Source: Micromonospora noduli
GTDB lineage: Bacteria > Actinomycetota > Actinomycetes > Mycobacteriales > Micromonosporaceae
DNA: 64,000 bases
Direction: 5' to 3'
Assembly: GCF_003264365.1 (NCBI RefSeq)
Contig: NZ_PYAK01000009.1
Coordinates: 62,001 to 126,000 of the forward strand
Positions 1 to 64,000 of this stretch are shown in pieces. The position numbers were made by a program, and so were the translations under genes. The notes under the pieces are model-generated. The model had not been told where the DNA came from. It saw nothing but the letters and a program-made list of their open reading frames with translations, and made no database searches. Positions within the stretch are counted from its first letter, which is position 1; the number at the start of each line of letters is the position of its first letter.

Positions 1-142
1 TGAACCCGGCGATGAAGACGGGGATGTAGCCGTGCCGGATGCCGTTGGCGCGGCAGGCGTCAGCGAGGGCGGTGAAGAAGTCCTCGCCATGATCGAAGGT
101 GACGCCGATCATCCGTCCGGGCGTGAGGTCATGGCTGCGCAT
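1..142 (-). CDS. PPC/DUF296-domain protein, N-terminal part (cut by window start)
   Basis: The reverse strand reads MRSHDLTPGRMIGVTFDHGE, followed by DFF, a Gly-Tyr-Ile-Pro stretch and FIAGF, 47 residues before the window ends. The GR-x(3)-VTFDHGEDFF and GYIPxFIAGF pattern is typical of bacterial PPC (DUF296) proteins, small trimeric domains related to plant AT-hook PPC proteins and often called DNA-binding. The ATG at 142 is preceded by a GGAAG-type ribosome site. Only the first third of the protein is visible, so the function stays general. It lies on the same strand as the toxin/immunity genes to its right but is separated from them by 70 bases. Confidence 0.75.
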   Translation of the reverse strand, partial: MRSHDLTPGRMIGVTFDHGEDFFTALADACRANGIRHGYIPVFIAGF

Positions 143-212
143 ACTGAGGCACTTCCGGTCGGGTTGGTCGGGGGAAGTGGCTGTGGTGGGTTCAGCCGAG
201 GACGTACGCCCG

Positions 213-662
213 TCAGAGGTGAAGAATCCTGTCGTAGTCTTCGTCGTACCAGCCGTCGGTGTTGTGCTTCTGGATGGTCCCCGCGATGCGCGTCAGCATC
301 AGTACGTCGCCGTTGAGGGTCAGGGCGGCGTCCTCGGCCCTGCCGGTGAGGATTCTGGCCACGGTTGCCAGCATATGGGGCTTGCCCTTGTCGACCAGGG
401 TGTCCTTGCGCATGTAGAAGCTGACGTCGACGTAGGTCTCCGGCTCCCATTCCCACAGGGCGCCATCGTCGTCCTCGGCACTGCAGTAGCCGTGCCTTCC
501 GCCAGTGATGTCCACGACGTACCCGCAATCGTCGTTCAGGTCGGCGCTGAGCATCCTGCCGCCGGACGCCGTGGACGTCTCGACTGCTCCGGGAGCAGCC
601 AGTTCCGCCACCTGCTCCAGTGGAATGTCGCCCGCCAGCGTCAACCGGTACTCGACAGCCAT
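213..662 (-). CDS. SitI3-family immunity protein
   Basis: A 149-residue protein beginning MAVEYRLTLAGDIP. The YRLTLAGD opening, the central GxxGY...DDGALWEWEPETYV block and the DAALTLNGDVLMLTRIAGT block match the SitI3 immunity family, named for a myxobacterial toxin-exchange system. Such proteins neutralise a cognate toxin in the cytoplasm. Start 662 is chosen over the longer frame because GAAGGGG sits just upstream. The gene follows a CdiA-like toxin end by 13 bases, so toxin then immunity gene on one strand is the likely arrangement. Whether this protein neutralises that particular toxin is inference. Confidence 0.75.
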   Translation of the reverse strand: MAVEYRLTLAGDIPLEQVAELAAPGAVETSTASGGRMLSADLNDDCGYVVDITGGRHGYCSAEDDDGALWEWEPETYVDVSFYMRKDTLVDKGKPHMLATVARILTGRAEDAALTLNGDVLMLTRIAGTIQKHNTDGWYDEDYDRILHL

Positions 663-675
663 TTGCACCCCTTCG

Positions 676-1056
676 TCAGTCTCGCCGGATGATCTGAATG
701 ATCGCACCGTCGCGCGTTACCGCCGCCAGTTCCTTGAGCCCTGCTACGGGCCAGTCGTGGAACTGCTTGTGCAGGGCGGCGAGGTCTCCTCGCCAGTCGT
801 GGAGGTTCAACATCACGCGTTGGGTCTGCTCCGTGTCGACCTTCCTGGACACGGCGCTCCAGACGGCGCGGGGCGGCACGGGAGCGGTGGGCGCGTAGCA
901 GTCGAAGACATGCCCCTCAATGAGGAAGTCGGGTGCCTTTTCCGGCCTCCCCGAATCCCCGGTTTCGAGTCGCGCGTCCGCGACCTCCTGCCCCGTGGGG
1001 TTCTGGTGAACCCGGTACCCCTTGCCGGCGACCCTGTCGGCACACTCGTTCTCCAA
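676..1056 (-). pseudogene. CdiA C-terminal tRNase-like toxin domain, orphan fragment
   Basis: About 126 residues with ENECADRVAGKGYRVHQNPT, then PDFLIEGHVFDCYAP and an LNLHDWRGDLAALHKQ block. This is the organisation of the CdiA C-terminal nuclease domain (ENExAD...G-Y-V-x-QNP; DYxIEG-x-xFDxYAP), which is delivered by contact-dependent or polymorphic toxins. The frame stays open upstream past 1300 without a stop, encoding ANEKPRERRALEL just before the domain, but has no ATG or GTG there. Only a TTG at 1056 could start it. The usual N-terminal delivery region is absent, so it looks like a displaced toxin tip kept beside its immunity gene. It could be an expressed orphan module or debris. Confidence 0.62.
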
Positions 1057-1271
1057 CTCCAGGGCACGCCGCTCCCGTGGCTTCTCGTTCGCGGAGATCC
1101 GGGTTCGACGTCCGGTAGGCGACCCACCGCCGACGCCGGTGGGACGCCTGGTCCACGGGGTTGCTGCGTCAGGGTCCGTGGAGACAGTTCTGCCCAGGGT
1201 GGGGGCCGTCGGGGATGGGCTGCCGGTGGTATGAGGGGCGGGGCTGGCCGGTGGATGACCGCCAGCCCCAG

Positions 1272-1799
1272 TCAGTTTCCCGACGACCCCAACTGCCGGG
1301 CCTGCGCGATCGCCCCTTCGATGGCCTGCCGGGCCCCGCCGGTGCGCTGAACGACCAGTACCAGGACCTGCTTGATGGCCTCCAGGGCCTGCAACAGCGG
1401 CCCGGGCTGCCCACCCTGCAGGACCACGGCGACGAGCTGCTGCGCCTCCCCGACTCCGGTGATAGCCCCGGCCGCCGCGTCACGAGCGGCGTCCACGGCG
1501 GTCAGCACAGGCGCCAGCCCGGCGATCGTCTCCTGCGGGGTGGCCTCATTCGGCACGGCCGCGGTCGCCTTCGCTGCCTCACCGATCGACCCGGCAAGAC
1601 TTCCCAGGGCACCCTGGATGCCCGTGATCGCGTTACGCACCCGCGCCACACCCGCCGCCACGGCGACGAAGCCGGCGCCCGCAGCCCGCAACGCCACCTC
1701 CTGCGCCTGACTGTCGGCGGCGGCTGCCAACCCCTGCGCGCGTTCGACCCCGGTCATCAACGCGCGGAACTCACCGGTGATCTTCTCGATGTGCGACAC
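1272..1799 (-). CDS. DUF6244-family helical protein
   Basis: A 175-residue protein starting SHIEKITGEFRALMTGVE (GTG at 1799). It is Ala-rich, helical and free of Cys, and contains AAGAGFVAVAAGVARVR, VPNEATPQETIAGL and VLQGGQPGP. These are hallmarks of DUF6244, an uncharacterised family I associate with Micromonosporaceae. No signal peptide or membrane segment is visible. It may act as a small coiled-coil or secreted WXG-like protein, but no function is established. A broken copy of the same family lies at 53603-53956. The next gene upstream ends at 1849, so this is probably its own unit or the tail of the operon to the right. Confidence 0.7.
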   Translation of the reverse strand: MSHIEKITGEFRALMTGVERAQGLAAAADSQAQEVALRAAGAGFVAVAAGVARVRNAITGIQGALGSLAGSIGEAAKATAAVPNEATPQETIAGLAPVLTAVDAARDAAAGAITGVGEAQQLVAVVLQGGQPGPLLQALEAIKQVLVLVVQRTGGARQAIEGAIAQARQLGSSGN

Positions 1800-1848
1800 G
1801 TGGCCGGCATCCCCAATCGATGACAGTAGAAGTGCTCGACAGCTGAAA

Positions 1849-2647
1849 CTACCTGGCGTTCCTAGGGGGCCCACCGTCCCGTGTCAGCCCGTCGCCGGTA
1901 ACGGTGTCGACGAGGTCGAGGAGGCGGTGGGCCGCGTTGATCGCGGGGCGCATGACCTCGGTGGCGGCTTGGTCGACACGTTCGTCGAGGATCTGCCGCA
2001 GCGTGACGATCTCGACGCCGGATGGAAACCCCAAGTGTCGAGTGATAGCGACATGGCGCTGTCCGTCGCCACGGGCGAGATACTTCGCGGCCAACTGCAC
2101 CAGGAGCAGGATGCTCGCCGGGTGATTCGCGTCGGCACCGGTGGAGTCCGGGGTGCGGTGCTGATCCAGCAGCGGCATGAACGCCAAGCCGGTGCGAGGT
2201 GGTGGTGATTCGCGATACAGCAGGAGCCGACCGTCGGAGGGTATAGCGGCGGTGGTGACGGGCCACAAGTAGAGATCGATCAGAATGGGTAAGGCGGCCA
2301 GCTCGACGCACACGGTCACGTATCCGCCACCGGCCGGGGGCTTTGCAGGGCTTACCTCTGGTGAACAGCAGCCGGCCTGGCAAATGCAGGCCGGCAACCG
2401 GATCGTCGAGCACGCTTTGGGGTGTGGTGTCATCAGCGGCCACGACGAGGTCGACGTCGCTGTACGGGTCAGCGCTGCCTCGTCCGAGAGATCCCACTAG
2501 CCACGCCGCCCCCACAGATTTCCGCTGGTGCAGCACGTCGACAGTGGCAGCGAGCCAGGCCGTACGGGCTTCAACTACGGCTGCCAGCAGTGCGGCCGCT
2601 CGCCGCCCTCGTGGCGGTGGGACGTTGGCGGGCACGCGTTGGCTCAT
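1849..2647 (-). pseudogene. Nucleotidyltransferase, frameshifted
   Basis: The 5' part (from 2647) encodes GAAWLVGSLGRGSADPYSDV, followed by DLVVA: the GS-x-GRGxxxxxSDxDL signature of polymerase-beta-type nucleotidyltransferases. The same protein continues in another frame (PAGGGYVTVCVELAALPILI, then a Leu-rich C-terminus) to a stop at 1849. The switch point is a run of five G (2336-2340, C on the coding strand). Removing one base restores APAGGGYVTVCVE and a protein of about 265 residues. The start overlaps the stop of the upstream kinase gene by 4 nt, so this was the last gene of the seven-gene operon. The frameshift is either real decay or a homopolymer miscall. Confidence 0.7.
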
Positions 2648-3324
2648 GCCCTGCGGTCCCGTCCGTGTGCGGGCACTGCTGCCCCTACGTCCGCACGACT
2701 GTTCATGATCGTCTGGAGGCAGAGTGACTCGATGACCGTCACGCAGTTGGATTCGGCCGACATGGAAACGTCAAGTCGTTGCGTTGGCAGGCCCGGCCAG
2801 TCGCCAGAGGTATGCATCTCTGTGGCGAATGCTTGCAAATACCTTAGGTAACCGGGCGTCACGGTCTGAGACGACGTGAGGCGTGGCAAGGCCGTCTGGA
2901 GCGCCTCCTCGCCCTCCCCGAGTTCGATCGAAACGCACGGCTGGACGTCGGTGAGTGCTCGGACCGAGGCTGCCAGGTGTTCCCGAAGAGGTTCGAATTC
3001 GGTGTGTCGGGCGTGGGCGTGGGCGGATGCGTAGACGGTCTTCGGCCCGCGATCAACCAGGCGCACTCGGTCTTGTGCGACGCTCAGGTCGCGGAGATCA
3101 TCGAGACGATCAATCATCGCCCCGATGAGCACCTCTGCAACGTCCATACCTGGGGTACTGACGACCCAGGAAGCGAACTGTTCCGGCGCGGCGATCGTGG
3201 GGAGGTAACGCCACAGTGGGCTGGAGACGACTGCTTCAATGCCACTGCTGTTGAGGGCGGTGGCAAGGTGTCCGATCAGAGTCGTCTTCCCGCTACCATC
3301 GATCCCGTCGACGAAAATGATCAT
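2644..3324 (-). CDS. Thymidylate kinase-like P-loop protein
   Basis: A 226-residue protein beginning MIIFVDGIDGSGKTTLIGHL. The Walker A motif GIDGSGKT at residues 7-14 and the later DR-x-P-like VDRGPKTVYA fit the dTMP-kinase/deoxynucleoside-kinase superfamily, although the length and middle part diverge from the housekeeping enzyme. It probably phosphorylates a nucleotide or a related small molecule; the substrate is unknown. It overlaps the Nudix fusion upstream and the nucleotidyltransferase downstream by 4 nt each, so translation is coupled. The setting suggests a role in a specialised nucleotide pathway rather than DNA precursor supply. Confidence 0.75.
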   Translation of the reverse strand: MIIFVDGIDGSGKTTLIGHLATALNSSGIEAVVSSPLWRYLPTIAAPEQFASWVVSTPGMDVAEVLIGAMIDRLDDLRDLSVAQDRVRLVDRGPKTVYASAHAHARHTEFEPLREHLAASVRALTDVQPCVSIELGEGEEALQTALPRLTSSQTVTPGYLRYLQAFATEMHTSGDWPGLPTQRLDVSMSAESNCVTVIESLCLQTIMNSRADVGAAVPAHGRDRRA

Positions 3325-4517
3325 AGGGGTGCCGACTCTTCGAGCATGCTCCTCACGGCCACAAGCGCACCTGGCACCCGTGCGGCGAGCAGTTCGGCCT
3401 GCGCTACGTCGTCTGCGCCTGCACGGCGGTAGGCGTCGTAGTCTCCAAGGAGCGATCTGAGCTCGGTGCCCGGCCAGTCGCGCAGCGCCTCGACCACCTC
3501 GGGAAGCCGCAGGCCGACCTCTGGCGCTCGATGTGCGACAAGCAGTCGACCGGCGCTCGACAGCACCGACAACACTCGGCGTGCGGTGTCCTCGCGCTCC
3601 GATTCTGTGTGGTGGCTGGCGGCCAGACGGGCGACGGCGAACTCGTGCAGTACGCCAACATCACCAGCGAGATCGGTCAGTTCTGTGGTGACGGCCGGCG
3701 TAGGGGCGGTGGCACCTGCGATCACGGCGGTGTCGAGCCCTACGCGACGCAGCACCACCCGCATCTTCATGTCGTAGAGCGGACCGAGGCGACGGGCGTC
3801 GCCCCCGTGGCTGTCGGCGAGGTGCAGCGACGCTCGAGAACCGTGGCGTCGGGCCGCTTCACTGACGATCTCGTGGAGCGACGTGGCGGCGGCCGACGTG
3901 GGGGGCAGGTTCCAAGCGATGAAGTCGACGTCGCTCCAGCCCTCGATGAAGTCTCCTCGTGCGGCGGATCCGCACAGCCCCACCCCGGCATCCGGATGTC
4001 CGGCGATGACGGCCTCGGCCTCTGCCGCCACTTGGTTGACCAGGTAACTGAGCTTTCGGCTGAACGGCAGGGGATGAGCGGCACGCCAGGTGATGACGGC
4101 AAGGGCGCGATCCAGCACCTGCTGGAACTGGGGATGGCTGGCGGCCTGCCGGGCGGCGGAAGCCTCGAGCCAGCGGGCCTGGACGAAGCCTTCGTCCCGG
4201 GCCGGCGTCGTGGTGGTGGTGGACGTCGAGAAGAGGAACCAGTCGACGATCTTCGCCGCTGGCGTGCCGTCGTTGTCGGTGAACGTGTAAGCCTCCTGCC
4301 CGAGATACGCGCTGTAGTGCGTGTCGGTGAGGCCGGCTTCCTCGGCCACCTCCCTCTTGGCTGCGAGGAGTGGTGCCTCGCCTGGCTCCAGTCGGCCTTT
4401 CGGCGCGACGGTCTGTCGTTCACCGGTCTTTCGGACCTGATCGAGGAGCAGGACTTGTGGAGAGCTGAGGTCGTCGGTCGCGACGACGGCACCGGCGGAG
4501 GCGTATCGACGAGTCAT
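3321..4517 (-). CDS. Nudix hydrolase-nucleotidyltransferase fusion
   Basis: A 398-residue two-domain protein starting MTRRYASAGAVVATDD. Residues about 8-140 are a Nudix domain whose box (GRLEPGEAPLLAAKREVAEE, then AGL) fits Gx5Ex7REUxEExGU closely. Residues about 160-260 hold GVGLCGSAARGDFIEGWSDV, then DFIAWNL: the GS-x-RG...SDxDF signature of a pol-beta-type nucleotidyltransferase. A helical C-terminal region follows. The fusion implies sequential work on a nucleoside-diphosphate compound and nucleotidyl transfer. Start 4517 is chosen because GGAGG lies 9 bases upstream and it overlaps the upstream stop; the frame extends further 5' but that part is Arg/His-rich and not gene-like. Confidence 0.85.
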   Translation of the reverse strand: MTRRYASAGAVVATDDLSSPQVLLLDQVRKTGERQTVAPKGRLEPGEAPLLAAKREVAEEAGLTDTHYSAYLGQEAYTFTDNDGTPAAKIVDWFLFSTSTTTTTPARDEGFVQARWLEASAARQAASHPQFQQVLDRALAVITWRAAHPLPFSRKLSYLVNQVAAEAEAVIAGHPDAGVGLCGSAARGDFIEGWSDVDFIAWNLPPTSAAATSLHEIVSEAARRHGSRASLHLADSHGGDARRLGPLYDMKMRVVLRRVGLDTAVIAGATAPTPAVTTELTDLAGDVGVLHEFAVARLAASHHTESEREDTARRVLSVLSSAGRLLVAHRAPEVGLRLPEVVEALRDWPGTELRSLLGDYDAYRRAGADDVAQAELLAARVPGALVAVRSMLEESAPL

Positions 4518-5080
4518 GGCTGGATGCCTCCTGGGGCTGTCTGCATGGTCTGGAACGCGTCGCGGAGACGAGCCCTGAAGCTGATGATGTTGGCAGTGTT
4601 GTCGACCCAGTGATCGGTAATTGCGCGCCAGGCCGGAAGCTGTTCGTGGACGCGTTTCCGCTCGTCTTTGCGTCGGATGATGCGTCGGGCCTCGTCGGCG
4701 GTCAGCCCTCGGGCCTGCGCGAGGCGTCTGACGCGGATGAGTTCTGGAGCGGTGATGAAGATAATCGAGCATGGTGCCGGCCACGTTCGCTTCACAGTCA
4801 TAGCCAAAGCGGCATCGATGAAGCTCTCGACTGCCAGGGGGGCCTCGCCGCGGTCGGTTAGTACGAGGAGTTTCGAGACGAACTCGTCGTACCCGAAGCC
4901 TTCCCGCGTCTCCACGCCCTCGTGGTAGGCCTGCCGGCCTGAGGTGAGTTGCACGAGGACCGTCCTGATCTTGACGCGGCGGGCGCCGAGGGCGGCCAGG
5001 TACTCGCCCGCGCTCGACTTTCCAGCCTCGCTGGTGCCGGCGAGGAGGAGCATCGGTGGCGCGGCCGGCTGCCGCATCAC
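4514..5080 (-). CDS. Small P-loop kinase-like protein
   Basis: A 188-residue protein beginning MMRQPAAPPMLLLAGTSEAG, with Walker A GTSEAGKSS at about residues 15-23. Basic residues cluster in an RVRRLAQARGLTADEARR-type helix that could be the lid of a nucleotide kinase. The shape resembles dephospho-CoA-kinase, AAA_18 and shikimate-kinase-like proteins, but no family-specific motif identifies the substrate. It overlaps both neighbours by 4 nt (ATGA junctions), so it is translated together with the HprK-like ATPase and the Nudix fusion. Soluble, cytoplasmic. Confidence 0.7.
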   Translation of the reverse strand: MMRQPAAPPMLLLAGTSEAGKSSAGEYLAALGARRVKIRTVLVQLTSGRQAYHEGVETREGFGYDEFVSKLLVLTDRGEAPLAVESFIDAALAMTVKRTWPAPCSIIFITAPELIRVRRLAQARGLTADEARRIIRRKDERKRVHEQLPAWRAITDHWVDNTANIISFRARLRDAFQTMQTAPGGIQP

Positions 5081-6000
5081 GAATCTCCTCTTGTCCGACG
5101 GATCACCGCGGCAACACTGGTGGGCAAATCGTCTGGCTTGCCGATGCCGACGCGGATGACCGGTACAGCGGCAAGTGCGTCGAGCGCCTTCTCCGCCACG
5201 TTGAATGCGGGAAGACTGCGGCTGATGGTGACCTCGTCAGCCGAGGAGAAGATCGAGACGTGGTCAAGAGTCGGGTCGCGTAGCTTCGCCTCGTGGTCGG
5301 TCACCGCCGCGCGCAGCAGACCCCGGGCTGCGGGAGTAGGCGTCTCGCGCAGTTCACCCGCCGCAAGACCCTGATCCGGAATGACGATGAGGCTCAGCGG
5401 CAGCGGGCGGTGTCCGGCAGTGGTGGGGGTGGGAAGATCCACCGGGTAGAGGAGCCGTTCGGTGGCGTGAGGTGCCAGCAGCGACGCCATGTCGGCGCGT
5501 ACGTGCCAGGGCAGGGTGGGCATCGGCACCACGCAGGGCTGACGGCAGGGGAAAGCGGTGAAGGCGAACTCGTCGACCAGGAGGCTGCCTCCGTGAGCGG
5601 CGACGCCCAGCGCGAGTGATGTCTTGCCCTGCCCGCGTCCGCCGTCCAGCACCGCTATGGCCGACCGTCCGCCGTCTATGGTCACCGCACTCCCGTGCAG
5701 GAGCGTCAGCTGGCCGTCCCCCATGACGGCCAAGGAGCGTGCCGCGGCCTGGAGCACTCCGATCTCCAACGTGGGTGGATCGCCAGCCAGCTCTGCGGCT
5801 AGTTCCAGGAGGACCTCACCTCTACTGATGTCGACGGTCAGCCGGGTTCGGTGCCCATCACGTACCTGCATGACCTGCCCGGCCGGCATGGTCGGCAGTT
5901 CCGTGTCAGCGAGTCGGGCGACGAACCGCCGCAGGCAGCGTGGTGCCGACTCAGCGATCCGGATCTCCAGCGCGTGGTTGCCGACTCTCAACAAGCTCAT
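5077..6000 (-). CDS. HPr-kinase-like P-loop ATPase
   Basis: A 307-residue protein starting [15 protein letters not shown]. Near residue 110 it has LLHGSAVTIDGGRSAIAVLD, followed by a GGRGQGKTS P-loop, then GGSLLVDEFAF. The LHGSAV...GGxGxGKTSLA...G...LVDEF order is seen in HprK-related kinases and ATPases that accompany many actinobacterial and peptide-modification clusters. The serine-kinase capping motifs of true HPr kinase are not obvious, so the target (protein or small molecule) is unknown. The start at 6000 overlaps the methyltransferase stop by 4 nt. The longer upstream frame is only the antisense or shifted reading of the methyltransferase. Confidence 0.6.
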   Translation of the reverse strand: MSLLRVGNHALEIRIAESAPRCLRRFVARLADTELPTMPAGQVMQVRDGHRTRLTVDISRGEVLLELAAELAGDPPTLEIGVLQAAARSLAVMGDGQLTLLHGSAVTIDGGRSAIAVLDGGRGQGKTSLALGVAAHGGSLLVDEFAFTAFPCRQPCVVPMPTLPWHVRADMASLLAPHATERLLYPVDLPTPTTAGHRPLPLSLIVIPDQGLAAGELRETPTPAARGLLRAAVTDHEAKLRDPTLDHVSIFSSADEVTISRSLPAFNVAEKALDALAAVPVIRVGIGKPDDLPTSVAAVIRRTRGDS

Positions 6001-6800
6001 GACCGCTCCCCGGGCTTGCGGAGGACGAGCCACATCGAGTATCGGCGGTGTCTGCCGTGTACCGGGAGCGCGGGGGCCGACAGGACACCCTCCTCCGATG
6101 TCACGGTCGCGTACTGCCGGATCCCGCATGTCGCCGCGAGGAGGTACAGCTCGTGGGCGGTGGTGAGGTGGGCGTAGCCGGGTGCCGCTCCGCTGGTCTT
6201 GTTGGCGAGGTAGATGATGTCGCGCGCTGGCAGGGGCCGCGAGCCGGTGCGGCGCTGCCCCCGCCATCGCGCGGCGCGGGCGGCCAGGTCCAGCAGATTG
6301 GCGATACGGACAAGCCCGAGCCGGCCGGCGTAGTGCCAGTTGAACGTCTCTACCAGGACGGTGCCTCCCGGAGCGCACACCCGCCACATCTCGTGCAGGG
6401 CTTCCACACGTTCGGCCTCGGTTGCCAGCGCGTTGAAGGAGAAGCGGAGGCACCACACCTGGTCGAAAGTGTCCGCTGGTAGTGGCAGGGCGTTCATGCT
6501 GCCGTGCACGAAGGTGCCGTTCGGGCACGCGGCCCGGGCAACTGCCAGAGCCGCCTCGTTGATGTCGACGCCGACGATGTCGCCGCCCAATACGGTTATC
6601 GCTTGGGTGACGCGACCGGCACCGCATCCCACATCGAGGATTCGCGCCCCCGCACCGAGCCGGTGATAGAGCGCCTCCTCGCAGGGGCGCAGCGGTGCTG
6701 TGTTGTAGAACGACGTCTCGCCCGCGTAGTGGACCTGGTTCAGGGCGCGGATCATGGCTGCGTAGTCGATCTCGGCGATGCCGCCGTGGGTAGTCGTCAT
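5997..6800 (-). CDS. Class I SAM-dependent methyltransferase
   Basis: A 267-residue protein with motif [16 protein letters not shown] at about residues 54-68 and acidic motif [11 protein letters not shown]. The motif IV-like [14 protein letters not shown] and the post-motif [18 protein letters not shown] complete a class I Rossmann methyltransferase of the methyltransf_11/25 type. The N-terminal stretch [12 protein letters not shown] may bind substrate. The substrate is unknown; small-molecule O-, N- or C-methylation is likelier than DNA or rRNA because no target-recognition region is present. It overlaps the SDR gene upstream and the HprK-like gene downstream by 4 nt each. Confidence 0.85.
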
Positions 6801-7502
6801 CGCAGTTCCAGTCCTCCGTCGACGTGCAGCGTGCTGCCGGTGATGTACGACGCCTTCGGCGACAGCAGGAACGTGATCGCGTCCGCCACCTCTTCCGGTT
6901 CACCGCAGCGCCCGAGGAGGCAGCGGTGACCGGCGGCCTTGTCGGGGGTCATCTGGGGTGGCGATCGCACCCGGCACGACCGTGTTGACGCGGATGCCTC
7001 GACCGGCCAACTGCCGAGCAGTGACCCGGGTGAGGGCCTCCACGCCGCCCTTGGCGACCGCGTACCCGAGTCGCTCCGGGTGCCCGTAGTGGGCGTTCAC
7101 GGAACTGACGTTGACGATGGCGGCAGGAAGGGCGGCATACGCAACGAACTCACGGATCACCAGGAATGCCGAGCTCAGGTTGACCGCGAGCATCCGTTCC
7201 CACTCGGCTACGTCCGCATCGATGATCGAGGTGCGCTCCACCGCTCCCGCGCAGTTCACCAGCCCACCCACCGAACCCGGCTTGACGTGATCGGCGAAGA
7301 ACGACCGCACCTGCTGCTCATCCGCGACATCGACGTCGTGCCAGGAAGAGCTCTGGTCTCCGCGCGGAACGTCCGCGGGCACGTGAATATCCAGCCCGTA
7401 CACATGAAGGGCCCTGCTCATGGTCGCCCGCACGATGGCGAGCCCGATACCCCTCCCGGCACCCGTCACGATCAGGGCGGATGGAACGACTTCGTGCTCC
7501 AC
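6797..7502 (-). pseudogene. Short-chain dehydrogenase/reductase, frameshifted near 3' end
   Basis: From the GTG at 7502 (GGGAGG five bases upstream) the frame encodes ALIVTGAGRGIGLAIVRATM (TGxxxGIG cofactor site), LVNCAGAVE (NAG), then VNVSS and YAVAKGG (catalytic Ser, Tyr and Lys). After GAIATP the reading is lost. The other frame continues with [20 protein letters not shown] and [14 protein letters not shown], the standard SDR C-terminus, ending at 6797. One surplus base in the run of four G at 6955-6958 explains the break. Restored, the enzyme would be about 234 residues. It is the first gene of the seven-gene operon and sits just below the operator at 7604. Confidence 0.8.
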
Positions 7503-7603
7503 TGGCACCTCCCAGGTTCGTGAACAACCAGAGGGCGGATCTGACGAGTGATCGCGCCCCTCCTCCTCACACTCACCCTCAGCGTCGCTGTCGTGAATGG
7601 CGA

Positions 7604-7632
7604 GCATGCGGACGAAGGGTTTGTCCGCATGC
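7604..7632. promoter_or_regulatory. Inverted-repeat operator, XRE locus 1
   Basis: Two perfect 10-bp arms, GCATGCGGAC (7604-7613) and GTCCGCATGC (7623-7632), are separated by 9 bases. The site lies between the SDR gene (leftward, start 7502) and the XRE gene (rightward, start 7774), where a divergent regulator would bind. The same ATGCGGAC...GTCCGCAT pair recurs at 13142-13167 beside the second XRE-TPR gene, which argues that it is a real operator recognised by this regulator family. Confidence 0.62.
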
Positions 7633-7773
7633 GGCGCGCCGAACAGGCCGACGGTCATGCGGCGCAGTTAATGGCGATCCTGGTTGCGCCGCGCTGAACA
7701 CTGAGTGACCCTATGTGCGCGATGTCCACGCTGCTCAATGCCATTGGCGACGCACAGCCCGAAAGGCGGTGTC

Positions 7774-9168
7774 ATGGGCCAGACCCCGCGGGCGCTCCAG
7801 CCATCCCTGTCCGAGCGCCACTTCTTCGGCGCCGAACTGCGCCGACTGCGCGAACGCGCCGACCTCTCGCAGGCGCGGCTCGGCACCATGATCCGCTTTA
7901 GTGCCGATCTCGTGCGTCGTGTGGAGACGGCCGATCGGTTTCCATCTCGCGAGTTCGTCGGGGCCTGCGACAAGGCGCTGGAGACCGGCGGCTCCCTGAT
8001 GCGCCTGCTACCGCTGCTCGACAAGAACCAGACCAGCGACGGCAAGCGGAGCGCCCCCTCGCCAACCGGCGGCGGCCTCAGCAGCGCGCTGTCCAATCGC
8101 CCGACAGAAACGTCAGGGCTGGCCGAGATGGTCGCTCGGGTTCCGTTTCAACCCGGTGTCCTCGATCGCGCCGCCCTTTAGTGGCTGAACGCTGCGGCGG
8201 GACCCCGGCCGCCCGTGGCCGGACGACCCGGCTCGCCTGACCAGGTTGACGAAGAGGATCTTGATTCGGCGGAGACCGCTCTGGCGATGTTCCGGCAGCT
8301 AGACCACACCCACGGTGCTGGACGAGTCCACGCGCAGGTGCAGCGGTACGTCGAAGGCGAACTGAACCGACTGTTGGCGAATACTCCAACGTCTGAGGCT
8401 GTTGGTCGCCAGCTCTACACGCTCGCGGCGGGATTCTTCGAGCTCTGCGGGTACCAGGCGGTTGACACTGGCGCCCATGGCCTCGCCCAGCGCCGTTACC
8501 TTCGCGCTCTGCGTCTGACGGAAGCTGCCGAGGACCGCCCGTACGGCAGCTACCTGCTCGCTGTGAACATCGGCCACCTCGCGCTGCACTGCGGGCACCC
8601 CGAGCCGGCACGCAGGATGGCGCTGACGGCGGTGAGAGGAAGCGAGACCCAGGCGACTCCCGCTGTGGCAGCCGCACTGCACGCGGTGGTGGCGCGCACG
8701 CACGCTCGACTCGGACGCGAACGCGACTGCCTGACCCACTTCGACATCGCGGAGAAGCAACTGGCCCGTAGCAAGCCCGAGGACGAGCCTCCGTGGATCC
8801 GGTACTTCGACGCGGCGTACCTCGCCGACGAGGTCGCCCACTGCTTCCACGACCTGGGCCGACCGCAGCACACCCAGCAGCACCTGGGCGAGGCCCTAAC
8901 CGCGCTGAGTCCCACCCATGTCCGGCGACTCGCCATCGACACCGCGCTCCTGGCCTCGTCGCTGGCCGCCGCCGGCCGCATCGACGAAGCCTGCGCCGCC
9001 GCACGCGAGGCAGTCGACTACGCCGCACGAACCACCTCACACCGCTGCCTGCAGCGCATCGTCGAGGTACAGGTCGACCTCGAGCCCTATCGGTGTGAGC
9101 CTGAGGTCCGCGAGTTCGGCGACTACGTGCGTCACCGACTACCGCTGGCGGCTGTGCAACCCGGTTGA
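7774..9168 (+). pseudogene. XRE-family regulator with TPR-like C-terminus, split by an in-frame TAG
   Basis: The N-terminal part (7774-8181) has an XRE helix-turn-helix (FGAELRRLRERADLSQARLG ... RRVETADRFPS), followed by a Ser/Pro linker. A TAG at 8179-8181 ends it. The same frame continues without a shift as WLNAAAGPRPP and then ALAMFRQLDHTHGAGR, followed by about 300 residues of TPR-like helices (GHLALHCGHPEPARRMAL). Full-length relatives run straight through this junction, so one sense codon has become TAG. The HTH resembles that of the gene at 11825-13087 (shared DLxxKVExAxRxPSxxFVxxC pattern). The HTH part alone could still bind DNA. AAAGGCGG precedes the ATG at 7774. Confidence 0.75.
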
Positions 9169-10967
9169 TCGCTGGCCGCACCCGCCATCACCGAGCGATA
9201 GTGAGCCAGCTCCGCCTCCAGCGCCGCGCCTGCTCGACGGGACGACGCCACATAGTGGCCGACATCAGGAAGAAGCAACACCTCGGGCGCCATGCCGAGA
9301 GACGTCAACTCGTCGGCGAGGTCGCGGACATCCTCGACCACGGCCACCTCATCGGCGGTGCCGTGAATGAGCAGCACCGGCCGTTGGACCGTGGCGGCAC
9401 GGACCGGGCCGGCGCCCCCACGCAGCCGCATCGCGTGCGCCCGCTGGAACCGGGGCACCGTCTGCGCCCACCGGTCAGGATCGACGATCGCCGACACGGC
9501 AGTGGCAGCAGCGAACGGGCCGTCCTGGGCCACCGCGTGTAACGCGGTGTACCCGCCGGCGCTGGCACCGCGGATGAACACCTGCCCCGGCACCGCCCGC
9601 CCTGTCGACAGCAGGAGCACCGCCACCGCCGCGCAGTCATCGACATCGTCCAGACCCCACCGGCCGTACAGCGATTCCCGGAACACCCGGCCGTACCCGG
9701 TGCTACCCAGGTAGTCGACATCAACGACGGCGAACCCGCGACTGGTGAAGAACTGCGCCTGCCAATCCAGGCGAAGCAGGCAGGAGGCGGTAGGCCCGGG
9801 ATGCGCCCGAACGATCACCGGCGCCCGCCAGTCCGCCGCCGAGCCCGTCGGCGGGTACACCAGGGCAAGCAGCTCCCGACCGCTGGCCACTCGGACGCGC
9901 AGCTCCGTCGGCGTCGAAACGCACGCCCCGTCGAGCGCGGCGTGCTCCGACCTGGCAAGCACCTCCACCTGGGGGGCAGCGTCAGCCAGGTTCACGAGCG
10001 AGACCTGCGGGGCTGCGGTCGGTGATGATCCGATCAACGCCACGGTCGTCCCTTGCACGGCGAGGTACGGCTTGATCGACGTGTAAGGGAGGTCGACCGG
10101 GCGGACAGTACCGTCGGGCTCGACGACGACGAGGCGGTGTCGCGGCCCCTCCTGCGCCGCCACGACGATCCGACCGCCGTCGAGGAAGCCATACGACGTG
10201 TAACCCAATTCCCACGGCTCCGCGGCGCACTCACCCGCGATCGGCGCCACCGCCACCGCCTGGAGGCCGTTCCACCGGTAGAGGTTCCACCAGCCATTGC
10301 GGTCCGACACGAAGTACAACGCCCCGTCGGGTCCCCACTGCGGCTCCAGCGCAGACTCCTCCGGACCGCCGGCGAGCCTTACTGGGTCCTCGACCCCACC
10401 GTTCGGTGAGTAGGAGGCGGCCCACACCTCACACGCGTCCCAGGGCATGTCGTGCTCGCTCCAGGCGGTCCAGGCCAACGAGCCCGGACCCGGCCGAGGC
10501 GCGCCGAGGAAAGCCCGGGACGAGACGAGAGTTCGCATCTGCGGAGCACCGGTGAGCGACACCGCGACGAGTTGGTCACCCTGCTCCGACTCCCGCACAG
10601 CCAGCAACTCGCCGTCGCCGATCGTCAGGTCACCGAAGCATCCATGGCTGACCAATTCGAGTTCATCGCCGTGACGACGGCTCCGATAGAGGCCATCTCC
10701 GCCGACGCACCACAACGTCCCCTCGACGACAGCGAACGATCCGCCCCCATACGCGTGCACGCCGCTGGCGACATCGAAGCCCTTCGGACTGACATCATGC
10801 GTGCCCTCGCCGGACCGCCACCGTGTCACCGTCGTACCCTCGCCGGCGTCGGGGCGAGTCTCCAGCCAGTACAGGCCGTCATCGCCGGTACGCAGCTGGT
10901 CATAACTCACGGAGGCGCGGACGGCGTCATCCACCGGCACTTCAGCGATCCTGTCGCCCAGCCTCAC
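9132..10967 (-). CDS. S9-family serine peptidase (prolyl-oligopeptidase type)
   Basis: A 611-residue protein. The N-terminal two thirds form a beta-propeller-like region with repeats such as PQWGPDGALYFVSDRNGWWN. The C-terminal alpha/beta-hydrolase carries the nucleophile in RGASAGGYTAL (Ser about 469), the acid in HGTADEVAVVED (Asp about 539) and the base in PDVGHYV (His about 571), the S9 triad order. No signal peptide is visible, so it probably trims peptides or acyl-amino acids in the cytoplasm. GTG at 10967 is chosen because GGAGG lies 4-5 bases upstream and the codon overlaps the stop of the small peptide gene. Its 3' end overlaps the convergent XRE gene by 37 bases. Confidence 0.85.
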   Translation of the reverse strand: MRLGDRIAEVPVDDAVRASVSYDQLRTGDDGLYWLETRPDAGEGTTVTRWRSGEGTHDVSPKGFDVASGVHAYGGGSFAVVEGTLWCVGGDGLYRSRRHGDELELVSHGCFGDLTIGDGELLAVRESEQGDQLVAVSLTGAPQMRTLVSSRAFLGAPRPGPGSLAWTAWSEHDMPWDACEVWAASYSPNGGVEDPVRLAGGPEESALEPQWGPDGALYFVSDRNGWWNLYRWNGLQAVAVAPIAGECAAEPWELGYTSYGFLDGGRIVVAAQEGPRHRLVVVEPDGTVRPVDLPYTSIKPYLAVQGTTVALIGSSPTAAPQVSLVNLADAAPQVEVLARSEHAALDGACVSTPTELRVRVASGRELLALVYPPTGSAADWRAPVIVRAHPGPTASCLLRLDWQAQFFTSRGFAVVDVDYLGSTGYGRVFRESLYGRWGLDDVDDCAAVAVLLLSTGRAVPGQVFIRGASAGGYTALHAVAQDGPFAAATAVSAIVDPDRWAQTVPRFQRAHAMRLRGGAGPVRAATVQRPVLLIHGTADEVAVVEDVRDLADELTSLGMAPEVLLLPDVGHYVASSRRAGAALEAELAHYRSVMAGAASDQPGCTAASGSR

Positions 10968-11092
10968 AGGTCCTCCTCGAACAACTTCCACGCGGGCCGG
11001 ACGACGGCGGGCTCGTCAACCGGTCGCCGGGACACCGGCGCGGCCACCGGCAAGGCTCGGTCTTCCGGGCCGGCGTATGTGCTCTCGTCCAT
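10964..11092 (-). CDS. 42-residue peptide, possible modified-peptide precursor
   Basis: Squeezed between the creatininase and the S9 peptidase is a frame encoding MDESTYAGPEDRALPVAA, a Pro/Val/Arg-rich middle and the end RPAWKLFEEDL. Three ATG codons occur in tandem (11098, 11095, 11092); the third has the best spacing from AGGA. Its stop overlaps the GTG of the peptidase, a coupling junction that supports real translation. An acidic N-terminal half with a distinct aromatic C-terminal tail, beside a peptidase and an MftE-like hydrolase, is reminiscent of ribosomal-peptide precursors. No radical-SAM or cyclase gene is nearby, so this remains a hypothesis. It could simply be a small regulatory protein. 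Confidence 0.55.
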   Translation of the reverse strand: MDESTYAGPEDRALPVAAPVSRRPVDEPAVVRPAWKLFEEDL

Positions 11093-11104
11093 CATCATTC
11101 CTGG

Positions 11105-11821
11105 TCATGCCTTGGGTCTCGGCAGGAGGCCGTAGTGGTCGGCGAAGGAGCGAACAAGGTCTTCGAGTACGGCCTTGCCCTTGGCCGCGGTGGCGTGGGA
11201 CGGCAAACCAATGACGCCGCTGGTGGTGTAGCCACTCATGCCCCGCGTGAGGAGGTGACGTCGATCGTCCGCTAGGTGGTCGGCCTGCTGGAAGCCATCA
11301 CGCACCACCTCCGGCGCAACGTGCAGAAGCAGCGAAACCTCGAGCTCGCCAGCGTGCATGTCCTGGTGGGCTGTGCTGTGCAGGCCGGCGGCAACTCGCG
11401 CGTCGTCCCAGTCGGCCCGAGCGGGGAACAGGGTCATCCTCGGTCCGGCGACGTTGGCTTCCTGAACGATGTTGGCAAGCGCGTAGTTCCCGCCGTGTCC
11501 GTTGATCACAGCGAGCCGGTCGACGCCCGATTCACGCAGGGAGTCAGCGATGTCAACGACCACGGCGGCGAGGGTGGTGGCGCTGATACTGACCGTTCCA
11601 CGCCACGCGGCGTGCTCGTGGGAGCAGGAGATCGTCACGGGCGGCAGCAGAAAGAGGCCGTAGCGCTCGGCGACTGCCTTCGCAATCGCGCATGCCACGA
11701 TGGTGTCCGTCAGCAGCGGGAGGTGGGCGCCGTGCTGTTCGAAACTCCCGACTGGGAGGACCGCGACGGACGCTGCTCGTTCGGACTCGTCGGTGCTCGT
11801 CGCCGTGGTGATGAGATCCAC
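11105..11821 (-). CDS. Creatininase-family amidohydrolase (MftE-like)
   Basis: A 238-residue protein with VAVLPVGSFEQHGAHLPLLT followed by Asp (residues about 20-40), then SHEHAAWRGT, VINGHGGNYALA and DMHAGELEVSLLL. These provide the Glu, His and Asp metal ligands of the creatininase fold. Relatives include creatininase, FAPy deformylase and MftE, which trims the mycofactocin precursor. Its place directly between a regulator and a peptide-peptidase pair favours peptide or amide hydrolysis. It starts 4 bases after the XRE stop and ends 12 bases before the peptide gene, so it is in the same operon. Cytoplasmic, metal-dependent by family. Confidence 0.85.
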   Translation of the reverse strand: MDLITTATSTDESERAASVAVLPVGSFEQHGAHLPLLTDTIVACAIAKAVAERYGLFLLPPVTISCSHEHAAWRGTVSISATTLAAVVVDIADSLRESGVDRLAVINGHGGNYALANIVQEANVAGPRMTLFPARADWDDARVAAGLHSTAHQDMHAGELEVSLLLHVAPEVVRDGFQQADHLADDRRHLLTRGMSGYTTSGVIGLPSHATAAKGKAVLEDLVRSFADHYGLLPRPKA

Positions 11822-11824
11822 GGG

Positions 11825-13087
11825 CTAATGGTTACACGCTTCGAGGGTCGCCCGCCGATAGGCGAGCACGAAGGCCGCCGCCTCGGGAATGGCTGTCTGC
11901 TGGCGCAGGGCCACCGCCGTCGGGTTCAACCAGCGCAGAGCCCGCGCGGAGGAGGTGCCAGTGGCCAAGGCCAGGGCGTTGGCGGCCTCGGTCGCCGCGC
12001 GCTCGACGTCGCCCCTGTTGAGATAGGCGGTGGACAGGGCCGATCGCCAAAGGGCCTCGTCGACGCGCCACTGAGCTGGCCAGTGGCGCAGGAGTTGCTC
12101 GTAGAGATCGGCAGCAGCCGCCGGTTGGCCGAGGAGCAGACGGCATTGCGCTTCGTGGGCAGCCACGTACACCGCGTCGCAGTGGACGCCGACATCGATC
12201 GGCAGTTCCGAGCCCCAGTCGGCGCTGCCGGCGACCCTGTGCGCCTTGTCGATGCTGGCTGCACAGGCGTTCTGGTCGCCTCCCATCGCGTAGGCCTGGG
12301 CCTGGCGGATCAGCAGTAGAGCGCGGATACGGCCTGGTAGCCGGACCTCCTCCAGCGCCCGCTGCGCCAAGGCAATGGCATTACGCGGATCGAAGCGTTC
12401 GAGGGCGCGTTGGCTCTGCCTCATCAGGACGTAGCTGGCGAGCGCCGGCGCGTTGGCTTCGACGGCCTGCTGCTGGGCGCGTCGCAGCCAGGCGTCAGCC
12501 TCGGCGGCGTCGCCCTGCTCGTCGATCCAGCTGAGAAACTCCGCCCACAGTGCCTGCGCGATGAGTACGTCTCGGCGATCGCCTGAACGGCTTCGCCGCC
12601 CGACCGCGGCCGCGATGCTGATCTGCGCATGGGCGGTGGACGCCATCCCGGCGTATCCGATGCGGTTTCCGGCAATGGCCAGACCGGCGAGCTGCTCGTG
12701 CCACGAGCGGAGCAGGTAGGGCCTGTCGGGATGATCGATGGAGGCCCGGAGTTGGCCCTCCGCACCGCCGACCAAGCGGTAGCCGACGCTGGTGAGGCGA
12801 CGCCCACTCTCGAGGTCTGACAGAAAGCGGACCAGCTCACCACCCGTCTGCAGTGCCCCCTCACACGACTCGACGAAGCGGGCGGACGGCCAGCGTTCGG
12901 CCTTCTCCACCTTGCCGACAAGGTCCCCACTGACGTGCACCAGCCTGCCTAGAGCGCGCTGGGACAGCCCGCGGCACTCGCGCCACTGCCGAAGCGCGGC
13001 CCCGAATCCGTGCAGCGCCGATCGGTGCGGGGTCAGCCGTCGTGGAGTTTGCGCCACCGGTACCCCTGAGTGCTGTCTGTTCGTCAC
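11825..13087 (-). CDS. XRE-family regulator with TPR-like C-terminal domain
   Basis: A 420-residue protein. Residues about 28-95 form an XRE HTH (FGAALRQWRECRGLSQRALG ... VGKVEKAERWPSARF). The remaining 300 residues are paired helices resembling TPRs (for example GDVERAATEAANALALATG). Such actinobacterial regulators sense a ligand through the repeat domain. It is the first gene of a leftward operon with the creatininase, the small peptide and the S9 peptidase. It is divergent from the permease-acetamidase operon. The inverted repeat at 13142-13167 lies in the shared promoter region and is its likely site, implying control of both directions and of itself. Confidence 0.85.
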   Translation of the reverse strand: MTNRQHSGVPVAQTPRRLTPHRSALHGFGAALRQWRECRGLSQRALGRLVHVSGDLVGKVEKAERWPSARFVESCEGALQTGGELVRFLSDLESGRRLTSVGYRLVGGAEGQLRASIDHPDRPYLLRSWHEQLAGLAIAGNRIGYAGMASTAHAQISIAAAVGRRSRSGDRRDVLIAQALWAEFLSWIDEQGDAAEADAWLRRAQQQAVEANAPALASYVLMRQSQRALERFDPRNAIALAQRALEEVRLPGRIRALLLIRQAQAYAMGGDQNACAASIDKAHRVAGSADWGSELPIDVGVHCDAVYVAAHEAQCRLLLGQPAAAADLYEQLLRHWPAQWRVDEALWRSALSTAYLNRGDVERAATEAANALALATGTSSARALRWLNPTAVALRQQTAIPEAAAFVLAYRRATLEACNH

Positions 13088-13141
13088 TGCCGCATCCGGA
13101 AGGTCTGACCGTACGTGGTCGAACGCTACGCGGACAGTTGC

Positions 13142-13167
13142 ATGCGGACAACACCGTGTGTCCGCAT
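13142..13167. promoter_or_regulatory. Inverted-repeat operator, XRE locus 2
   Basis: ATGCGGACA (13142-13150) and TGTCCGCAT (13159-13167) form 9-bp perfect arms around 8 bases. They sit in the 252-base divergent promoter between the XRE gene (leftward from 13087) and the APC permease (rightward from 13340). A further half-like GCGGACA occurs just upstream at about 13130. The core is identical to the site at 7604-7632, with the arm spacing differing by one base. Confidence 0.62.
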
Positions 13168-13339
13168 CAACGCTATCGACTCATCTGTCTCGGTGAGCAA
13201 ATCTCGTTGCTGAGATACCCGTCGGCTTGCTGGTCGAAATCATTAGCAGCGGTTCAGGTTCGACGAAGCAGTTGCCTTCGCTGACGAGTCAGCTGCGAGT
13301 TGCGCGATTGGCCAGGACGCAAACATTTTGAGGAGTGTG

Positions 13340-14746
13340 ATGAGTTTTCAGAATGACCTCTCCCGATATGGATATCGACAGGAACTGAGCCGCCAACTCC
13401 GGTTTCGGGACTTGGTCGCGTATGGATTGGTGTACATGGTGCCGATCGCGCCGATGGCGATCTTCGGCAGCGTGTACGCCGGCTCCGGCGGGATGGTGGC
13501 CCTGGCGTACGCGGTCGGTGTGGTGGCGTTGGTGTTCACCGCGTTCTCCTACGCGCAGATGGTCAGGGCGTTCCCGATGTCGGGAAGCGTCTACAACTAC
13601 GCCGGCCGGGGCATCAGCGCGCCGGTCGGGTTCCTGGCCGGCTGGGTGATCCTGCTCGACTACGTCCTCGTGCCGGGTCTGCTCTACCTGGTGGCGTCGG
13701 TAGCGATGCACGCCACCGTCCCGGCGGCGCCGGTCTGGTTGTGGCTGCTCGGGTTCGTCGCGGTCAACACGGTCGTCAACTCTGTCGGGATGCGGATGAC
13801 CGCGATGGTGACCCGGGTGATGCTGGTCGGTGAGTTGGTCGTCCTGGCGGTCTTCCTCGCTGTCGCCGGTTGGGCTCTTGCCTCGGGTAGGGGCAGGTTC
13901 AGTTGGGACGCGTTCTACAACTCCGACACGTTCACCTGGTCGCTTGTCGCCGGTGCGGTGTCGATCGCGGTGCTGTCCTTCCTTGGCTTCGACGGCATCT
14001 CCATGCTGGCCGAGGAGACCAAGGGCGGTTCCCGGCAGATCGGCCGGGCCATGGCCGCCGTCCTCATCCTGGCCGGGGTGCTGTTCATCGCCCAGACCTG
14101 GCTGGCCGCGATGCTCGTCCCCGAGCCGGCCTCGCTGCTCAGCGACGGGGATCCGAACGGCACCGCCTTCTACGACGCCGCGCAGGTGGCTGGCGGAGGG
14201 TGGCTGGCGACCCTGTGCGCGGTGGCGACCGCGATCGCTTGGGGCCTGCCGAACTCGATGGTCGCCCAGGTCGCCACGTCCCGGCTGTTGTACGCGATGG
14301 CGCGGGACCGGCAACTGCCCGCCTTCTTGGCGAAGGTTTCGATCCGCCGGAACGTGCCGATCAACGCGACCCTGCTCACCGGCGCGGTGTCCCTGGTGCT
14401 CGGCCTGTACATGGCCACCCGCGCGGACGGGATCACGCTGCTGTCGTCGCTGATCAACTTCGGGGCGATGGTCGCCTTTCTGGTCCTGCACGTCTCCGTG
14501 GTCGTGCACCACCTCATCCGCCAGCGCAGCGGGAACTGGTGGGCGCACCTGGTCATGCCCGGGATCGGGTTCGCGATCCTCGCCTACGTGGTGGTCAACG
14601 CCAACATCGCCGCGCAGCGCCTCGGTCTGGCGTGGCTCGCCCTCGGCATGGTCGTGCTCGCTGGCCTGTACCTGGCCGGCCGCCGGCCCGCGCTGTCGGG
14701 TTTGGCGCCCACGCAGCCGCAGGCCCGCCACGTGGAACGGGTGTGA
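13340..14746 (+). CDS. APC-family amino acid/polyamine permease
   Basis: A 468-residue membrane protein with about 12 hydrophobic segments. The N-terminal LRFRDLVAYGLVYMVPIAPM, then FGSVYAGSGG, resembles the G-x-x-x-I-G entry helix of APC transporters. SGSVYNYAGRGI and ILSFLGFDGISMLAEETKGG-like segments are also APC hallmarks. It should import an amine or amino-acid-like solute across the cytoplasmic membrane. GAGGAG lies 5-10 bases before the ATG at 13340. It is followed by an acetamidase gene overlapping or abutting it, so uptake and hydrolysis of an amide substrate is a reasonable reading. Transcription is probably controlled by the operator at 13142. Confidence 0.85.
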   Translation: MSFQNDLSRYGYRQELSRQLRFRDLVAYGLVYMVPIAPMAIFGSVYAGSGGMVALAYAVGVVALVFTAFSYAQMVRAFPMSGSVYNYAGRGISAPVGFLAGWVILLDYVLVPGLLYLVASVAMHATVPAAPVWLWLLGFVAVNTVVNSVGMRMTAMVTRVMLVGELVVLAVFLAVAGWALASGRGRFSWDAFYNSDTFTWSLVAGAVSIAVLSFLGFDGISMLAEETKGGSRQIGRAMAAVLILAGVLFIAQTWLAAMLVPEPASLLSDGDPNGTAFYDAAQVAGGGWLATLCAVATAIAWGLPNSMVAQVATSRLLYAMARDRQLPAFLAKVSIRRNVPINATLLTGAVSLVLGLYMATRADGITLLSSLINFGAMVAFLVLHVSVVVHHLIRQRSGNWWAHLVMPGIGFAILAYVVVNANIAAQRLGLAWLALGMVVLAGLYLAGRRPALSGLAPTQPQARHVERV

Positions 14747-14751
14747 CCGCC

Positions 14752-15756
14752 ATGGACACGATCACTTACCGTCCGGCTCGCGATGAGTTGGCCTACACCT
14801 TCGGTGGCCGGATGCCGGTGGCCCACGTCCGCTCCGGCGACGTGCTGCGGGTGTTCACGGAGGACTGCTTCGGCGGTCTCGTGCGCGGGCCGGCGGATCT
14901 GCCGTCGCGGGTGTGCCGGATGCCGTACCTAAACCCGGTGTCGGGGCCGTTCTTCGTCGAGGACGCTGAGTCCGGCGACACCCTCGCGATCCACCTCGCT
15001 GCCATCGAGCCCGCCCGGGACTGGGGAGTCTCGTCGACGTTCCCGCACTTCGGAGCACTCACTTCGACCTCGCAAACCGCTACGCTGCAGCCGCCGCTGG
15101 AGGAGCGGGTGTGGGTGTACGACATCGACCGACAGGCCGGGACGATCCGCTTCCACGCCACGGGCAGCGACCACAGCGTCGACCTGCCCCTGGACCCGAT
15201 GATCGGCACGATCGGGGTCGCGCCCGGCGGGTTCGAGGCCCGCTCCACGATCGTCCCCGACTCCCATGGCGGGAACCTGGACAGCCCGGAGCTGCGCGCC
15301 GGGGCCACCCTGTACCTGGGGGTGAACGTGCACGGGGCGATGCTCGCCCTCGGCGACGGCCACGCCCGCCAGGGCGAGGGTGAGGCCTGCGGGGTCGGGG
15401 TGGAGATCGCCACGACCACCACCCTGATCATCGAGGTCATCAAGGGCGTCCCGACGGTGTGGCCCCGCCTGGAGACCGACACGTCGATCATGTCAGTTGG
15501 CTGCGCCCGTCCCCTGGAAGACGCGTACCGGATCGCGCACCGCGACCTGGTCGGCTGGGTGAGTGACCTCACCGGCCTGCAGCAGCTCGACGCCTACCAA
15601 CTGGTGTCGCAGGCGGGAAGGGCGCCGATCGGCAACGTCTGCGACCCGAACTACACGGTCCTCGCCGCCGTCGACAAGCTGCTGCTTCCGCAGCCGCAGG
15701 CCGCCTACGGCGGGATGCACGCCCGCCTCCGACAGCGCGCCGGCGGGCTGCGGTAG
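14752..15756 (+). CDS. Acetamidase/formamidase family protein
   Basis: A 334-residue enzyme starting MDTITYRPARDELAYTFGG. It contains SGDTLAIHLAAIEPARDWG, the central DPMIGTIGVAP block, VPDSHGGNLDSPELRAGATL and a late GNVCDPNYTVLAAVDK. This order is diagnostic for the FmdA_AmdA family, zinc-dependent hydrolases of formamide, acetamide and related short amides. A GTG at 14743 overlapping the permease stop is an alternative start. Coupling to an amine permease suggests use of a small amide as nitrogen source. Cytoplasmic, probably oligomeric. Confidence 0.85.
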   Translation: MDTITYRPARDELAYTFGGRMPVAHVRSGDVLRVFTEDCFGGLVRGPADLPSRVCRMPYLNPVSGPFFVEDAESGDTLAIHLAAIEPARDWGVSSTFPHFGALTSTSQTATLQPPLEERVWVYDIDRQAGTIRFHATGSDHSVDLPLDPMIGTIGVAPGGFEARSTIVPDSHGGNLDSPELRAGATLYLGVNVHGAMLALGDGHARQGEGEACGVGVEIATTTTLIIEVIKGVPTVWPRLETDTSIMSVGCARPLEDAYRIAHRDLVGWVSDLTGLQQLDAYQLVSQAGRAPIGNVCDPNYTVLAAVDKLLLPQPQAAYGGMHARLRQRAGGLR

Positions 15757-15764
15757 AGGGCGGG

Positions 15765-16448
15765 ATGAACATGACCTCCATCCCCCAGTTGCCGTTGCGC
15801 GACGAGTTGTTCCTGCTCGGTCACGACGACGACACCGGCCAGCCGCACATCCACCGCCAGGCCCTCGCCCTCGGCATGGCTGGTGCGGTACTCATCGACC
15901 TGTTCCTCGCCAGGCGGATCGCTCTCGACACCGACGACACCGGGCCGGGCGAGGAGCAGCGTGTCTGGCTGCACCTGGACCGCCCGGTCGGGGACCTGAT
16001 CGCCGACACCGCCCTGGCCTCCATCCGCTACGCCCACCCGACCCCATCCCTGCGGGGGTGGCTGCGCGGGTTCGCCGACGACCTGTATGACCGCACCCGC
16101 GCCGGCCTGCACGCCGGCGGGATCCTGCGCCACGACGTGCGCCGCCGCCTCGGCGGGCTGGCCCGCACCGACCGCTACCTGCCCGCCGACCTCAAGTGGC
16201 CGGTCGTCGCCCGCGCCCGGCTGCACTACATCGCCGCCGGCCGTGACCAGCCCGACAACCACACCGCAGCCCTCGGCGGCCTCGTCGCGACCCTCGGACT
16301 GACCAACCACCTGTACCTCGCCGACGACATCGCCGCCCTCACCGTGCAACTACGCACCATCGCCGCGCAGCACCACCGGCAGGTACGCGACATTACCGCC
16401 GCGGTTGACGCCGCCGTCGGTGACCTCGCCACCGCCGCCTACCGGTGA
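15765..16448 (+). CDS. GPP34 (GOLPH3/VPS74-like) family protein
   Basis: A 227-residue protein: LPLRDELFLLGHDDDTGQPH, then a GMAGAVLIDLFLARRIALD helix and a long helical C-terminus. The LRDELFLL-x-HDD-x-TG...GLAGAxLxDLxLxxRI pattern identifies the GPP34 family. In eukaryotes these bind phosphatidylinositol-4-phosphate at the Golgi. The actinobacterial members are often expanded but uncharacterised. Eight bases separate it from the acetamidase, so it is co-transcribed, but a functional link is not evident. The ATG at 15771 is an equally good start. Confidence 0.8.
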   Translation: MNMTSIPQLPLRDELFLLGHDDDTGQPHIHRQALALGMAGAVLIDLFLARRIALDTDDTGPGEEQRVWLHLDRPVGDLIADTALASIRYAHPTPSLRGWLRGFADDLYDRTRAGLHAGGILRHDVRRRLGGLARTDRYLPADLKWPVVARARLHYIAAGRDQPDNHTAALGGLVATLGLTNHLYLADDIAALTVQLRTIAAQHHRQVRDITAAVDAAVGDLATAAYR

Positions 16449-16490
16449 GCCCCGCCATCCCACCCGATCCGCTGCCCTTGGAGGCATCTC

Positions 16491-17159
16491 ATGGACGTCA
16501 TTCCGCGTATCCGTGCCGCCCGGTGGGCGGACAAGGAACCGGTCGCCGCGATCGTCGCCGACGCCCTGCACTCCGGCCCGCTCGCCCAGTGGCTAGTGCC
16601 GGATCCGACCTGCCGGCGGCGGATCCTGGCCGATGTGGCAGTGATCTGAGTCGAGCACGCCATGTTCTTCGGCGACATTCAGATCACCAACGACCTGAGC
16701 GCCGCCGCGATCGGGTTTCACCGCTACCGCAGCATCCCGCCACCGTCGAACTACCGCCGCCGACTGGCCGACGCCGCCGGCCCGCACGCGCGGCAGTTTG
16801 AACTCCTCGACCAGCTGCTCACCCAAGTCCGACCCACCGAGCCCCACTACCACCTGGCAGTCCTCGCCGTCCTACCCGCCGCCCAGCGGCGCGGAATCGG
16901 CGCGGCGATGCTCACCCACCACGAGAGCCGCCTCGACCGCATCCACATGCCCTCGTGGACCGAAACCACGCCCTACAGCCAGGACTTGTACCGCCGGCAC
17001 GGCTACCTCGCGAGACCCAGGCTCACCCTGCCCGACGGGCCGGTCATCGCCCCGCTGCGCCGCAACCCTCACCCGGCTCGCGGAGCCTGGCCCGTGAACA
17101 CCGCCAAGCCGGCGACCGTCACCGCGCCGACGCGCGCCCAACCCAACGCGCAACGCTAG
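16491..17159 (+). pseudogene. GNAT N-acetyltransferase interrupted by an in-frame TGA
   Basis: ATG at 16491, with GGAGG upstream, opens MDVIPRIRAARWADKEPVAA, a typical GNAT start. After VAVI a TGA (16647-16649) occurs. The same frame continues VEHAMFFGDIQITNDLSAAA and later HLAVLAVLPAAQRRGIGAAM (acetyl-CoA loop Q/R-x-x-G-x-G/A), then DLYRRHGY near the C-terminus. A TGG-to-TGA change would give this exactly. Intact length would be 222 residues. The downstream half holds the acetyl-CoA site but lacks the first strands, so activity is doubtful unless the stop is read through. Confidence 0.75.
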
Positions 17160-17421
17160 GCCGGGTGCAGACGCCCAGGTCACAGCCCTGACTGAGCTTC
17201 TCTATCCCCGTCCCCGCGTCACCGCCCGCCATCTGCGCTGGGCCCACGCCGGGACGTACAAGCCGGTCGCCCGCCCATAGAGGGACGGCAGCGGCGACCG
17301 ACGTGGCCGGCGACGACAGTCCCCCGCTGTCGCCGCCGGCCACACCTCCCGCCCAGATCGGCAGCAGCCTTCGGCCGCGACCGCCTGCACCAGCCCAGCG
17401 GTGCTACCCGCACCCACCACC

Positions 17422-17470
<49 letters not shown>

Positions 17471-17485
17471 CAGGAAGGAAAGCCG

Positions 17486-18146
17486 ATGCCGACGCGGACG
17501 CCAGTCCTCGCCGCGTGGACACCCGCCTTTGTCGCCGAAGTCGTCGCCGCGAGCATCAAGCATGCCGCCGTCCACGGCCTGCACCGAGCCTTCCCGGACG
17601 TGGCCCGCGGCCATGGCCTGTCGCCGGCGACGGTCGAGGAATGGGTCTCGCGGGCCCGCGCCGTGCAGGCCGCGCCCGTGCCACCCGACCTCCTGGCCTG
17701 CCACACCTGCGCGCGATCCATGGTCCTCATCCAGCTGCCCGGCTGCGGCAGGGTCTACCTGTGCTCGCCGTCCTGCGGGCGCACACCGGTTCTGGCCGAC
17801 GAGATCCGCAGCGCCGTCGCCGCCGTCGTCCTGCACCGCACCCCACACCTCGTTCACCCGGCAAGACGAGCCAGGCCGCCTCCTACGCGCTCGGCCCGAT
17901 CCAACGCGTCGCCGTCGGCGCGACCGGCACAGAACTGCACATCACCTGGAGAGCTGTCTCCCGGCAGATCACCAATCCGATGATGGCCATGGCCCAGCGT
18001 CTGCACCTGGCCCAACGCCACGCCCCATCACCGACCACCGCCGTGCCCATACCCACCACCCCGCCATCGCGCGCATGGCAGCCGCCCTGTACCGCATGCA
18101 CACCACAGCCACCGACCCGCCGGTCACCCCACGCGCTTCGCTATGA
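17486..18146 (+). pseudogene. Cys-rich (zinc-finger-like) protein with multiple frameshifts
   Basis: From the ATG at 17486 the frame gives MPTRTPVLAAWTPAFVAEVV and then two Cys pairs (LACHTCARSMV ... YLCSPSCGR), a likely zinc site. A GHGLSPATVEEWVSRAR segment looks HTH-like. Beyond about 17841 the sensible reading jumps frame: HTSFTRQDE, then ASYALGPIQRVAVGATGTEL plus HITWRAVSRQ, then IARMAAALYRMHTTATDPP to a stop at 18146. At least three single-base changes, each explained by one surplus C, are needed. I do not recognise the family. The gene is either decayed or affected by base-calling errors. Confidence 0.5.
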
Positions 18147-18254
18147 CCGCGACGCCCGGCGCCAGCTAGACCGCCCACACCTGACCACCCACCACCGGGA
18201 CAGCCTGCCTGGGCGCACCCGCACCAGACTCGCATCGGAAGGACACGAGACACC

Positions 18255-19133
18255 GTGCTCCGCACCACCCCCACCACGCGTCGACGGTCGGCAGGGCTAA
18301 TCGCCGGCCTCCTCCTCGCCGGCTGCCACCCCGGACCCTCCGCCCCGACACCGGCCACACCAACCCCCACGACGCCACCAGCGTCCACATCCCCAGCGCT
18401 CGCGGCGACCCCGCCGGGCCTCACCCCCCAGCAGCGCCTGCGCCTGCTCGCCGGCACCATCACAGCCGCCCCCGCCGATCAAACCGTCGGCCTGCCCTAC
18501 ACCTACCTGCACACCCAATCCTGGACCCGCGCCACCAATGTCATCACCCGCTCGGACCTACAGCGCTGGCGCCGCGACACAGACGACTCCGGCCGCGAGG
18601 TGACGCGCCGGCTCCCCGACGTGCGTGGCCTCGCCCACCGCCCGACATCCGACGAGCGCCGCCAGTTCGCCGCTGCCGGGACGACGTCGACGCGATACGT
18701 CAGCGGCGATCTCGAGCCGTACCTTCCCGAACCGCTGACCACCGACATCGCCGAGCTCGCTGGTGAGCTGGCCCCACGCGAGCTGGCCGGCGAGGCCGCA
18801 TACCCGCGCATGCTCGTCCACGGCGTCGTCGGCGTCGCCATCAGCCAATACCTCGACCGAGCACAGCGCGCAGCCACACTGCGCGTCCTCGCGAACGTGC
18901 CGACCATCGCCTACCAGGGCGAGCGGACTGACCTCACCGGACGAACCGGCCTCGGCTTCACCGTGACGGCCGACAACTCCCAGACGCAGTTCATCGTCCA
19001 CCCCCACACGGGCGAAATCCTCTCCGCCCACGAACAGGTGCTCGGTGCGAAGCCTGGCCTGTTCTCCTACCTGCTGATCCTCGAACGCAGCCACACCGCC
19101 ACCGACACCGGAACACCCTCCGGGCGGCCCTGA
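18255..19133 (+). CDS. Lipoprotein, CU044_5270-like
   Basis: A 292-residue protein with a signal peptide ending in the lipobox LLLAGC (Cys about 24), followed by a Pro/Thr-rich linker. The body holds TVGLPYTYLHTQSWTRATN, a Lys/Arg-poor helical middle and TAYQGERTDLTGRTGLGFTV-like strands. Secreted proteins with Y-x-H-x-Q and a late repeat of this kind occur in actinobacteria as uncharacterised CU044_5270-type proteins, often near sigma/anti-sigma pairs, but no sigma gene is adjacent. GTG at 18255 follows GGAAGGA. It is expected to be anchored to the outer face of the membrane. Confidence 0.68.
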   Translation: MLRTTPTTRRRSAGLIAGLLLAGCHPGPSAPTPATPTPTTPPASTSPALAATPPGLTPQQRLRLLAGTITAAPADQTVGLPYTYLHTQSWTRATNVITRSDLQRWRRDTDDSGREVTRRLPDVRGLAHRPTSDERRQFAAAGTTSTRYVSGDLEPYLPEPLTTDIAELAGELAPRELAGEAAYPRMLVHGVVGVAISQYLDRAQRAATLRVLANVPTIAYQGERTDLTGRTGLGFTVTADNSQTQFIVHPHTGEILSAHEQVLGAKPGLFSYLLILERSHTATDTGTPSGRP

Positions 19134-19259
19134 GCTGCCCCGTCCAATGGGAGGGGCGCATCGGCTTGCAGGTGGTGTCCGGCTCCTGCAGTCCCGGCTG
19201 GCCCAGTCCCTGTTGAAGGCGTGGATCGCTGGCGGCCTTCAGTCGTCCGCTGCCCGCTT

Positions 19260-20133
19260 TCAAGAACCGGCCGGAAGGGCGGAGCTGTCTCGCCGCGGCG
19301 CTGTGTACAGCGCGGTGACGTAGTGGTCGATCGCCGTCGCCCCGGGTTGGCGGGCGATCACCTCGGCGACGCCGTCGAGGAACGCCTCGCGCTGGTCAGT
19401 ACTCAGCTCGCGGACGTTCGGGAAGGTCCCCCACAGCACGCGCGCGCCGTGCGGGGTCAGCTGGTGCTTCCAGCGGATCATCTCGACCTGGACGGGGCCG
19501 AACCAGTCACCTGCCCGCAGTTCCGCCATGCGCTCGGCGACCCGCAGCGGCGCTGGCCTACCGGCGGGGCCGCGCCCCTGCCCCGGTAGCCACCGTCGGT
19601 ACACCGCGTCCAGCTCCGTACGCCAGGGCGGGCTGCGGTCGGGGGTCGCCGAAGACCGTCCACCACACCGCCAGCCCTCCGCCCGGCCGCACCAGGCGGG
19701 CCAGCCGTCGCACCGCCGCGCCCGCGTCCAGCCAGTGGAACGCGGTGGCGCAGACCGCCAGGTCGAAGGTGTCGTCGGGCAGCGCCACGGTGGCGAAGTC
19801 GCCCTCGACGACGGTCACGTCGTGGCCGGTCAGGTTCGTTCGCAGCCGAGTTGCCAGCCTGCCACCGAGTTCCACCGCCAGCACCGACGCGCCGGCGTCC
19901 ACGAGGGGACGGGTCACCTGCCCGGTGCCGGGTCCGATCTCCAGGACGCGCGCACCCGGTCGCAGCCCGCACTCGGCAAGCACCTCATACACCCGCCGCG
20001 GGTATCCCGGCCGGGCCGCCTGGTAGTTGTCCGGGTCTTCGTCGAAGCTGCCCCGCCGGCTCAGCCGCTTGTCGTCACCGCCCACGTTGCGAGCGTATTC
20101 GCTCGGGCGACCGGGGCCGGCCCGGCCGCACAC
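19260..20133 (-). pseudogene. SAM-dependent methyltransferase, frameshifted
   Basis: The 5' frame has ARVLEIGPGTGQVTRPLVDA (motif I), then VLAVELGGRLA, FDLAVCATAFHWLD and VRPGGGLAVWWTVFGDP. After this the frame turns nonsensical. The other frame continues DRSPPWRTELDAVYRRWLPG and RVAERMAELRAGDWFGPVQV, down to a stop at 19260. One surplus base in the run of five G at 19641-19645 explains it. Restored, it is a UbiE/Coq5-like class I methyltransferase of about 290 residues. Its 5' end lies only 33 bases from the integrase stop, so this gene marks the left flank of the mobile element. Confidence 0.75.
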
Positions 20134-20165
20134 GGTCGTCCGCCGCCGCTTTCGTGAGGTGGGGT

Positions 20166-21629
20166 TTACCCCGCCTTGCGGCGTTTCTGGTTGATCTTCT
20201 TCGCGACAGCATCGGCGGCGTCCTGGTGCATCCGCCTAGTGACACTCTGGTAGGTGTCGCGAGTCAGGGTCGTGGTGGAGTGACCGAGTTGCTCGGAGAC
20301 GACTTTGATGTCGATGCCGGCGTCGAGGGCGATGGTGGCGGCGCTGTGGCGTAGGTCGTGCAGCCGGGTCGGGGGTAGCCCGGCTTTGCGGACAAGCCGC
20401 CGGAACCGTTGGGTGACGGCGCTTGGGTGCCACGGCTGCCCGTCGGGGCGGACGAAGAACAGTCCGGTGTCGGGCCACGCCTGGCCGGCGGCGAGTTGCC
20501 ACTGGGCGCGGTGGGCCCTGTAGGCGGTGAGGACCTTGACGGTGTCGGCGTCGAGGGCGACGTCGCGGTTGCCGGCTCTGCTCTTCGGCGGTTTCTGCAC
20601 AGCGGTGTAGCCGTGGGTGGCGATCTGGTTGTTGATGGTGGTCTCCCGTCGGTGCAGGCGAACCTCGCTGTCACGCAGGCCGCACGCCTCGCCGCGGCGG
20701 GGTCCGCGGTAGGCCATGTAGTGCCACATCGGATGCAGGTCCGGAGCGTGCGCGGCGGCGTAGTCGAGGAACCGCACGACCTGGGAGTCGGTCCACACCA
20801 TCACCGGTCCGGGGACCTCGCCGGTGCTCTTCCACCGCTGTACGCGTTCGTCCTCCCACACGATTGGCAGGGGCCGGTCGGCGGGCACCTTGACCAGGGC
20901 TGCGGGGTTGGCGCCGACGATGAGTTCGTCGGCGAGGGCGTCGTTGATCGCCTTGCGTAGACAGGCGCGGATGCGCTGGCGTGTGCTAGCGCCGGTGGGT
21001 CGCACGCCAGTGACGGTCGTGCGGATCGCTGGGTCGGTGCTCGCCTTCGCGGCGGTGATCTCGTCGTTGCGGCGCTCGATGGCAGCGAACATGGCGCGGA
21101 TGTGGGTGGTGCGCAGCTTGTCCAGCGGGATGTCCCCCAGGTGTGGGACGAGGTGGACCCGGGTGATCGATTCGTAGCCGCGCTGCGTGTTCTCGTCGAC
21201 CATGAGGTGGGTCAGCCAGCCGGTGAGGTACTCAGCAAGGGTCGGCGTGTCCGCAAGAGGGCCGTCGCCGCGCAGCCGCTGCCGTAGGCGGTTGACCTCG
21301 GGTAGGGGGCGCTTGGCCCGCACCGCGGCCTGAAGTAGGTCGGCGATGTCGGTGCGGCGCCGCCGGTCCCCACGCGGGGCGAGGGCGAGCAGTTCCCGGG
21401 CCTGGTCGAGTTCGTCGGCAGCGGCGCGGCGGTTGGGCAGGCCGGCGCGGCGTAGTTGGCGACGTCGGCCGTCGGCGGTAGGTGGGAGTTCAAGTTGGTA
21501 GGCCCAGTGGCCGTGCTCGGAACTCCAGGCGCGGTTGGGGCGGCGCAGCTTCGGACAGTCGTTGCCGAAGGGCTTTCCGGTGTCGGGGTGGCGGCAGCCG
21601 CAGCGTTTGAAGACGCTTCCGTCAGGCAT
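20166..21629 (-). CDS. int: Tyrosine site-specific integrase of the mobile element
   Basis: A 487-residue tyrosine recombinase. A short Cys-rich head (FKRCGCRHPDTGKPFGNDC) is typical of actinobacterial element integrases. The core-binding domain spans about residues 120-240 (LAEYLTGWLTHLM...). The catalytic residues are visible: the first Arg in RGPRRGEACGL, HDLRH (His about 424, Arg about 427), QLGHS (His about 450) and the nucleophile in RDTYQSV (Tyr about 460). GAGGAG precedes the ATG. It lies downstream of the excisionase on the same strand, the usual xis-int order, with its 3' end facing the presumed attachment site near 20133-20165. Confidence 0.95.
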   Translation of the reverse strand: MPDGSVFKRCGCRHPDTGKPFGNDCPKLRRPNRAWSSEHGHWAYQLELPPTADGRRRQLRRAGLPNRRAAADELDQARELLALAPRGDRRRRTDIADLLQAAVRAKRPLPEVNRLRQRLRGDGPLADTPTLAEYLTGWLTHLMVDENTQRGYESITRVHLVPHLGDIPLDKLRTTHIRAMFAAIERRNDEITAAKASTDPAIRTTVTGVRPTGASTRQRIRACLRKAINDALADELIVGANPAALVKVPADRPLPIVWEDERVQRWKSTGEVPGPVMVWTDSQVVRFLDYAAAHAPDLHPMWHYMAYRGPRRGEACGLRDSEVRLHRRETTINNQIATHGYTAVQKPPKSRAGNRDVALDADTVKVLTAYRAHRAQWQLAAGQAWPDTGLFFVRPDGQPWHPSAVTQRFRRLVRKAGLPPTRLHDLRHSAATIALDAGIDIKVVSEQLGHSTTTLTRDTYQSVTRRMHQDAADAVAKKINQKRRKAG

Positions 21630-21714
21630 GGCAGGTGGTGCTCCTCGAGATCAGGTAGGGGTGCATCGGTTTCGTCGATCGACATCCACGCGTGATCCGC
21701 GGGCACGATCAAGT

Positions 21715-21744
21715 CGCCGGGACCGTCAGACGACGGTCCCGGCG
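21715..21744 (-). terminator. Hairpin between xis and int
   Basis: A perfect 13-bp stem (CGCCGGGACCGTC / GACGGTCCCGGCG) closes on the 4-base loop AGAC. It sits in the 198-base gap between the excisionase stop and the integrase start. No T-tract follows, so it may attenuate or stabilise mRNA rather than fully terminate. It would uncouple integrase from excisionase expression. Confidence 0.55.
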
Positions 21745-21827
21745 CAAGGTCGGGGCTGGAAGAGGGCCGCGCGTTGGCGCGGCGTGAGGGTTAGACAGGT
21801 GGGGCCCCCGGTCGGCGCGCAAGGCGC

Positions 21828-22154
21828 CTACGGTGGGGCACTCGTGGCACCGACGGCGCGCTCCGGCGTGGTGCCGGGGTCACCCAAATGCAGGGCGGCG
21901 AGCAGCGGCGCCGTCGGTATCCGGTAGTGAGCCCCGACGCGGAAGTGCGGCACGGGAAACGCGTCGCGGCGGATCAGCTTGTAGGCGGCGGAGCGGGACA
22001 TGCCGAGCACCGCCGCGGCGGTTGCCAGGTCGGTGCTGGCACCCAGGGCGCGGATCCGCTCGGCCGTCCACGTCGGCTCCCGCTCACCCGCGGCCGCCTC
22101 TTCCCCAGACTGCGGTGGCACCGTTCGAGTGCGTCTGGACGATCTCATGGTCAT
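21828..22154 (-). CDS. xis: Excisionase / MerR-like helix-turn-helix protein
   Basis: A 108-residue protein whose C-terminal half has STDLATAAAVLGMSRSAAYK, then LIRRDAFPVPHFRVGAHYRI: the winged HTH_17 pattern (A-x-x-LGxSRxxAYxLIRxxxFPVPxxRxGxxYRIP). It belongs to the small DNA-bending proteins encoded next to tyrosine integrases. It should direct excision by binding arms of the attachment site. It is the first gene of the xis-int pair, reading away from the long non-coding block on its right, from which its promoter must come. Confidence 0.82.
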   Translation of the reverse strand: MTMRSSRRTRTVPPQSGEEAAAGEREPTWTAERIRALGASTDLATAAAVLGMSRSAAYKLIRRDAFPVPHFRVGAHYRIPTAPLLAALHLGDPGTTPERAVGATSAPP

Positions 22155-22406
22155 CTCCTCAACGGTGGGTACGGGCGTACGGCGTCAGGCACGGGGGCGC
22201 GCGGCGGTGAGACCGGATGCCCGGATGCGGACTCGGCCTCACGGCCGGACCGCAGGAGCAGATCCGACAGGCGCTCGACCTGGCTCGGCGACATCCAGCA
22301 CGGCCGGCCGGGACGACTCAAGCGGTACTTACGTCGGTGCTTACACATCTCGATGTCGGCCCCGCGCCACGCCGGTCAGGGCGCTGACACCTGTAAACCC
22401 GCGCCT

Positions 22407-22428
22407 GTGTGCTCTGGCGAACGCCTGC
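22407..22428 (+). repeat. Left arm of a 22-bp perfect inverted repeat
   Basis: The 22 bases starting GTGTGCTCTGGCG are the exact reverse complement of 24956-24977. Similarity continues imperfectly on both sides (about 60 bases in all, including an ACTCAC...CTCACA stretch). The pair encloses 2.5 kb with all the iteron arrays and the gene at 23984. Confidence 0.85.
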
Positions 22429-22440
22429 CTGACTCACCGC

Positions 22441-22460
22441 CGCTCACAGGGGCTCACAGG
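22441..22460 (-). repeat. Two inverted-orientation iterons
   Basis: CGCTCACAGG followed by GGCTCACAGG: two 10-bp units that on the reverse strand read CCTGTGAGC(C/G), the same core as the forward arrays at 23331 and 23647. They lie just inside the left arm of the inverted repeat, mirroring the pair at 24933-24952. Confidence 0.75.
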
Positions 22461-23330
22461 CCGCCCGTCCGTGCGCTCACACGGGGCCGGCGCCGACACC
22501 ACGCCGATGGCCGCCGCCTAGACGCCAACCCACCCGGACAGTGGCAGAAGCCGATGACACGGTGGGCGGTGTGGCGGTTGACGAAGCTCCGACAGCCTGT
22601 CCGCCGACGGCTCCGCCACGGTGCCAACGTGTCACACGGCGAAGTGGCGACGACCAGTCAGGCACTCATGAAAGTCGATGACAAGCTGTCCGCGAACATG
22701 TCCGTCGCCGACGAGCGCGGACACCGCTGGCGAGCGGTTGACACACCCGCCCACGCGGCGCGTTAATGTCATGCCGGTTGGCCATCGCCGCCACGGGACG
22801 GACCTCCGCCAACCTGCGCCAGTGTCACTCCAGGCGTGACACGCGAGGAAGAGTTGTCCCGGGCCTGATCAGCAACCCCGCCGGACAAGTTGTCAACGAC
22901 GAGCATCGATGACACGCGCGACGCCACGGACACCGGTCCAGGCATCGAGGACATGCTGTGCCCACCTTGAGGCCATAGCCGCGCGCACGATACCGATCGG
23001 CACTTCTCGACGTCATGTGACCGCTCGTGAACACGTGTCCGGACAAAGTGACACAGCGCTCATGCCGACGTCCCTGTCCTCTCGGACGCGGTCGCCAACG
23101 CCCGCACGGACAACCTGTCAATCGACCGCCCTCGTTGACACCGGATCGCCCGCTTCCGGGCGAGGCAGCCGGGACCGAGGGTTCTCCCACTGGTGCGCAC
23201 ACCTCGGCGGTCGAATGGGTGAGGCGCCGGGCATGACGCCCAGGGACGAGGACGCGGCATTTGGTCGGGGTTCGCGCCACGCCGGCGTCGTCCGCTGGCC
23301 TACCGGGCGTGCCGGCAGCGGATGCCACGC

Positions 23331-23380
23331 CGCTGTGAGTCGCTGTGAGTCTTTGTGAGCGGCTGTGAGTCGCTGTGAGT
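23331..23380 (+). repeat. Five tandem 10-bp iterons
   Basis: Five head-to-tail 10-mers with consensus (C/G)GCTGTGAGT; the third is degenerate (CTTTGTGAGC). The period is exactly 10 bp, so each core faces the same side of the helix, as expected for cooperative binding of an initiator or partition-type protein. Confidence 0.85.
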
Positions 23381-23443
23381 GGGAGGGTGTATGGCAGGGC
23401 TCCCGGAGAGTCCTTGTCGGACACATCTCGCATGGACTCCTAC

Positions 23444-23462
23444 GCTCACAGCCCTGCTCAGC
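23444..23462 (+). repeat. 19-bp direct repeat, copy 1
   Basis: GCTCACAGCCCTGCTCAGC, identical to 23758-23776. It embeds one reverse-oriented iteron core (CTCACAG), so it may be a composite site flanking the second iteron array. Confidence 0.8.
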
Positions 23463-23646
23463 ACCCCTAGCGCGAGTGACCAGCGGCGGTGCGACCTCGG
23501 CGGTGAGATGGCTGCGGCGCGCCTTCGGTGGCATGAAGTTCATCGGCGCTGTCAGTCCGATGCCAGCCAAGGTTGTTCGGTGCCAACGAGAGTGATCCGA
23601 TCGCCGATGACGGACGAGATTCGCCGACCAGACGGGCTCGGTCAGC

Positions 23647-23686
23647 GGCTGTGAGTGACTGTGAGCCGCTGTGAGTGACTGTGAGC
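23647..23686 (+). repeat. Four tandem 10-bp iterons
   Basis: GGCTGTGAGT, GACTGTGAGC, CGCTGTGAGT, GACTGTGAGC in direct tandem with exact 10-bp spacing. The core CTGTGAG is invariant. Confidence 0.85.
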
Positions 23687-23757
23687 GGTGGACGCGGCTC
23701 GACGATCGCGACCTCTTCGCAGAGGCGTCCGGGTACCGCCCACGGTGCGCCTCGGTG

Positions 23758-23776
23758 GCTCACAGCCCTGCTCAGC
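23758..23776 (+). repeat. 19-bp direct repeat, copy 2
   Basis: Same 19 bases as 23444-23462, about 70 bases to the right of the four-unit iteron array. Confidence 0.8.
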
Positions 23777-23881
23777 CGCACCGCGGCCCGTCCGCGTCGC
23801 TCGCCAGGTGCCGGACTGACGCCCGGAGTTCGGGTGGGGCGCTACGGCGGTCCGCTGGGGGCAAAAAGCGGGCCTGACCTG

Positions 23882-23901
23882 CGCTGTGAGCGGTTGTGAG
23901 T
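23882..23901 (+). repeat. Iteron pair upstream of the 23984 gene
   Basis: CGCTGTGAGC and GGTTGTGAGT in tandem, about 85 bases before the ATG at 23984. This is a position from which a bound protein could also regulate that gene. Confidence 0.75.
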
Positions 23902-23983
23902 GGGTCGTGGCGTAATCGGCATCCCAGCGTCGCCGAAAAGACGGCGGCGGCCCTCGATGGTCTCAGACCGAGGAGTACTGATC

Positions 23984-24850
23984 ATGAGTGTGTCCGACAC
24001 GATCTTCCCTGCCGCGCCCCTGGACGCCTTCGATGTGGCGTTCGCGGCGTTGACCAGCGACCCGGCTCCCCTGTCCCTCGACCTCGACGAGTTCGGTCCA
24101 GATGTCGGGCTGCCGACGGGTGTCGTGGCGCTGCCGGCGCTGCGGGAGTGGCTGCTGGCGAGCCCGCGCGCCTACACGGCCCGCGACGCGGTGTGGCGGG
24201 AGTTGATCCGTCGTGCCCGCCTGGACGGGCCGCAGTGGGTCATCGCTGCGGTCGGCATGGCGATGCCGGCGCTGCGCCGCTACGCGAGGCGGTTGTCCGA
24301 CGGCTACCGCGGTGACCCCGATGACATCAGCGCGGAGGTCCTCGCGGGTTTCCTGGCGGCGCTGCGTGACCACGTGGACGTGGCCCGCCGGGCGCCGTAC
24401 GCGTCGTTGTGCCGGGCCGGGTGGCGCGCCGGGCACGCGCTGCGCCAGCAGGCCAGCGAGTTCGTTCCGGTCGAGGACGTGGAGCGCGTCACGGGACCGC
24501 GGACCCCGCAGGTGCCCTACGGGCATCCGGACGTGCTGGTACGCCGCGCGGTGCGCCTGGGGATCCTCGACGCCGACGACGAGCAGCCCTACATCGACGT
24601 GCGACTGGGACGGCGGGCCATGGACCCGATCGCGGCCCGGATGGGCATCAGCACCGACGCCCTGCGCATGCGGTTGGGTCGCATCGACACCCGCCTCGCC
24701 GAAGCCCTCGCCAACGGCATGCTGACCGGCGCGGCGTCCCCGCAGGCCGCCGAGGCGTTGGCGGCGCAAGCCGAACGCCGGGCCAGTCTGCGCGCCGCCA
24801 GCCGCCGTCGCCTCTCCACCACCACCGCCACGTCGACGGCAGTCGCGTAG
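23984..24850 (+). CDS. Sigma-like helical protein of the mobile element
   Basis: A 288-residue protein starting MSVSDTIFPAAPLDAFDVAF, with GAGGAG ten bases before the ATG. Residues about 105-150 (RRLSDGYRGDPDDISAEVLA, then GFLAALRDHV) resemble the helices of sigma-70 region 2. Residues about 210-250 (ARMGISTDALRMRLGRIDTR) resemble a region-4 HTH. Similar proteins occur next to replication-relaxation genes in actinobacterial integrative elements. It may be a transcription or replication initiator acting on the adjacent iterons; this is inference. It is flanked on both sides by iterons and enclosed by the 22-bp inverted repeat. Confidence 0.6.
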   Translation: MSVSDTIFPAAPLDAFDVAFAALTSDPAPLSLDLDEFGPDVGLPTGVVALPALREWLLASPRAYTARDAVWRELIRRARLDGPQWVIAAVGMAMPALRRYARRLSDGYRGDPDDISAEVLAGFLAALRDHVDVARRAPYASLCRAGWRAGHALRQQASEFVPVEDVERVTGPRTPQVPYGHPDVLVRRAVRLGILDADDEQPYIDVRLGRRAMDPIAARMGISTDALRMRLGRIDTRLAEALANGMLTGAASPQAAEALAAQAERRASLRAASRRRLSTTTATSTAVA

Positions 24851-24932
24851 GCCGGCTCCCTCTTCGCGCGGCGCCGTCACCTTCCCCCGGTGAGGGCTCC
24901 TGGGACGGATCACCTCAACTGAGAAAACCCCT

Positions 24933-24952
24933 CGTTGTGAGTGGCTGTGAGT
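24933..24952 (+). repeat. Iteron pair next to the right inverted-repeat arm
   Basis: CGTTGTGAGT and GGCTGTGAGT in tandem, three bases before the right arm. This mirrors the reverse-oriented pair beside the left arm. Confidence 0.78.
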
Positions 24953-24955
24953 GGG

Positions 24956-24977
24956 GCAGGCGTTCGCCAGAGCACAC
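24956..24977 (-). repeat. Right arm of the 22-bp perfect inverted repeat
   Basis: Exact reverse complement of 22407-22428. With the adjacent iterons it forms a mirror-image copy of the left boundary of the repeat block. Confidence 0.85.
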
Positions 24978-25256
24978 AAGCGGCGGTTTGTTAATGACGG
25001 CGCCAGAAGCCGCGCTCGGATTCTCGCCGTACCGCATGACCGGCCGGTGATCCGGCCGCGCGGACCAGCCGGTTCCGTGCCGGGCTGCCGCCCGGACACG
25101 GAATCGGCGATCTGGCACCGCACTGTCACCCACTGCGACGCACGACCGCGGTGGCGTGATCCGCCCGAGGTGTGCCGCACCGACGCCGTCACACAGGCAT
25201 TCATCCGCCCCTGCCACCCCCAATCCGGGAGTGGCACCACCTTGGAGGTAACGGTC

Positions 25257-26225
25257 ATGTCGACCACCCACCATCCCCAGTTCACTGTCCCGTCCACCCG
25301 ACCGATCCCGACGGAGCTGCTCCTGGCCGAGAGCGGCCGCATGCGCCTGCCCGACTGGTGGGCCGTCGAGATGCTCGCCGAGCACCGCGTCCTGACCACC
25401 GCGCAACTCACCGCACTCGGCTTCGCCACCACCACGACGTCGGCCACCCGACGTCTGGCGATCCTCGCCCGCCGCGGCTGGATCGACCGCCTCTGGAACA
25501 CCGGCACCGCGGCCACCGCCGACACCTCGTGGTGCCTCGGCCCGATCGGCACCCAACTCACCCCACTCGACGAAGACCGCGACGTCACACCGGCGCAGGT
25601 GTACCGGGCCCGCGACCGGCTCCGCGAACATGCGGAGCTGCCCGGCCTGCTGCAGGCCAACGACTTCTTCGTCGACCTGGCCACCCACGCGCTCACCGAA
25701 CCCGGGAGTGACCTACGCACCTGGTGGTCACCGCGCACCTGCCGACACGTCACCGCGGCGCGACATGCCGCCTGGCACGGCGAGTACATCCACGACCGCA
25801 ACCGCCACGCGTTCTGGTACCAGCCCGACCCCGGCGAGATCCGTCCCGCCGACCTCGCCGACCACGTCCACGCCTACCGGCGGCTGGCCGAACAAACCGG
25901 CCTGGCGACCCTGCTGTTCCACGCCGCCGACCCGCAGCGCGAGCAGGAACTGCGCCGCTACCTCGAGCGCCGCAACACGCGGCACCTCACCGTCGTCACC
26001 AGCAACCCCGAGCACGGCCACCCGGCCGACCCGGTCTGGCAGCCGATCGGCGAGACACACCGCCTCGCCCTGACCGACCTTCCCCACACCCCCGATCAGT
26101 GGCCGCCCGACACCGTGACCTTCAAGGAGGTACGACCCCGAGCCCCACACCCCATCTACGACCCCGAACGCCCCTACGAAGAATCCGTCGCCAACGGCGA
26201 GTACCACTACCCGCCACGCCCCTGA
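25257..26225 (+). CDS. Replication-relaxation family protein (first copy)
   Basis: A 322-residue protein, ATG at 25257 with GGAGG nine bases upstream. The N-terminal winged-helix part (WWAVEMLAEHRVLTTAQLTA, then LGF, and ATRRLAILARRGWIDRLWN) is the layout of the Replic_Relax family: an HTH testing for replication or relaxation functions on actinobacterial plasmids and integrative elements. The C-terminal half has a FFVDLATHAL segment and nuclease-like strands (YEYDP-type residues are not clear). It probably acts in DNA processing or regulation of element replication or transfer. A strong terminator follows at 26237. Confidence 0.75.
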   Translation: MSTTHHPQFTVPSTRPIPTELLLAESGRMRLPDWWAVEMLAEHRVLTTAQLTALGFATTTTSATRRLAILARRGWIDRLWNTGTAATADTSWCLGPIGTQLTPLDEDRDVTPAQVYRARDRLREHAELPGLLQANDFFVDLATHALTEPGSDLRTWWSPRTCRHVTAARHAAWHGEYIHDRNRHAFWYQPDPGEIRPADLADHVHAYRRLAEQTGLATLLFHAADPQREQELRRYLERRNTRHLTVVTSNPEHGHPADPVWQPIGETHRLALTDLPHTPDQWPPDTVTFKEVRPRAPHPIYDPERPYEESVANGEYHYPPRP

Positions 26226-26236
26226 CCAACCGACCA

Positions 26237-26276
26237 CTGCTCCTCGACCGGCCCACCCGGGCCGGTCGAGGAGCAG
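26237..26276 (+). terminator. Strong hairpin terminator after the first replication-relaxation gene
   Basis: An 18-bp perfect stem (left arm 26237-26254, right arm 26259-26276) with the loop ACCC, starting 12 bases after the stop codon. No T-tract is present, as is common in high-GC actinobacteria. The core reads CCTCGACCGGCCC / GGGCCGGTCGAGG. Confidence 0.75.
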
Positions 26277-26361
26277 ACCGGGGCGACCCACCGAAGCGAT
26301 CCCCCGGTCGCTGTCAGGGGACTGGCGAGGTTGCCGTTCGCTTCGAACCCGAACGGCAACG

Positions 26362-26383
26362 CCTGCGGCTCTCACGCCGCAGG
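26362..26383. terminator. Small second hairpin
   Basis: CCTGCGGC and GCCGCAGG (8-bp stem, 6-base loop TCTCAC), 90 bases beyond the main terminator. It could be a back-up terminator or an mRNA structure. Apart from it and a weak frame at 26592, the 625 bases between the two replication-relaxation genes show nothing recognisable. Confidence 0.4.
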
Positions 26384-26591
26384 TCGCAGCCGCTGTGACC
26401 AACTTCGATCGCGGCGACTGACGCTGCCCGTGTCACCGGAAGTTCGCCATACGCGCGAGACCAGGCAGGTTGGCATGTCCAACCACGCTTGCGTACGGCG
26501 GCTGCGGACCTCCGGTTGCTTCCGCCCGCTGCGGCCGCGCGGGAGCACCAACCTCACACCCACTCGCACCTGCGACCTTGGAGCACCAACG

Positions 26592-26858
26592 ATGATCACC
26601 CCGCACCGCGAACCTCACCAGCGTCACCGGCCCGACTCACACCCACCCTCACCACACCGTCTGGCCGAACCCGTTGTGCCCGGCGCTTCAGCGGTCAGTG
26701 CCGATCTCCGTTCTACCGTCCGTCTTGATCCTGACACCCAACCTGACCCCGCACGGCCGCTCACAGCCCAGGTCAACCCCGCTGTCAGGAGTGTGGGACC
26801 GCTCCAGACAGACCCTCCAGTCTCGGGTCTCTCCCCCAGGGCTTGTGCCCATGGGTAA
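26592..26858 (+). CDS. Possible small Pro/His-rich ORF
   Basis: ATG at 26592 follows CTTGGAGCACCAACG, similar in layout to the ribosome site of the gene at 25257. It encodes 88 residues rich in Pro, His, Arg and Ser without a recognisable domain, and its stop lies just inside the next gene. The composition could be mere high-GC noise. The ribosome site and the coupling-like overlap are the only arguments for it. Confidence 0.25.
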   Translation: MITPHREPHQRHRPDSHPPSPHRLAEPVVPGASAVSADLRSTVRLDPDTQPDPARPLTAQVNPAVRSVGPLQTDPPVSGLSPRACAHG

Positions 26859-27786
26859 ACACCTACCCGCCGCGGACCCGCTGCTACGCCTGCAGGCCAG
26901 CATCACCGCCCGCGACGACCGGCTCCTGGGCTGGCTCTACGACCACGGCGTGCTCACCACCGACCAGATCGCCGCCGCCCTGTTCCCCTCCCTGGACTTC
27001 ACCCAACGCCGCCTCCGCCGCCTCACCGCCCTACGAGCGGTCGACCGGTTCCGACCCAACAAAGCAGACGGAGGCTCCCACCCCTATCACTACGTCCTGG
27101 ACCAACTCGGCTACGACCACGTCCACGCCCAACGCGGACTCCCACGAGGCCGCCGAGACCAAGCCCGCCGACGCAAACACTCCCTCACCCGCCGGCCGGA
27201 CCTGCCGCACCTGCTCGGCGGCAACCAGGTCTTCATCGACCTCGCCGCCCACGCCCGCACCCACCCCGACACCGAACTGGCCCGCTGGCAGCCCGCGTCC
27301 GCCTACCACGAACCCGGCACCCTCTACCGCAAAGGCGCCAACCCGCACCTCATCATCGCCGGAGCGACCGGCTTCCCCCGCCCGGACGGAGCCGGAATAT
27401 GGACCGAGCACGAACGGTCCGTGCCGTTCTTCCTCGAGTACGACACCAGCGGTGAGAACCTGCAGGTCCTCATCGACAAAATCATCAAATACGAGCGGCT
27501 CTACCTCCTGAGCACTTGGGCGTGGCCGGTGCTGTTGCACCTCCCCTCCGCCCGCCGCGAGGCGAACCTGCACCACCGGATCGCCGGCGCCGGCCCGGAG
27601 GCGGCCATCGCCACCACCACCGCCGAACTACGCACCGCACTCGCCGCCAGCCCCGCCCACCAGATCTGGCAACTACCCGGCTGTACCGGCCGTCACCGCC
27701 TCATCGACCTGCCCTACACCGACACCCACCACGACGACCAATACCCCACCCACGACCAGCCCACCCCGGACGAGCGGGCCGCCTAA
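26851..27786 (+). CDS. Replication-relaxation family protein (second copy)
   Basis: A 311-residue protein starting MGKHLPAADPLLRLQASITA. The N-terminal LLGWLYDHGVLTTDQIAAAL, then FPSLDFTQRRLRRLTALRAV, is the winged-helix signature of the Replic_Relax family. The C-terminal part has LLGGNQVFIDLAAHAR and, later, SVPFFLEYDTSGENLQVLID, where E-x-D beside a beta strand looks like a nuclease-type active site. It differs enough from the first copy to be an older paralogue. Start 26851 is chosen from the family N-terminus; the ribosome site is weak. It is the last gene of the mobile-element core before the dpd island. Confidence 0.8.
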   Translation: MGKHLPAADPLLRLQASITARDDRLLGWLYDHGVLTTDQIAAALFPSLDFTQRRLRRLTALRAVDRFRPNKADGGSHPYHYVLDQLGYDHVHAQRGLPRGRRDQARRRKHSLTRRPDLPHLLGGNQVFIDLAAHARTHPDTELARWQPASAYHEPGTLYRKGANPHLIIAGATGFPRPDGAGIWTEHERSVPFFLEYDTSGENLQVLIDKIIKYERLYLLSTWAWPVLLHLPSARREANLHHRIAGAGPEAAIATTTAELRTALAASPAHQIWQLPGCTGRHRLIDLPYTDTHHDDQYPTHDQPTPDERAA

Positions 27787-27809
27787 TGAGGGGGAGCGGA
27801 ACACGCGGC

Positions 27810-27839
27810 GCGTGCGGCGGCCTGCTGGCCGCCGCACGC
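27810..27839 (+). terminator. GC hairpin after the second replication-relaxation gene
   Basis: A 13-bp perfect stem GCGTGCGGCGGCC / GGCCGCCGCACGC around the loop TGCT, 24 bases past the stop. It separates the element core from the dpd island transcription unit. Confidence 0.65.
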
Positions 27840-28236
27840 CGCCGGACCGTGGACGGCCTGCGCCACCGCCTGGACCGTTGGGCATGGCCTGCGCGCCGTA
27901 GTCACGGTCGAGGCGGGCGAGAGCTCCGGACGGGGCACACCAATGTCGCGGAGTGGACTACGAATCCACGCAGCGTAACCGCGTAAACTTCAGCTCGGTG
28001 TTCGGCGGCAGGCTGGTAGTTTCTGCACCTAAGACTCTGGACCTTGGCTTCTGACTTCTCAAGTCCGAGCGCGCTGGGTTGTCGACCATCTCGAACGCCC
28101 AAGCTCAGCCGAGGATTTGTGGGCGGCGGCACTTGATGTTGACGATCCGTTCGGTACCGTAGCAAGCGGTAAACTACATAGCTGTGGTTCGCCATGGGTC
28201 TGCAGTTTCACACGAGCGAGAGATCAGGTCACAAAC
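27840..28236. promoter_or_regulatory. Leader region upstream of the queuosine-type genes
   Basis: About 400 bases without a convincing gene and noticeably less GC-rich than the surroundings from about 27985 on. It must hold the promoter of the que-dpd operon. A TTGACG box at 28138 is a possible -35 element, but a matching -10 is not clear. I see no preQ1 riboswitch pattern that I can defend, although preQ0 control here would make sense. A tRNA-like anticodon stem-loop at 27953-27969 lacks the other arms. Confidence 0.35.
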
Positions 28237-28938
28237 ATGGCGCAGCGCAAGGCGGTAGTCCTCCTGAGCGGCGGCTTGGACTCGGCGACGGTGCTGGCGA
28301 TCGCCCGGAACGAAGGGTACGAGACCTTCGCGCTGAGCTTCAGGTACGGACAACGCCACACGGTCGAGTTGCAGGCGGCAGAGCGCGTCGCCGCCGCACT
28401 GGGAGCGACCAAGCATGTGGTAGCCGACATTGACCTGCGGGTCTTCGGTGGATCGGCGCTCACCGACGCGTCGATCGCGGTACCGCATCACGACAGCGTT
28501 GACGACCTCTCGGCCGATGACATTCCCGTCACCTATGTCCCAGCACGCAACACGATCTTCTTGTCGTTCGCCCTGGCATGGGCCGAGACGCTTGACGCGT
28601 CGGACGTTTTCATTGGGGTCAGCGCACTCGACTACAGCGGCTACCCGGACTGCCGCCCGGAGTACATCAAGGCCTACGAGGAGATGGCGAACCTGGCTAC
28701 TAGGGCTGGGGTCGAGGGCCGCCAGAGACTGAAGATCCACACTCCTCTGATTCAGTTGACCAAGGCAGACACCATCCGGCGAGGCCTCGAACTAAATGTG
28801 GACTACGCCCTCACCCACAGTTGCTACGACCCGGTCGACGACCGCGCCTGCGGCACGTGCGACTCGTGCCTCCTCCGCAACCGCGGCTTTGCCGAGCTGG
28901 GAATGACCGATCCGGCTTTGACGACGTCACAGAGCTGA
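28237..28938 (+). CDS. queC: 7-cyano-7-deazaguanine (preQ0) synthase QueC
   Basis: A 233-residue ATP-pyrophosphatase that turns 7-carboxy-7-deazaguanine into preQ0 with ammonia and ATP. The PP-loop SGGLDS is at residues 11-16, FRYGQRH follows, and the zinc site near the C-terminus is C196, C205, C208 and C211 ([16 protein letters not shown]). Length is normal for the family. Start 28237 is chosen from the conserved N-terminus; the frame extends upstream without gene character. It is the first gene of the dpd island. In this setting it supplies the base for DNA modification rather than (or in addition to) tRNA queuosine. Confidence 0.96.
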
Positions 28939-28946
28939 ACAGGGCT

Positions 28947-29585
28947 ATGTACAAGATCAAGGAGATCTTTTACACCCTGCAGGGTGAAGGCAGCCACGCT
29001 GGTCGACCCGCAGTCTTCTGCCGGTTCGCGTCCTGCAACCTGTGGACCGGACGGGAGACCGACCGGCACCGCGCGATCTGCCAGTTCTGTGACACCGATT
29101 TCGTCGGCACTGACGGGCCTGGCGGGGGCCGTTTCGCCAGCGCCGCGGACCTCGCGATAGCGGTGGCCAAGACATGGCAGGGCCTGCCGCACTCCCGTAG
29201 CAAGCCCTACGTGGTGTGCACCGGCGGGGAGCCGTTGCTGCAACTCGACGATGACGCCGTGGCGGCGCTGCACGCCGAGGGCTTCGAGGTTGCGGTGGAA
29301 ACTAACGGCACCAAACCGGCGCCCGCTGGCCTCGACTGGATCTGTGTCAGTCCCAAGGCCGGCGCCGATCTGGTGTTGACCGCTGGCGATGAACTGAAGC
29401 TCGTCTATCCCCAGCCCGCCGCGATGCCTGAGCTTTTCGAGGACCTCGCGTTCACGTTCATGCGGTTGCAGCCGATGGACGGCCCAGAGCAGGAGGCCAA
29501 CACCCGCGCGGCGGTGGCCTACTGCCTGGCTCACCCGCAGTGGCAACTGAGCCTGCAGACCCACAAGTACTTAGGAATAGCCTGA
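28947..29585 (+). CDS. queE: 7-carboxy-7-deazaguanine synthase QueE
   Basis: A 212-residue radical-SAM enzyme that contracts 6-carboxytetrahydropterin to CDG. The cluster cysteines are C30, C45 and C48 with 14 residues between the first two, the QueE-specific CX14CX2C variant. The N-terminal [17 protein letters not shown] and the later [11 protein letters not shown] are family hallmarks. It starts 8 bases after queC and its stop shares one base with the queD start. The longer frame to 28821 is a shadow of queC. Confidence 0.96.
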
Positions 29586-29941
29586 TGGAGATTTACCGCG
29601 AGTTCACCTTCGAGGCCGCCCACCGGCTTCCTCGCGTGCCCGACGGGCACAAGTGTGCCCGCCTCCACGGCCACTCCTACAACGTGCAGGTACACGTCCG
29701 CGGGGACGTCGATCCGGCGACGGGCTGGGTGATGGACTTCGCCGAGATCAAGAAGGCGTTCCGCCCACTGCACGACCAACTCGACCACTACTACCTCAAC
29801 GATGTCCCCGGGTTGGACAACCCCACCAGCGAAAACCTTGCACGCTGGATCTGGGAACGACTCATCGATCAACTGCCGCTGTCAGAGATCCTCGTCCGGG
29901 AAACCTGCACGTCAGGCTGCGTCTACCGAGGCGACGCATGA
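29585..29941 (+). CDS. queD: 6-carboxy-5,6,7,8-tetrahydropterin synthase QueD
   Basis: A 118-residue protein of the 6-pyruvoyl-tetrahydropterin synthase fold, converting dihydroneopterin triphosphate to CPH4. The zinc ligands His13, His28 and His30 and the catalytic Cys24 are seen in [20 protein letters not shown], then H. The late [13 protein letters not shown] and [11 protein letters not shown] complete the active site. Its ATG overlaps the queE stop (TGATG), and folE2 begins before its own stop, so the biosynthetic genes are translationally coupled. Confidence 0.95.
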
Positions 29942-30777
29942 CGATCAGTGAGATCAGGGGCGACAGCTTGCAAGACGTTCAGGCCCTGCCGGACACTCGG
30001 GGCATCGCCCTCGACGAGGTCGGTGTCGAGGGCCTTCGCTACCCCCTGCTCATCTCCGACGCGCGTGGCAACAAACGCGAGACCGTCGCGACAGTCACCA
30101 TGTCGGTGAGCCTCGCCGACCACGTCAAAGGCGCCCACCTGAGCCGCTTCGTCGACGTGCTGCACACCTGGCGCGACCGACTCAGCAGCCAAGCCGTCAC
30201 CTTGATGGCCGACGACCTGCGCCAACGCATGGGCTGTGCCACCGCCCGCGTCGCTCTCACCTTCCCGTACTTCCTGGAACGCCTCGCCCCAGTCACCGGC
30301 ATCGCCTCGTTCATGGACTACACCTGCACCCTGACCGCCGCCGCCAGCGACCGTGGGGACGAGGTGGTGCTCGCCGTGAAGGTGCCGGTCACCAGCGTGT
30401 GCCCGTGCAGCAAAGCGATCAGCGACCGCGGCGCCCACAACCAACGCGGCTGGGTCACCATCGACGCCCGCCCACACACCCCCGCCACCGGCCTGTGGTT
30501 CGACCACCTCATCGACATCGCCGAGGCAGCTGGATCATCGCCGGTGTACGCGCTACTCAAACGTCCGGACGAACGCCACGTGACCATGGCCGGCTACGAC
30601 AACCCCGTCTTCGTTGAGGACATGATCCGCACCGTTGCCGGGGCACTGGACCACGACGTCCGCATCGCCGAGTACCGGATCCGCGTGGTCAACGACGAAA
30701 GCATCCACAACCACGCCGCCTACGCGCAGATCCCCTGGACGCTGACCGCAACGACTCGGGACTCCACCGATGGCTAG
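29938..30777 (+). CDS. folE2: GTP cyclohydrolase FolE2 (type IB)
   Basis: A 279-residue enzyme that opens the deazaguanine pathway by converting GTP to dihydroneopterin triphosphate. The active-site block [20 protein letters not shown], with C155, C157 and His167, is the GCYH-IB signature. The metal flexibility of this class (zinc or manganese) would keep the pathway running under zinc limitation. Having its own cyclohydrolase makes the island self-sufficient for preQ0 from GTP. It overlaps queD and the next gene by 4-8 bases. Confidence 0.95.
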
Positions 30778-31729
30778 CAGCGGTCACTCCGGCCCGGCCA
30801 ACGTGCACGTTGTGGTCACCTGCAGCAACCGGAAACGACACACAGTGCCAGACCGGTTACGTGTGGGTAACCTCCATGAAAGCAGTCCAGGTCAGCGGTT
30901 CGCCACCTGGACAGACCGACTGTTGACCAGTTCTGCCAGCAGGTTCCCTGCCGTTGATCTGTACGCCGGTGAGCATTGGCAGATTGCCCGGACCCTGCCC
31001 GACCAGATCGCACCGCGGGCCGCGACGTTATGGGTCTGCTCAGCAGGCTACGGGCTCATCGCCGCATCGGCGGCGATCCGACCGTATGCGGCAACGTTCG
31101 CCTCGGGCGGGGTCGATTCGGTCGGTGAGGATAAATCCGCCGCCCGCGACTGGTGGACAAGGCTGACCGAGTGGCCTGGCCCTGACGCAGACCAACCGCG
31201 GTCATTCGCGGACCTAGCCCGTCGTGATCCACACGCCACGATCATCGCGGTGCTCTCTGACGCCTACCAGCGAGCCTGCGCCACGGACGTCACCGTTGCG
31301 GCCAGTCTGTTGCACGACAACCAGCAACTATCCGTTGTCGGGCCATCCACTAATGACCTTGAAGACCTCGTCGTACCGGTGACCGCCAGGCTGCAACCTC
31401 ACCTCGGCGGCAGCCTGCTATCGCTCAACGCCCGCGTCGCAGCGTTCCTGCTGCGCTCGTCGGTCGATGACGATCACGACCTACGGCGCGAACGACTGCG
31501 CGAGCGTGTGGAACAGACAACGCAAGCAACGCCGGTTCCCGCAACTCGCACCGCTGGACAGCGTCTTACCGACGAAGAGGTGCGCGCCTTCATCCGTGGG
31601 CATGCGGGCGAACGGGCAACCACCGCGACGGGCTTGCTGCGACGCCTTCGCCTGTCAGGACGGTCATGTGAGCAGGCCCGCTTCGGGCAACTCTTCGCCG
31701 AGGTAATGGCATGGAGGGCGCGCCCCTGA
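30770..31729 (+). CDS. CSxxK-motif protein of the dpd island (DUF6884-like; DpdC candidate)
   Basis: A 319-residue protein. Near the N-terminus it has VHVVVTCSNRKRHTVP, later AVDLYAGEHWQIARTL and LWVCSAGYGLIAASAAIRPY, then AATF. A C-S-x-x-K start, a DLY-x-G segment and an SAxYGL...PY block resemble DUF6884/YaaA-like and archaeosine-synthase C-terminal folds. A helical tail of about 100 residues follows. In the known system dpdC is needed to convert dPreQ0 into the 7-amido form (dADG). This gene sits between folE2 and dpdB-dpdA, so it is the best candidate for a second modification step, but the equation with DpdC is inference. Both ends overlap neighbours. Confidence 0.55.
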   Translation: MASSGHSGPANVHVVVTCSNRKRHTVPDRLRVGNLHESSPGQRFATWTDRLLTSSASRFPAVDLYAGEHWQIARTLPDQIAPRAATLWVCSAGYGLIAASAAIRPYAATFASGGVDSVGEDKSAARDWWTRLTEWPGPDADQPRSFADLARRDPHATIIAVLSDAYQRACATDVTVAASLLHDNQQLSVVGPSTNDLEDLVVPVTARLQPHLGGSLLSLNARVAAFLLRSSVDDDHDLRRERLRERVEQTTQATPVPATRTAGQRLTDEEVRAFIRGHAGERATTATGLLRRLRLSGRSCEQARFGQLFAEVMAWRARP

Positions 31730-32871
31730 TGCCTGCCTCACCGCCTCCCAACAGCATGGTCCGTCGGGCCTTGTGCATCGCGCAGAGCACCGAATATCCC
31801 CTCTATGTCTTCACCCTCCGGGCCGAGGAGATTTTGCAGGTCGCAGACATCTCCCGGGTCAGTCGTGACCATGCCGGCAAGCTCATCGGCTATCAACGCC
31901 CTGAGGTGCGCAAACATATCCAGGAGATCGTCGAGTACCTCAACAGCGACGCTGCGGTCTTCCCCAACCCGATCATCATGGCGTTGTCGTCGAGAGTGCA
32001 CTTCAAGAAGATCCGCGGCGACCGGCTCCCAGGAGATGAGCTCGGCATTACCGGCACGCTCACCATCCCCATGGCGGAAAACGGTCGGCCGAAACCCGCG
32101 TGGATCGTCGACGGGCAGCAACGCGCGGTGGCGCTGTCCCGCACGCGGCGCAAAGACTTCCCCGTCCCAATCACCGCGTTCGTCGCCGACGCCGTGAAGG
32201 TCCAACGCGATCAGTTCCTGCGCATCAACAACACCCGGCCGTTGCCACGCGGCTTGGTGACGGAGTTGCTCCCGGCGGTCGACAGCCCACTGCCGACGCG
32301 GCTGGCCATTCGCCGGGCTCCGTCGGAGCTATGCGACGTGCTCAACACCGACGAACGCTCACCGCTGCGTGGGATGATCAAACGGGCGTCGACGGACAAG
32401 TCGCAGACCGCTCTCGCGGTGATCACCGACACAGGGTTCGTCGAACTGATCAAAGAAAGTTTGACATCGGCCGGGTGCCTGTTCCCGTATCGGGACGTGG
32501 GCCGCAACGAGACCGACTTCGACGGCGTCCTGCACGCCCTCTACACCTACTGGGGTGCCGTGCGGGACACCTTCCCCGACGCCTGGGGGAAACCGGCCGC
32601 CAAGAGTCGGTTGATGCACGGCGCAGGGATACGCGCCATGGGTCACCTCATGGGCCGGGTGCTCGGCATCGTCGATCCCCGCGCAGCGGACGCGCCTCGC
32701 CTGATCCGCGAGCACCTTGCGTTGATCGCCCCGTACTGTCGCTGGACTTCGGGCACCTGGGACGAGCTCAACATGCGGTGGAACGAGGTCGAGAACACCC
32801 CCCGCGACATCCAGGCATTGTCCAACTACCTCATCCGGGTGCACCGCAACGCCCAGGCGGAGCAGCGATGA
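31729..32871 (+). CDS. dpdB: DpdB-like DGQHR-domain protein (first copy)
   Basis: A 380-residue ParB/DndB-like protein with IVDGQQR at residues 126-132, the variant of the DGQHR motif. It also has GYQRPEVRKHIQEIVEYL, INNTRPLPRGLVTELLP and FPDAWGKPAAKSRLMHGAGI. In Salmonella the corresponding protein is required with DpdA to place preQ0 in DNA and has ATPase character. It overlaps the CSxxK gene (TGATG) and dpdA (ATGA). A second, clearly related protein follows dpdA, so the island has two versions. This one lacks an obvious N-terminal extension. Confidence 0.88.
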   Translation: MPASPPPNSMVRRALCIAQSTEYPLYVFTLRAEEILQVADISRVSRDHAGKLIGYQRPEVRKHIQEIVEYLNSDAAVFPNPIIMALSSRVHFKKIRGDRLPGDELGITGTLTIPMAENGRPKPAWIVDGQQRAVALSRTRRKDFPVPITAFVADAVKVQRDQFLRINNTRPLPRGLVTELLPAVDSPLPTRLAIRRAPSELCDVLNTDERSPLRGMIKRASTDKSQTALAVITDTGFVELIKESLTSAGCLFPYRDVGRNETDFDGVLHALYTYWGAVRDTFPDAWGKPAAKSRLMHGAGIRAMGHLMGRVLGIVDPRAADAPRLIREHLALIAPYCRWTSGTWDELNMRWNEVENTPRDIQALSNYLIRVHRNAQAEQR

Positions 32872-34109
32872 AATTCTTCTTTCCTGACAGCCAGGACCAG
32901 GTCGATCCGAGCTTCGACTTCATCACCGAAGAACGGGACCCGTTCCGTGTCCGGCAACGCGACGACCTGTACGCGCACGAGGTCCTGACCCAAGCGCCGT
33001 TCGACGGGCTGCTGGTGTCCAAGGCCATCGTGGACGGTCTGGCCAGCGGCACCACGGGCAAGTACACCGGAGCACAACGCCACCGCCTCTATCGTGAAGG
33101 CGCCGCCAAGTTCTTCCGGCTCGACAACGGCCATACCCCTTTGGAGATCATGGGCGATTGCGGTGCCTTCTCCTACGTCGCCGAAGAATGGCCGCCGTAC
33201 AGCGTTGATGAAGTCATCGATTTCTACGACGGATGCGGCTTCAACTACGGCATCGCCGTCGACCACGTGATCTTTCAGTACGAGCCCGCTACGTCACGCG
33301 ACGATCCCAAGGCACAGGAATGGGTCCGCCGCCAGAAGATCACACTCGATTTGGCCCAGGAGTTCTGGGATCGGTGCGACGCCCGCAACGTCAGCTTCGC
33401 ACCTGTCGGCGTTGCCCAGGGCTGGAGCCCGCAGTCCTACGCGGACGCGATCGCGGAACTGCAGCGCATCGGCTACACCCGCATCGCGCTCGGCGGTATG
33501 GTGCCGCTGAAGACCAATGAAATCCTCGCCTGCCTACGAGCGATCGACCAGGTCCGAGAGCACTCCACCGAACTGCACCTTCTCGGTGTTAGCCGCGTCG
33601 ACGACGTGCCGACGTTCGTTAGCCACGGCGTCACCAGCTTCGACAGCACCTCACCGTTCCGCCAGGCATTCAAGGATGACCGGGACAACTACTACACCCC
33701 CACCCGCACCCACGTCGCCCTGCGCGTTCCGCAGGTGGACGGCAACGCGAAGCTCAAGGCCCGGATCCGCTCCGGCGAGATCGGCCAAGGCGAGGCGATG
33801 GCGCTCGAGCGGACCGCCCTCACCCTTCTGCGCGAGTACGACGCTGACAAGACTGACCTCGAGCCGGTGCTGGAGGCGCTGGTCGCCTACAGTGCGCTGT
33901 GGAACGGCGGCAAGTCCGACCGCAGCGAGCAGTACCGTGCGACGTTGGCAGCTCGGCCGTGGCGCGACTGTCGATGCGATCTCTGTGTCGCCGTCGGGAT
34001 TGAGATCGTCGTGTTTCGGGGCTCCGAGCGCAACAAACGGCGCGGATTCCACAACCTGTACGTGTTCGAACAGCGTCTCCGCGCACAACGAGGAAGGACA
34101 ACCGCGTGA
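32868..34109 (+). CDS. dpdA: DpdA, TGT-like DNA-guanine transglycosylase
   Basis: A 413-residue paralogue of tRNA-guanine transglycosylase that exchanges guanine in DNA for preQ0. Visible features: MGDCGAFSYV (residues 95-104, Asp97 equivalent to the base-binding/catalytic Asp), YGIAVDHVIF (Asp132, nucleophile position), LGGMVPLKTNEI (the GG-L-x-x-G substrate loop equivalent) and the C-terminal zinc site C368, C370, C373 and His395 (CRCDLC...GFHN). ATG at 32868 overlaps dpdB by 4 nt and has its own methionine-rich natural N-terminus; the frame reading through from 32100 is the shadow of dpdB. It is the defining enzyme of the system. Confidence 0.93.
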   Translation: MKFFFPDSQDQVDPSFDFITEERDPFRVRQRDDLYAHEVLTQAPFDGLLVSKAIVDGLASGTTGKYTGAQRHRLYREGAAKFFRLDNGHTPLEIMGDCGAFSYVAEEWPPYSVDEVIDFYDGCGFNYGIAVDHVIFQYEPATSRDDPKAQEWVRRQKITLDLAQEFWDRCDARNVSFAPVGVAQGWSPQSYADAIAELQRIGYTRIALGGMVPLKTNEILACLRAIDQVREHSTELHLLGVSRVDDVPTFVSHGVTSFDSTSPFRQAFKDDRDNYYTPTRTHVALRVPQVDGNAKLKARIRSGEIGQGEAMALERTALTLLREYDADKTDLEPVLEALVAYSALWNGGKSDRSEQYRATLAARPWRDCRCDLCVAVGIEIVVFRGSERNKRRGFHNLYVFEQRLRAQRGRTTA

Positions 34110-35251
34110 CCAAGACCCGGACCGAGGCGTCCGCTGACTCCGCCGTCACCCAGGAGTTGCGCCTGCCCGCCTTGGAGATTCAGCAGGGCCGCGGGCGCCT
34201 TCTCTACACCTTCGCCATGGACGGCAAGCTCGTACCCAAGATCGCTACAGTCTCCCGCATCCGCCGCGACGAGGACGCCCTGCTGCACGGCTACCAACGG
34301 CCCGAGGTCCTCGCCCATGTCGCGGCGATCCGCCGATACATAGAAACCGACGCCAGCCCCCTGCTCCCCAACGCCATCGTCATCGCGTTCGACGAACGGG
34401 TGCGCTTCGAGCCAGGCCAGACGGGATCCGACAGCCCTGGCTACGTGCGCAGCGGAACTTTGATCATCCCGATCACCGAAGGGCCTGATCACGACAGGCC
34501 CGGCTTCATTGTGGATGGCCAGCAGCGCAGCGCCGCCATCCGCGATGCCAGGGTCGATGCTTTCCCAGTGAGCATCAGCGCCTTCATCACGAACGAGACC
34601 GCAGATCAGCGCTCACAGTTCATCCTCGTCAACTCCACCAAGGCGCTGCCGAAGGGGCTCATCCACGAACTCCTGCCCGGGGCCTCGGGCGCGCTGCCAA
34701 CTCCGCTGCGGGTACGTCAACTGCCGGCAACCCTGCTCGAGGGGCTCAACTTCGACGCCCGGTCTCCACTCAACCGGATGATCCAGACCCCGACCAACCC
34801 GTCCGGCGTCATCAAGGACAACTCGGTCTTGAGGATGCTGGAGACCAGTTTGAGCGACGGCGCCCTCTACCGGTTCCGCAACGACGAGGCGCTGCCGACC
34901 ACCGGCTATATGTTGACCGTCTTGTTCAATTTCTGGACCGCTGTCAGCCAGGTCTTCCCCGACGCGTGGGGCAAGCCGCCCCGCAAGTCGCGCCTCATGC
35001 ACGGCGTCGGAATCATCAGTATGGGCTACCTCATGGACGCCATTAGCCATGCGCGTGAGGAGGGCGACGGGATCGTCGAGGTTGAGGAGTTCGCCGCCCA
35101 CCTCAAGTCGATCGCCGATGACTGCCGCTGGACCGACGGTGAGTGGGACTTCGGCAACGGCATCGTTCGCAGGTGGAACGACATCCAGAACACGCCTCGT
35201 GACATCAAGCGCGTCGCGGATTTCCTGCAGGTCAGGTACCGGAATAGGTAG
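34106..35251 (+). CDS. dpdB: DpdB-like DGQHR-domain protein (second copy)
   Basis: A 381-residue protein with FIVDGQQR at residues 134-141 and the same framework as the first copy: GYQRPEVLAHVAAIRRYI, NSTKALPKGLIHELLPG and FPDAWGKPPRKSRLMHGVGI. GTG at 34106 overlaps the dpdA stop. The two copies share these motifs but differ in most intervening residues, so this is an old duplication rather than a recent one. They may form a heteromer around DpdA or recognise different target sequences. It ends the modification operon; a 372-base gap follows. Confidence 0.88.
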   Translation: MTKTRTEASADSAVTQELRLPALEIQQGRGRLLYTFAMDGKLVPKIATVSRIRRDEDALLHGYQRPEVLAHVAAIRRYIETDASPLLPNAIVIAFDERVRFEPGQTGSDSPGYVRSGTLIIPITEGPDHDRPGFIVDGQQRSAAIRDARVDAFPVSISAFITNETADQRSQFILVNSTKALPKGLIHELLPGASGALPTPLRVRQLPATLLEGLNFDARSPLNRMIQTPTNPSGVIKDNSVLRMLETSLSDGALYRFRNDEALPTTGYMLTVLFNFWTAVSQVFPDAWGKPPRKSRLMHGVGIISMGYLMDAISHAREEGDGIVEVEEFAAHLKSIADDCRWTDGEWDFGNGIVRRWNDIQNTPRDIKRVADFLQVRYRNR

Positions 35252-35623
35252 TGAAGCATCGATTGCGCGCGGCGACTTTGGGTGTTGCGGTGGGCTGAGG
35301 CGGATTCGGGTCGGCCCTACGGTCACAGCCACGGCCGCCAGGCTCGGCCGACCGGACGGTGGTGGGAGAGCGTCGTCGTGACCCCTGAGGTCACCGGCGG
35401 CGCCGCACCGGGTCCGAACCGCGCTTGGCTGGGAAGCGGGAGGCGGCCTAGATGAGACCGTGAACCCATCTCAGGAGTTGGGTTGGTCTTTTGGGCTTTT
35501 CGGCTGATCATGTGCGCACCGCTGCTGCTGCCCCATGCCAGAGATAGTCGATACCCTGCGTTGGTGCGTTTAGGTGCCGATCCGTCCACAGGACGGCGCG
35601 CAGGGACGGGGACCAGTCCGATC
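35252..35623. promoter_or_regulatory. Gap between the modification and restriction arms
   Basis: The only substantial break in the island. No gene with a plausible start is seen. The helicase frame extends back to 35483 but the residues there are not family-like. A TTGG-rich, less GC-rich stretch near 35480-35510 could hold a promoter for the restriction arm, which would let the host make modification before restriction. I cannot point to definite -35/-10 boxes. Confidence 0.4.
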
Positions 35624-38600
35624 ATGCTGCTGCCGACCGGTCAATTCGTTGAGCACCCACAGGTTCCAGGTATCGGACGTGTGGGAGAACGTCGTGGCGG
35701 CGATCTGCGAATTGATGCCTTCGAGTCCATTGCGAGGCCGGTCGCGCAGAGCTACTGGGTCCCGGCCGACGAGTGCCGTCTGGCGCAACTTCTACCCCAG
35801 ACGAGGGTCTACTGGCAGGACCCTGATACGGGACGGTGGCGGGCGGGCCGGATCATCGGCGGTGGCCCTGGTGTCTACTTCGTGCGCCTACCCAACAAGG
35901 ACCTCGACTACCAGGTTCCACAGCAGCATCTGCGGGTGCGCTGGGACAGGCCGATCGCCTCTCCGGTCGAGGTCCTCGCAGCGGGCGCCAACGAGTCGCC
36001 GTACTTTCGAAATGCCCGGCTTCCGATGCTCAGCAGCCTCGTGGCCCAACGGGCCGCATGCGCCGACCTTCCCGCGCTGCTGTCGGCGGCGATCGAAATT
36101 TATCCGCATCAGGTGCAAGCTGCGCTGACCGTGCTCAGCGACCCTGTGCAGCGATACCTCCTGGCCGACGAGGTCGGCCTCGGGAAGACCATTGAGGCTG
36201 GACTGGTCATCCGGCAGCGCCTCCTCGATCAGCCGACCGCTCGGATCGTCGTCCTCGCGCCGGACATGCTGCGGCAGCAATGGAGCCGTGAACTGCAGGG
36301 AAAGTTTTTCACCGAGGACTTCCCGGCAGCAACGATAAAGATCACCCGCCATGAAACCCCAGACAAGTGGGAGGAATACCACGGCTTCGACCTGGTTGTG
36401 GTGGACGAGGCGCATCGCCTGACCGATGCGGCCGACCCAACGGAAGCCCGATATCGGGAACTGACCCAGCTGGCGCACTCCACGCCCCGGTTGCTGCTCC
36501 TGTCGGCTACACCGCCGATGTCGCGGCCGCAGGCGCACCTCGGCATGCTGCATTTACTCGATCCCACTCTCTACCGCTGGGAGGACCTGCCGCAGTTCAC
36601 CCAGCGATTCCAGGCACGGCGCGTGCTGGCCAACGCCGTCTTCGCGCTCGACGCGGACTTCGAGCCTCTGCTTCCGAGCGCCATCGCGGAGATCTCGGAC
36701 CTCCTCCCCGGCGACATAACGTTCCGCGATCTTGCCGGTCGTGTTTCGGACCTGCTGACTGCCGATGGCGACCTGATCGACGAAGGCGAGCGCGAGATCC
36801 TCCGGTCACACGTCGATGCCTTGCGGGCCCACATCAGTGAGACGTACCGCATGCATCGCAGAATCATCCGCCATCGCCGGCACAACGTCCTCACGTCGGC
36901 AGGCGACGACTCCGTGGACGCACTGCCCTTCGAGGTCACTGGCCGGCAGCGACCTACCGTACTGAGCGTCGCCGCCAATGACGAACTGGTCAGCGAGTCG
37001 CTGGTGACGTGGCAGCAACACGTCTCGCACTGGCTGCTGGATCACAACGCCGACGACCGCACCGAAGCGTACGGCCTCGTCCTGGCGGTGCTGTCGTCGC
37101 GCAGTGACGGTCTCTCCGGGGACCTGCAGGACGCTCTCCGGTGGCGCATTCACCGTGACGACGCGGCTGCTCGGCGCGCTGGCCTGAGTGAGTACGAGCG
37201 TGAGGTGCTTGCTGCGGCAGCTGTGTTGCCTGACGACGAGGACCTTCTGCGCAAACTCGACGACAACGATGCTGCAGAGCCCGACATGCGTGACTACCTT
37301 CAGGTGCTCGGACAGCACAAACGCGCTGTGATGTTCTGCGGCGCGGGCAGCCTGGCCGGCTTGATCGCCGACGTCCTGACACCGAATGCGCGAGTCCGGA
37401 TCACCGAGCACACCCATCGTCGAGGTGCTGCGGCGAGCGCAATGGACGTGGATCGCTGGCGGGCCGAGGGCGGCCTCCTCATTGCAGACGACAGCGCCGA
37501 GGACGGCGTCAATCTGCAAGAGGCCGATGCCGTCATCCATCTACGGCTGCCGTGGTCACCCAACCAGTGTGAGCAACGGCTGGGACGAGTAGACCGGTTC
37601 GCCGGCGCGTTCGGTGCCGGACACCGGGCAGCCATGCAGTACGTCGCCCCTGGCGGTCACGCCGACAACTCCTTCGCCGCCGTTTGGACGACGCTGCTCA
37701 CGAGTGCGGTACGCATCTTCGACGACTCTGTGTCGGCGCTGCAGTACGCCCTCAATAGTTTGACCACGACAATCTGGGAGACCGGCCTGCGGGATGGACC
37801 GGCGGCGATGCTGGAGATGGCCGATATGGTCGCCGACGTCCTCAGAAAAGAGCGTCGGGAGATCGACGGGATGGACACTGTCGAGGCCGTGCACGAGGGC
37901 TCGCTCGGCCTCAGCGTCGCTGAGGCGATGACCACTACCGAGATTCGCTGGGGCGCCCACGAAAAGGCGATGCGGCTCTACGCCGGCGCCGAAGCCGGTG
38001 GGCTGCGGTTTGCTATCCATCCCGAGGGATCGATTCGGCACGTCATGCGCTTCGAACGCGCCCATGCAAACCCGTTGGTGTCCCCGCGGCTCCTCGCTAT
38101 CTCCGGACGGCCCGTCCCACCGGCAGCCATGCAAGGCACCTTCAACAGGAACACCGCTCTGCGTACACCGAACACCCGGCTCTTCCGGCTGGGTAACCCT
38201 TTTGTCGACCTGCTCGCGAACGTTGTGGCGATCGACGATCGCGGCCAAGCGTGCGTGTTCTGGCGTCCGGGCGTCCGCGGTCGAGAGCTCCGCTCCTACT
38301 TCGGCTTTGACTTCCTGGTCGAGCCCGACATCGAGCCGGCTCTAGAACTCGTCGGAGACGCGGCGGACGCTGTACACGCCCTCCGACGTCAGGCCAGCGT
38401 CATCCTCCCGCCCATCATGCGGCGGATCTGGCTTCCGTCGCAGGCAGACCAGGCCGTGCAGGATCCCGATCTCCTGCGGTGGCTGGAAGCCCCGTACGCG
38501 CAGGATCGCGGCGACCTCAACCTCAATGACGAGCGAATATCTGCTCTATGGCAATACTTCGGCGACATCGAAGGGCTGGCGACGGCCGCCCGCAGCGCCG

Positions 38601-38875
38601 AAGCAACCGCACGCGACGAGTTGACCCGTTCCGCGCAGCTCGTACGGCGTGCGGAGCAGGCGCAGCATGAAGCAGGCCGGGCGTGGGCAGTCCGTCGCGC
38701 CCAAGCCGAGGCGCGCCGGAACGCCGGCCGGTTGTTGTCCGATACTGATAGTTACCTCACCGATGTCCGCGTGGCGGCTGCTCTCATCGACGCGCTGAAG
38801 GAGCCAAAGGTCCGGCTAATGGCCGTGACCTGCGTGACCGGCGGCGAACTGGGGGTGCCACAAGATGGCAACTGA
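35624..38875 (+). CDS. dpdE: DpdE, SNF2-like helicase
   Basis: A 1083-residue superfamily 2 ATPase. Walker A ADEVGLGKTIEAG (GLGKT at about 185-189), DEAH at about 261-264 (VVVDEAHRL) and LLLSATPP form the first RecA lobe. GLLIADDSAEDGVNLQEADA, then RLPWSPNQCEQRLGRVDRFA, forms the SNF2-type second lobe with its arginine-finger motif. An N-terminal domain of about 150 residues (VYWQDPDTGRWRAGRIIGG) looks like a small beta-barrel seen in RapA/DpdE-type translocases. It likely moves along DNA to drive restriction of unmodified targets. Start 35624 is chosen from the family N-terminus; the 3' end overlaps dpdF by 11 bases. Confidence 0.9.
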   Translation: MLLPTGQFVEHPQVPGIGRVGERRGGDLRIDAFESIARPVAQSYWVPADECRLAQLLPQTRVYWQDPDTGRWRAGRIIGGGPGVYFVRLPNKDLDYQVPQQHLRVRWDRPIASPVEVLAAGANESPYFRNARLPMLSSLVAQRAACADLPALLSAAIEIYPHQVQAALTVLSDPVQRYLLADEVGLGKTIEAGLVIRQRLLDQPTARIVVLAPDMLRQQWSRELQGKFFTEDFPAATIKITRHETPDKWEEYHGFDLVVVDEAHRLTDAADPTEARYRELTQLAHSTPRLLLLSATPPMSRPQAHLGMLHLLDPTLYRWEDLPQFTQRFQARRVLANAVFALDADFEPLLPSAIAEISDLLPGDITFRDLAGRVSDLLTADGDLIDEGEREILRSHVDALRAHISETYRMHRRIIRHRRHNVLTSAGDDSVDALPFEVTGRQRPTVLSVAANDELVSESLVTWQQHVSHWLLDHNADDRTEAYGLVLAVLSSRSDGLSGDLQDALRWRIHRDDAAARRAGLSEYEREVLAAAAVLPDDEDLLRKLDDNDAAEPDMRDYLQVLGQHKRAVMFCGAGSLAGLIADVLTPNARVRITEHTHRRGAAASAMDVDRWRAEGGLLIADDSAEDGVNLQEADAVIHLRLPWSPNQCEQRLGRVDRFAGAFGAGHRAAMQYVAPGGHADNSFAAVWTTLLTSAVRIFDDSVSALQYALNSLTTTIWETGLRDGPAAMLEMADMVADVLRKERREIDGMDTVEAVHEGSLGLSVAEAMTTTEIRWGAHEKAMRLYAGAEAGGLRFAIHPEGSIRHVMRFERAHANPLVSPRLLAISGRPVPPAAMQGTFNRNTALRTPNTRLFRLGNPFVDLLANVVAIDDRGQACVFWRPGVRGRELRSYFGFDFLVEPDIEPALELVGDAADAVHALRRQASVILPPIMRRIWLPSQADQAVQDPDLLRWLEAPYAQDRGDLNLNDERISALWQYFGDIEGLATAARSAEATARDELTRSAQLVRRAEQAQHEAGRAWAVRRAQAEARRNAGRLLSDTDSYLTDVRVAAALIDALKEPKVRLMAVTCVTGGELGVPQDGN

Positions 38876-41450
38876 TGGCTGGTCATCCGCCCAGGAGCTT
38901 TGGGCTAGCTGGCCCAAGGTTCCAGCCACGTTCCCTGCCTCGGGCAGTTGTGCGCGACTGCGTGATGCGCTCGTTGGCCTGACCGCCGGTGGTGCAGGAT
39001 GGCGTGATGTGGTCGGGCTGACCCGTCAGATCCTGCTCGAGAACGAGGCACGCCAGGGTGGCGACTGGCCCCTCATTGTGCCCAACAGCCCAGCCCTCCC
39101 GAGCCGCCAACAGTGGGAGGATGTGGGCTGCGAGGCGTTGTCAGTGGCTGCGGGCTTCTCGGTGACGGCACGGATCTGGCATCCTCGCACCGACGCCCCT
39201 CTGTCGGAGGGCGCCGCCAAGCAGGAGGTTCTCGAGGTCTACGGCGGGGACGCCACCCCTAGGTCAGCTCATCCGGCGGATCCGTTTTGGAGCCGCGCAC
39301 TCGGCACCGGCTTTCAGCATTACACCTCACTGGGACAGCGGCAGGCGGCTCGCGCGATCGTGACGGCACCGGCCGGCAGCACGACCATCGTGTGTCTGCC
39401 GACCGGCCAGGGAAAGACCGAGGTGGCGTGGGCTGCCGTCCTGCCCGCGACACGGCAGCGCGGTGTCGCAGTCGTCGTGGTCCCCACGGTCGTACTGGCC
39501 ATGGACATGGAACGTCGTCTGCGTGCGCTGCTCACATCGCTCGGGGAGCAGCAAAGTCCCAGCGGCTATTACGCATACACCGGCGGAACTTCGGAAGACG
39601 TCAAAAAGGCCATCCGCAAGGACATCCGTGATGGTCGCCAACGCGTCGTCATCGCGGCTCCCGAGGCCATCCTGACCGGGCTCAGCCAGGCACTGGACGA
39701 CGCGACACGGCAGGGCTACCTCACTCACCTGATCATCGACGAGGCACACCTGGTCGAACAGTGGGGCAATGAATTCCGTCCAGAGTTTCAGGCGATGAGC
39801 GGGCAGCGTCGCTCCTGGCTCGCCATTGCACCGCCTGGCCGAGAATTGATCACACTAGCCATGAGCGCCACGCTGACCGAACACCAGATCCAGACGCTGG
39901 TGGAGCTGTTCAGTTCGCCCGGTCGCGTCGAATTGGTCTGGGCGTCGCAAACACGCCGCGAACCGTCCTACTTCGTCGAACGCTTCAGAACCGAAGCCGA
40001 CCGATGCGCCGCCGTTTTGCAAGCGGTCAGCACCCTGCCCCGCCCGCTCATCCTGTACACGTCCCTAAAGAAAGATGCGCGGGACTGGACTCGCCGGCTC
40101 AAGGCTGCCGGGCTCCTTCGCGTCGCGGAGGTCACGGGCGACATGTCCGATGCCGAGCGCAGAGCCGCCGTGATGGGATGGCGCGGAGAAAACAATGAAG
40201 GCAAACCGGCGCCTACCGAACACGACATCGTCGTCGGGACGTCAGCCTTCGGCCTCGGGCTAGACATGTCCAATGTGCGCAGCGTTGTGCACGCCTGCCT
40301 GCCCGAAACCTTGGACCGGTACTACCAAGAAGTAGGACGCAGTGGGCGCGACGGCCGCCCCGCAGCCGTCTACCTGACTATCGCACCCGGCGACGACGAG
40401 ACGGCGAAGCGGCTCAACGCCTCCATCGTCATCAGCCCCGAGAAAGGCTGGGACCGGTGGCGCACCATGTCTCGAGCCGCTTCTGATCTCGGGGACGGCC
40501 GCCACGAGACAAGTCTTGATGTGGTTCCGCCGCACGTCCTCGCCGAGTCACGGCACAACCGCCAGTGGAACGTCCGCACCTTGAACCTGATGTCACGCGC
40601 CGGCCTCATCACACTTGAAGAATCACAAGCCCCTGAACGGCTACCGGACGAGCCCGATGGCCTGTGGCAGGCCAGGCTGGACCAGTACTTCAGCGGCCTC
40701 GATGCCCGGGTGGTCTTTCGGCTGCAGGATGGTCAGACAAATGACCGATTACATTGGGGGCGGGCATTCGGCACACAACGGGCACTTGTCGCGCAGCAGC
40801 AAACCGCTGCGCTCGACCGCCTGCAGGCATTGATAAAGGGTGACCGATGCGTCGGCGACGTCCTCGGCGACTACTACCGCATACCATGGCGAGGCGGGCT
40901 GTTGGGCACCGCCGTGAGCTGTCGAGGATGCCCTCACTGCCGGCGATGGCCCGACATGCGAGGCGACGATCCTCTTTACCGCGACGGCGGCGAACCCCAT
41001 CCCGCAATTCCTCACTGGGAGGGAGGCCGTGATCCCCTCGCACTGATCCGCGGTGACCATCCGTGGTTGAGCATTTGGTGGCGGACGCCAACTGCACGTG
41101 ATGATCTTCTGCCCGAACTGCTGTCGCAGCTCGCACGGCGCGGTCTGGGGGTGCTTGCTGGCCCCGGAATTACCGCACGTCTCGCGGACCGCATACAGCG
41201 CGAAGCGTGGCCCCACCCGGTCATCGTGGACCACGACGGCAACCTCACCGAATCCTTCTCCGGGCCGCTAGTCTGGGTCGCCGACGACCTGCCCGCCCTG
41301 CCGACCGCCGTACGTCTGCGCCTGCAGGACGACGTTCCGACCTACCTCGTGCACTCCCAGGACCTGCCCGATCCCGAACGGCCGACCATTAGTCTGCGGC
41401 AGATGTGCGACGCTTCACTCTCGCTCGAGACCGCCCTTGGAGCGCTGTGA
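38865..41450 (+). CDS. dpdF: DpdF, RecQ-like helicase
   Basis: An 861-residue DEAD/DEAH helicase. Q-motif-like YTSLGQRQAARAI, Walker A PTGQGKTE (181-185), DEAH (292-295, IIDEAHLVEQWGNEFRPE), SATLTE, and FGLGLDMSNVRSVVHACLPE followed by YYQEVGRSGRDGRPA are arranged as in RecQ-family enzymes. A CRGCPHCRRW segment near the C-terminus may bind zinc. It probably unwinds or remodels DNA in the restriction arm. It overlaps dpdE; dpdG begins one base after its stop. Confidence 0.9.
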   Translation: MATDGWSSAQELWASWPKVPATFPASGSCARLRDALVGLTAGGAGWRDVVGLTRQILLENEARQGGDWPLIVPNSPALPSRQQWEDVGCEALSVAAGFSVTARIWHPRTDAPLSEGAAKQEVLEVYGGDATPRSAHPADPFWSRALGTGFQHYTSLGQRQAARAIVTAPAGSTTIVCLPTGQGKTEVAWAAVLPATRQRGVAVVVVPTVVLAMDMERRLRALLTSLGEQQSPSGYYAYTGGTSEDVKKAIRKDIRDGRQRVVIAAPEAILTGLSQALDDATRQGYLTHLIIDEAHLVEQWGNEFRPEFQAMSGQRRSWLAIAPPGRELITLAMSATLTEHQIQTLVELFSSPGRVELVWASQTRREPSYFVERFRTEADRCAAVLQAVSTLPRPLILYTSLKKDARDWTRRLKAAGLLRVAEVTGDMSDAERRAAVMGWRGENNEGKPAPTEHDIVVGTSAFGLGLDMSNVRSVVHACLPETLDRYYQEVGRSGRDGRPAAVYLTIAPGDDETAKRLNASIVISPEKGWDRWRTMSRAASDLGDGRHETSLDVVPPHVLAESRHNRQWNVRTLNLMSRAGLITLEESQAPERLPDEPDGLWQARLDQYFSGLDARVVFRLQDGQTNDRLHWGRAFGTQRALVAQQQTAALDRLQALIKGDRCVGDVLGDYYRIPWRGGLLGTAVSCRGCPHCRRWPDMRGDDPLYRDGGEPHPAIPHWEGGRDPLALIRGDHPWLSIWWRTPTARDDLLPELLSQLARRGLGVLAGPGITARLADRIQREAWPHPVIVDHDGNLTESFSGPLVWVADDLPALPTAVRLRLQDDVPTYLVHSQDLPDPERPTISLRQMCDASLSLETALGAL

Positions 41451-41451
41451 C

Positions 41452-42351
41452 ATGACGCTGTTGAACGAGCCTGCGTCCTTTCCTACTGCCATGTGGGTGG
41501 TTGCCAGGCACCTAGCGTCCGCGCCTGGCCGGCGCCAAACCCACGACGCTGTACGGGCCGCGCTGAGGCCAGGCAGCCTGCTGCCACCTGACAAGGCTGA
41601 CGCCGACAAGACCTTCGACAACGCGGTCAGAACGCTTCAGGACCTGAATCTGATCGCCCTAGAAGACGATCGCCTCACTTTGCGCGACGACGGCCGACTG
41701 AAGTCCCCAGATGACTACCCCGGGTACACCGATCTGCTGCGCACACGTGTCCTTGAGTCTCACCGCAATGAAGGAATCGCCCACGAAGGCGACCAGGGGC
41801 CCAAGGACCTGGTCAGAGCGTTGGCATGTTTCCTCACTCTCGACGCGTTCACGCCAGTCGACGAGGACGCCATGGCTGACCTGCTGCGCAGGACGCTGCC
41901 AGAACACATCAGCGACCCCAACTTCAACGACGTCCGCCGGAACCGATTCGGTTACTGGGCCAAAGCCCTCGGTTTCGCGACCGGCCCGCTCCTGCAAACG
42001 CCCACCAAGCTGACGCTCCAACCCGATTGCGCGGTCGCTGTCCAGCGTGCGGCTCGGATGCTTTGGCCAGCGGGCGCGCGGCTCGCAGCGCGAGACGCGA
42101 TCGCGGCTCTCCTTGAGGTTCTGCCTGTCCTACCTAGCGGCCGCTACAGCCTCGCGCTCGACCTCAAGGAAACCTCGATAGACGTGTCCTCCGCCTTATC
42201 ATTCGCACTCTTCTGCGGCGAGGAGCGAGGCTGGCTCAAGTTCGACCGCCGCTCCGACGCCGACGATGAGGTGTTGCTCGTCGATCCCGACCGGGCTAAC
42301 GGGACGCACCGGATCACCCACCTTGACATCCTGGAGCCACTCGATGGCTGA
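41452..42351 (+). CDS. dpdG: DpdG
   Basis: A 299-residue protein with no enzyme motif visible. The N-terminus (WVVARHLASAPGRRQTHDAV ... FDNAVRTLQDLNLIALEDDR) has the spacing of a winged-helix domain. The middle has VRALACFLTLDAFTPVDE. The position, immediately after dpdF and overlapping dpdH by 8 bases, is that of dpdG in described clusters, where it contributes to the restriction-like phenotype. It could be an adaptor or DNA-binding subunit. Start 41452 is chosen over 41437 because it follows the dpdF stop directly. Confidence 0.75.
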   Translation: MTLLNEPASFPTAMWVVARHLASAPGRRQTHDAVRAALRPGSLLPPDKADADKTFDNAVRTLQDLNLIALEDDRLTLRDDGRLKSPDDYPGYTDLLRTRVLESHRNEGIAHEGDQGPKDLVRALACFLTLDAFTPVDEDAMADLLRRTLPEHISDPNFNDVRRNRFGYWAKALGFATGPLLQTPTKLTLQPDCAVAVQRAARMLWPAGARLAARDAIAALLEVLPVLPSGRYSLALDLKETSIDVSSALSFALFCGEERGWLKFDRRSDADDEVLLVDPDRANGTHRITHLDILEPLDG

Positions 42352-45300
42352 GTTCCGCCAGTTCCTCTGTTGGTCACCGATCGAGGCCGCGACGACCATC
42401 AGCACGGAAGCCGTCAGCCCGTCACCGTCCGTCTTCTTCGCCACCCATGCGCCACTGCGCATCAGGCGCCGACACCCCGAGGCCAAAACCGACGACCCCG
42501 GCACGGCAGTCACCGAGGAGGACGTACGGCGAGACTTCCTGGGGCGGGACACCCCGAACGGGGTCCTATTGATGCCCGTGACCGGCGAGTCCGGAACCGG
42601 AAAATCGCATCTGGTCCGCTGGGTGCACGAGTTAACGCCGTCGACCGACAAGCGGGTGGTGATCTACCTGCCGAAGACCAGCACGAGCCTGCGGGCCGTC
42701 GTCCGGACGCTGCTCGATCAACCCGGAGTCGACAGCCCTGAATTGGCGCAACTACGCGCCGACGTCGACCGCATGAGCTCGGAACTGGACGTCGAAAGTC
42801 TGGAACGCCGCCTCATCAACGAGCTGTCCGAGGCCGTTGCGGTCGCTGACGCCAGACCAGGCCAAGGACGCGTCCTCGCCGGGCCAGGCAATCTCGCTCT
42901 TCTCCTGCTTGACCCCCATGTCCGCGACCATCTGCTGCAGAAGGGCAAGCTGATCCCGCGGCTTGCCGCCAGCCTCCTCTCCGACCGACGGGATGGCGAA
43001 GACGATCGACCGACCGCCTTCTCGATCACCGACCTGCCACTAGACATCGCCGATGTCAACAAGGCATCCGACAAAGCAAGACGCCTGCTGAGTCTCATCA
43101 CGAACAGGCCGGAACTGCAAACCGCCGCGATCGACATCCTCACCGAGCAGTTACCGGTCGCCATCACCGCCGCCTGGAACATGGGCGGTGGCCGCCTACA
43201 GCAAGCGATGTTAGAGATTCGCCGCCAGTACGCAGCCCAGGGCAAAGAAATCGTCCTACTGATCGAGGACTTCGTCGTCCTCCAGGGTGTTCAGCGTGAC
43301 CTGCTCGACGCCCTGATCGAGGCGGGGGTGCGCAGTGGCAAGGCCGAACTGGCTCCTGTCCGAACGCTAATGGCCGTGACTACCGGCTATTTCGCACGGC
43401 TGGCCGAGACGGTGCTCACCCGCGCGAAGGCGGCTACGCCGTACCTCTACGACCTGGATGCTGGGTTCGACACCGGCGAGCAGGGCCGATCTGACATCAC
43501 GGCTTTCGCCGGCCGGTACCTCAACGCCGCGCGCGTCGGCCGAGAGGCCTTAGACAATGCCAATATCGCGAACGGGGCAGACGTGCCCAACCGATGCGTC
43601 ACGTGCGAGTTCCAAGAGACATGCCATTCCACCTTCGGTGCGTCGGTCGACGGGCATGGGCTCTACCCGTTTAACTGGCCAACCTTGCGACGGGCCATCC
43701 GAGCACGACCGGCACATAATAATCCCAACTCGTTCAACCCGCGGGCGGTGATCGGCGAGGTCATCCGGCCCGTCCTGGTCGATCACGCTCATGCCCTCCG
43801 TGATGGATCCTTCCCGGATCAACGCTTCAGCGAGGACTACCGCACTCCTGCTGGTGAGGATTACATGCTCGGCGCAGTGCAACGGGAGATCGAGGAACGC
43901 GACCACGCCGACGCTAGCCGCCGAAAAGCCTTCCTTGAGTTCTGGGGCGACGCCCCAGATCAAATAACCAACCTTGATCCGGCGATGCACGCCGCATTCG
44001 GCATTGGCCTTCTCGATCTCAACGATCTCGCCAGCGGACCCGGCCAGACAACGACACGCGCAACGGAAGACACCACCTCCGGGAGGAGGAAGCCGGCCAG
44101 CGCCAACGCGCAAGAACTTCCTCGCGCCCTGGCCATGATGATCGATCATGTCGAAGAATGGCAGGGACGACACAGTCAACTGCCGCAGACTACCGCTGCT
44201 CACCTTCGAGGGACGATCAGACAGGCCGTGATCAACAGATGCATGTGGACCGATCCGGTTGTGGCGGACCCCCAGTCTGCTGAACTCGACAGGGCATGGC
44301 CATCGAACTCCACCGTCGTGTCGATCGAAGGTGCGGCGAGCGAGCGGTTGCCGGGAACAGCAGACGCCCCGATTCGGTTCAAGCGCAATCCGAGCAACGC
44401 CACGTTTTTCCGACAGATACTCCTGGCGAGCGTGGGTGTGGCAGGTAACGCGGCAGCGATACGACGCCTCCACGAGATCGCGGAGCATCACCAACCCGAC
44501 CTCCAGCGTGCCGTACAACGCCACCGTGGCTTCTCAAACCGGGAACTCATTCTCGGTTTCCGCGCCTCTCTGCTGGGCGCCGCGCTTGCCGGCCACGCCT
44601 GGCCGGGCATGAAGGACACAGAATTGCTGAACGCGGCGCTTGCCGACGGGAGCGGGTGGGAACGAGCGGATGGACTGAGCCGCACACCGCAATGGAATCG
44701 GCTCTGGGAGGCTCACCGCAGCGGCCGTGGCGAACTGGTCGCCAGGCTACGAGACAGTGTGGGCTTCACGCGAGGGGTGCGAGGCAACGTCCGCATCGTC
44801 GACGGCACACGGGCCTTGCCCTTGGTTGGTGAGGCATCCCAACAGTGGGCCTGGGAGCGCCCCGACAAGCTTCCCTCGTGGGCCACCAAGGCAGTGTCCG
44901 GACTCAATCAGTTTGCTGTCGTGGCCGATGCGCAATTTGCCGACCTTCAGCACACCCTCGAGAAGGTTCGCGCTCTGCTACCCGCAGGAGTCAGCGGCGC
45001 CGAGACGGTGCTGGCGGTTGACCAGGCTCTTCGTGCCGCAGTCGACGAGGGCCTTGGCCCGGTGGACCTGCCAACATTCCGATCCTTGCTGGCTGACGTT
45101 CGGCAACGCGACTGGAAATCCATCGATCGGCTGGAGCGTGACATAGCGCGCGTCACGGCTGCCGAGGACGACGACAGCCGGTTCCGCGCCATCCTGGCGA
45201 CATGCGCAGCAGACCGAGGGGCGGACCTGGCCGCGATTGAACGCTTCCTCGTCGCTGGTAACGCTTGGTTGACCGAGCGACTGGACCAGGCCAGGTTGAA

Positions 45301-45376
45301 AACTGGCGGTTCTGGTGAGTCGGCGGCACTACGGGTTCAAGAAGTTTTGCGGCAGTGGACAGAGGTGGGGCCATGA
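42344..45376 (+). CDS. dpdH: DpdH, AAA-type ATPase
   Basis: A 1010-residue protein with Walker A VTGESGTGKSHLVRW (81-88) near the N-terminus and a Walker B-like EIVLLIEDFVVL at about 305-316. A CVTCEFQETC segment at about 422-431 may bind metal. The remaining 550 residues are mostly helical. It fits DpdH, the large P-loop protein of the dpd restriction arm, probably a motor or regulator coupling target recognition to cleavage. It shares 8 bases with dpdG and 4 with dpdI. Confidence 0.85.
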   Translation: MAEFRQFLCWSPIEAATTISTEAVSPSPSVFFATHAPLRIRRRHPEAKTDDPGTAVTEEDVRRDFLGRDTPNGVLLMPVTGESGTGKSHLVRWVHELTPSTDKRVVIYLPKTSTSLRAVVRTLLDQPGVDSPELAQLRADVDRMSSELDVESLERRLINELSEAVAVADARPGQGRVLAGPGNLALLLLDPHVRDHLLQKGKLIPRLAASLLSDRRDGEDDRPTAFSITDLPLDIADVNKASDKARRLLSLITNRPELQTAAIDILTEQLPVAITAAWNMGGGRLQQAMLEIRRQYAAQGKEIVLLIEDFVVLQGVQRDLLDALIEAGVRSGKAELAPVRTLMAVTTGYFARLAETVLTRAKAATPYLYDLDAGFDTGEQGRSDITAFAGRYLNAARVGREALDNANIANGADVPNRCVTCEFQETCHSTFGASVDGHGLYPFNWPTLRRAIRARPAHNNPNSFNPRAVIGEVIRPVLVDHAHALRDGSFPDQRFSEDYRTPAGEDYMLGAVQREIEERDHADASRRKAFLEFWGDAPDQITNLDPAMHAAFGIGLLDLNDLASGPGQTTTRATEDTTSGRRKPASANAQELPRALAMMIDHVEEWQGRHSQLPQTTAAHLRGTIRQAVINRCMWTDPVVADPQSAELDRAWPSNSTVVSIEGAASERLPGTADAPIRFKRNPSNATFFRQILLASVGVAGNAAAIRRLHEIAEHHQPDLQRAVQRHRGFSNRELILGFRASLLGAALAGHAWPGMKDTELLNAALADGSGWERADGLSRTPQWNRLWEAHRSGRGELVARLRDSVGFTRGVRGNVRIVDGTRALPLVGEASQQWAWERPDKLPSWATKAVSGLNQFAVVADAQFADLQHTLEKVRALLPAGVSGAETVLAVDQALRAAVDEGLGPVDLPTFRSLLADVRQRDWKSIDRLERDIARVTAAEDDDSRFRAILATCAADRGADLAAIERFLVAGNAWLTERLDQARLKTGGSGESAALRVQEVLRQWTEVGP

Positions 45377-46047
45377 CAGCGATGTCTGTTCTAGACAAGG
45401 CGAGGGCGCTCACGGCTGAGGCGAACCGGCTACGCGAAGGGTCTGTCGCGGAAGACAACGCCAAGCGGGTTTTCACGCAGGCCGATGGCCTCGGCAGCGC
45501 GCTTGAGCAACTGCGCCGGTTGCTTGAAGCGGGTCGCGCTCTGCAGGAACAAGGCGCCGATGTGCCGGTGGGTCAGGTCGATGAGGGACGCGAGAGATTC
45601 GCGCAACTTGCCGCGGACGGACTGCCATCAGTTCGCGCCATCACCGCGGCCCGCCAGAAGGTAGAGGGCGTCCTTGAGCGGGTGCAGGCCACGCTGACAG
45701 GGGCGTGGCTGAGGTGGACCAGCGAGCGGTTGGCCGAACTCCCGATTCAACGTCTGGCAGTGTTGCCCGCTGCCGCCCAGCGCGACCAGCAGACATCGTT
45801 CACCGAACTGAAGAGACTTGGCAAGATCGAAGTGCCTCACGTACGGGAGATCTCCTCCTTCGTGACGACACATGCCGGCCTGAAGGAGTCGCTGAGCTAC
45901 CTGCGGGAACCCGAGCCGGAGCTTGAGGCGTTACTGTTTCGCCTTGGCCGACGGGTGTCACTCGATCGAGTCTCAGACGCAGAGATCGCGATGCTACGGG
46001 AGTACGGTCTGGCCGACCAGATTGAACTCCATAGGAGGGGTTTGTGA
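45373..46047 (+). CDS. dpdI: DpdI
   Basis: A 224-residue, largely helical and charged protein beginning MTAMSVLDKARALTAEANRL. Its heptad-like Leu spacing (ALEQLRRLLEAGRALQ, VEGVLERVQATL) suggests coiled coils. There is no catalytic motif. It overlaps dpdH and dpdJ by 4 nt on each side (ATGA junctions). By order and size it corresponds to dpdI, one of the genes needed for restriction in Salmonella. A structural or bridging role between the DpdH ATPase and the DpdJ helicase is plausible. Confidence 0.72.
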   Translation: MTAMSVLDKARALTAEANRLREGSVAEDNAKRVFTQADGLGSALEQLRRLLEAGRALQEQGADVPVGQVDEGRERFAQLAADGLPSVRAITAARQKVEGVLERVQATLTGAWLRWTSERLAELPIQRLAVLPAAAQRDQQTSFTELKRLGKIEVPHVREISSFVTTHAGLKESLSYLREPEPELEALLFRLGRRVSLDRVSDAEIAMLREYGLADQIELHRRGL

Positions 46048-49000
46048 CTCAGGGGCTCGACGGACGCACCCTGTCTGGCGTCCTCGATCATCTGGAGGAT
46101 CTCGAACTGCCTCTCCTGGTTTGGGGCGTGACCACGGGCACCCTCTCGCACGAGGAGGTGCTCGAGACGATTAATGAGCAACTTCTGCAGTCCCCGACCT
46201 CGGCAAACGTGGACCCCGACGACGTCCTCACGGCCCTCCTCGATGGCGCACTGCTGATGCGCATCCCGGCGACGTCACCGCCCCGCTACCGCACACGCAT
46301 GGGCGAGACCGTGCGTCTCACCACCCGACTGCGACAGCTATTCGGCCCCCGCGACCTCACGTCGCCCCCAGCGCGTTGGTGGGAGCAAGGCAAAACGCTC
46401 GTCGCCGATTACCGCCTCCACACAGCACCGCGTCGATACCCTGAGATCAACGTCCTCATCGAGGACGCCCTGCAGGAACTCGCCCTCACCGAGGCGTGGA
46501 CGGCCGGGCATGAGTCAACCGCGCGAGCGCTGCTCAGACATCCAACTATGGCGAGATTCCAGGTGGACGCGACGCGAGCGATCACCACGGCGCTGAATGC
46601 GCGCCAGAGCGCGGGTGTCATCGTCGGTGCTGGCACCGGCAGCGGAAAGACGCTGGGTTTCTACCTCCCCGCATTCGCCGCCATGGCTGCGCACTCGCGG
46701 ACGGGCGGAACCGGTGTGCATACGCTGGCTCTCTACCCTCGGATCGAACTGCTGCGTGACCAGTTGCGGGAGGCGGTCGCCACCTCATTGCGGGTGAATG
46801 GGGAGGCCGGCGCCGGGACGAGCCGCCGGCTCAGGATCGGAGTGTTGTACGGCGACACGCCGCACAACGCCCAGCGTCTACGCGCACAGACATCTCACCT
46901 GACCCGTGCGTGGCGCAGTCGCGGCGCCGATGTCGTGTGTCCCTACCTGTCGTGTCCCCAGTGCCGCCAGGAACTGATCTGGTCTCGCCAAGATCAGAAC
47001 GAGAACCGGGATCGCCTGCACTGCACTCAGGCCACCTGTGGGCTTGTCATCGACGATGTCGTTCTGACCCGTGACTCGCTACGCGACAATCCACCGGACC
47101 TTCTATTCACCACGACGGAGATGCTCAACCGCAACGCCACCGACCCTGGGCTCGGTCAACTCCTCGGCTGGCGCGGCCCACGCCGGCCGTCGCTGGTGCT
47201 CCTGGACGAGGCTCACACCTACACCGGCATGCACGGCGCCCAGGTGGGACTCGTACTCCGGCGATGGCGCCACGCCGTGCGAAACCCGGTGACCTTCGTC
47301 GGCCTGAGCGCCACCCTGCGTGACGCCGCTGCATTCTTCGCACAGCTCACAGGCCTGTCGGACGCGTCGGTGGAGTACGTCACGCCCCGGCCGCAAGACC
47401 TGGAGAACAAAGGCCGGGAGTACGCCATTGCTCTACGCGCCGACCCGGTCTCCGGCGCGAGCCAACTGTCGACGTCCATTCAGACCGCCATGCTGTACGG
47501 CCGAATCCTCGACCTTCCCGGCCGGGAGATGCTTTACGGCTCGCGCGGTTTCCTATTCACTGATGATCTAGACGTCACGAACCGTTTCTACGACGACCTG
47601 TGTGACGCCGAAGGAGGAGGCACTAGACGCGGACCTCGACGAGCCGGGCGAGTCTTGGCCGGGCTCCGGTCACCGGAAGCGTCGTTCCGGGCTGAACGCT
47701 TCATCGACGGTCAGTCGTGGGATCTGGTACGTCAGATTGGACGTGACCTAGACCCTCGCGCTCTGATGGGACAGTTAGCCGTAGGACGTACGTCATCGCA
47801 GGACGTCGGTGTGGACGATGATGCCGATCTCATCGTTGCAACGGCGTCGCTGGAGGTGGGCTACGACGACGACCGCGTGGGTCTCGTCCTTCAGCATAAG
47901 GCGCCACACGACGCGGCTGCCTTCATTCAACGCCGCGGTCGCGCCGGACGTCGCCGAGGAACCCGCCCCTGGACCGTCATCACCCTGTCGGACTACGGCC
48001 GCGACAGGCTGGCATACCAGGCCTACGACTCCCTGTTCTCGCCCGAGTTGACCGCGCGCCGCCTCCCGGTCCGCAACCGCTTCGTACTCAAAATCCAAGG
48101 CGCGCAGGCTCTGCTGGACTGGCTATCCACGACGCTACGGGACAACCGGATCGACCCACGCCGGCTGCTGTCCGCGCCACGCCCGACTGCCCGCCCGCCG
48201 TCTCCAGCACAGGGCCAGGCACTCGCCGATTTGCTGGAAAAACTCATCATCGACCCAACATTGCAGGACAGCCTGATCGTCCACCTGCGTCGCGCCCTGG
48301 ACATCAGCGCCGATGAGGCTCAGGCATTGCTCTGGGAACAGCCGCGTGCCCTCCTGCTCGGCGTGGTGCCCACTGCCCTGCGCCGGCTGCGGTCCGGGTG
48401 GCGACCCGTCGACCCGGACCCAGGCGCGCATCCCGGAAGCCTGCTACCCGAGTTCCTCACCACGGCCTTGTACGAGCCGCTGAACGTGCCGGAGGTCAAC
48501 TTCCGGCTGCCATTCGCAGAGGATTGGGAAGCCCTTCCCATCGAGCGGGCGCTCCGCGAGGCAGTGCCCGGACGCGTCAGCCGCCGCTATGGCTACCGCC
48601 GCAGCAATCACCGGACATGGCTGCCGCTGCCAGATGTCCAGGCCAACGGCGCTCTAGAGATCGACAGTTTCGTCGAGACCTATACGCCACAGGGCACCTG
48701 GTCACCGACGGGACACCAGCCGGTTCAGGTCTTCCGGCCCCACGTCGTCGCTCTGCAGCAGCCACCGGACGAGGTCGCCGATCGATCGCAAGGCATTCCG
48801 GTGTGGGCGTCTGAGATCCTTGAACCCAGCAGCGGCCTCTACATGGCGGACATCCCCAAGCCGTCCAACTGGACCGACCGCATCACCGCTGTTGGTTTCG
48901 CCACGAGCGCCGCCGGCAACCCGGCTGAGGTTCGCCGAATGACGCTCGGGGCCGAATGCGACACGACCTATGACCGCGGCACCGCAGGCACCGTCACCAG

Positions 49001-50507
49001 CAGCGTCCGCTACAGCTTGGACGGCCGGCCGGCCGCGCTTGGCTTCCGCCTAAACGTCGACGCAGTCCGGTTCGACCTCGCACCGCTTAACCTCACTCGG
49101 CCGACCGTCGCCGAACACTTGAAATCGCCAGAGTGGCGATCGCTGGCGTTCGCCACCGCCGTCGCGGAGGACCCGGCGCTCGACGGTGTAGCCAATCCAT
49201 TCCAGCGGAACTGGCTGACCACCGTGTATACGGCCGCATATGCCCTGGCCGCCACCCAGCCCAACAACGCGACCTCCGGCGAACGCCTTCACGCCCAATT
49301 GAGTCGTGGCGCCTGGCGTATCGACGTCCAACAGATCCTGCGGGCCCTCTACCGCGACGCCGGATCCGTCGCGACCGCCGCACCTGAGCGGCTCGTCGCC
49401 GGTCTGACTGAACTCAGCAACGACGCGCGGCTCACTGACTGCCTCGACCGCCACGCACGGCTGCTCTGGACCGATCAAGTCGTAAGCCTCACGGAAGACC
49501 TCGCCCAACGGACGTACCGCGAGACCGTGGCAGCCGCGATTCTGGCCGCTGCCCAACGCGCGTGCCCCGACGCTCAAGACCGCGACCTGATCGTCGACGT
49601 CGTTTCGCCGCCTGGGACCGGAGGCCCCGCCGCGGTCTGGCTGAGCGAAACATCGCTGGGCGGTATCGGAATCATCGAGCAACTGACGCACTACTATGCC
49701 GAGAATCCGCGCCGCTTTTGGAACCTCGTCGACAGCGCTTTAGGCCCCAGCGACCACGACTACATTCACAGTACCGTCGTGCAACTGCTCGACCATGTCG
49801 TGTCCCAGCCATCAGGGCCCGCCGCGCAGGCAATGTCCACGCTCCGTGACCCGCGCTCGGCCCATGCCGCTGAGAGCGCGCTGCAACAACTTCGATCAGC
49901 ATGGGCGAAACTCACCGGCCACCCACGCCAACAAGCCGTGGCAGCGCTCTCCACCCGCCTGCTAAGACCAGGAACCACCAACGCCACCGACGCCGCAGCG
50001 CTCGGACTCGTCCACGCCTGGGACGCCCTCCAGCAACGCCTCGGCTTCGAGGTCGAGGCAGCAGTGTTCGCATATCTCATCGGCAGCGGACAAGTCGCCG
50101 TGCCGAATGCAGGCAACACCAGCCTTACACCGGACCAGGTGTTCAGCTTGCTGTGGCCCCGGGGCAACAAGGCCCGAGTCCAACACCTGCAGCATTACCA
50201 GCCATACGCCCCCACGCCGATCCTCGATCGGCTCTTGGCGCAGGCAGCACACGACGAACGGCTGCCTGTGGTCAACGTCGACGACGTCGACTGGCTCGAC
50301 AACTACCGAACGGCAGTACGCGACCGCGGCGCCGTCGTGCTCGTCGCCCCGGCACAGCGGATGCGAGCCTTCAGTACAGCCCTCAGGACCGTGCCGGCGG
50401 TCGCCGTCGATCGCGACGTGCTGCGGGTCTACGGCGACGTTCGCACCATCACACGTGACGGCGACAATCTACGCGCGACGATCGAAGTTCGTGAGGCTAC
50501 ACAGTGA
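46044..50507 (+). CDS. dpdJ: DpdJ, large DEAH helicase
   Basis: A 1487-residue superfamily 2 helicase. Walker A IVGAGTGSGKTLGFYLP (195-203) and DEAH (388-391, VLLDEAHTYTGMHGAQ) are present. A zinc-ribbon insertion with Cys 299, 304, 307, 327 and 332 lies between them. SATLRD, VATASLEVGYDDDRVGLVLQ and AFIQRRGRAGRRRG (motif VI, about 632) complete the core. The C-terminal part (LSETSLGGIGIIEQLTHYYA) is reminiscent of DUF1998-type ends found in phage-defence helicases. AGGAGGGG lies just before the GTG. It should act with the DpdK nuclease-like protein encoded next. Confidence 0.9.
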   Translation: MTQGLDGRTLSGVLDHLEDLELPLLVWGVTTGTLSHEEVLETINEQLLQSPTSANVDPDDVLTALLDGALLMRIPATSPPRYRTRMGETVRLTTRLRQLFGPRDLTSPPARWWEQGKTLVADYRLHTAPRRYPEINVLIEDALQELALTEAWTAGHESTARALLRHPTMARFQVDATRAITTALNARQSAGVIVGAGTGSGKTLGFYLPAFAAMAAHSRTGGTGVHTLALYPRIELLRDQLREAVATSLRVNGEAGAGTSRRLRIGVLYGDTPHNAQRLRAQTSHLTRAWRSRGADVVCPYLSCPQCRQELIWSRQDQNENRDRLHCTQATCGLVIDDVVLTRDSLRDNPPDLLFTTTEMLNRNATDPGLGQLLGWRGPRRPSLVLLDEAHTYTGMHGAQVGLVLRRWRHAVRNPVTFVGLSATLRDAAAFFAQLTGLSDASVEYVTPRPQDLENKGREYAIALRADPVSGASQLSTSIQTAMLYGRILDLPGREMLYGSRGFLFTDDLDVTNRFYDDLCDAEGGGTRRGPRRAGRVLAGLRSPEASFRAERFIDGQSWDLVRQIGRDLDPRALMGQLAVGRTSSQDVGVDDDADLIVATASLEVGYDDDRVGLVLQHKAPHDAAAFIQRRGRAGRRRGTRPWTVITLSDYGRDRLAYQAYDSLFSPELTARRLPVRNRFVLKIQGAQALLDWLSTTLRDNRIDPRRLLSAPRPTARPPSPAQGQALADLLEKLIIDPTLQDSLIVHLRRALDISADEAQALLWEQPRALLLGVVPTALRRLRSGWRPVDPDPGAHPGSLLPEFLTTALYEPLNVPEVNFRLPFAEDWEALPIERALREAVPGRVSRRYGYRRSNHRTWLPLPDVQANGALEIDSFVETYTPQGTWSPTGHQPVQVFRPHVVALQQPPDEVADRSQGIPVWASEILEPSSGLYMADIPKPSNWTDRITAVGFATSAAGNPAEVRRMTLGAECDTTYDRGTAGTVTSSVRYSLDGRPAALGFRLNVDAVRFDLAPLNLTRPTVAEHLKSPEWRSLAFATAVAEDPALDGVANPFQRNWLTTVYTAAYALAATQPNNATSGERLHAQLSRGAWRIDVQQILRALYRDAGSVATAAPERLVAGLTELSNDARLTDCLDRHARLLWTDQVVSLTEDLAQRTYRETVAAAILAAAQRACPDAQDRDLIVDVVSPPGTGGPAAVWLSETSLGGIGIIEQLTHYYAENPRRFWNLVDSALGPSDHDYIHSTVVQLLDHVVSQPSGPAAQAMSTLRDPRSAHAAESALQQLRSAWAKLTGHPRQQAVAALSTRLLRPGTTNATDAAALGLVHAWDALQQRLGFEVEAAVFAYLIGSGQVAVPNAGNTSLTPDQVFSLLWPRGNKARVQHLQHYQPYAPTPILDRLLAQAAHDERLPVVNVDDVDWLDNYRTAVRDRGAVVLVAPAQRMRAFSTALRTVPAVAVDRDVLRVYGDVRTITRDGDNLRATIEVREATQ

Positions 50508-51022
50508 CGTTGGAACGAGTGGTCCGGACCGGCCGGGCGACCGGCCTTCGCATCGACACAGTGCTGGCAACCGTGCTCACCGCTGAACTGGTGGCGCCGA
50601 GCAGCCAACTCTGGCTCGTGTCTCCCTGGATCAGCGACGTACCGGCCATCGACAACACCAGCGGCAGCTTCGACAGCGTGTTCGTCGACCCCTCGAACCG
50701 GATGTACACCCTCTCCGAAGTCCTATCCCTACTTACCTACAACCAGGCCCGGGTGACAGTCGTCTCCCGTCCCGACCGGCACAACTCGACGTTCTTGGAC
50801 CGCCTTCGCCGCAGCGCCGACGGCGAGAACCTGCAGATCAAGCAACACGAAGACGTACATGAGAAGACTTTCTGCGGAGACGATTGGCTCCTCACGGGGT
50901 CCATGAACCTCACCCTTCGCGGCATGCAGATCAACGACGAAGCCGTCACGTACAAGGTGAGCAGTGAAACTGCCGCTACCGCCCGCCTCGACTTCCGGCA
51001 CCGTTTTGGAGGACTCGAATGA
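50504..51022 (+). CDS. dpdK: DpdK, phospholipase-D-fold nuclease-like protein
   Basis: A 172-residue protein with one HxK motif, HEKTF (His119, Lys121), followed by LLTGSMNLTLRGM (Gly132, Ser133, Asn135). This is the HKD...GSxNxT pattern of PLD-family nucleases; two copies would form one active site by dimerising. LWLVSPWIS near the N-terminus is also typical. It is the only clear nuclease candidate in the island, so it probably cuts unmodified DNA. GTG at 50504 overlaps the dpdJ stop and its own end overlaps the next gene. Confidence 0.88.
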   Translation: MTLERVVRTGRATGLRIDTVLATVLTAELVAPSSQLWLVSPWISDVPAIDNTSGSFDSVFVDPSNRMYTLSEVLSLLTYNQARVTVVSRPDRHNSTFLDRLRRSADGENLQIKQHEDVHEKTFCGDDWLLTGSMNLTLRGMQINDEAVTYKVSSETAATARLDFRHRFGGLE

Positions 51023-53016
51023 CCGGGCGCCGCACCGAGAGCAGCTACGCCATTCGGGCGGACCGGCTCATCGAAGCGTTCTTCGGTCCAGCAAATCCTG
51101 TGTGGCCGGACCGCGATCCGGGCTCGCCTGTCGGACGCCGCCTCGTTCCTTACCTCCAAGTCCTTCATGAGGCATCTGACGTCCCCATCATCCTGCCGCG
51201 CCAGGACCCCGAGACCCGGCAATGGGTGGCATACGTCATCCCCCACGATGAACGACATGCGGCGACGGTTGGTGAACTGCTCCAGGCGTTCATCGGCACC
51301 AGCTTCGCCAGATTTCACGGCCTGCCCGCACGCCTCAACCCGAATGATCCGATAGATCGGGCTGTCCTTGAGTTCGCCGGCCACAGTTCAATCTTCGTCA
51401 TCGCGAGCCCACGCTCGAAAGAGAAAGACATGTGGGACGCCGTACGGCTACTCCAGCAAGCCATACGAGCACGCCCACGACGGTCCTGGCATACGCCGAC
51501 TCCCGTCGGCCGGCTGCTCAGCCAGTTTGACGTTGCCATGGCCGCAGGCGACAACTCCGCCTCAGCATCGATCCTCGATCAACTCTCGGCCACCGGCGGG
51601 CTCAGCGCCACAAACGTCGCTCACCTGCGCATCAAGCGCCTATCCCGTCTCGGCCGGAACAGCGAACTGCTCCGGCTCGCAGAACTGCCCGATGTCGCCA
51701 TCACGCACCCACCCATCCCTGTGCGCGACGCCATCCTCGCAGCGATCTTTGCCACCGCACTGGCGGAACCCCTAGCAAACGGCGACCTCGACCTTGCGCG
51801 GACCCGCCTCATCGAGGCCGGAACTCTGGTCCCCGCCCTTATGAACGGCGAACTTTCCGAACTGAGCCCTGAAGCGCTCACTGTCCTCGCGCTAGCTGCA
51901 ATCGTCGTAAACAGCACACCCATCTTAGACCTCCTACGCGACCAACCCGATGTCCTCGAAGCGGTCGAACGGTTGGCACCTGAACTGGCCGCGAAATACC
52001 GCAACACCCGCCCCGAACCGCATGGGGGAGGCAATGTCCCAGAACCGACCGAACGCAGATCCAGCCCGCCGGCAGCAGCGCCAGCGTCATGGCTTCAGTT
52101 GGTACAAGCCGTCGCAGTCCGGTCACCCGTCACTGAGGTCCTTGCCGGCGAGCAGTGGCGCCAATGGTCACAAGCAGCCGAGCACGACGACCAGATCGCT
52201 GCCGTCCTCGGTCAACTCGACGATGCAGCGGCGGACCGAATTTGGTCTCTTGTTGGCCCATTCGTCGATTCGGACCGCTACCTGACCCCAGCGGCGAAAT
52301 CAGCACGTGAGTTCCTCGTTAACGCGCTCACCCATGACCGTTTCAGCCCTGGTGACCTGGCCGGCGTCGTCGCTCTCACAGAAATCGTCCTTCGGTCCGC
52401 ACCGGACGCCCCCGCATACGCACACCTCCTGGACGACCTGACGGCTGAAGCACCGCGATGGGCCGGCCCCGATCGTGCCCCAGTCGTCCTCGACCTCGTC
52501 GACCTCGTCGCACGGTCGGCGTGTCCAGACTCCGACGCCCGGCTTCGACTGGGTTACCGCCTACTTCGACCGCTGAGCGATCACAGCACCCGCCTCGACC
52601 CCGATCAGGCTACTTTTGCCGCTCAACTGAGTGCCGAAATCGCCGTTGAACTCCCGTGGCCTGAGCCCGAATCGAAATCATCAGCAGAGGCATGGTCGTT
52701 AGTGATGGCTCAGGATCTGCTCCTGTACTCACTGGACGAAAAGGTCCTCGGCCGGGTAGCCGCGACCTTCAATGCCGTCGCACCCCAGGTCAACGTCATC
52801 ACAAGCCATGATTACGTCGGCAGCACGCAACTAAGACAGTGGGCTCGGCGTGCCGACGTCGTGGTCATGGCCACACGCTGCGCGACTCACGCCGCGACTG
52901 GCTTCATCCGTGCGAACTGCCGGCCGGGAACACCTGTCCGTGAAGCTGATGGAAGTGGCTCGGCCTCCCTCCTGCGCGCCGCGACAGCAGCGCTGATGCG
53001 TCGGCAGCCGATTTGA
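51019..53016 (+). CDS. dpdD: DpdD candidate, last gene of the dpd island
   Basis: A 665-residue protein starting MTGRRTESSYAIRADRLIEA and then FFGP. It is mainly helical, with a TPR/HEAT-like centre (NVAHLRIKRLSRLGRNSELL). The C-terminal 90 residues read YVGSTQLRQWARRADVVVMA, then T, ATHAATGFIRANC and GSGSASLLRAA, a layout reminiscent of DUF2325-type domains (a His in the middle and a terminal G-S-x-S loop). All other dpd restriction genes are assigned, so by elimination and by position this is DpdD. That name is inference, not direct recognition. It overlaps dpdK by 4 nt and closes the operon. Confidence 0.6.
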   Translation: MTGRRTESSYAIRADRLIEAFFGPANPVWPDRDPGSPVGRRLVPYLQVLHEASDVPIILPRQDPETRQWVAYVIPHDERHAATVGELLQAFIGTSFARFHGLPARLNPNDPIDRAVLEFAGHSSIFVIASPRSKEKDMWDAVRLLQQAIRARPRRSWHTPTPVGRLLSQFDVAMAAGDNSASASILDQLSATGGLSATNVAHLRIKRLSRLGRNSELLRLAELPDVAITHPPIPVRDAILAAIFATALAEPLANGDLDLARTRLIEAGTLVPALMNGELSELSPEALTVLALAAIVVNSTPILDLLRDQPDVLEAVERLAPELAAKYRNTRPEPHGGGNVPEPTERRSSPPAAAPASWLQLVQAVAVRSPVTEVLAGEQWRQWSQAAEHDDQIAAVLGQLDDAAADRIWSLVGPFVDSDRYLTPAAKSAREFLVNALTHDRFSPGDLAGVVALTEIVLRSAPDAPAYAHLLDDLTAEAPRWAGPDRAPVVLDLVDLVARSACPDSDARLRLGYRLLRPLSDHSTRLDPDQATFAAQLSAEIAVELPWPEPESKSSAEAWSLVMAQDLLLYSLDEKVLGRVAATFNAVAPQVNVITSHDYVGSTQLRQWARRADVVVMATRCATHAATGFIRANCRPGTPVREADGSGSASLLRAATAALMRRQPI

Positions 53017-53602
53017 GCGGTGCCCCCAACTCGCGGTCGCTGGAGGACGCCCAACGACGCCCGAGTGCTGCTGTTGCATCCGGGCGGTGCAGGTGTTTCG
53101 TCCTCCAGGTCCACTTCTCCAGGTAAGAGCCGCGTTCCTCGGACGCGCCGAGGGGCAACTCGTCGCCGGACTCCGTCGTCAACCCACCCCGCCACACCAC
53201 GTGAGGAGTACGACCAGTTCCGCGTCATCCCGTGCGGGCCCCTCACATGAAGAATAGAATAGGAAGCCGTAGGTCATTGCCTGCGTGCACAGATAGAGCA
53301 CCACCTTAGGGAAAACCGGTACCCCATTTCCTGAGCTCAACCCGCGCCGTGTGCCTGTCACAGGTGGCGGGCACGTTCCGTATGGCAAGCGAGCAACCCG
53401 CGAGCATCACGGATCCATAGTGGATTAAGAGCGCGGCATTCGCGCAGGTCGTTGCATGATCGTCTCAGTGCTGGCGGACATTGCTCTGGATTAAAAGAAA
53501 ACGGATCTCTCAACGGAAGTCGTTCTGCACATTTGTCGTGTTCCAGCGGCACTCGTCTCTACGATGCCACAGTTCTGCATGGACTCGCGAGAGGGTGGTG
53601 CG
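53017..53602. other. Intergenic stretch at the right edge of the dpd island
   Basis: Nearly 590 bases without a credible gene. From about 53240 to 53540 it is clearly richer in A+T than its surroundings, and it holds no inverted repeat of note. It may contain the right junction of the island, but I found no sequence matching the integrase end near 20133-20165. Confidence 0.45.
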
Positions 53603-53956
53603 ATGTCGCTGATCGACAGCATTGGTGCCGACTTGCAGGCGATGGCGGCGGGTGTGGACCCGGCGCAGCAGGAGGCCGCGGCTGTCGACCATGCAATCGA
53701 GCAGATCACAGCCCGGGCGGTGGCCCCCGGCTTCGCTGGCGTCACCGTGGGGTTGGCTCGCACACGAGAACTGCTTGGGCAAGCTCGCTCCCGGGCTGAC
53801 AGCAGCTAATGGGGTCCTTTGGTGCAGCGTCGCGGTCGCTCAGCGCCGTGCCGCAGCAGCCGTCGCCGCAGGAGACGGGTCGCCGCGCTCACGCCGGTCG
53901 TAGCCGCGCTGACCGCCGTCGACGACTATGTCCGCAGCCGGATCCGCAGTCGATGA
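53603..53956 (+). pseudogene. DUF6244 remnant
   Basis: From the ATG at 53603 the frame reads MSLIDSIGADLQAMAAGVDP ... APGFAGVTVGLARTRELLGQ, the DUF6244 N-terminal half, to a TAA near 53809. The family sequence continues in other frames: SLSAVPQQPSPQE and then VAALTPVVAALTAVDDYVRS to a TGA at 53954. At least two indels separate them, and the C-terminal half is missing compared with the copy at 1272-1799. It is a decayed gene on the boundary between the dpd and CBASS regions. Confidence 0.7.
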
Positions 53957-54013
53957 CACGCGACGGCCGGTTATGGCGGCGTTGCAGCGAGGATAGCGTG
54001 GTACGGCGGGTGT

Positions 54014-54943
54014 TCACCACCAGCGGCGCCTGATGTTGATCTCGCGTACGGGTATCTCGGAGGGGTGTAGGGAGCGTTCGACGACGGGGCGGATCGTGTG
54101 GGGTGTGATGCGGTCGCGTTCGTGTTCCTCGGCGAACCGGGCGGCCTGTTCGTGTTCGCCGAGGTTGTCCAGGGCCTTGAGGAGGTCGGTTACCAGGATG
54201 TCGAGGCGGTGAGTTTCGGCTTCGGCGGCGAGGAACCGTTCGTGGTGGGTGACTGCCCGGTGGCCGCACCACTGGCGTAGTAGTTCGTGGCGGGGTCGGT
54301 CGTGGCGGCGGTACCAGTCGTACTCCCATTCCGGTGTCGTCGATCGGCTGTCGCGGCCGACGCGGTAGTCATCGCCGAACTTGCATTTGTGGCGGGACTG
54401 GGCTTCCTGCTCGATGACGAGGTCGAGGACCTGGGTCGGATGGGCACAGCACGCGGCCTCGACCAGTTGGAGGGTGCCGGCCGGTGACAGGATGGTCCGG
54501 CCGTCGTGGTCGAACCATTCAGCCGAGGCGAGGATGTCGTCGATCGGGCCGCCGATGATCTCGCATAGCCGGGTCCTGTCGTGGATGTCGGTGGCGCATG
54601 ACACCGGGGACCAGAGCAGTTCGGCTACGTCATCGCTGATCAAGAGGCCGAAGATCTCCTCGACGCAGGCTTCCTCTGCACGGTCGAGGCTCAGATCGTC
54701 GATGCGTTGCCAATTGGCCATCAGCGCGTCGAAGGTCCCGACCTCGCTCCACGGCACCCGCAGCCGCGACCCGGGGACCTTCTCCACCCGTTCGTCGGGG
54801 TCGTCGAGGAATCTGATCTCAAGGCGGGCGCTGTTCTTCTTCGGCTCGACGGCCAGGATGCGGACGCGTTCGGAGGATCCGTGGTCCGACTGCCGGTACG
54901 CCCATTCGTCGCCGACGGCGAAGCGGGAGGGGTCGATTCTCAT
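54014..54943 (-). CDS. Uncharacterised protein with SH3-like N-terminus
   Basis: A 309-residue protein starting MRIDPSRFAVGDEWAYRQSD, preceded by GAAGGACGG. The first 70 residues (GDEWAYR ... VRILAVEPKKNSARLEIRFL followed by DDPDERVEKVPGSRLRVPWSEV) look like a small beta-barrel. The rest is helical with many His, Arg and Trp (RHKCKFGDDY, EWEYDWYRRHDRPRHELLRQW). Related actinobacterial proteins are common but have no function. It is the last gene of the leftward block and 138 bases downstream of the gene at 55082, with which it may be co-transcribed. Confidence 0.65.
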   Translation of the reverse strand: MRIDPSRFAVGDEWAYRQSDHGSSERVRILAVEPKKNSARLEIRFLDDPDERVEKVPGSRLRVPWSEVGTFDALMANWQRIDDLSLDRAEEACVEEIFGLLISDDVAELLWSPVSCATDIHDRTRLCEIIGGPIDDILASAEWFDHDGRTILSPAGTLQLVEAACCAHPTQVLDLVIEQEAQSRHKCKFGDDYRVGRDSRSTTPEWEYDWYRRHDRPRHELLRQWCGHRAVTHHERFLAAEAETHRLDILVTDLLKALDNLGEHEQAARFAEEHERDRITPHTIRPVVERSLHPSEIPVREINIRRRWW

Positions 54944-55081
54944 CCAGCCGTCCTTCGGGTAAGCGTCGCTTGTTGCGTGGCACCGGGTCGTGCTGACGGT
55001 TCGCGCCGCGATGGCGGCAGGTCCCGGCGCAGGCTCGTGCGCATCCGGCCGGAGTGTGGTGACGGTTGAGGTGGACGCACT

Positions 55082-56725
55082 TCAGGCACCGCGGTCGAGC
55101 AGCCCGTGGTGCCACGATTCGGCCTGTCGGCGGATGCCGGCGTGGGCCTGCCGGTCGTGATCAGGGCGGTGCTCCTTGCGTGGCCCGTGAGGGCTCCAGT
55201 CACCGAGGAACGGGCGCAGGTCGTCGGGTCCGGGTTCGGGGTTGTAATCGATGTCAGCCAGCACACGGGGACTGCGGATGGGGTCGATCCGGTCGGCGGC
55301 GGCCCTGCCCCACGCGACCCAGCTGGCGAGGTACCCGCCGGCGCCGGTCCGCCCCTCGGCCGCTTGTTCAAGGGCGGTGCAGAACGCGCGGATGTCAGCT
55401 GCGGTGGTCCACGCCTGGTAGGCGTTGCGGAAGGTTTCCGCGCGGATCTTTTCGGCGGCCCGGACGCGGGCGTCGGCCATCGCGGCGTGCCATTGCGCGA
55501 GGGTGGCCTCCTCCTGCCGTCTGCGCTCGGCCGCGGCCTCCTCCTGCCGCCGCCGGTGCTCGGCCGCAGCCTTCTCCCGCGCGACTTCGGCTGCCCGCCG
55601 TTGCTGTTCGTCGGCGGTGACGCCAGCCTCGAACCCTTGGATGATCTGCGCGACGCGCTGTTCCAGACGTCCGCGTGGGGTGTCGGTCCAGGTGTCCCGG
55701 TTGTCGTGTCCGGCCCGGGCGATCTCCAAGCGGAGCCTGCCGGAGTCGACGACGTCGAACTCCGCGGGTTTCATCCACGGCCGCAGGCGCAGCACCTTCA
55801 GCTCCTCGGCGGTGGGTCCGTGCGGGACCTGGTCGCGTTCCTCGGTCAGGGTGACCGTGCGTCGGACCTGCCCGGCCTGGAGGAACACCCGCGGGTGTTT
55901 CGCCTTGGTGTTGACCCCGAGCCGGTGCCCACGCCGGGCCGCCTCGCCGGCGAGCTGCCGGATCAGCAGCAACGCCCGGGGCAGTAGGTCCGAGCTGACG
56001 GCGAGGTTGGTCGAATCGGTTTCGAGAGCGCTGAACGCCAGATGCGGGTCGGTGGTGACACGTCGGGTGTTGAGCCGGATCCGGTTCCAGTCGGTCTCGT
56101 CCGGACCGGCATCGGTGTACAGGCGGATGACGATGTCGCCAGCGTCGCGGCCAGTGTGGCGCAGATGGTGACCCGATGGCACAAGTCCCTGCTGCTTGAA
56201 CACGTGAATGATCCGGCGGTACCGGGCCCGCGTTCCACTGTCGGGACTCTCGATACGGACCATGCCGTCCTCGCGCTGTAGACGGTCGAGCAGTTCGCGA
56301 GCCGATCGCAGCAGGTCCGCCCCCGAAGCGCCGCCGGCGATGCCTCCGGGTGCCGGCGTCTCGGACCGCGGGAGGGCAGCACGGTGGTCGGGATGATCGG
56401 GATGGTGACCATGCTCAAGGTAGAAGCGGCCGGCGTCGGTCGAGGACGCCCTCCACACCCCGGCCTTGCGTGTCACCGTCACCAGGTTCCGGTCCTGGAG
56501 CGCACGCGCCGACCGACGGTACTCGACGCCGTCCGGGCCGCTGAGGTCATCGCCGCCGTGGATCCGGCGAAGCAGGTCGAGCTGCCGCTCATTGAGCGAA
56601 TCCCATCGCTGCACCCACCCGACACTAAGGGGCAAGGCGTACTCGATCGAGCTGGACACGGCCATATCAGGCAGCCCGGTCCGAAGAACGAATCGAACTG
56701 TCGGCTCAGCCTGAAACTGACCCAT
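55082..56725 (-). CDS. Uncharacterised coiled-coil protein
   Basis: A 547-residue protein. The N-terminus (SLNERQLDLLRRIHGGDDLS ... RALQDRNLVTVTRKAGVWRA) has two winged-helix-like segments. A middle region has LGVNTKAKHPRVFLQAGQVR. Residues about 380-425 are an Arg/Glu/Ala-rich coiled coil (EKAAAEHRRRQEEAAAERRR). Length and composition suggest a scaffold or DNA-binding protein. The ATG at 56665 (MAVSSSIEYALPL) is an alternative start. It lies downstream of the DUF3800 gene on the same strand with a 76-base gap, so it might belong to the defence block, but no motif proves it. Confidence 0.65.
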   Translation of the reverse strand: MGQFQAEPTVRFVLRTGLPDMAVSSSIEYALPLSVGWVQRWDSLNERQLDLLRRIHGGDDLSGPDGVEYRRSARALQDRNLVTVTRKAGVWRASSTDAGRFYLEHGHHPDHPDHRAALPRSETPAPGGIAGGASGADLLRSARELLDRLQREDGMVRIESPDSGTRARYRRIIHVFKQQGLVPSGHHLRHTGRDAGDIVIRLYTDAGPDETDWNRIRLNTRRVTTDPHLAFSALETDSTNLAVSSDLLPRALLLIRQLAGEAARRGHRLGVNTKAKHPRVFLQAGQVRRTVTLTEERDQVPHGPTAEELKVLRLRPWMKPAEFDVVDSGRLRLEIARAGHDNRDTWTDTPRGRLEQRVAQIIQGFEAGVTADEQQRRAAEVAREKAAAEHRRRQEEAAAERRRQEEATLAQWHAAMADARVRAAEKIRAETFRNAYQAWTTAADIRAFCTALEQAAEGRTGAGGYLASWVAWGRAAADRIDPIRSPRVLADIDYNPEPGPDDLRPFLGDWSPHGPRKEHRPDHDRQAHAGIRRQAESWHHGLLDRGA

Positions 56726-56801
56726 GGTTTCGGAACCCCCCGAACGAAGGGGCCAAGGTTAAACCCGCGTTGACACCGAACAGGATCCGGCTGCCTGCGA
56801 T

Positions 56802-58103
56802 CTACGAGCCTGTAGACGGGTGGCCCCTCGACTCTTTTGGCCGGGAGAAGCGGGCGGGCTCGTCGTGCGCGATCAGGCTGTGCGGTGTGATGAGCGGGGC
56901 GACGCTGGTTGCGAGTGCGGCACCGACTTCTGCGGTGGATGTGGTCAGGCCTTCGTGAAAGTGCGCCACTGCGCGTCCCGCCCCGGCTACGAGGTCGGCG
57001 AGTTGGATCGACGGATGATTCGATGAGTCACCCCGTGCCAGCCCTCGCGGCCTGACGCCAGTCCAGAGGTATCGGAAGTCTGGGTGACCCGCCGTCATGG
57101 CCTTCCACAAGATGTCGATGCGGTCGTCGGTCATGACCTTGTGGGCGTCCATGAGCAGGCTTGCCGGCCCGATTTGCCGTGACCACTCGTTGAGCACGGC
57201 GGGCATCGTCGGGATCAACGGTTCCATCGCCAGGAGGAAGTCCGGTTCAAGCATCGTCTTCTGCAGTTCATCAGCCTGCGCGCGGCACCGTAGCAGCATG
57301 CTCAGGATGTCCGTGATCGCTCGGCGATGCGATCGGCGTTCGGCGGCATCGAGTACCTGGAACAACTCGGCTACCTCGACCAACGCCTGTCCTCGGTTGC
57401 GGATGCCGGCGAAGCGTACGAACACTCTGATCACTTCGTGGAACATAGGGGCCCCAAGAGCACGCGGGCCCTCTTCGATCAGCTTTTGTGCGTACCGCCG
57501 AGCCTGGTCGTCCGCGTGCAGGTCCACCCCGTTCTCGTGCGCATACTCTTCAAGCAGCAAGTCAATGATCTTGGCTGTGACGAAGAACCGCTTGTCGATC
57601 ATGAAGATGCTCGCCCTGCCGGCAAGCATGCCGCCGGGCCGCAGCGCTCCGGCGAGCACCTCAAGTCGTCGCTGATTACGGCCGCGGGTGAAGTGGCCGA
57701 ACTTGAGCTCAGCGGCCTGCTCGATCCCGGCGTCGCGGCGCAGCGAGGCCAGCACCGTGTCGGCGTCGCCGTCGTCGATGGCGACCGACCCGATGGTCAT
57801 GTACGGCTCGGTGGGCTCAAAGAGGGCCTCGCCAGCCCAGCCGGACTCGTCTGCGGCGATCCACCGGCCGCCCGATCCGCCGTCCTTGGTCGGGGTGTCG
57901 CGGGAATATTTGACGTGGGCAGGGCCAGAGAGGCCACCGGGCGTGACGGACCTACCCGGGACCGCAGGCACCGATGATTTTCCGTTGGGGTCGGTCGCTC
58001 TTGCTGTGCCGGGGGGAACTGCCACGCAGCCAATTCTGATGCCTTGGCGCGATGTTGAACATCCCGTTAAGGCGGAGCATCCCGGCCGAAGAGCGGCAGT
58101 CAA
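56802..58103 (-). CDS. DUF3800 protein (RNase H-like fold)
   Basis: A 433-residue frame whose conserved part starts with WIAADESGWAG (D-E-S-G, the first acidic cluster of DUF3800). It continues with ASIFMIDKRFF, LLMDAHKVMTDD and finally SNHPSIQLADLVAGAGR (I/V-Q-x-AD-x-x-x-G). DUF3800 proteins are predicted RNase H-fold nucleases or regulators and frequently sit in defence islands. The first 80 residues from the TTG at 58103 are Pro/Gly-rich; a GTG at 58025 is equally possible. It begins 27 bases after the large nuclease-like gene, so it is probably the fifth gene of the CBASS-headed operon. Confidence 0.78.
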   Translation of the reverse strand: MTAALRPGCSALTGCSTSRQGIRIGCVAVPPGTARATDPNGKSSVPAVPGRSVTPGGLSGPAHVKYSRDTPTKDGGSGGRWIAADESGWAGEALFEPTEPYMTIGSVAIDDGDADTVLASLRRDAGIEQAAELKFGHFTRGRNQRRLEVLAGALRPGGMLAGRASIFMIDKRFFVTAKIIDLLLEEYAHENGVDLHADDQARRYAQKLIEEGPRALGAPMFHEVIRVFVRFAGIRNRGQALVEVAELFQVLDAAERRSHRRAITDILSMLLRCRAQADELQKTMLEPDFLLAMEPLIPTMPAVLNEWSRQIGPASLLMDAHKVMTDDRIDILWKAMTAGHPDFRYLWTGVRPRGLARGDSSNHPSIQLADLVAGAGRAVAHFHEGLTTSTAEVGAALATSVAPLITPHSLIAHDEPARFSRPKESRGHPSTGS

Positions 58104-58130
58104 GCGTTGCGTGGGGTCACGCTACTCGGA

Positions 58131-61100
58131 CTATCTTGTCCGGCTGCCCAGGGCGGAGCGGACGCTGTGGCAGGGGTCTTGGGCGAGCCGGTCGCGCGCA
58201 TAGGACTGATAGCCCGCGACTTCGACGCTGGCGAGGGCCTTGGCAAAGGCTCGTCGGACCCGGACGTCATTGTCGGCGGCGAGCCGTGCCCCCGCTTGCG
58301 GCGGGCTGCCGTGCCGCGCCCAGAGGATTGCCGCGAACGACCTGAGGGCCCACCCCTGCGCGACCAGGAATCCAACGTCGTCCTTCAGTGCGTCACCGAG
58401 TTGTTGCAGGGCTCGGGTCGGCCAGTAGTCCGAGTTTTCGCCGGCTCCGAGAAGCGCGTACGCCTGGCTTCTGACTGCGGCACGTCGAGCATCGTCGGTC
58501 GCTAGACAAGCTGCAAGGAACAACGCACGGTCACGGCTGTCGTGGTCGGGGTTGATAATCCGTAGGAATCCAAGCCGATGGCCGAAACGCTGATCCAATT
58601 CGTCATGCTCAGACGATGTGGGCGCGGAGGCACATCGCAGGGCGACCGCGAAGTGCTTGTCGCGGTCGGCGCCCTCGAGATGGTGAGCGAGATTGGACGC
58701 GGCGATGAGGTATTCCCCTCGGTCACTGGAGCCGACGTGCGGGTCGTCGGCTCGCCGGAGGAGTTCCGCGACGGCCGGCTCCAGGCGCGCGGGGGGCATC
58801 GCACGAACGAGCAGCGAGTCGCCGACGGCGGTAGTTCCCGTGCTATAGACGCCCGGCTGGTGGCTGAGTGGATTAGTGAGGCGGGTCAACGCCTGCTCGA
58901 CAACTTCTGGCGGGTTGGCTTCGGGATCGTGATAGGCGAGCGTTTCCTGCGCCCACCCGTCATCTTCGACGGCCAGCTCGGCGAGGTGAGGTTTCGCGAT
59001 CTCGATGTGATGGTCGATGGCTTCCTGCGCGGCCTGGTTGCGCGATGACTGCGACCGGGCCAACAACGCCGCCAAGTGCGGTATGGCTCGCTGGCTGAGT
59101 GCTGGCTGGTTGATTGCGATACGCGCTACCGCTGCGGCTTCGTCCTCATCGTGGAGGCGGTAGTGATTGACTTCTACCTTCGGCTGCCGTTCGAAGTGGG
59201 ACAGGACCGTCTCGGCATCTTCAGGCGTGAGGCGGTCGGAGACGCCGGCGAGAGCGCCCAGTGCTCCGCGATAACGAGAGGTCGCGAAGGATCTGAGGTC
59301 GACGAGCTCATGTGCTTCAGCGCCTGTGATCTCGGCGACGATGTGACCCACGATGACGCTTACTATTTCGTCGGGAATCAGGTCTGCCTGCTGCGCGATC
59401 AGCCGGTAGGCGGTACCGACGGTCCAGTAGTTGGGGGCCGACAGGTCAGCGGTGATGTCGATGAAGCTGCTGGAGCACTGCTTGCCTAGGTTCTTGATGG
59501 CTTCGACGTCGCCCGCCCGAGTGAGGTGACGCGCGGCGACCACCGGCTCGTCCGCCTCGACCAGCACGGCGGCCAGGACTTGCCTGGCCTTGCCTTCTGC
59601 CACCCAGTCGCTCATCGCCACAGCGTCTCGCAGTGCTCGTTGGGCGGAAATTGCTGCGGAGCGAAGCTTGTGAACGCGTAGCCCTTCCAGAGCCTCCTCG
59701 TAGGCGCCCTCCGCAGTCGCGATGACGGGGCGAGTGGGCCCCCTCTCGCGTAGCGCCGTTTGCAGCGGCAGCAGTTCGTCGCTTGTAAATGGCTTCCAGC
59801 GGCTGCGGAAGGCTCGACGGCTGAATGTCCAGGTTGCCGCGTCTGTCCAGCGTTGGGCGAGGCACGCGTCACCGGCTGCCTCGTCCCAGAGGGCTTCTGC
59901 CTCCTCGAATCTCTGATGCAGCGCACAGTGCCGCGCGTAGCGCGCTGTCACCAGGCCACCGAGGGCGTGCCCGAGGCGCAGCTTCCGCGCGTCCTCAAGA
60001 AGGTTCGACCAGTCACCGCTCGACTCGGCGACCAGCAGGCGCAGCCGCGTCCGGAGCACTCGGTCACCTGTCTCCGTCTCGGCCAGCGCGGCCAACTTCT
60101 GCCGCTCGCGGGTCAGCCAGGCATGGTCGTCATTCGCGAGTGCCGTCTCGCCGGCAAGGACAGCGAGTCGGACCTGGTCAGCGTGCTCACCTACGACCAG
60201 CACACTGGCTTCCGGCAAGGACGCCAGCGGGTCGAAATACAACTCCATCGCCGCGTCGGCGACCTTCACCAACGCCCCTGCTGGATCCTCCGTTGCCCCG
60301 TCGCGGGCGAGTTCGCGCAGTCGCCGTTGGCCGATCTGCGCGGTTGTGCTCAGCCCTCGGTCGAGAGCTGTCCAGATGCCATCCAGGGTCCGCCGAGCCG
60401 CCTCGCCCACGCGACCGAGACCCGCCAGCAGACGATTGCGCTCGGTTTCGTGCTGCTCGGCATAGCTGCCAAATCCCGCTGCGCGCAGTTTTGCCTGAGC
60501 TTCCTCGATCAGAGCCAAGGCGCGCTCGGGCTCTTCCGACGCGGCGCGCGCCTCCCGGAGCAGGGCGGCTGCACCCGTGGTCTCCTCCGGCGTCCGGGCC
60601 AGCGCCTCACGGATGGCTACCGCGTCGGCAGTCGGCACACGCACGGGCTCCAGCTCGAACGGCAGGCAGAACGCCTCGGCTGTCGGCAGGCCGAAGAACT
60701 CGATGACGATCTCCGGCGCGCCGCGAAGGAGCCGAGACAGCTCCTGCCTGTCCCACAGATCCAATGTGATCGGATGAAACTCGGCCCGGAATTTAGCGAG
60801 ATCCTCGACGACCCTGGTCGACGTGACCTCGCGACTCACGCCGATGATGAGCCGACCCACGTGGAACGGACGGCTCGTCGACCGAAACTTCGTCACAGCG
60901 GCTTCGAGCTCTGCAGGGCCAAACCGCTTGTAGCGCTTGCTCTGCAGTGCGACGCCTACCCCGTCCGGCGCGAGCGCGACAACATCCAGCCCGTATTGAC
61001 TCTGGCCGCGCTCGCCGTAGATCTGCGCGTGACGCAGACCCTCGACATCGCGCATGACCCGCCACTGGATCCGTTCGAAGTTCTCCCAGGTGAGCTGGTC

Positions 61101-61283
61101 CAACGGCAGCGACTCGAGTTTCCTGAGCACGGGAGCGGAGGTAATGGCCGCAGGGCCGCGGTACAGCCGAGAATCGAGCGGAACCGGGGTCCACGACCCT
61201 GCAGCTCCTAGCTGGCTATTGGCCTGCGCCGGCATGGGTGTGGCCACCTCCAGTCCATCGTCCAGTGACGAGCCAGATCTCAT
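58131..61283 (-). CDS. PD-(D/E)xK nuclease domain fused to a long helical repeat protein
   Basis: A 1050-residue protein. Residues about 60-200 look like an Mrr/PD-(D/E)xK restriction fold: WENFERIQWRVMRD, YGERGQSQYGLDVVALA (Asp100) and VALQSKRYKRFG (Gln114-x-Lys116), then GRLIIGVSREVTS. About 800 residues of paired helices follow (TPR/HEAT-like, for example EEALEGLRVHKLRSAAISAQ). Proteins of this build serve as sensors with a nuclease effector in anti-phage systems. The start overlaps the 3' end of the E2-like gene by 68 bases (20 if the Met at 61235 is used). It therefore seems part of the CBASS operon although it is not a standard CBASS component. Confidence 0.75.
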   Translation of the reverse strand: MRSGSSLDDGLEVATPMPAQANSQLGAAGSWTPVPLDSRLYRGPAAITSAPVLRKLESLPLDQLTWENFERIQWRVMRDVEGLRHAQIYGERGQSQYGLDVVALAPDGVGVALQSKRYKRFGPAELEAAVTKFRSTSRPFHVGRLIIGVSREVTSTRVVEDLAKFRAEFHPITLDLWDRQELSRLLRGAPEIVIEFFGLPTAEAFCLPFELEPVRVPTADAVAIREALARTPEETTGAAALLREARAASEEPERALALIEEAQAKLRAAGFGSYAEQHETERNRLLAGLGRVGEAARRTLDGIWTALDRGLSTTAQIGQRRLRELARDGATEDPAGALVKVADAAMELYFDPLASLPEASVLVVGEHADQVRLAVLAGETALANDDHAWLTRERQKLAALAETETGDRVLRTRLRLLVAESSGDWSNLLEDARKLRLGHALGGLVTARYARHCALHQRFEEAEALWDEAAGDACLAQRWTDAATWTFSRRAFRSRWKPFTSDELLPLQTALRERGPTRPVIATAEGAYEEALEGLRVHKLRSAAISAQRALRDAVAMSDWVAEGKARQVLAAVLVEADEPVVAARHLTRAGDVEAIKNLGKQCSSSFIDITADLSAPNYWTVGTAYRLIAQQADLIPDEIVSVIVGHIVAEITGAEAHELVDLRSFATSRYRGALGALAGVSDRLTPEDAETVLSHFERQPKVEVNHYRLHDEDEAAAVARIAINQPALSQRAIPHLAALLARSQSSRNQAAQEAIDHHIEIAKPHLAELAVEDDGWAQETLAYHDPEANPPEVVEQALTRLTNPLSHQPGVYSTGTTAVGDSLLVRAMPPARLEPAVAELLRRADDPHVGSSDRGEYLIAASNLAHHLEGADRDKHFAVALRCASAPTSSEHDELDQRFGHRLGFLRIINPDHDSRDRALFLAACLATDDARRAAVRSQAYALLGAGENSDYWPTRALQQLGDALKDDVGFLVAQGWALRSFAAILWARHGSPPQAGARLAADNDVRVRRAFAKALASVEVAGYQSYARDRLAQDPCHSVRSALGSRTR

Positions 61284-61632
61284 AGTGCATGAGCCACTCC
61301 GCAGCCCACGGTACGACCGTGGCGGCGAGGAACATGTCCTGCTCCCACTGGCCGGGGTAGTACAGGCAGAGCTCGTCGCCAGCGTAGACGTGCGGCAGTG
61401 CGGCAGCCCTTGGGTGCCGGGCGAGCGGCGGGTCGGTGACCATCACCTCGGGGCGTCGGCCGTGCCGATGGGTCAGCCGCAGGGTGTAGATCTGGCTGGC
61501 CGGGGACGGTTGCAGGCGGATGGCGCACGTCAGCTCACCGCGGTGGACCGCACCGACGGCGTCCGGGAGCAGTGCGGTGATCGCGGTGAGCTGACGGCGG
61601 AGGTTAACGGCGCGGGTCGGGGTGCTCGCCAT
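61216..61632 (-). CDS. E2-like protein of type II-short CBASS (Cap2 E2-only form)
   Basis: A 138-residue protein. The C-terminal half reads AGDELCLYYPGQWEQDMFLA, then TVVPWAAEWLMHYEIWLVTG and RWTGGGHTH. This is the pattern of bacterial ubiquitin-conjugating-like (E2) proteins of short type II CBASS, with Cys89 in E-L-C-L-Y as the presumed catalytic cysteine and a G-G-G-H end. Such proteins act on the C-terminus of the CD-NTase to boost signalling. It lacks the E1 adenylation domain of full Cap2 and no JAB peptidase gene is present. It overlaps the CD-NTase gene by 29 bases. Confidence 0.82.
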   Translation of the reverse strand: MASTPTRAVNLRRQLTAITALLPDAVGAVHRGELTCAIRLQPSPASQIYTLRLTHRHGRRPEVMVTDPPLARHPRAAALPHVYAGDELCLYYPGQWEQDMFLAATVVPWAAEWLMHYEIWLVTGRWTGGGHTHAGAGQ

Positions 61633-62761
61633 AGAAGTGGTGATCGCGGACCCGGGGGCCGGTGGTGGCGGTGGTGGTGAGCAAGCCGGTGGAGGTCATG
61701 CGCAGGGCCCCGGTCTCGCGGCTGTGGCGCATGCGATCACCGTAGCTCTCTACGGAGTTGAAGACCGGCCCAGCGCTGAAGCTCTCCGACATGCGAGAGG
61801 CGATAACCTGCAGGCCCTTGCCCTGCAGGCCGGCGAGGTCGTCGAGCACAGTGACGATGCCCCGGTGCCAGGCGATGAAGGCCAGGCGACGCTCGGGGTA
61901 CTCGTTCCACTTGTCCGTGAAATTTTCCTCCTCGTGCGCCGGGTTGGGCACCCACCACTTGCCATGGCGGTTCTCGATGAAGGAGGTCATCCCGTCGAGC
62001 GCGGCCCGAGTGCCGGTGAACAGGTTCTGCTCGCCGCGGTAGGCGCGGGCGGCGAGGGTAGTGATCAGGATCGACGGGGGCCGGTTGTCCGGGTCGTTCG
62101 CGAACCGCAGCATGCAGTGCCACTTGAGAACCTGGACGATGCGCTGCAGGGTGCTGCGGACCGTCCAGTCGGGCACGTCGGCAACGTTGTGGTGGCGCTT
62201 GGCCTCGACGAGGCTCCGGCCCTGTTCGCAGCGCCGCTTGAACCAGTCGGCGTAGCCGATCGGGTTGCTGTGCTGCCACTCGCGCAGGTTCTGGTCGGTG
62301 AGCAGGATGCCCGTGGGCGGGTGCTCGATGTCCGGGATGGTGGGCAGGACGTCGAGGTGGAAGCCATGATCGGGGTACTCGAGGGTCCAGCAGCGGCGGC
62401 GGGACTCGCAGGACTTGGGGCCGTCGGTGTGGCCCTGTCGGGTCTTCCACCGCAGGTAGGCGTGGAGCATGTCGCCGAGCAACTGCTTGAGCTGGGCCTG
62501 GGTGATGTTCCCCTTGCGCCGCGGCACCCGGCAGACCAGGTCAATGTCGTACTCCCCCGTCCGGGTGCTCGGACGCACCACGGTGCCCAGCCGGAAGGAT
62601 CCTTGGGGGTAGATGCGCCAGTCCGGCTCACCGTGTTCGGCCAGCCAGGTGCCGACCTCCTCGTAGCGTTCGACGGCGAGCTGCTGCAGGTGCGGGGAGA
62701 TGTCCAGGGTCTCCACCGCCCCGTCGAGGAGCATGGAGAGCATCTGCTCGATGGTGTCCAT
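61604..62761 (-). CDS. CD-NTase (cGAS/DncV-like nucleotidyltransferase)
   Basis: A 385-residue enzyme with GSFRLGT (54-60), then YDIDLVC (Asp72, Asp74), and FHLDVLP (Asp137), the GSxxxGT...DxD...D triad of CBASS nucleotidyltransferases. On sensing phage it should make a cyclic oligonucleotide that activates the adjacent patatin effector. The product cannot be read from sequence. Start 62761 is chosen: it follows the capV stop by 4 bases and starts a natural MDTIEQMLSMLLDG; the frame further upstream is a shadow of capV. Confidence 0.9.
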   Translation of the reverse strand: MDTIEQMLSMLLDGAVETLDISPHLQQLAVERYEEVGTWLAEHGEPDWRIYPQGSFRLGTVVRPSTRTGEYDIDLVCRVPRRKGNITQAQLKQLLGDMLHAYLRWKTRQGHTDGPKSCESRRRCWTLEYPDHGFHLDVLPTIPDIEHPPTGILLTDQNLREWQHSNPIGYADWFKRRCEQGRSLVEAKRHHNVADVPDWTVRSTLQRIVQVLKWHCMLRFANDPDNRPPSILITTLAARAYRGEQNLFTGTRAALDGMTSFIENRHGKWWVPNPAHEEENFTDKWNEYPERRLAFIAWHRGIVTVLDDLAGLQGKGLQVIASRMSESFSAGPVFNSVESYGDRMRHSRETGALRMTSTGLLTTTATTGPRVRDHHFYGEHPDPRR

Positions 62762-62765
62762 CGCG

Positions 62766-63716
62766 TCAGTCCTTCTGGGCCGGGTGGTGCGGGACGTACG
62801 CCGGCGCGCGGTGGTCGGCGAAGCAGCGGTTGAAGCTCGGGGAGGCGGTGCGGCTCTCGTGGGCCGCCCGGCCGATGAGGTCGTCGGCGTCAACCTTGTC
62901 TAGGGCGAGCACCCCGGTTGGCACGGTCGGGTTGAGCCGGAGTACCCGGTCGTTGCTGAGGAAGTGGCGGACCTGCTTGATCGCGCTCTCGCTCTGCGCG
63001 CGCATCAGCACCTCGACCGCGTCCCGAGCCCACGGCAGGAGTCCTCCTCCGTCGAGGCGGCGGCTGCGGTGGCGCATGTCGGTAGTGGTGCCCAGGCTGA
63101 AGACCCGGATCGCGTCCAGCGGCAGGCCGAGCGGCCCGACGGCCTCGGTCAGTGCCACCATCGCCGGGTTGTTCGCCCAGACGCCGCCGTCAACCAGCCG
63201 GGTACCGTCCAGCGGCATGCCGGGCAGATAGGTCGGGGCGGCGGCGGTGGCCATGGCGACGTCGACGGCCCGTTCGCGCCAGTCCCGGGTCAGCTGCGGC
63301 AGGTGCGGGGTGCGGAACAGGTACACGTCGTCGGCGCCCACGTTGTAGGAGGTGATGACGAGCCGCTTGGTGCTCTCGCCGAAGGTCCGCTCGCCCAGAA
63401 CCTCGGTCAGCGCGGCGCGCAGCGGCTCGGCGGCGTACTTGGCCCGCACCAGGTGCCGCAGCCCCCGCAACCGGCTGCGGTCACGGAAGACCCGCGGACC
63501 GAGGTCGGTGTAAAACTCGAGGATCTCGCGAGGTGTCATGCCCAACCCCAGGCCCAACGCGATGATGCCACCGGTCGACGTGCCGGCAATCAGGTCGAAG
63601 TGATCCGTGACCCGGATGTCGAGATCCTCCTCGAGCCGGGCCAGCACAGCTGCGGAGAACATCCCCCGCAACGCCCCGCCGTCCAGCGACAGGATCTGGA
63701 ACCGCTGCGTCGTCAC
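62766..63716 (-). CDS. capV: CapV-like patatin phospholipase effector
   Basis: A 316-residue patatin-like phospholipase. The oxyanion motif SLDGGALRG (10-18), the lipase box GTSTGG with Ser47 and the catalytic Asp176 in VDGGVWANNP are all in place. In CBASS the enzyme degrades membrane phospholipids once bound by the cyclic nucleotide, killing the infected cell. GTG at 63716 is the start. It is the first gene of the leftward operon, with its promoter in the less GC-rich stretch at 63765-63815 next to a divergent XRE gene. A (GGTGAC)3 repeat lies in its leader at about 63738-63755 on the reverse strand. Confidence 0.92.
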   Translation of the reverse strand: MTTQRFQILSLDGGALRGMFSAAVLARLEEDLDIRVTDHFDLIAGTSTGGIIALGLGLGMTPREILEFYTDLGPRVFRDRSRLRGLRHLVRAKYAAEPLRAALTEVLGERTFGESTKRLVITSYNVGADDVYLFRTPHLPQLTRDWRERAVDVAMATAAAPTYLPGMPLDGTRLVDGGVWANNPAMVALTEAVGPLGLPLDAIRVFSLGTTTDMRHRSRRLDGGGLLPWARDAVEVLMRAQSESAIKQVRHFLSNDRVLRLNPTVPTGVLALDKVDADDLIGRAAHESRTASPSFNRCFADHRAPAYVPHHPAQKD

Positions 63717-63924
63717 CTGCCGCCACCCGGCCTCGTCACCGTCACCGTCACCACCGCGATCTGCCCTCCTCGACGATCATCAACTTACACCTTGTACTTA
63801 ATATCACGACGCTTGCTTCCGCGTGCGCTTCTACACTCGGAAGGTAACTGTTTCGCCGCGCCACCCGGGCACGACGCGCCGGATCAGCCACAATGCGGGA
63901 GTACAAGATCGGGTTGGGAGAGGG

Positions 63925-64000
63925 ATGAGCAGGTCGACGTTCGAACGGGGACGCCTGCGGGTGGCCCGGGAACTCGTCGGGCTCAGCCAGGCTCAACTCG
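63925..64000 (+). CDS. XRE-family protein, N-terminus (cut by window end)
   Basis: ATG at 63925 with GGGAGAGGG directly upstream encodes MSRSTFERGRLRVARELVGL, then SQAQL, up to the window end. The R-L-x-x-AREL-x-G-x-SQ-x-x-L pattern is the start of an XRE helix-turn-helix, typical of HTH-ImmA/IrrE (short-chain regulator/peptidase) proteins. Being divergent from capV, it may regulate the CBASS operon or be part of a toxin-antitoxin or defence pair. Only 25 residues are visible. Confidence 0.6.
   Translation, partial: MSRSTFERGRLRVARELVGLSQAQL

Follow-up and report, generated by a model that had tools for sequence, protein, structure and literature searches.

The question raised by this locus is whether positions 28237-53016 of the window, i.e. 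the whole stretch of 64,000 nucleotides of Micromonospora noduli DNA that was analysed, hold a complete 7-deazaguanine DNA modification-restriction (Dpd) island with its own preQ0 supply, and what in it goes beyond known systems. A sequence-only reading had proposed such an island. HMM searches recovered all genes it named, on the + strand and at the positions it had given them. The scores are far beyond chance, with 10 of the 12 Dpd open reading frames above the curated NCBIfam cut-offs. The observation of a complete, self-supplied Dpd island is confirmed, and a complete modification-restriction island in this Micromonospora strain is the best explanation, with a probability of about 0.9. One gene was missing from the earlier list, namely dpdC, which PADLOC places between folE2 and the first dpdB. 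The gene order is common to many relatives, and the island adds a further member to a known and widespread kind of Dpd system; the available part of PMC11888242 counts 2,335 unique Dpd islands, 333 of them from Actinomycetota. Beyond the known kind are an ancient DpdB pair and a restriction unit that varies independently of the synthesis unit.

The preQ0 supply is encoded by four genes:

28237..28938, + strand: queC, 7-cyano-7-deazaguanine (preQ0) synthase; TIGR00364 210.6 bits (cut-off 150), PF06508 259 bits, SGGLDS motif
28947..29585, + strand: queE, 7-carboxy-7-deazaguanine synthase, Cx14CxxC type; TIGR04508 348 bits (cut-off 240), C-x14-C-x2-C
29585..29941, + strand: queD, 6-carboxytetrahydropterin synthase; TIGR03367 119 bits (cut-off 89), PF01242 135 bits
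29938..30777, + strand: folE2, GTP cyclohydrolase IB; NF010200 256 bits (cut-off 215), PF02649 275 bits

Start codons were placed at 28237 (queC), 28947 (queE), 29585 (queD), 29938 (folE2) and 32868 (dpdA). The host genome backs the claim that the system does not rely on host queuosine synthesis: its single queC match lies inside the island and no tRNA TGT above the cut-off was found (the genome is rated 100% complete). Such a TGT was found in all 14 control genomes, and in 2 of 61 genomes of the host's genus. Any deazaguanine in host nucleic acids should therefore stem from the island. Since the host has a folE elsewhere, and folE2 was not detected in five Dpd-island genomes (G284, G253, G251, G274 and G115), folE2 is not indispensable.

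Base exchange and the predicted final product depend on two genes:

32868..34109, + strand: dpdA, DNA-guanine transglycosylase; NF041059 599 bits (cut-off 200), PADLOC DpdA 611 bits
30770..31729, + strand: dpdC, predicted dPreQ0-to-dADG hydrolase; PADLOC PDLC02823 228 bits, PDLC02817 224 bits

In the PDB, DpdA matches best to 7ui4, a DNA-guanine transglycosylase (421 bits, E 2.9e-125). A role as tRNA TGT was rejected, as tRNA TGT chains in the PDB reach 18 bits and Pfam TGT 23.8 bits, below its cut-off of 26.3. The grouping of DpdA with tRNA TGT enzymes, named beforehand as evidence against the island, did not appear in NCBIfam, PADLOC or PDB searches, and the proposal is not refuted on this point. 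Residues D97, D132, D259, C368, C370, C373 and H395 are invariant among the 12 DpdAs compared. DpdC carries a CSNRK motif at residue 18 and matches Pfam DUF6884 and YaaA, both below cut-off; it gave no NCBIfam match and no significant PDB sequence match. The presence of dpdC narrows the predicted end product from 'dPreQ0 or dADG' to dADG. Judged from the genes, the strain would carry dADG in its DNA and attack unmodified DNA.

The restriction genes follow after a gap of about 0.2-0.4 kb between the end of dpdB2 at 35251 and dpdE:

35483..38875 (longest ORF), + strand: dpdE, SNF2/RapA-like helicase; NF041062 1086 bits (cut-off 500), GLGKT, DEAH; the profile match begins at residue 53 of this ORF
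38865..41450, + strand: dpdF, RecQ-like helicase; NF041063 820 bits (cut-off 550), PTGQGKT, DEAH
41437..42351, + strand: dpdG; NF041064 112 bits (cut-off 80)
42266..45376 (longest ORF), + strand: dpdH, AAA-type ATPase; NF041065 1086 bits (cut-off 450), GESGTGKS
45355..46047, + strand: dpdI by position, fast-evolving; place in gene order and a caveated profile match
46044..50507, + strand: dpdJ, YprA-family helicase (family name from the available part of PMC12458937); NF041067 1688 bits (cut-off 800), AGTGSGKT, DEAH
50504..51022, + strand: dpdK, phospholipase-D-type protein, likely nuclease; NF041068 198 bits (cut-off 100), PF13091 28.1 bits (cut-off 27), H119-x-K121-x4-D126
51019..53016, + strand: dpdD; NF041061 547 bits (cut-off 300), PADLOC 710 bits

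This gap is the exception to the otherwise correct statement that nearly all genes overlap, and it fits separate synthesis and restriction units. All seven of dpdD, E, F, G, H, J and K lie above their curated cut-offs, and the former 'DpdD candidate' is DpdD. Its predicted model (pLDDT 84.3) consists largely of helices, with an alpha/beta region at the C-terminus; against the PDB the best fold match has E 0.0097, none reaching 0.001. For DpdI, an open reading frame lies at the expected place, and it has no family model, giving no NCBIfam match (E up to 10) and no PADLOC match. A counterpart at this place, at 32-69% identity, was detected in 9 of the 19 genomes compared. The DpdI profile matches other position-I proteins at 95.9% with a diverse, hard-to-align set and at 0.2-39% in narrower comparisons.

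From these parts the following mechanism is proposed, with functions of dpdA-C, dpdD-K and the YprA and PLD parts as given in the available parts of PMC11888242, PMC12839542, PMC12707154 and PMC12458937. FolE2 (or host FolE), QueD, QueE and QueC would make preQ0, which DpdA with the DpdB ATPase(s) would swap for guanine in DNA. DpdC would then hydrolyse the nitrile to give dADG as the self mark. A separate unit of DpdE, F, G, H, I, J, K and D would detect DNA without this mark; its SNF2-, RecQ- and YprA-type motors would travel along unmarked DNA, which the unit would cut, DpdK being the likeliest nuclease. We infer this chemistry, the restriction and the nuclease role of DpdK. The evidence comes from one strain, and the island could be decayed or silent, leaving the DNA unmodified. 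We regard this as very improbable, since the ORFs are open across nearly the whole profiles, the motifs sought are all present, and M. alfalfae matches the DNA at 23622-44104 with 97.4% identity.

Within the island dpdA is flanked by two dpdB genes:

31711..32871, + strand: dpdB1, upstream DpdB paralogue; NF041060 415 bits (cut-off 300)
34106..35251, + strand: dpdB2, downstream DpdB; NF041060 476 bits (cut-off 300)

One dpdB stands on each side of dpdA in 72 of 80 named DpdA loci. For the alignment 191 of 194 rows were used, three broken or cut sequences (L109_dn, L132_dn and G112_up) having been dropped beforehand, and 85 hand-picked rows entered the tree. Upstream (39) and downstream (46) sequences part at a single branch with support 100 and length 1.35, with positions fixed across several phyla. 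DGQQR is kept in both kinds in the 191-row alignment, in which seven genomes count twice, as 7 of the 19 compared genomes double named loci (G275=L063, G115=L064, G284=L065, G064=L067, G146=L069, G052=L070, G073=L129). By these comparisons the two DpdBs are ancient paralogues, nearly fixed as a pair around DpdA, and both may act together in insertion. The predicted model of DpdB1 (pLDDT 79.7) ranks ParB-N domains first, not significantly (best E 0.037), and DpdB1 has no significant PDB sequence match. Sulfiredoxin stands lower among the non-significant structure matches of this model.

Instead of working in one machine, the DpdBs could be redundant with each other, or each could serve under different conditions. 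A downstream dpdB only is seen in 7 of the 80 named loci (at L104 the contig ends upstream, and absence of an upstream dpdB there cannot be judged), a single dpdB is annotated in an Enterobacter plasmid, and G055 has the upstream kind only and G068 the downstream kind only. However, recent redundant copies would group by genome, whereas the tree has one ancient, well-supported split with positions fixed in several phyla, and DGQQR is retained by both copies. We consider redundancy unlikely, if still a serious contender.

A division of labour, in which DpdB1 serves the DpdC step and DpdB2 the DpdA step, is a good deal less probable. It is favoured by partial correlations between pairwise identities, calculated on 83 rows (C-B1 0.68, A-B2 0.76, B1-A 0.19, B1-B2 0.01), and 55 dereplicated rows gave similar values (0.64, 0.76, 0.11 and 0.09, respectively). 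The 83 rows leave out three genomes in which genes are missing or split, G055, G068 and G112, as well as the doubles G115, G064, G275 and G073, and retain the doubles G284/L065, G146/L069 and G052/L070, which the 55 rows avoid. Furthermore, four loci (L084, L107, L108 and L135) join a window-like dpdC-dpdB1 to a Streptomyces-like dpdA-dpdB2. Without these four, however, C-B1 drops to 0.33, about the level of most other pairs, and A-B2 to 0.46; the correlation is therefore largely one exchange event, which weakens a DpdC-DpdB1 pairing. Adjacent genes are linked anyway, G055 carries dpdB1 with dpdC not detected, and dpdC is present in 7/7 loci having the downstream dpdB only.

The restriction unit varies independently of the conserved synthesis unit. 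Genomes G162 and G211 share 97% DNA up to the point where dpdB2 ends, and likewise in the right flank, while their restriction genes are about 36% alike and in opposite orientation. Among 18 islands (153 pairs, G055 and G068 left out) DpdJ falls into six groups at about 50% identity, with restriction units in either orientation. Repeat-driven flipping of the unit was rejected: at its borders in G162, G211, the window, G275 and G115 there were only exact matches of 8-10 bp, plus one 17-bp stretch (88%) in G275. A joint reading, somewhat short of even odds, is that the two ancient DpdBs and DpdA form one insertion machine in many islands, the restriction units being interchangeable effectors that read the mark. 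Being interchangeable, such units would have to recognise the mark directly, as opposed to a surface of the synthesis proteins that is specific to one partner.

Two genes lie on either side of the island:

20166..21629, - strand: tyrosine integrase left of the island; PF00589 64.6 bits
54008..54943, - strand: first conserved right-flank gene, at which the variable region ends sharply on its right

The integrase and part of the left flank are conserved in G271, which bears other cargo. The right flank is 94-95% identical in DNA from 53998-54016 on in G704, G271, G144, G705, G287 and G211. Attachment-site repeats around 54008 amounted to 13- and 14-bp matches only, and an ARAGORN scan of the window gave no tRNA. 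A side lead is a compact Dpd plus GIY-YIG system in G055 and G068. The GIY-YIG protein, which we read as holding two GIY-YIG motifs (Pfam shows one, below cut-off), has 7 full-length relatives among 300 family genomes, 2 of which adjoin dpd genes; the other 5 have no match to the que/dpd query proteins within 18 kb. In 394 class genomes there were weak matches only (E 1.6e-4 or worse).

The island is useful as a test bed. The second DpdB and the differing attack genes in near-identical relatives are worth testing: the pair opens a plain deletion test of the DpdB role, and the natural pair G162/G211 makes the target recognised by Dpd restriction testable. The DpdB1 clade merits its own name in annotation.

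Among known systems, phages Rosebush (Mycobacterium) and CAjan (E. coli) resemble the window in having DpdA plus FolE, QueD, QueE and QueC. According to the available part of PMC6884629, phage DpdA systems place dPreQ0 in DNA and, unlike the window, protect the phage and are not restriction systems; phage DpdAs do not cluster there with bacterial DpdA. BRIGADE and DISARM, as described in the available part of PMC12458937, share with the window a YprA-family helicase and usually a PLD-type nuclease, but their gene sets differ, the window helicase being DpdJ at 1688 bits. The Dpd island of Enterobacter cloacae plasmid pPOL9A, of the Salmonella Montevideo/Enterobacteriaceae kind, has dpdA, dpdB, dpdD, E, F, G, H, J and K annotated, proteins without a name where dpdC and dpdI would stand, and a DpdA 49% identical to that of the window. 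Synthesis and restriction units are separate in both. The plasmid has one annotated dpdB against two here, no que/folE annotated in 41 kb (its gene table is incomplete) against four preQ0 genes, and an inverted restriction unit against a co-directional one; this enterobacterial one-DpdB model does not show the two-DpdB layout. Other Actinomycetota relatives differ in folE2, orientation and restriction-unit type, whereas Micromonospora alfalfae MED01 (L062), at 97.4% DNA identity over 20.5 kb, has the same gene order as the window, without difference in the compared stretch from queC to dpdF.

By the genes found, the window encodes a Dpd system, with a probability of about 0.9. The island reads as follows.

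28237-53016, + strand: sixteen genes, in the order queC, queE, queD, folE2, dpdC, dpdB1, dpdA, dpdB2, dpdE, dpdF, dpdG, dpdH, gene at the dpdI position, dpdJ, dpdK, dpdD

The genome around the window comprises 7.2 Mb on 223 contigs, and window 23622-44104 matches Micromonospora alfalfae MED01 (locus L062) at 97.4% DNA identity, which makes the host a close relative of M. alfalfae within Micromonospora. Curated NCBIfam cut-offs were exceeded by all island genes except dpdC and the gene at the dpdI position. dpdC was matched by ten PADLOC DpdC models, with a top score of 228 bits. The Dpd island proposed by the sequence-only reading is borne out by this gene set, with dpdC, which it had missed, added to its list. 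The CSNRK motif is retained in DpdC, nucleotide-binding motifs in DpdE, DpdF, DpdH and DpdJ, and HxKx4D in DpdK; DEAH is found in DpdE, DpdF and DpdJ, not in DpdH.

The reading frame at the dpdI position matched no family model of NCBIfam or PADLOC. It is placed between dpdH and dpdJ, a place taken in an Enterobacter island by a protein with the annotation "hypothetical", and was detected by tblastn in 9 of 19 compared genomes (32-69% identity). A profile comparison between aligned sets of ten of these proteins and of eight other position-I proteins gave 95.9% probability, but the set of eight is very diverse and aligns poorly, and against one to three of its members the values were 0.2-39%. 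The frame is probably DpdI.

Grouping of DpdA with tRNA-guanine transglycosylases (TGT), the check proposed earlier, was run. DpdA sides with 7ui4, deposited as a DNA-guanine transglycosylase (421 bits over residues 1-405), versus 18 bits for tRNA TGT chains, and by sequence is a DNA enzyme. Residues D97 (GDCGAF), D132, D259, C368, C370, C373 and H395 are kept across twelve DpdAs; we take the aspartates to correspond to the TGT catalytic aspartates and the other four to the zinc ligands.

According to three papers, dpdA and dpdB insert preQ0, dpdC makes dADG and dpdD-K restrict (PMC11888242, PMC12839542, PMC12707154). The gene set predicts a working dADG-based modification-restriction system in the window, in which DpdA and DpdB would insert preQ0 in DNA, DpdC would convert it to dADG and DpdD-K would restrict. 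With its PLD motif DpdK is the likeliest candidate for the cutter; DpdJ belongs to the YprA-type helicases (PMC12458937).

No TGT over the cut-off was found in the host genome, with controls positive in 14/14 genomes; one is present in two of 61 genus genomes, a set that includes the host. The single queC match of the whole genome lies inside the island. Together with the missing TGT match, this suggests that preQ0 does not go into queuosine here, and it supports the earlier claim that preQ0 supply is independent of host queuosine synthesis. Since a host folE is present elsewhere in the genome and folE2 was not detected in the islands of five compared genomes (G284, G253, G251, G274 and G115), folE2 is not indispensable. 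The attachment of all four preQ0 genes, stressed in the sequence-only reading, is usual among close relatives, because 58 of 80 named DpdA loci have all four near dpdA and 69 have queC, queE and queD. These loci, the 80 best among 164 relatives, are biased to close kin, mostly Actinomycetota. The GATOR-GC preprint gives about 27% over all phyla for this feature (PMC11888242).

Two DpdBs, about 2.4 kb apart on either side of dpdA, were found in 18 of the 20 family genomes with DpdB over the cut-off; in G112 the upstream copy is split over two frames. Among the 80 named DpdA loci (the best 80 of 164), 72 have both, seven the downstream copy alone and one neither, upstream absence being unjudgeable in L104, where the contig ends upstream. 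The same order occurs on two alphaproteobacterial plasmids (L143, L144), which also carry queE, queD, queC and a gene of the VUT family whose annotation names queuosine salvage. A quick tree was built from 85 selected DpdBs; one of its branches (SH-aLRT 100, length 1.35) separates 39 upstream from 46 downstream copies, and the upstream side spans Actinomycetota, Planctomycetota, Acidobacteriota, Myxococcota and Pseudomonadota. The single Enterobacter DpdB groups with the downstream copies, a placement that the tool warns is unsure for so long a row. GYQR and DGQQR columns are 97-100% conserved in both kinds (92 and 99 rows), and the kinds differ at fixed positions, e.g. R19/P21 and R171/L174. 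The tree split and these positions argue that DpdB1 and DpdB2 are paralogues of ancient origin, each keeping to its place, and that DpdB1 should be regarded as a separate subfamily. That both serve DpdA within one complex is our best guess, at about even odds. The seen parts of the GATOR-GC preprint count 801 extra dpdB copies and hold no analysis of them (PMC11888242); in the literature, covered in part, no treatment of two DpdB lineages was found, so novelty cannot be claimed.

In L084, L107, L108 and L135, dpdC-dpdB1 like that of the window's clade is joined to Streptomyces-type dpdA-dpdB2, which points to an exchange point between dpdB1 and dpdA. In Occallatibacter savannae, dpdB2 and folE2 are followed downstream by a protein of 566 aa (L126:13472-15172) that, by its N-terminus, seems to be a further DGQHR-type protein. 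Actinomadura sp. J1-007 (L117, 8205-11239) has queC, queE, queD and dpdA; dpdB, dpdC and restriction genes were not detected within its 21-kb stretch.

Restriction units vary independently of the synthesis unit. In 153 pairs from 18 islands, the identity of dpdF/dpdJ/dpdK is not predicted by how similar dpdB1-dpdA-dpdB2 are (Spearman 0.06, p 0.45); among the 18 pairs with synthesis identity above 86%, restriction genes are less than 40% alike in 13 and at least 70% in five. DpdJ forms six groups at about 50% identity among 18 islands. Mixed-up DpdJ paralogues are ruled out as the cause, since DpdJ exceeded the cut-off once each in 13 of 17 searched genomes; G055, G068, G271 and G287 had none over it. 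Genomes G162 and G211 share a 7,101-bp stretch at 97.1% DNA identity that stops no more than 2 bp from the dpdB2 end, beyond which their restriction units run in opposite directions with a sole common stretch of 301 bp at 70%. Their right flanks are 93.5% identical and their left flanks show no likeness within the 6.4 kb compared, so it is the right flank that indicates a common site. The window has this flank too, 92% identical to G162 over 54013-58106 and 94% identical to G211 over 54008-56689. Of the 80 named DpdA loci, 40 have the restriction unit downstream in inverted orientation and 21 have it downstream and co-directional; it lies upstream in seven and was not seen in 12, four of these on short contigs.

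The right flank, starting between 53998 and 54016, was found at 94-95% in 6 of 60 other genus genomes searched. To its left, G211 has its own restriction unit, G287 an integrase 82% like that of the window about 16 kb away, and G271, G144, G704 and G705 nothing window-like in the stretch first compared. G271, in which neither DpdJ over the cut-off nor a DpdB match was found, shares two further pieces with the window, 13349-18118 and 19737-21719, including the integrase, at 85-89%. Some 29 kb, for the most part other DNA, separate these pieces from the right flank and include three short stretches 70-77% alike to window 21906-27450. The island thus sits in an integrase-linked variable region. 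The tyrosine integrase (20166-21629) and the sharp conserved right border at 54008 bound this region, with other cargo in G271 and G287; no attachment repeat was found. On the - strand, 61604-63716 holds a CBASS-like pair, an oligonucleotide cyclase (PADLOC 405 bits) and a patatin-type phospholipase effector (347 bits), which with the dpd genes and integrase makes a defence region. This pair is separated from a gene whose DUF3800 match is sub-threshold by a 1050-aa protein (58131-61283, - strand), with a sole, weak PADLOC match (16.7 bits) and no Pfam match at E 0.001; its N-terminal part looks like a restriction-endonuclease domain.

DpdB exceeded the cut-off in 20 of 300 genomes drawn from the family and DpdA in 3 of 394 of the class, the window's own included, a patchy distribution as expected for a mobile island. 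Compact islands of queC, queE, queD, dpdA and one dpdB occur in G068 and G055, where dpdC and restriction genes were not detected nearby. Directly after them stand homologous proteins, 59% alike (L036:8001-8870, - strand; L034:8940-9938, + strand), each apparently with two GIY-YIG motifs; a minimal dPreQ0 and endonuclease system is possible. Five other full-length relatives of the protein stand without dpd genes. Near the G055 genes (L034 3037-15982) are McrC-like, BrxC/D-like, PglZ-domain and DEAD-helicase genes.

Through two comparative findings, the DpdB pair and the variable restriction units, it becomes testable what DpdB does and what Dpd restriction targets; the island itself is an ordinary member of a known, widespread kind.
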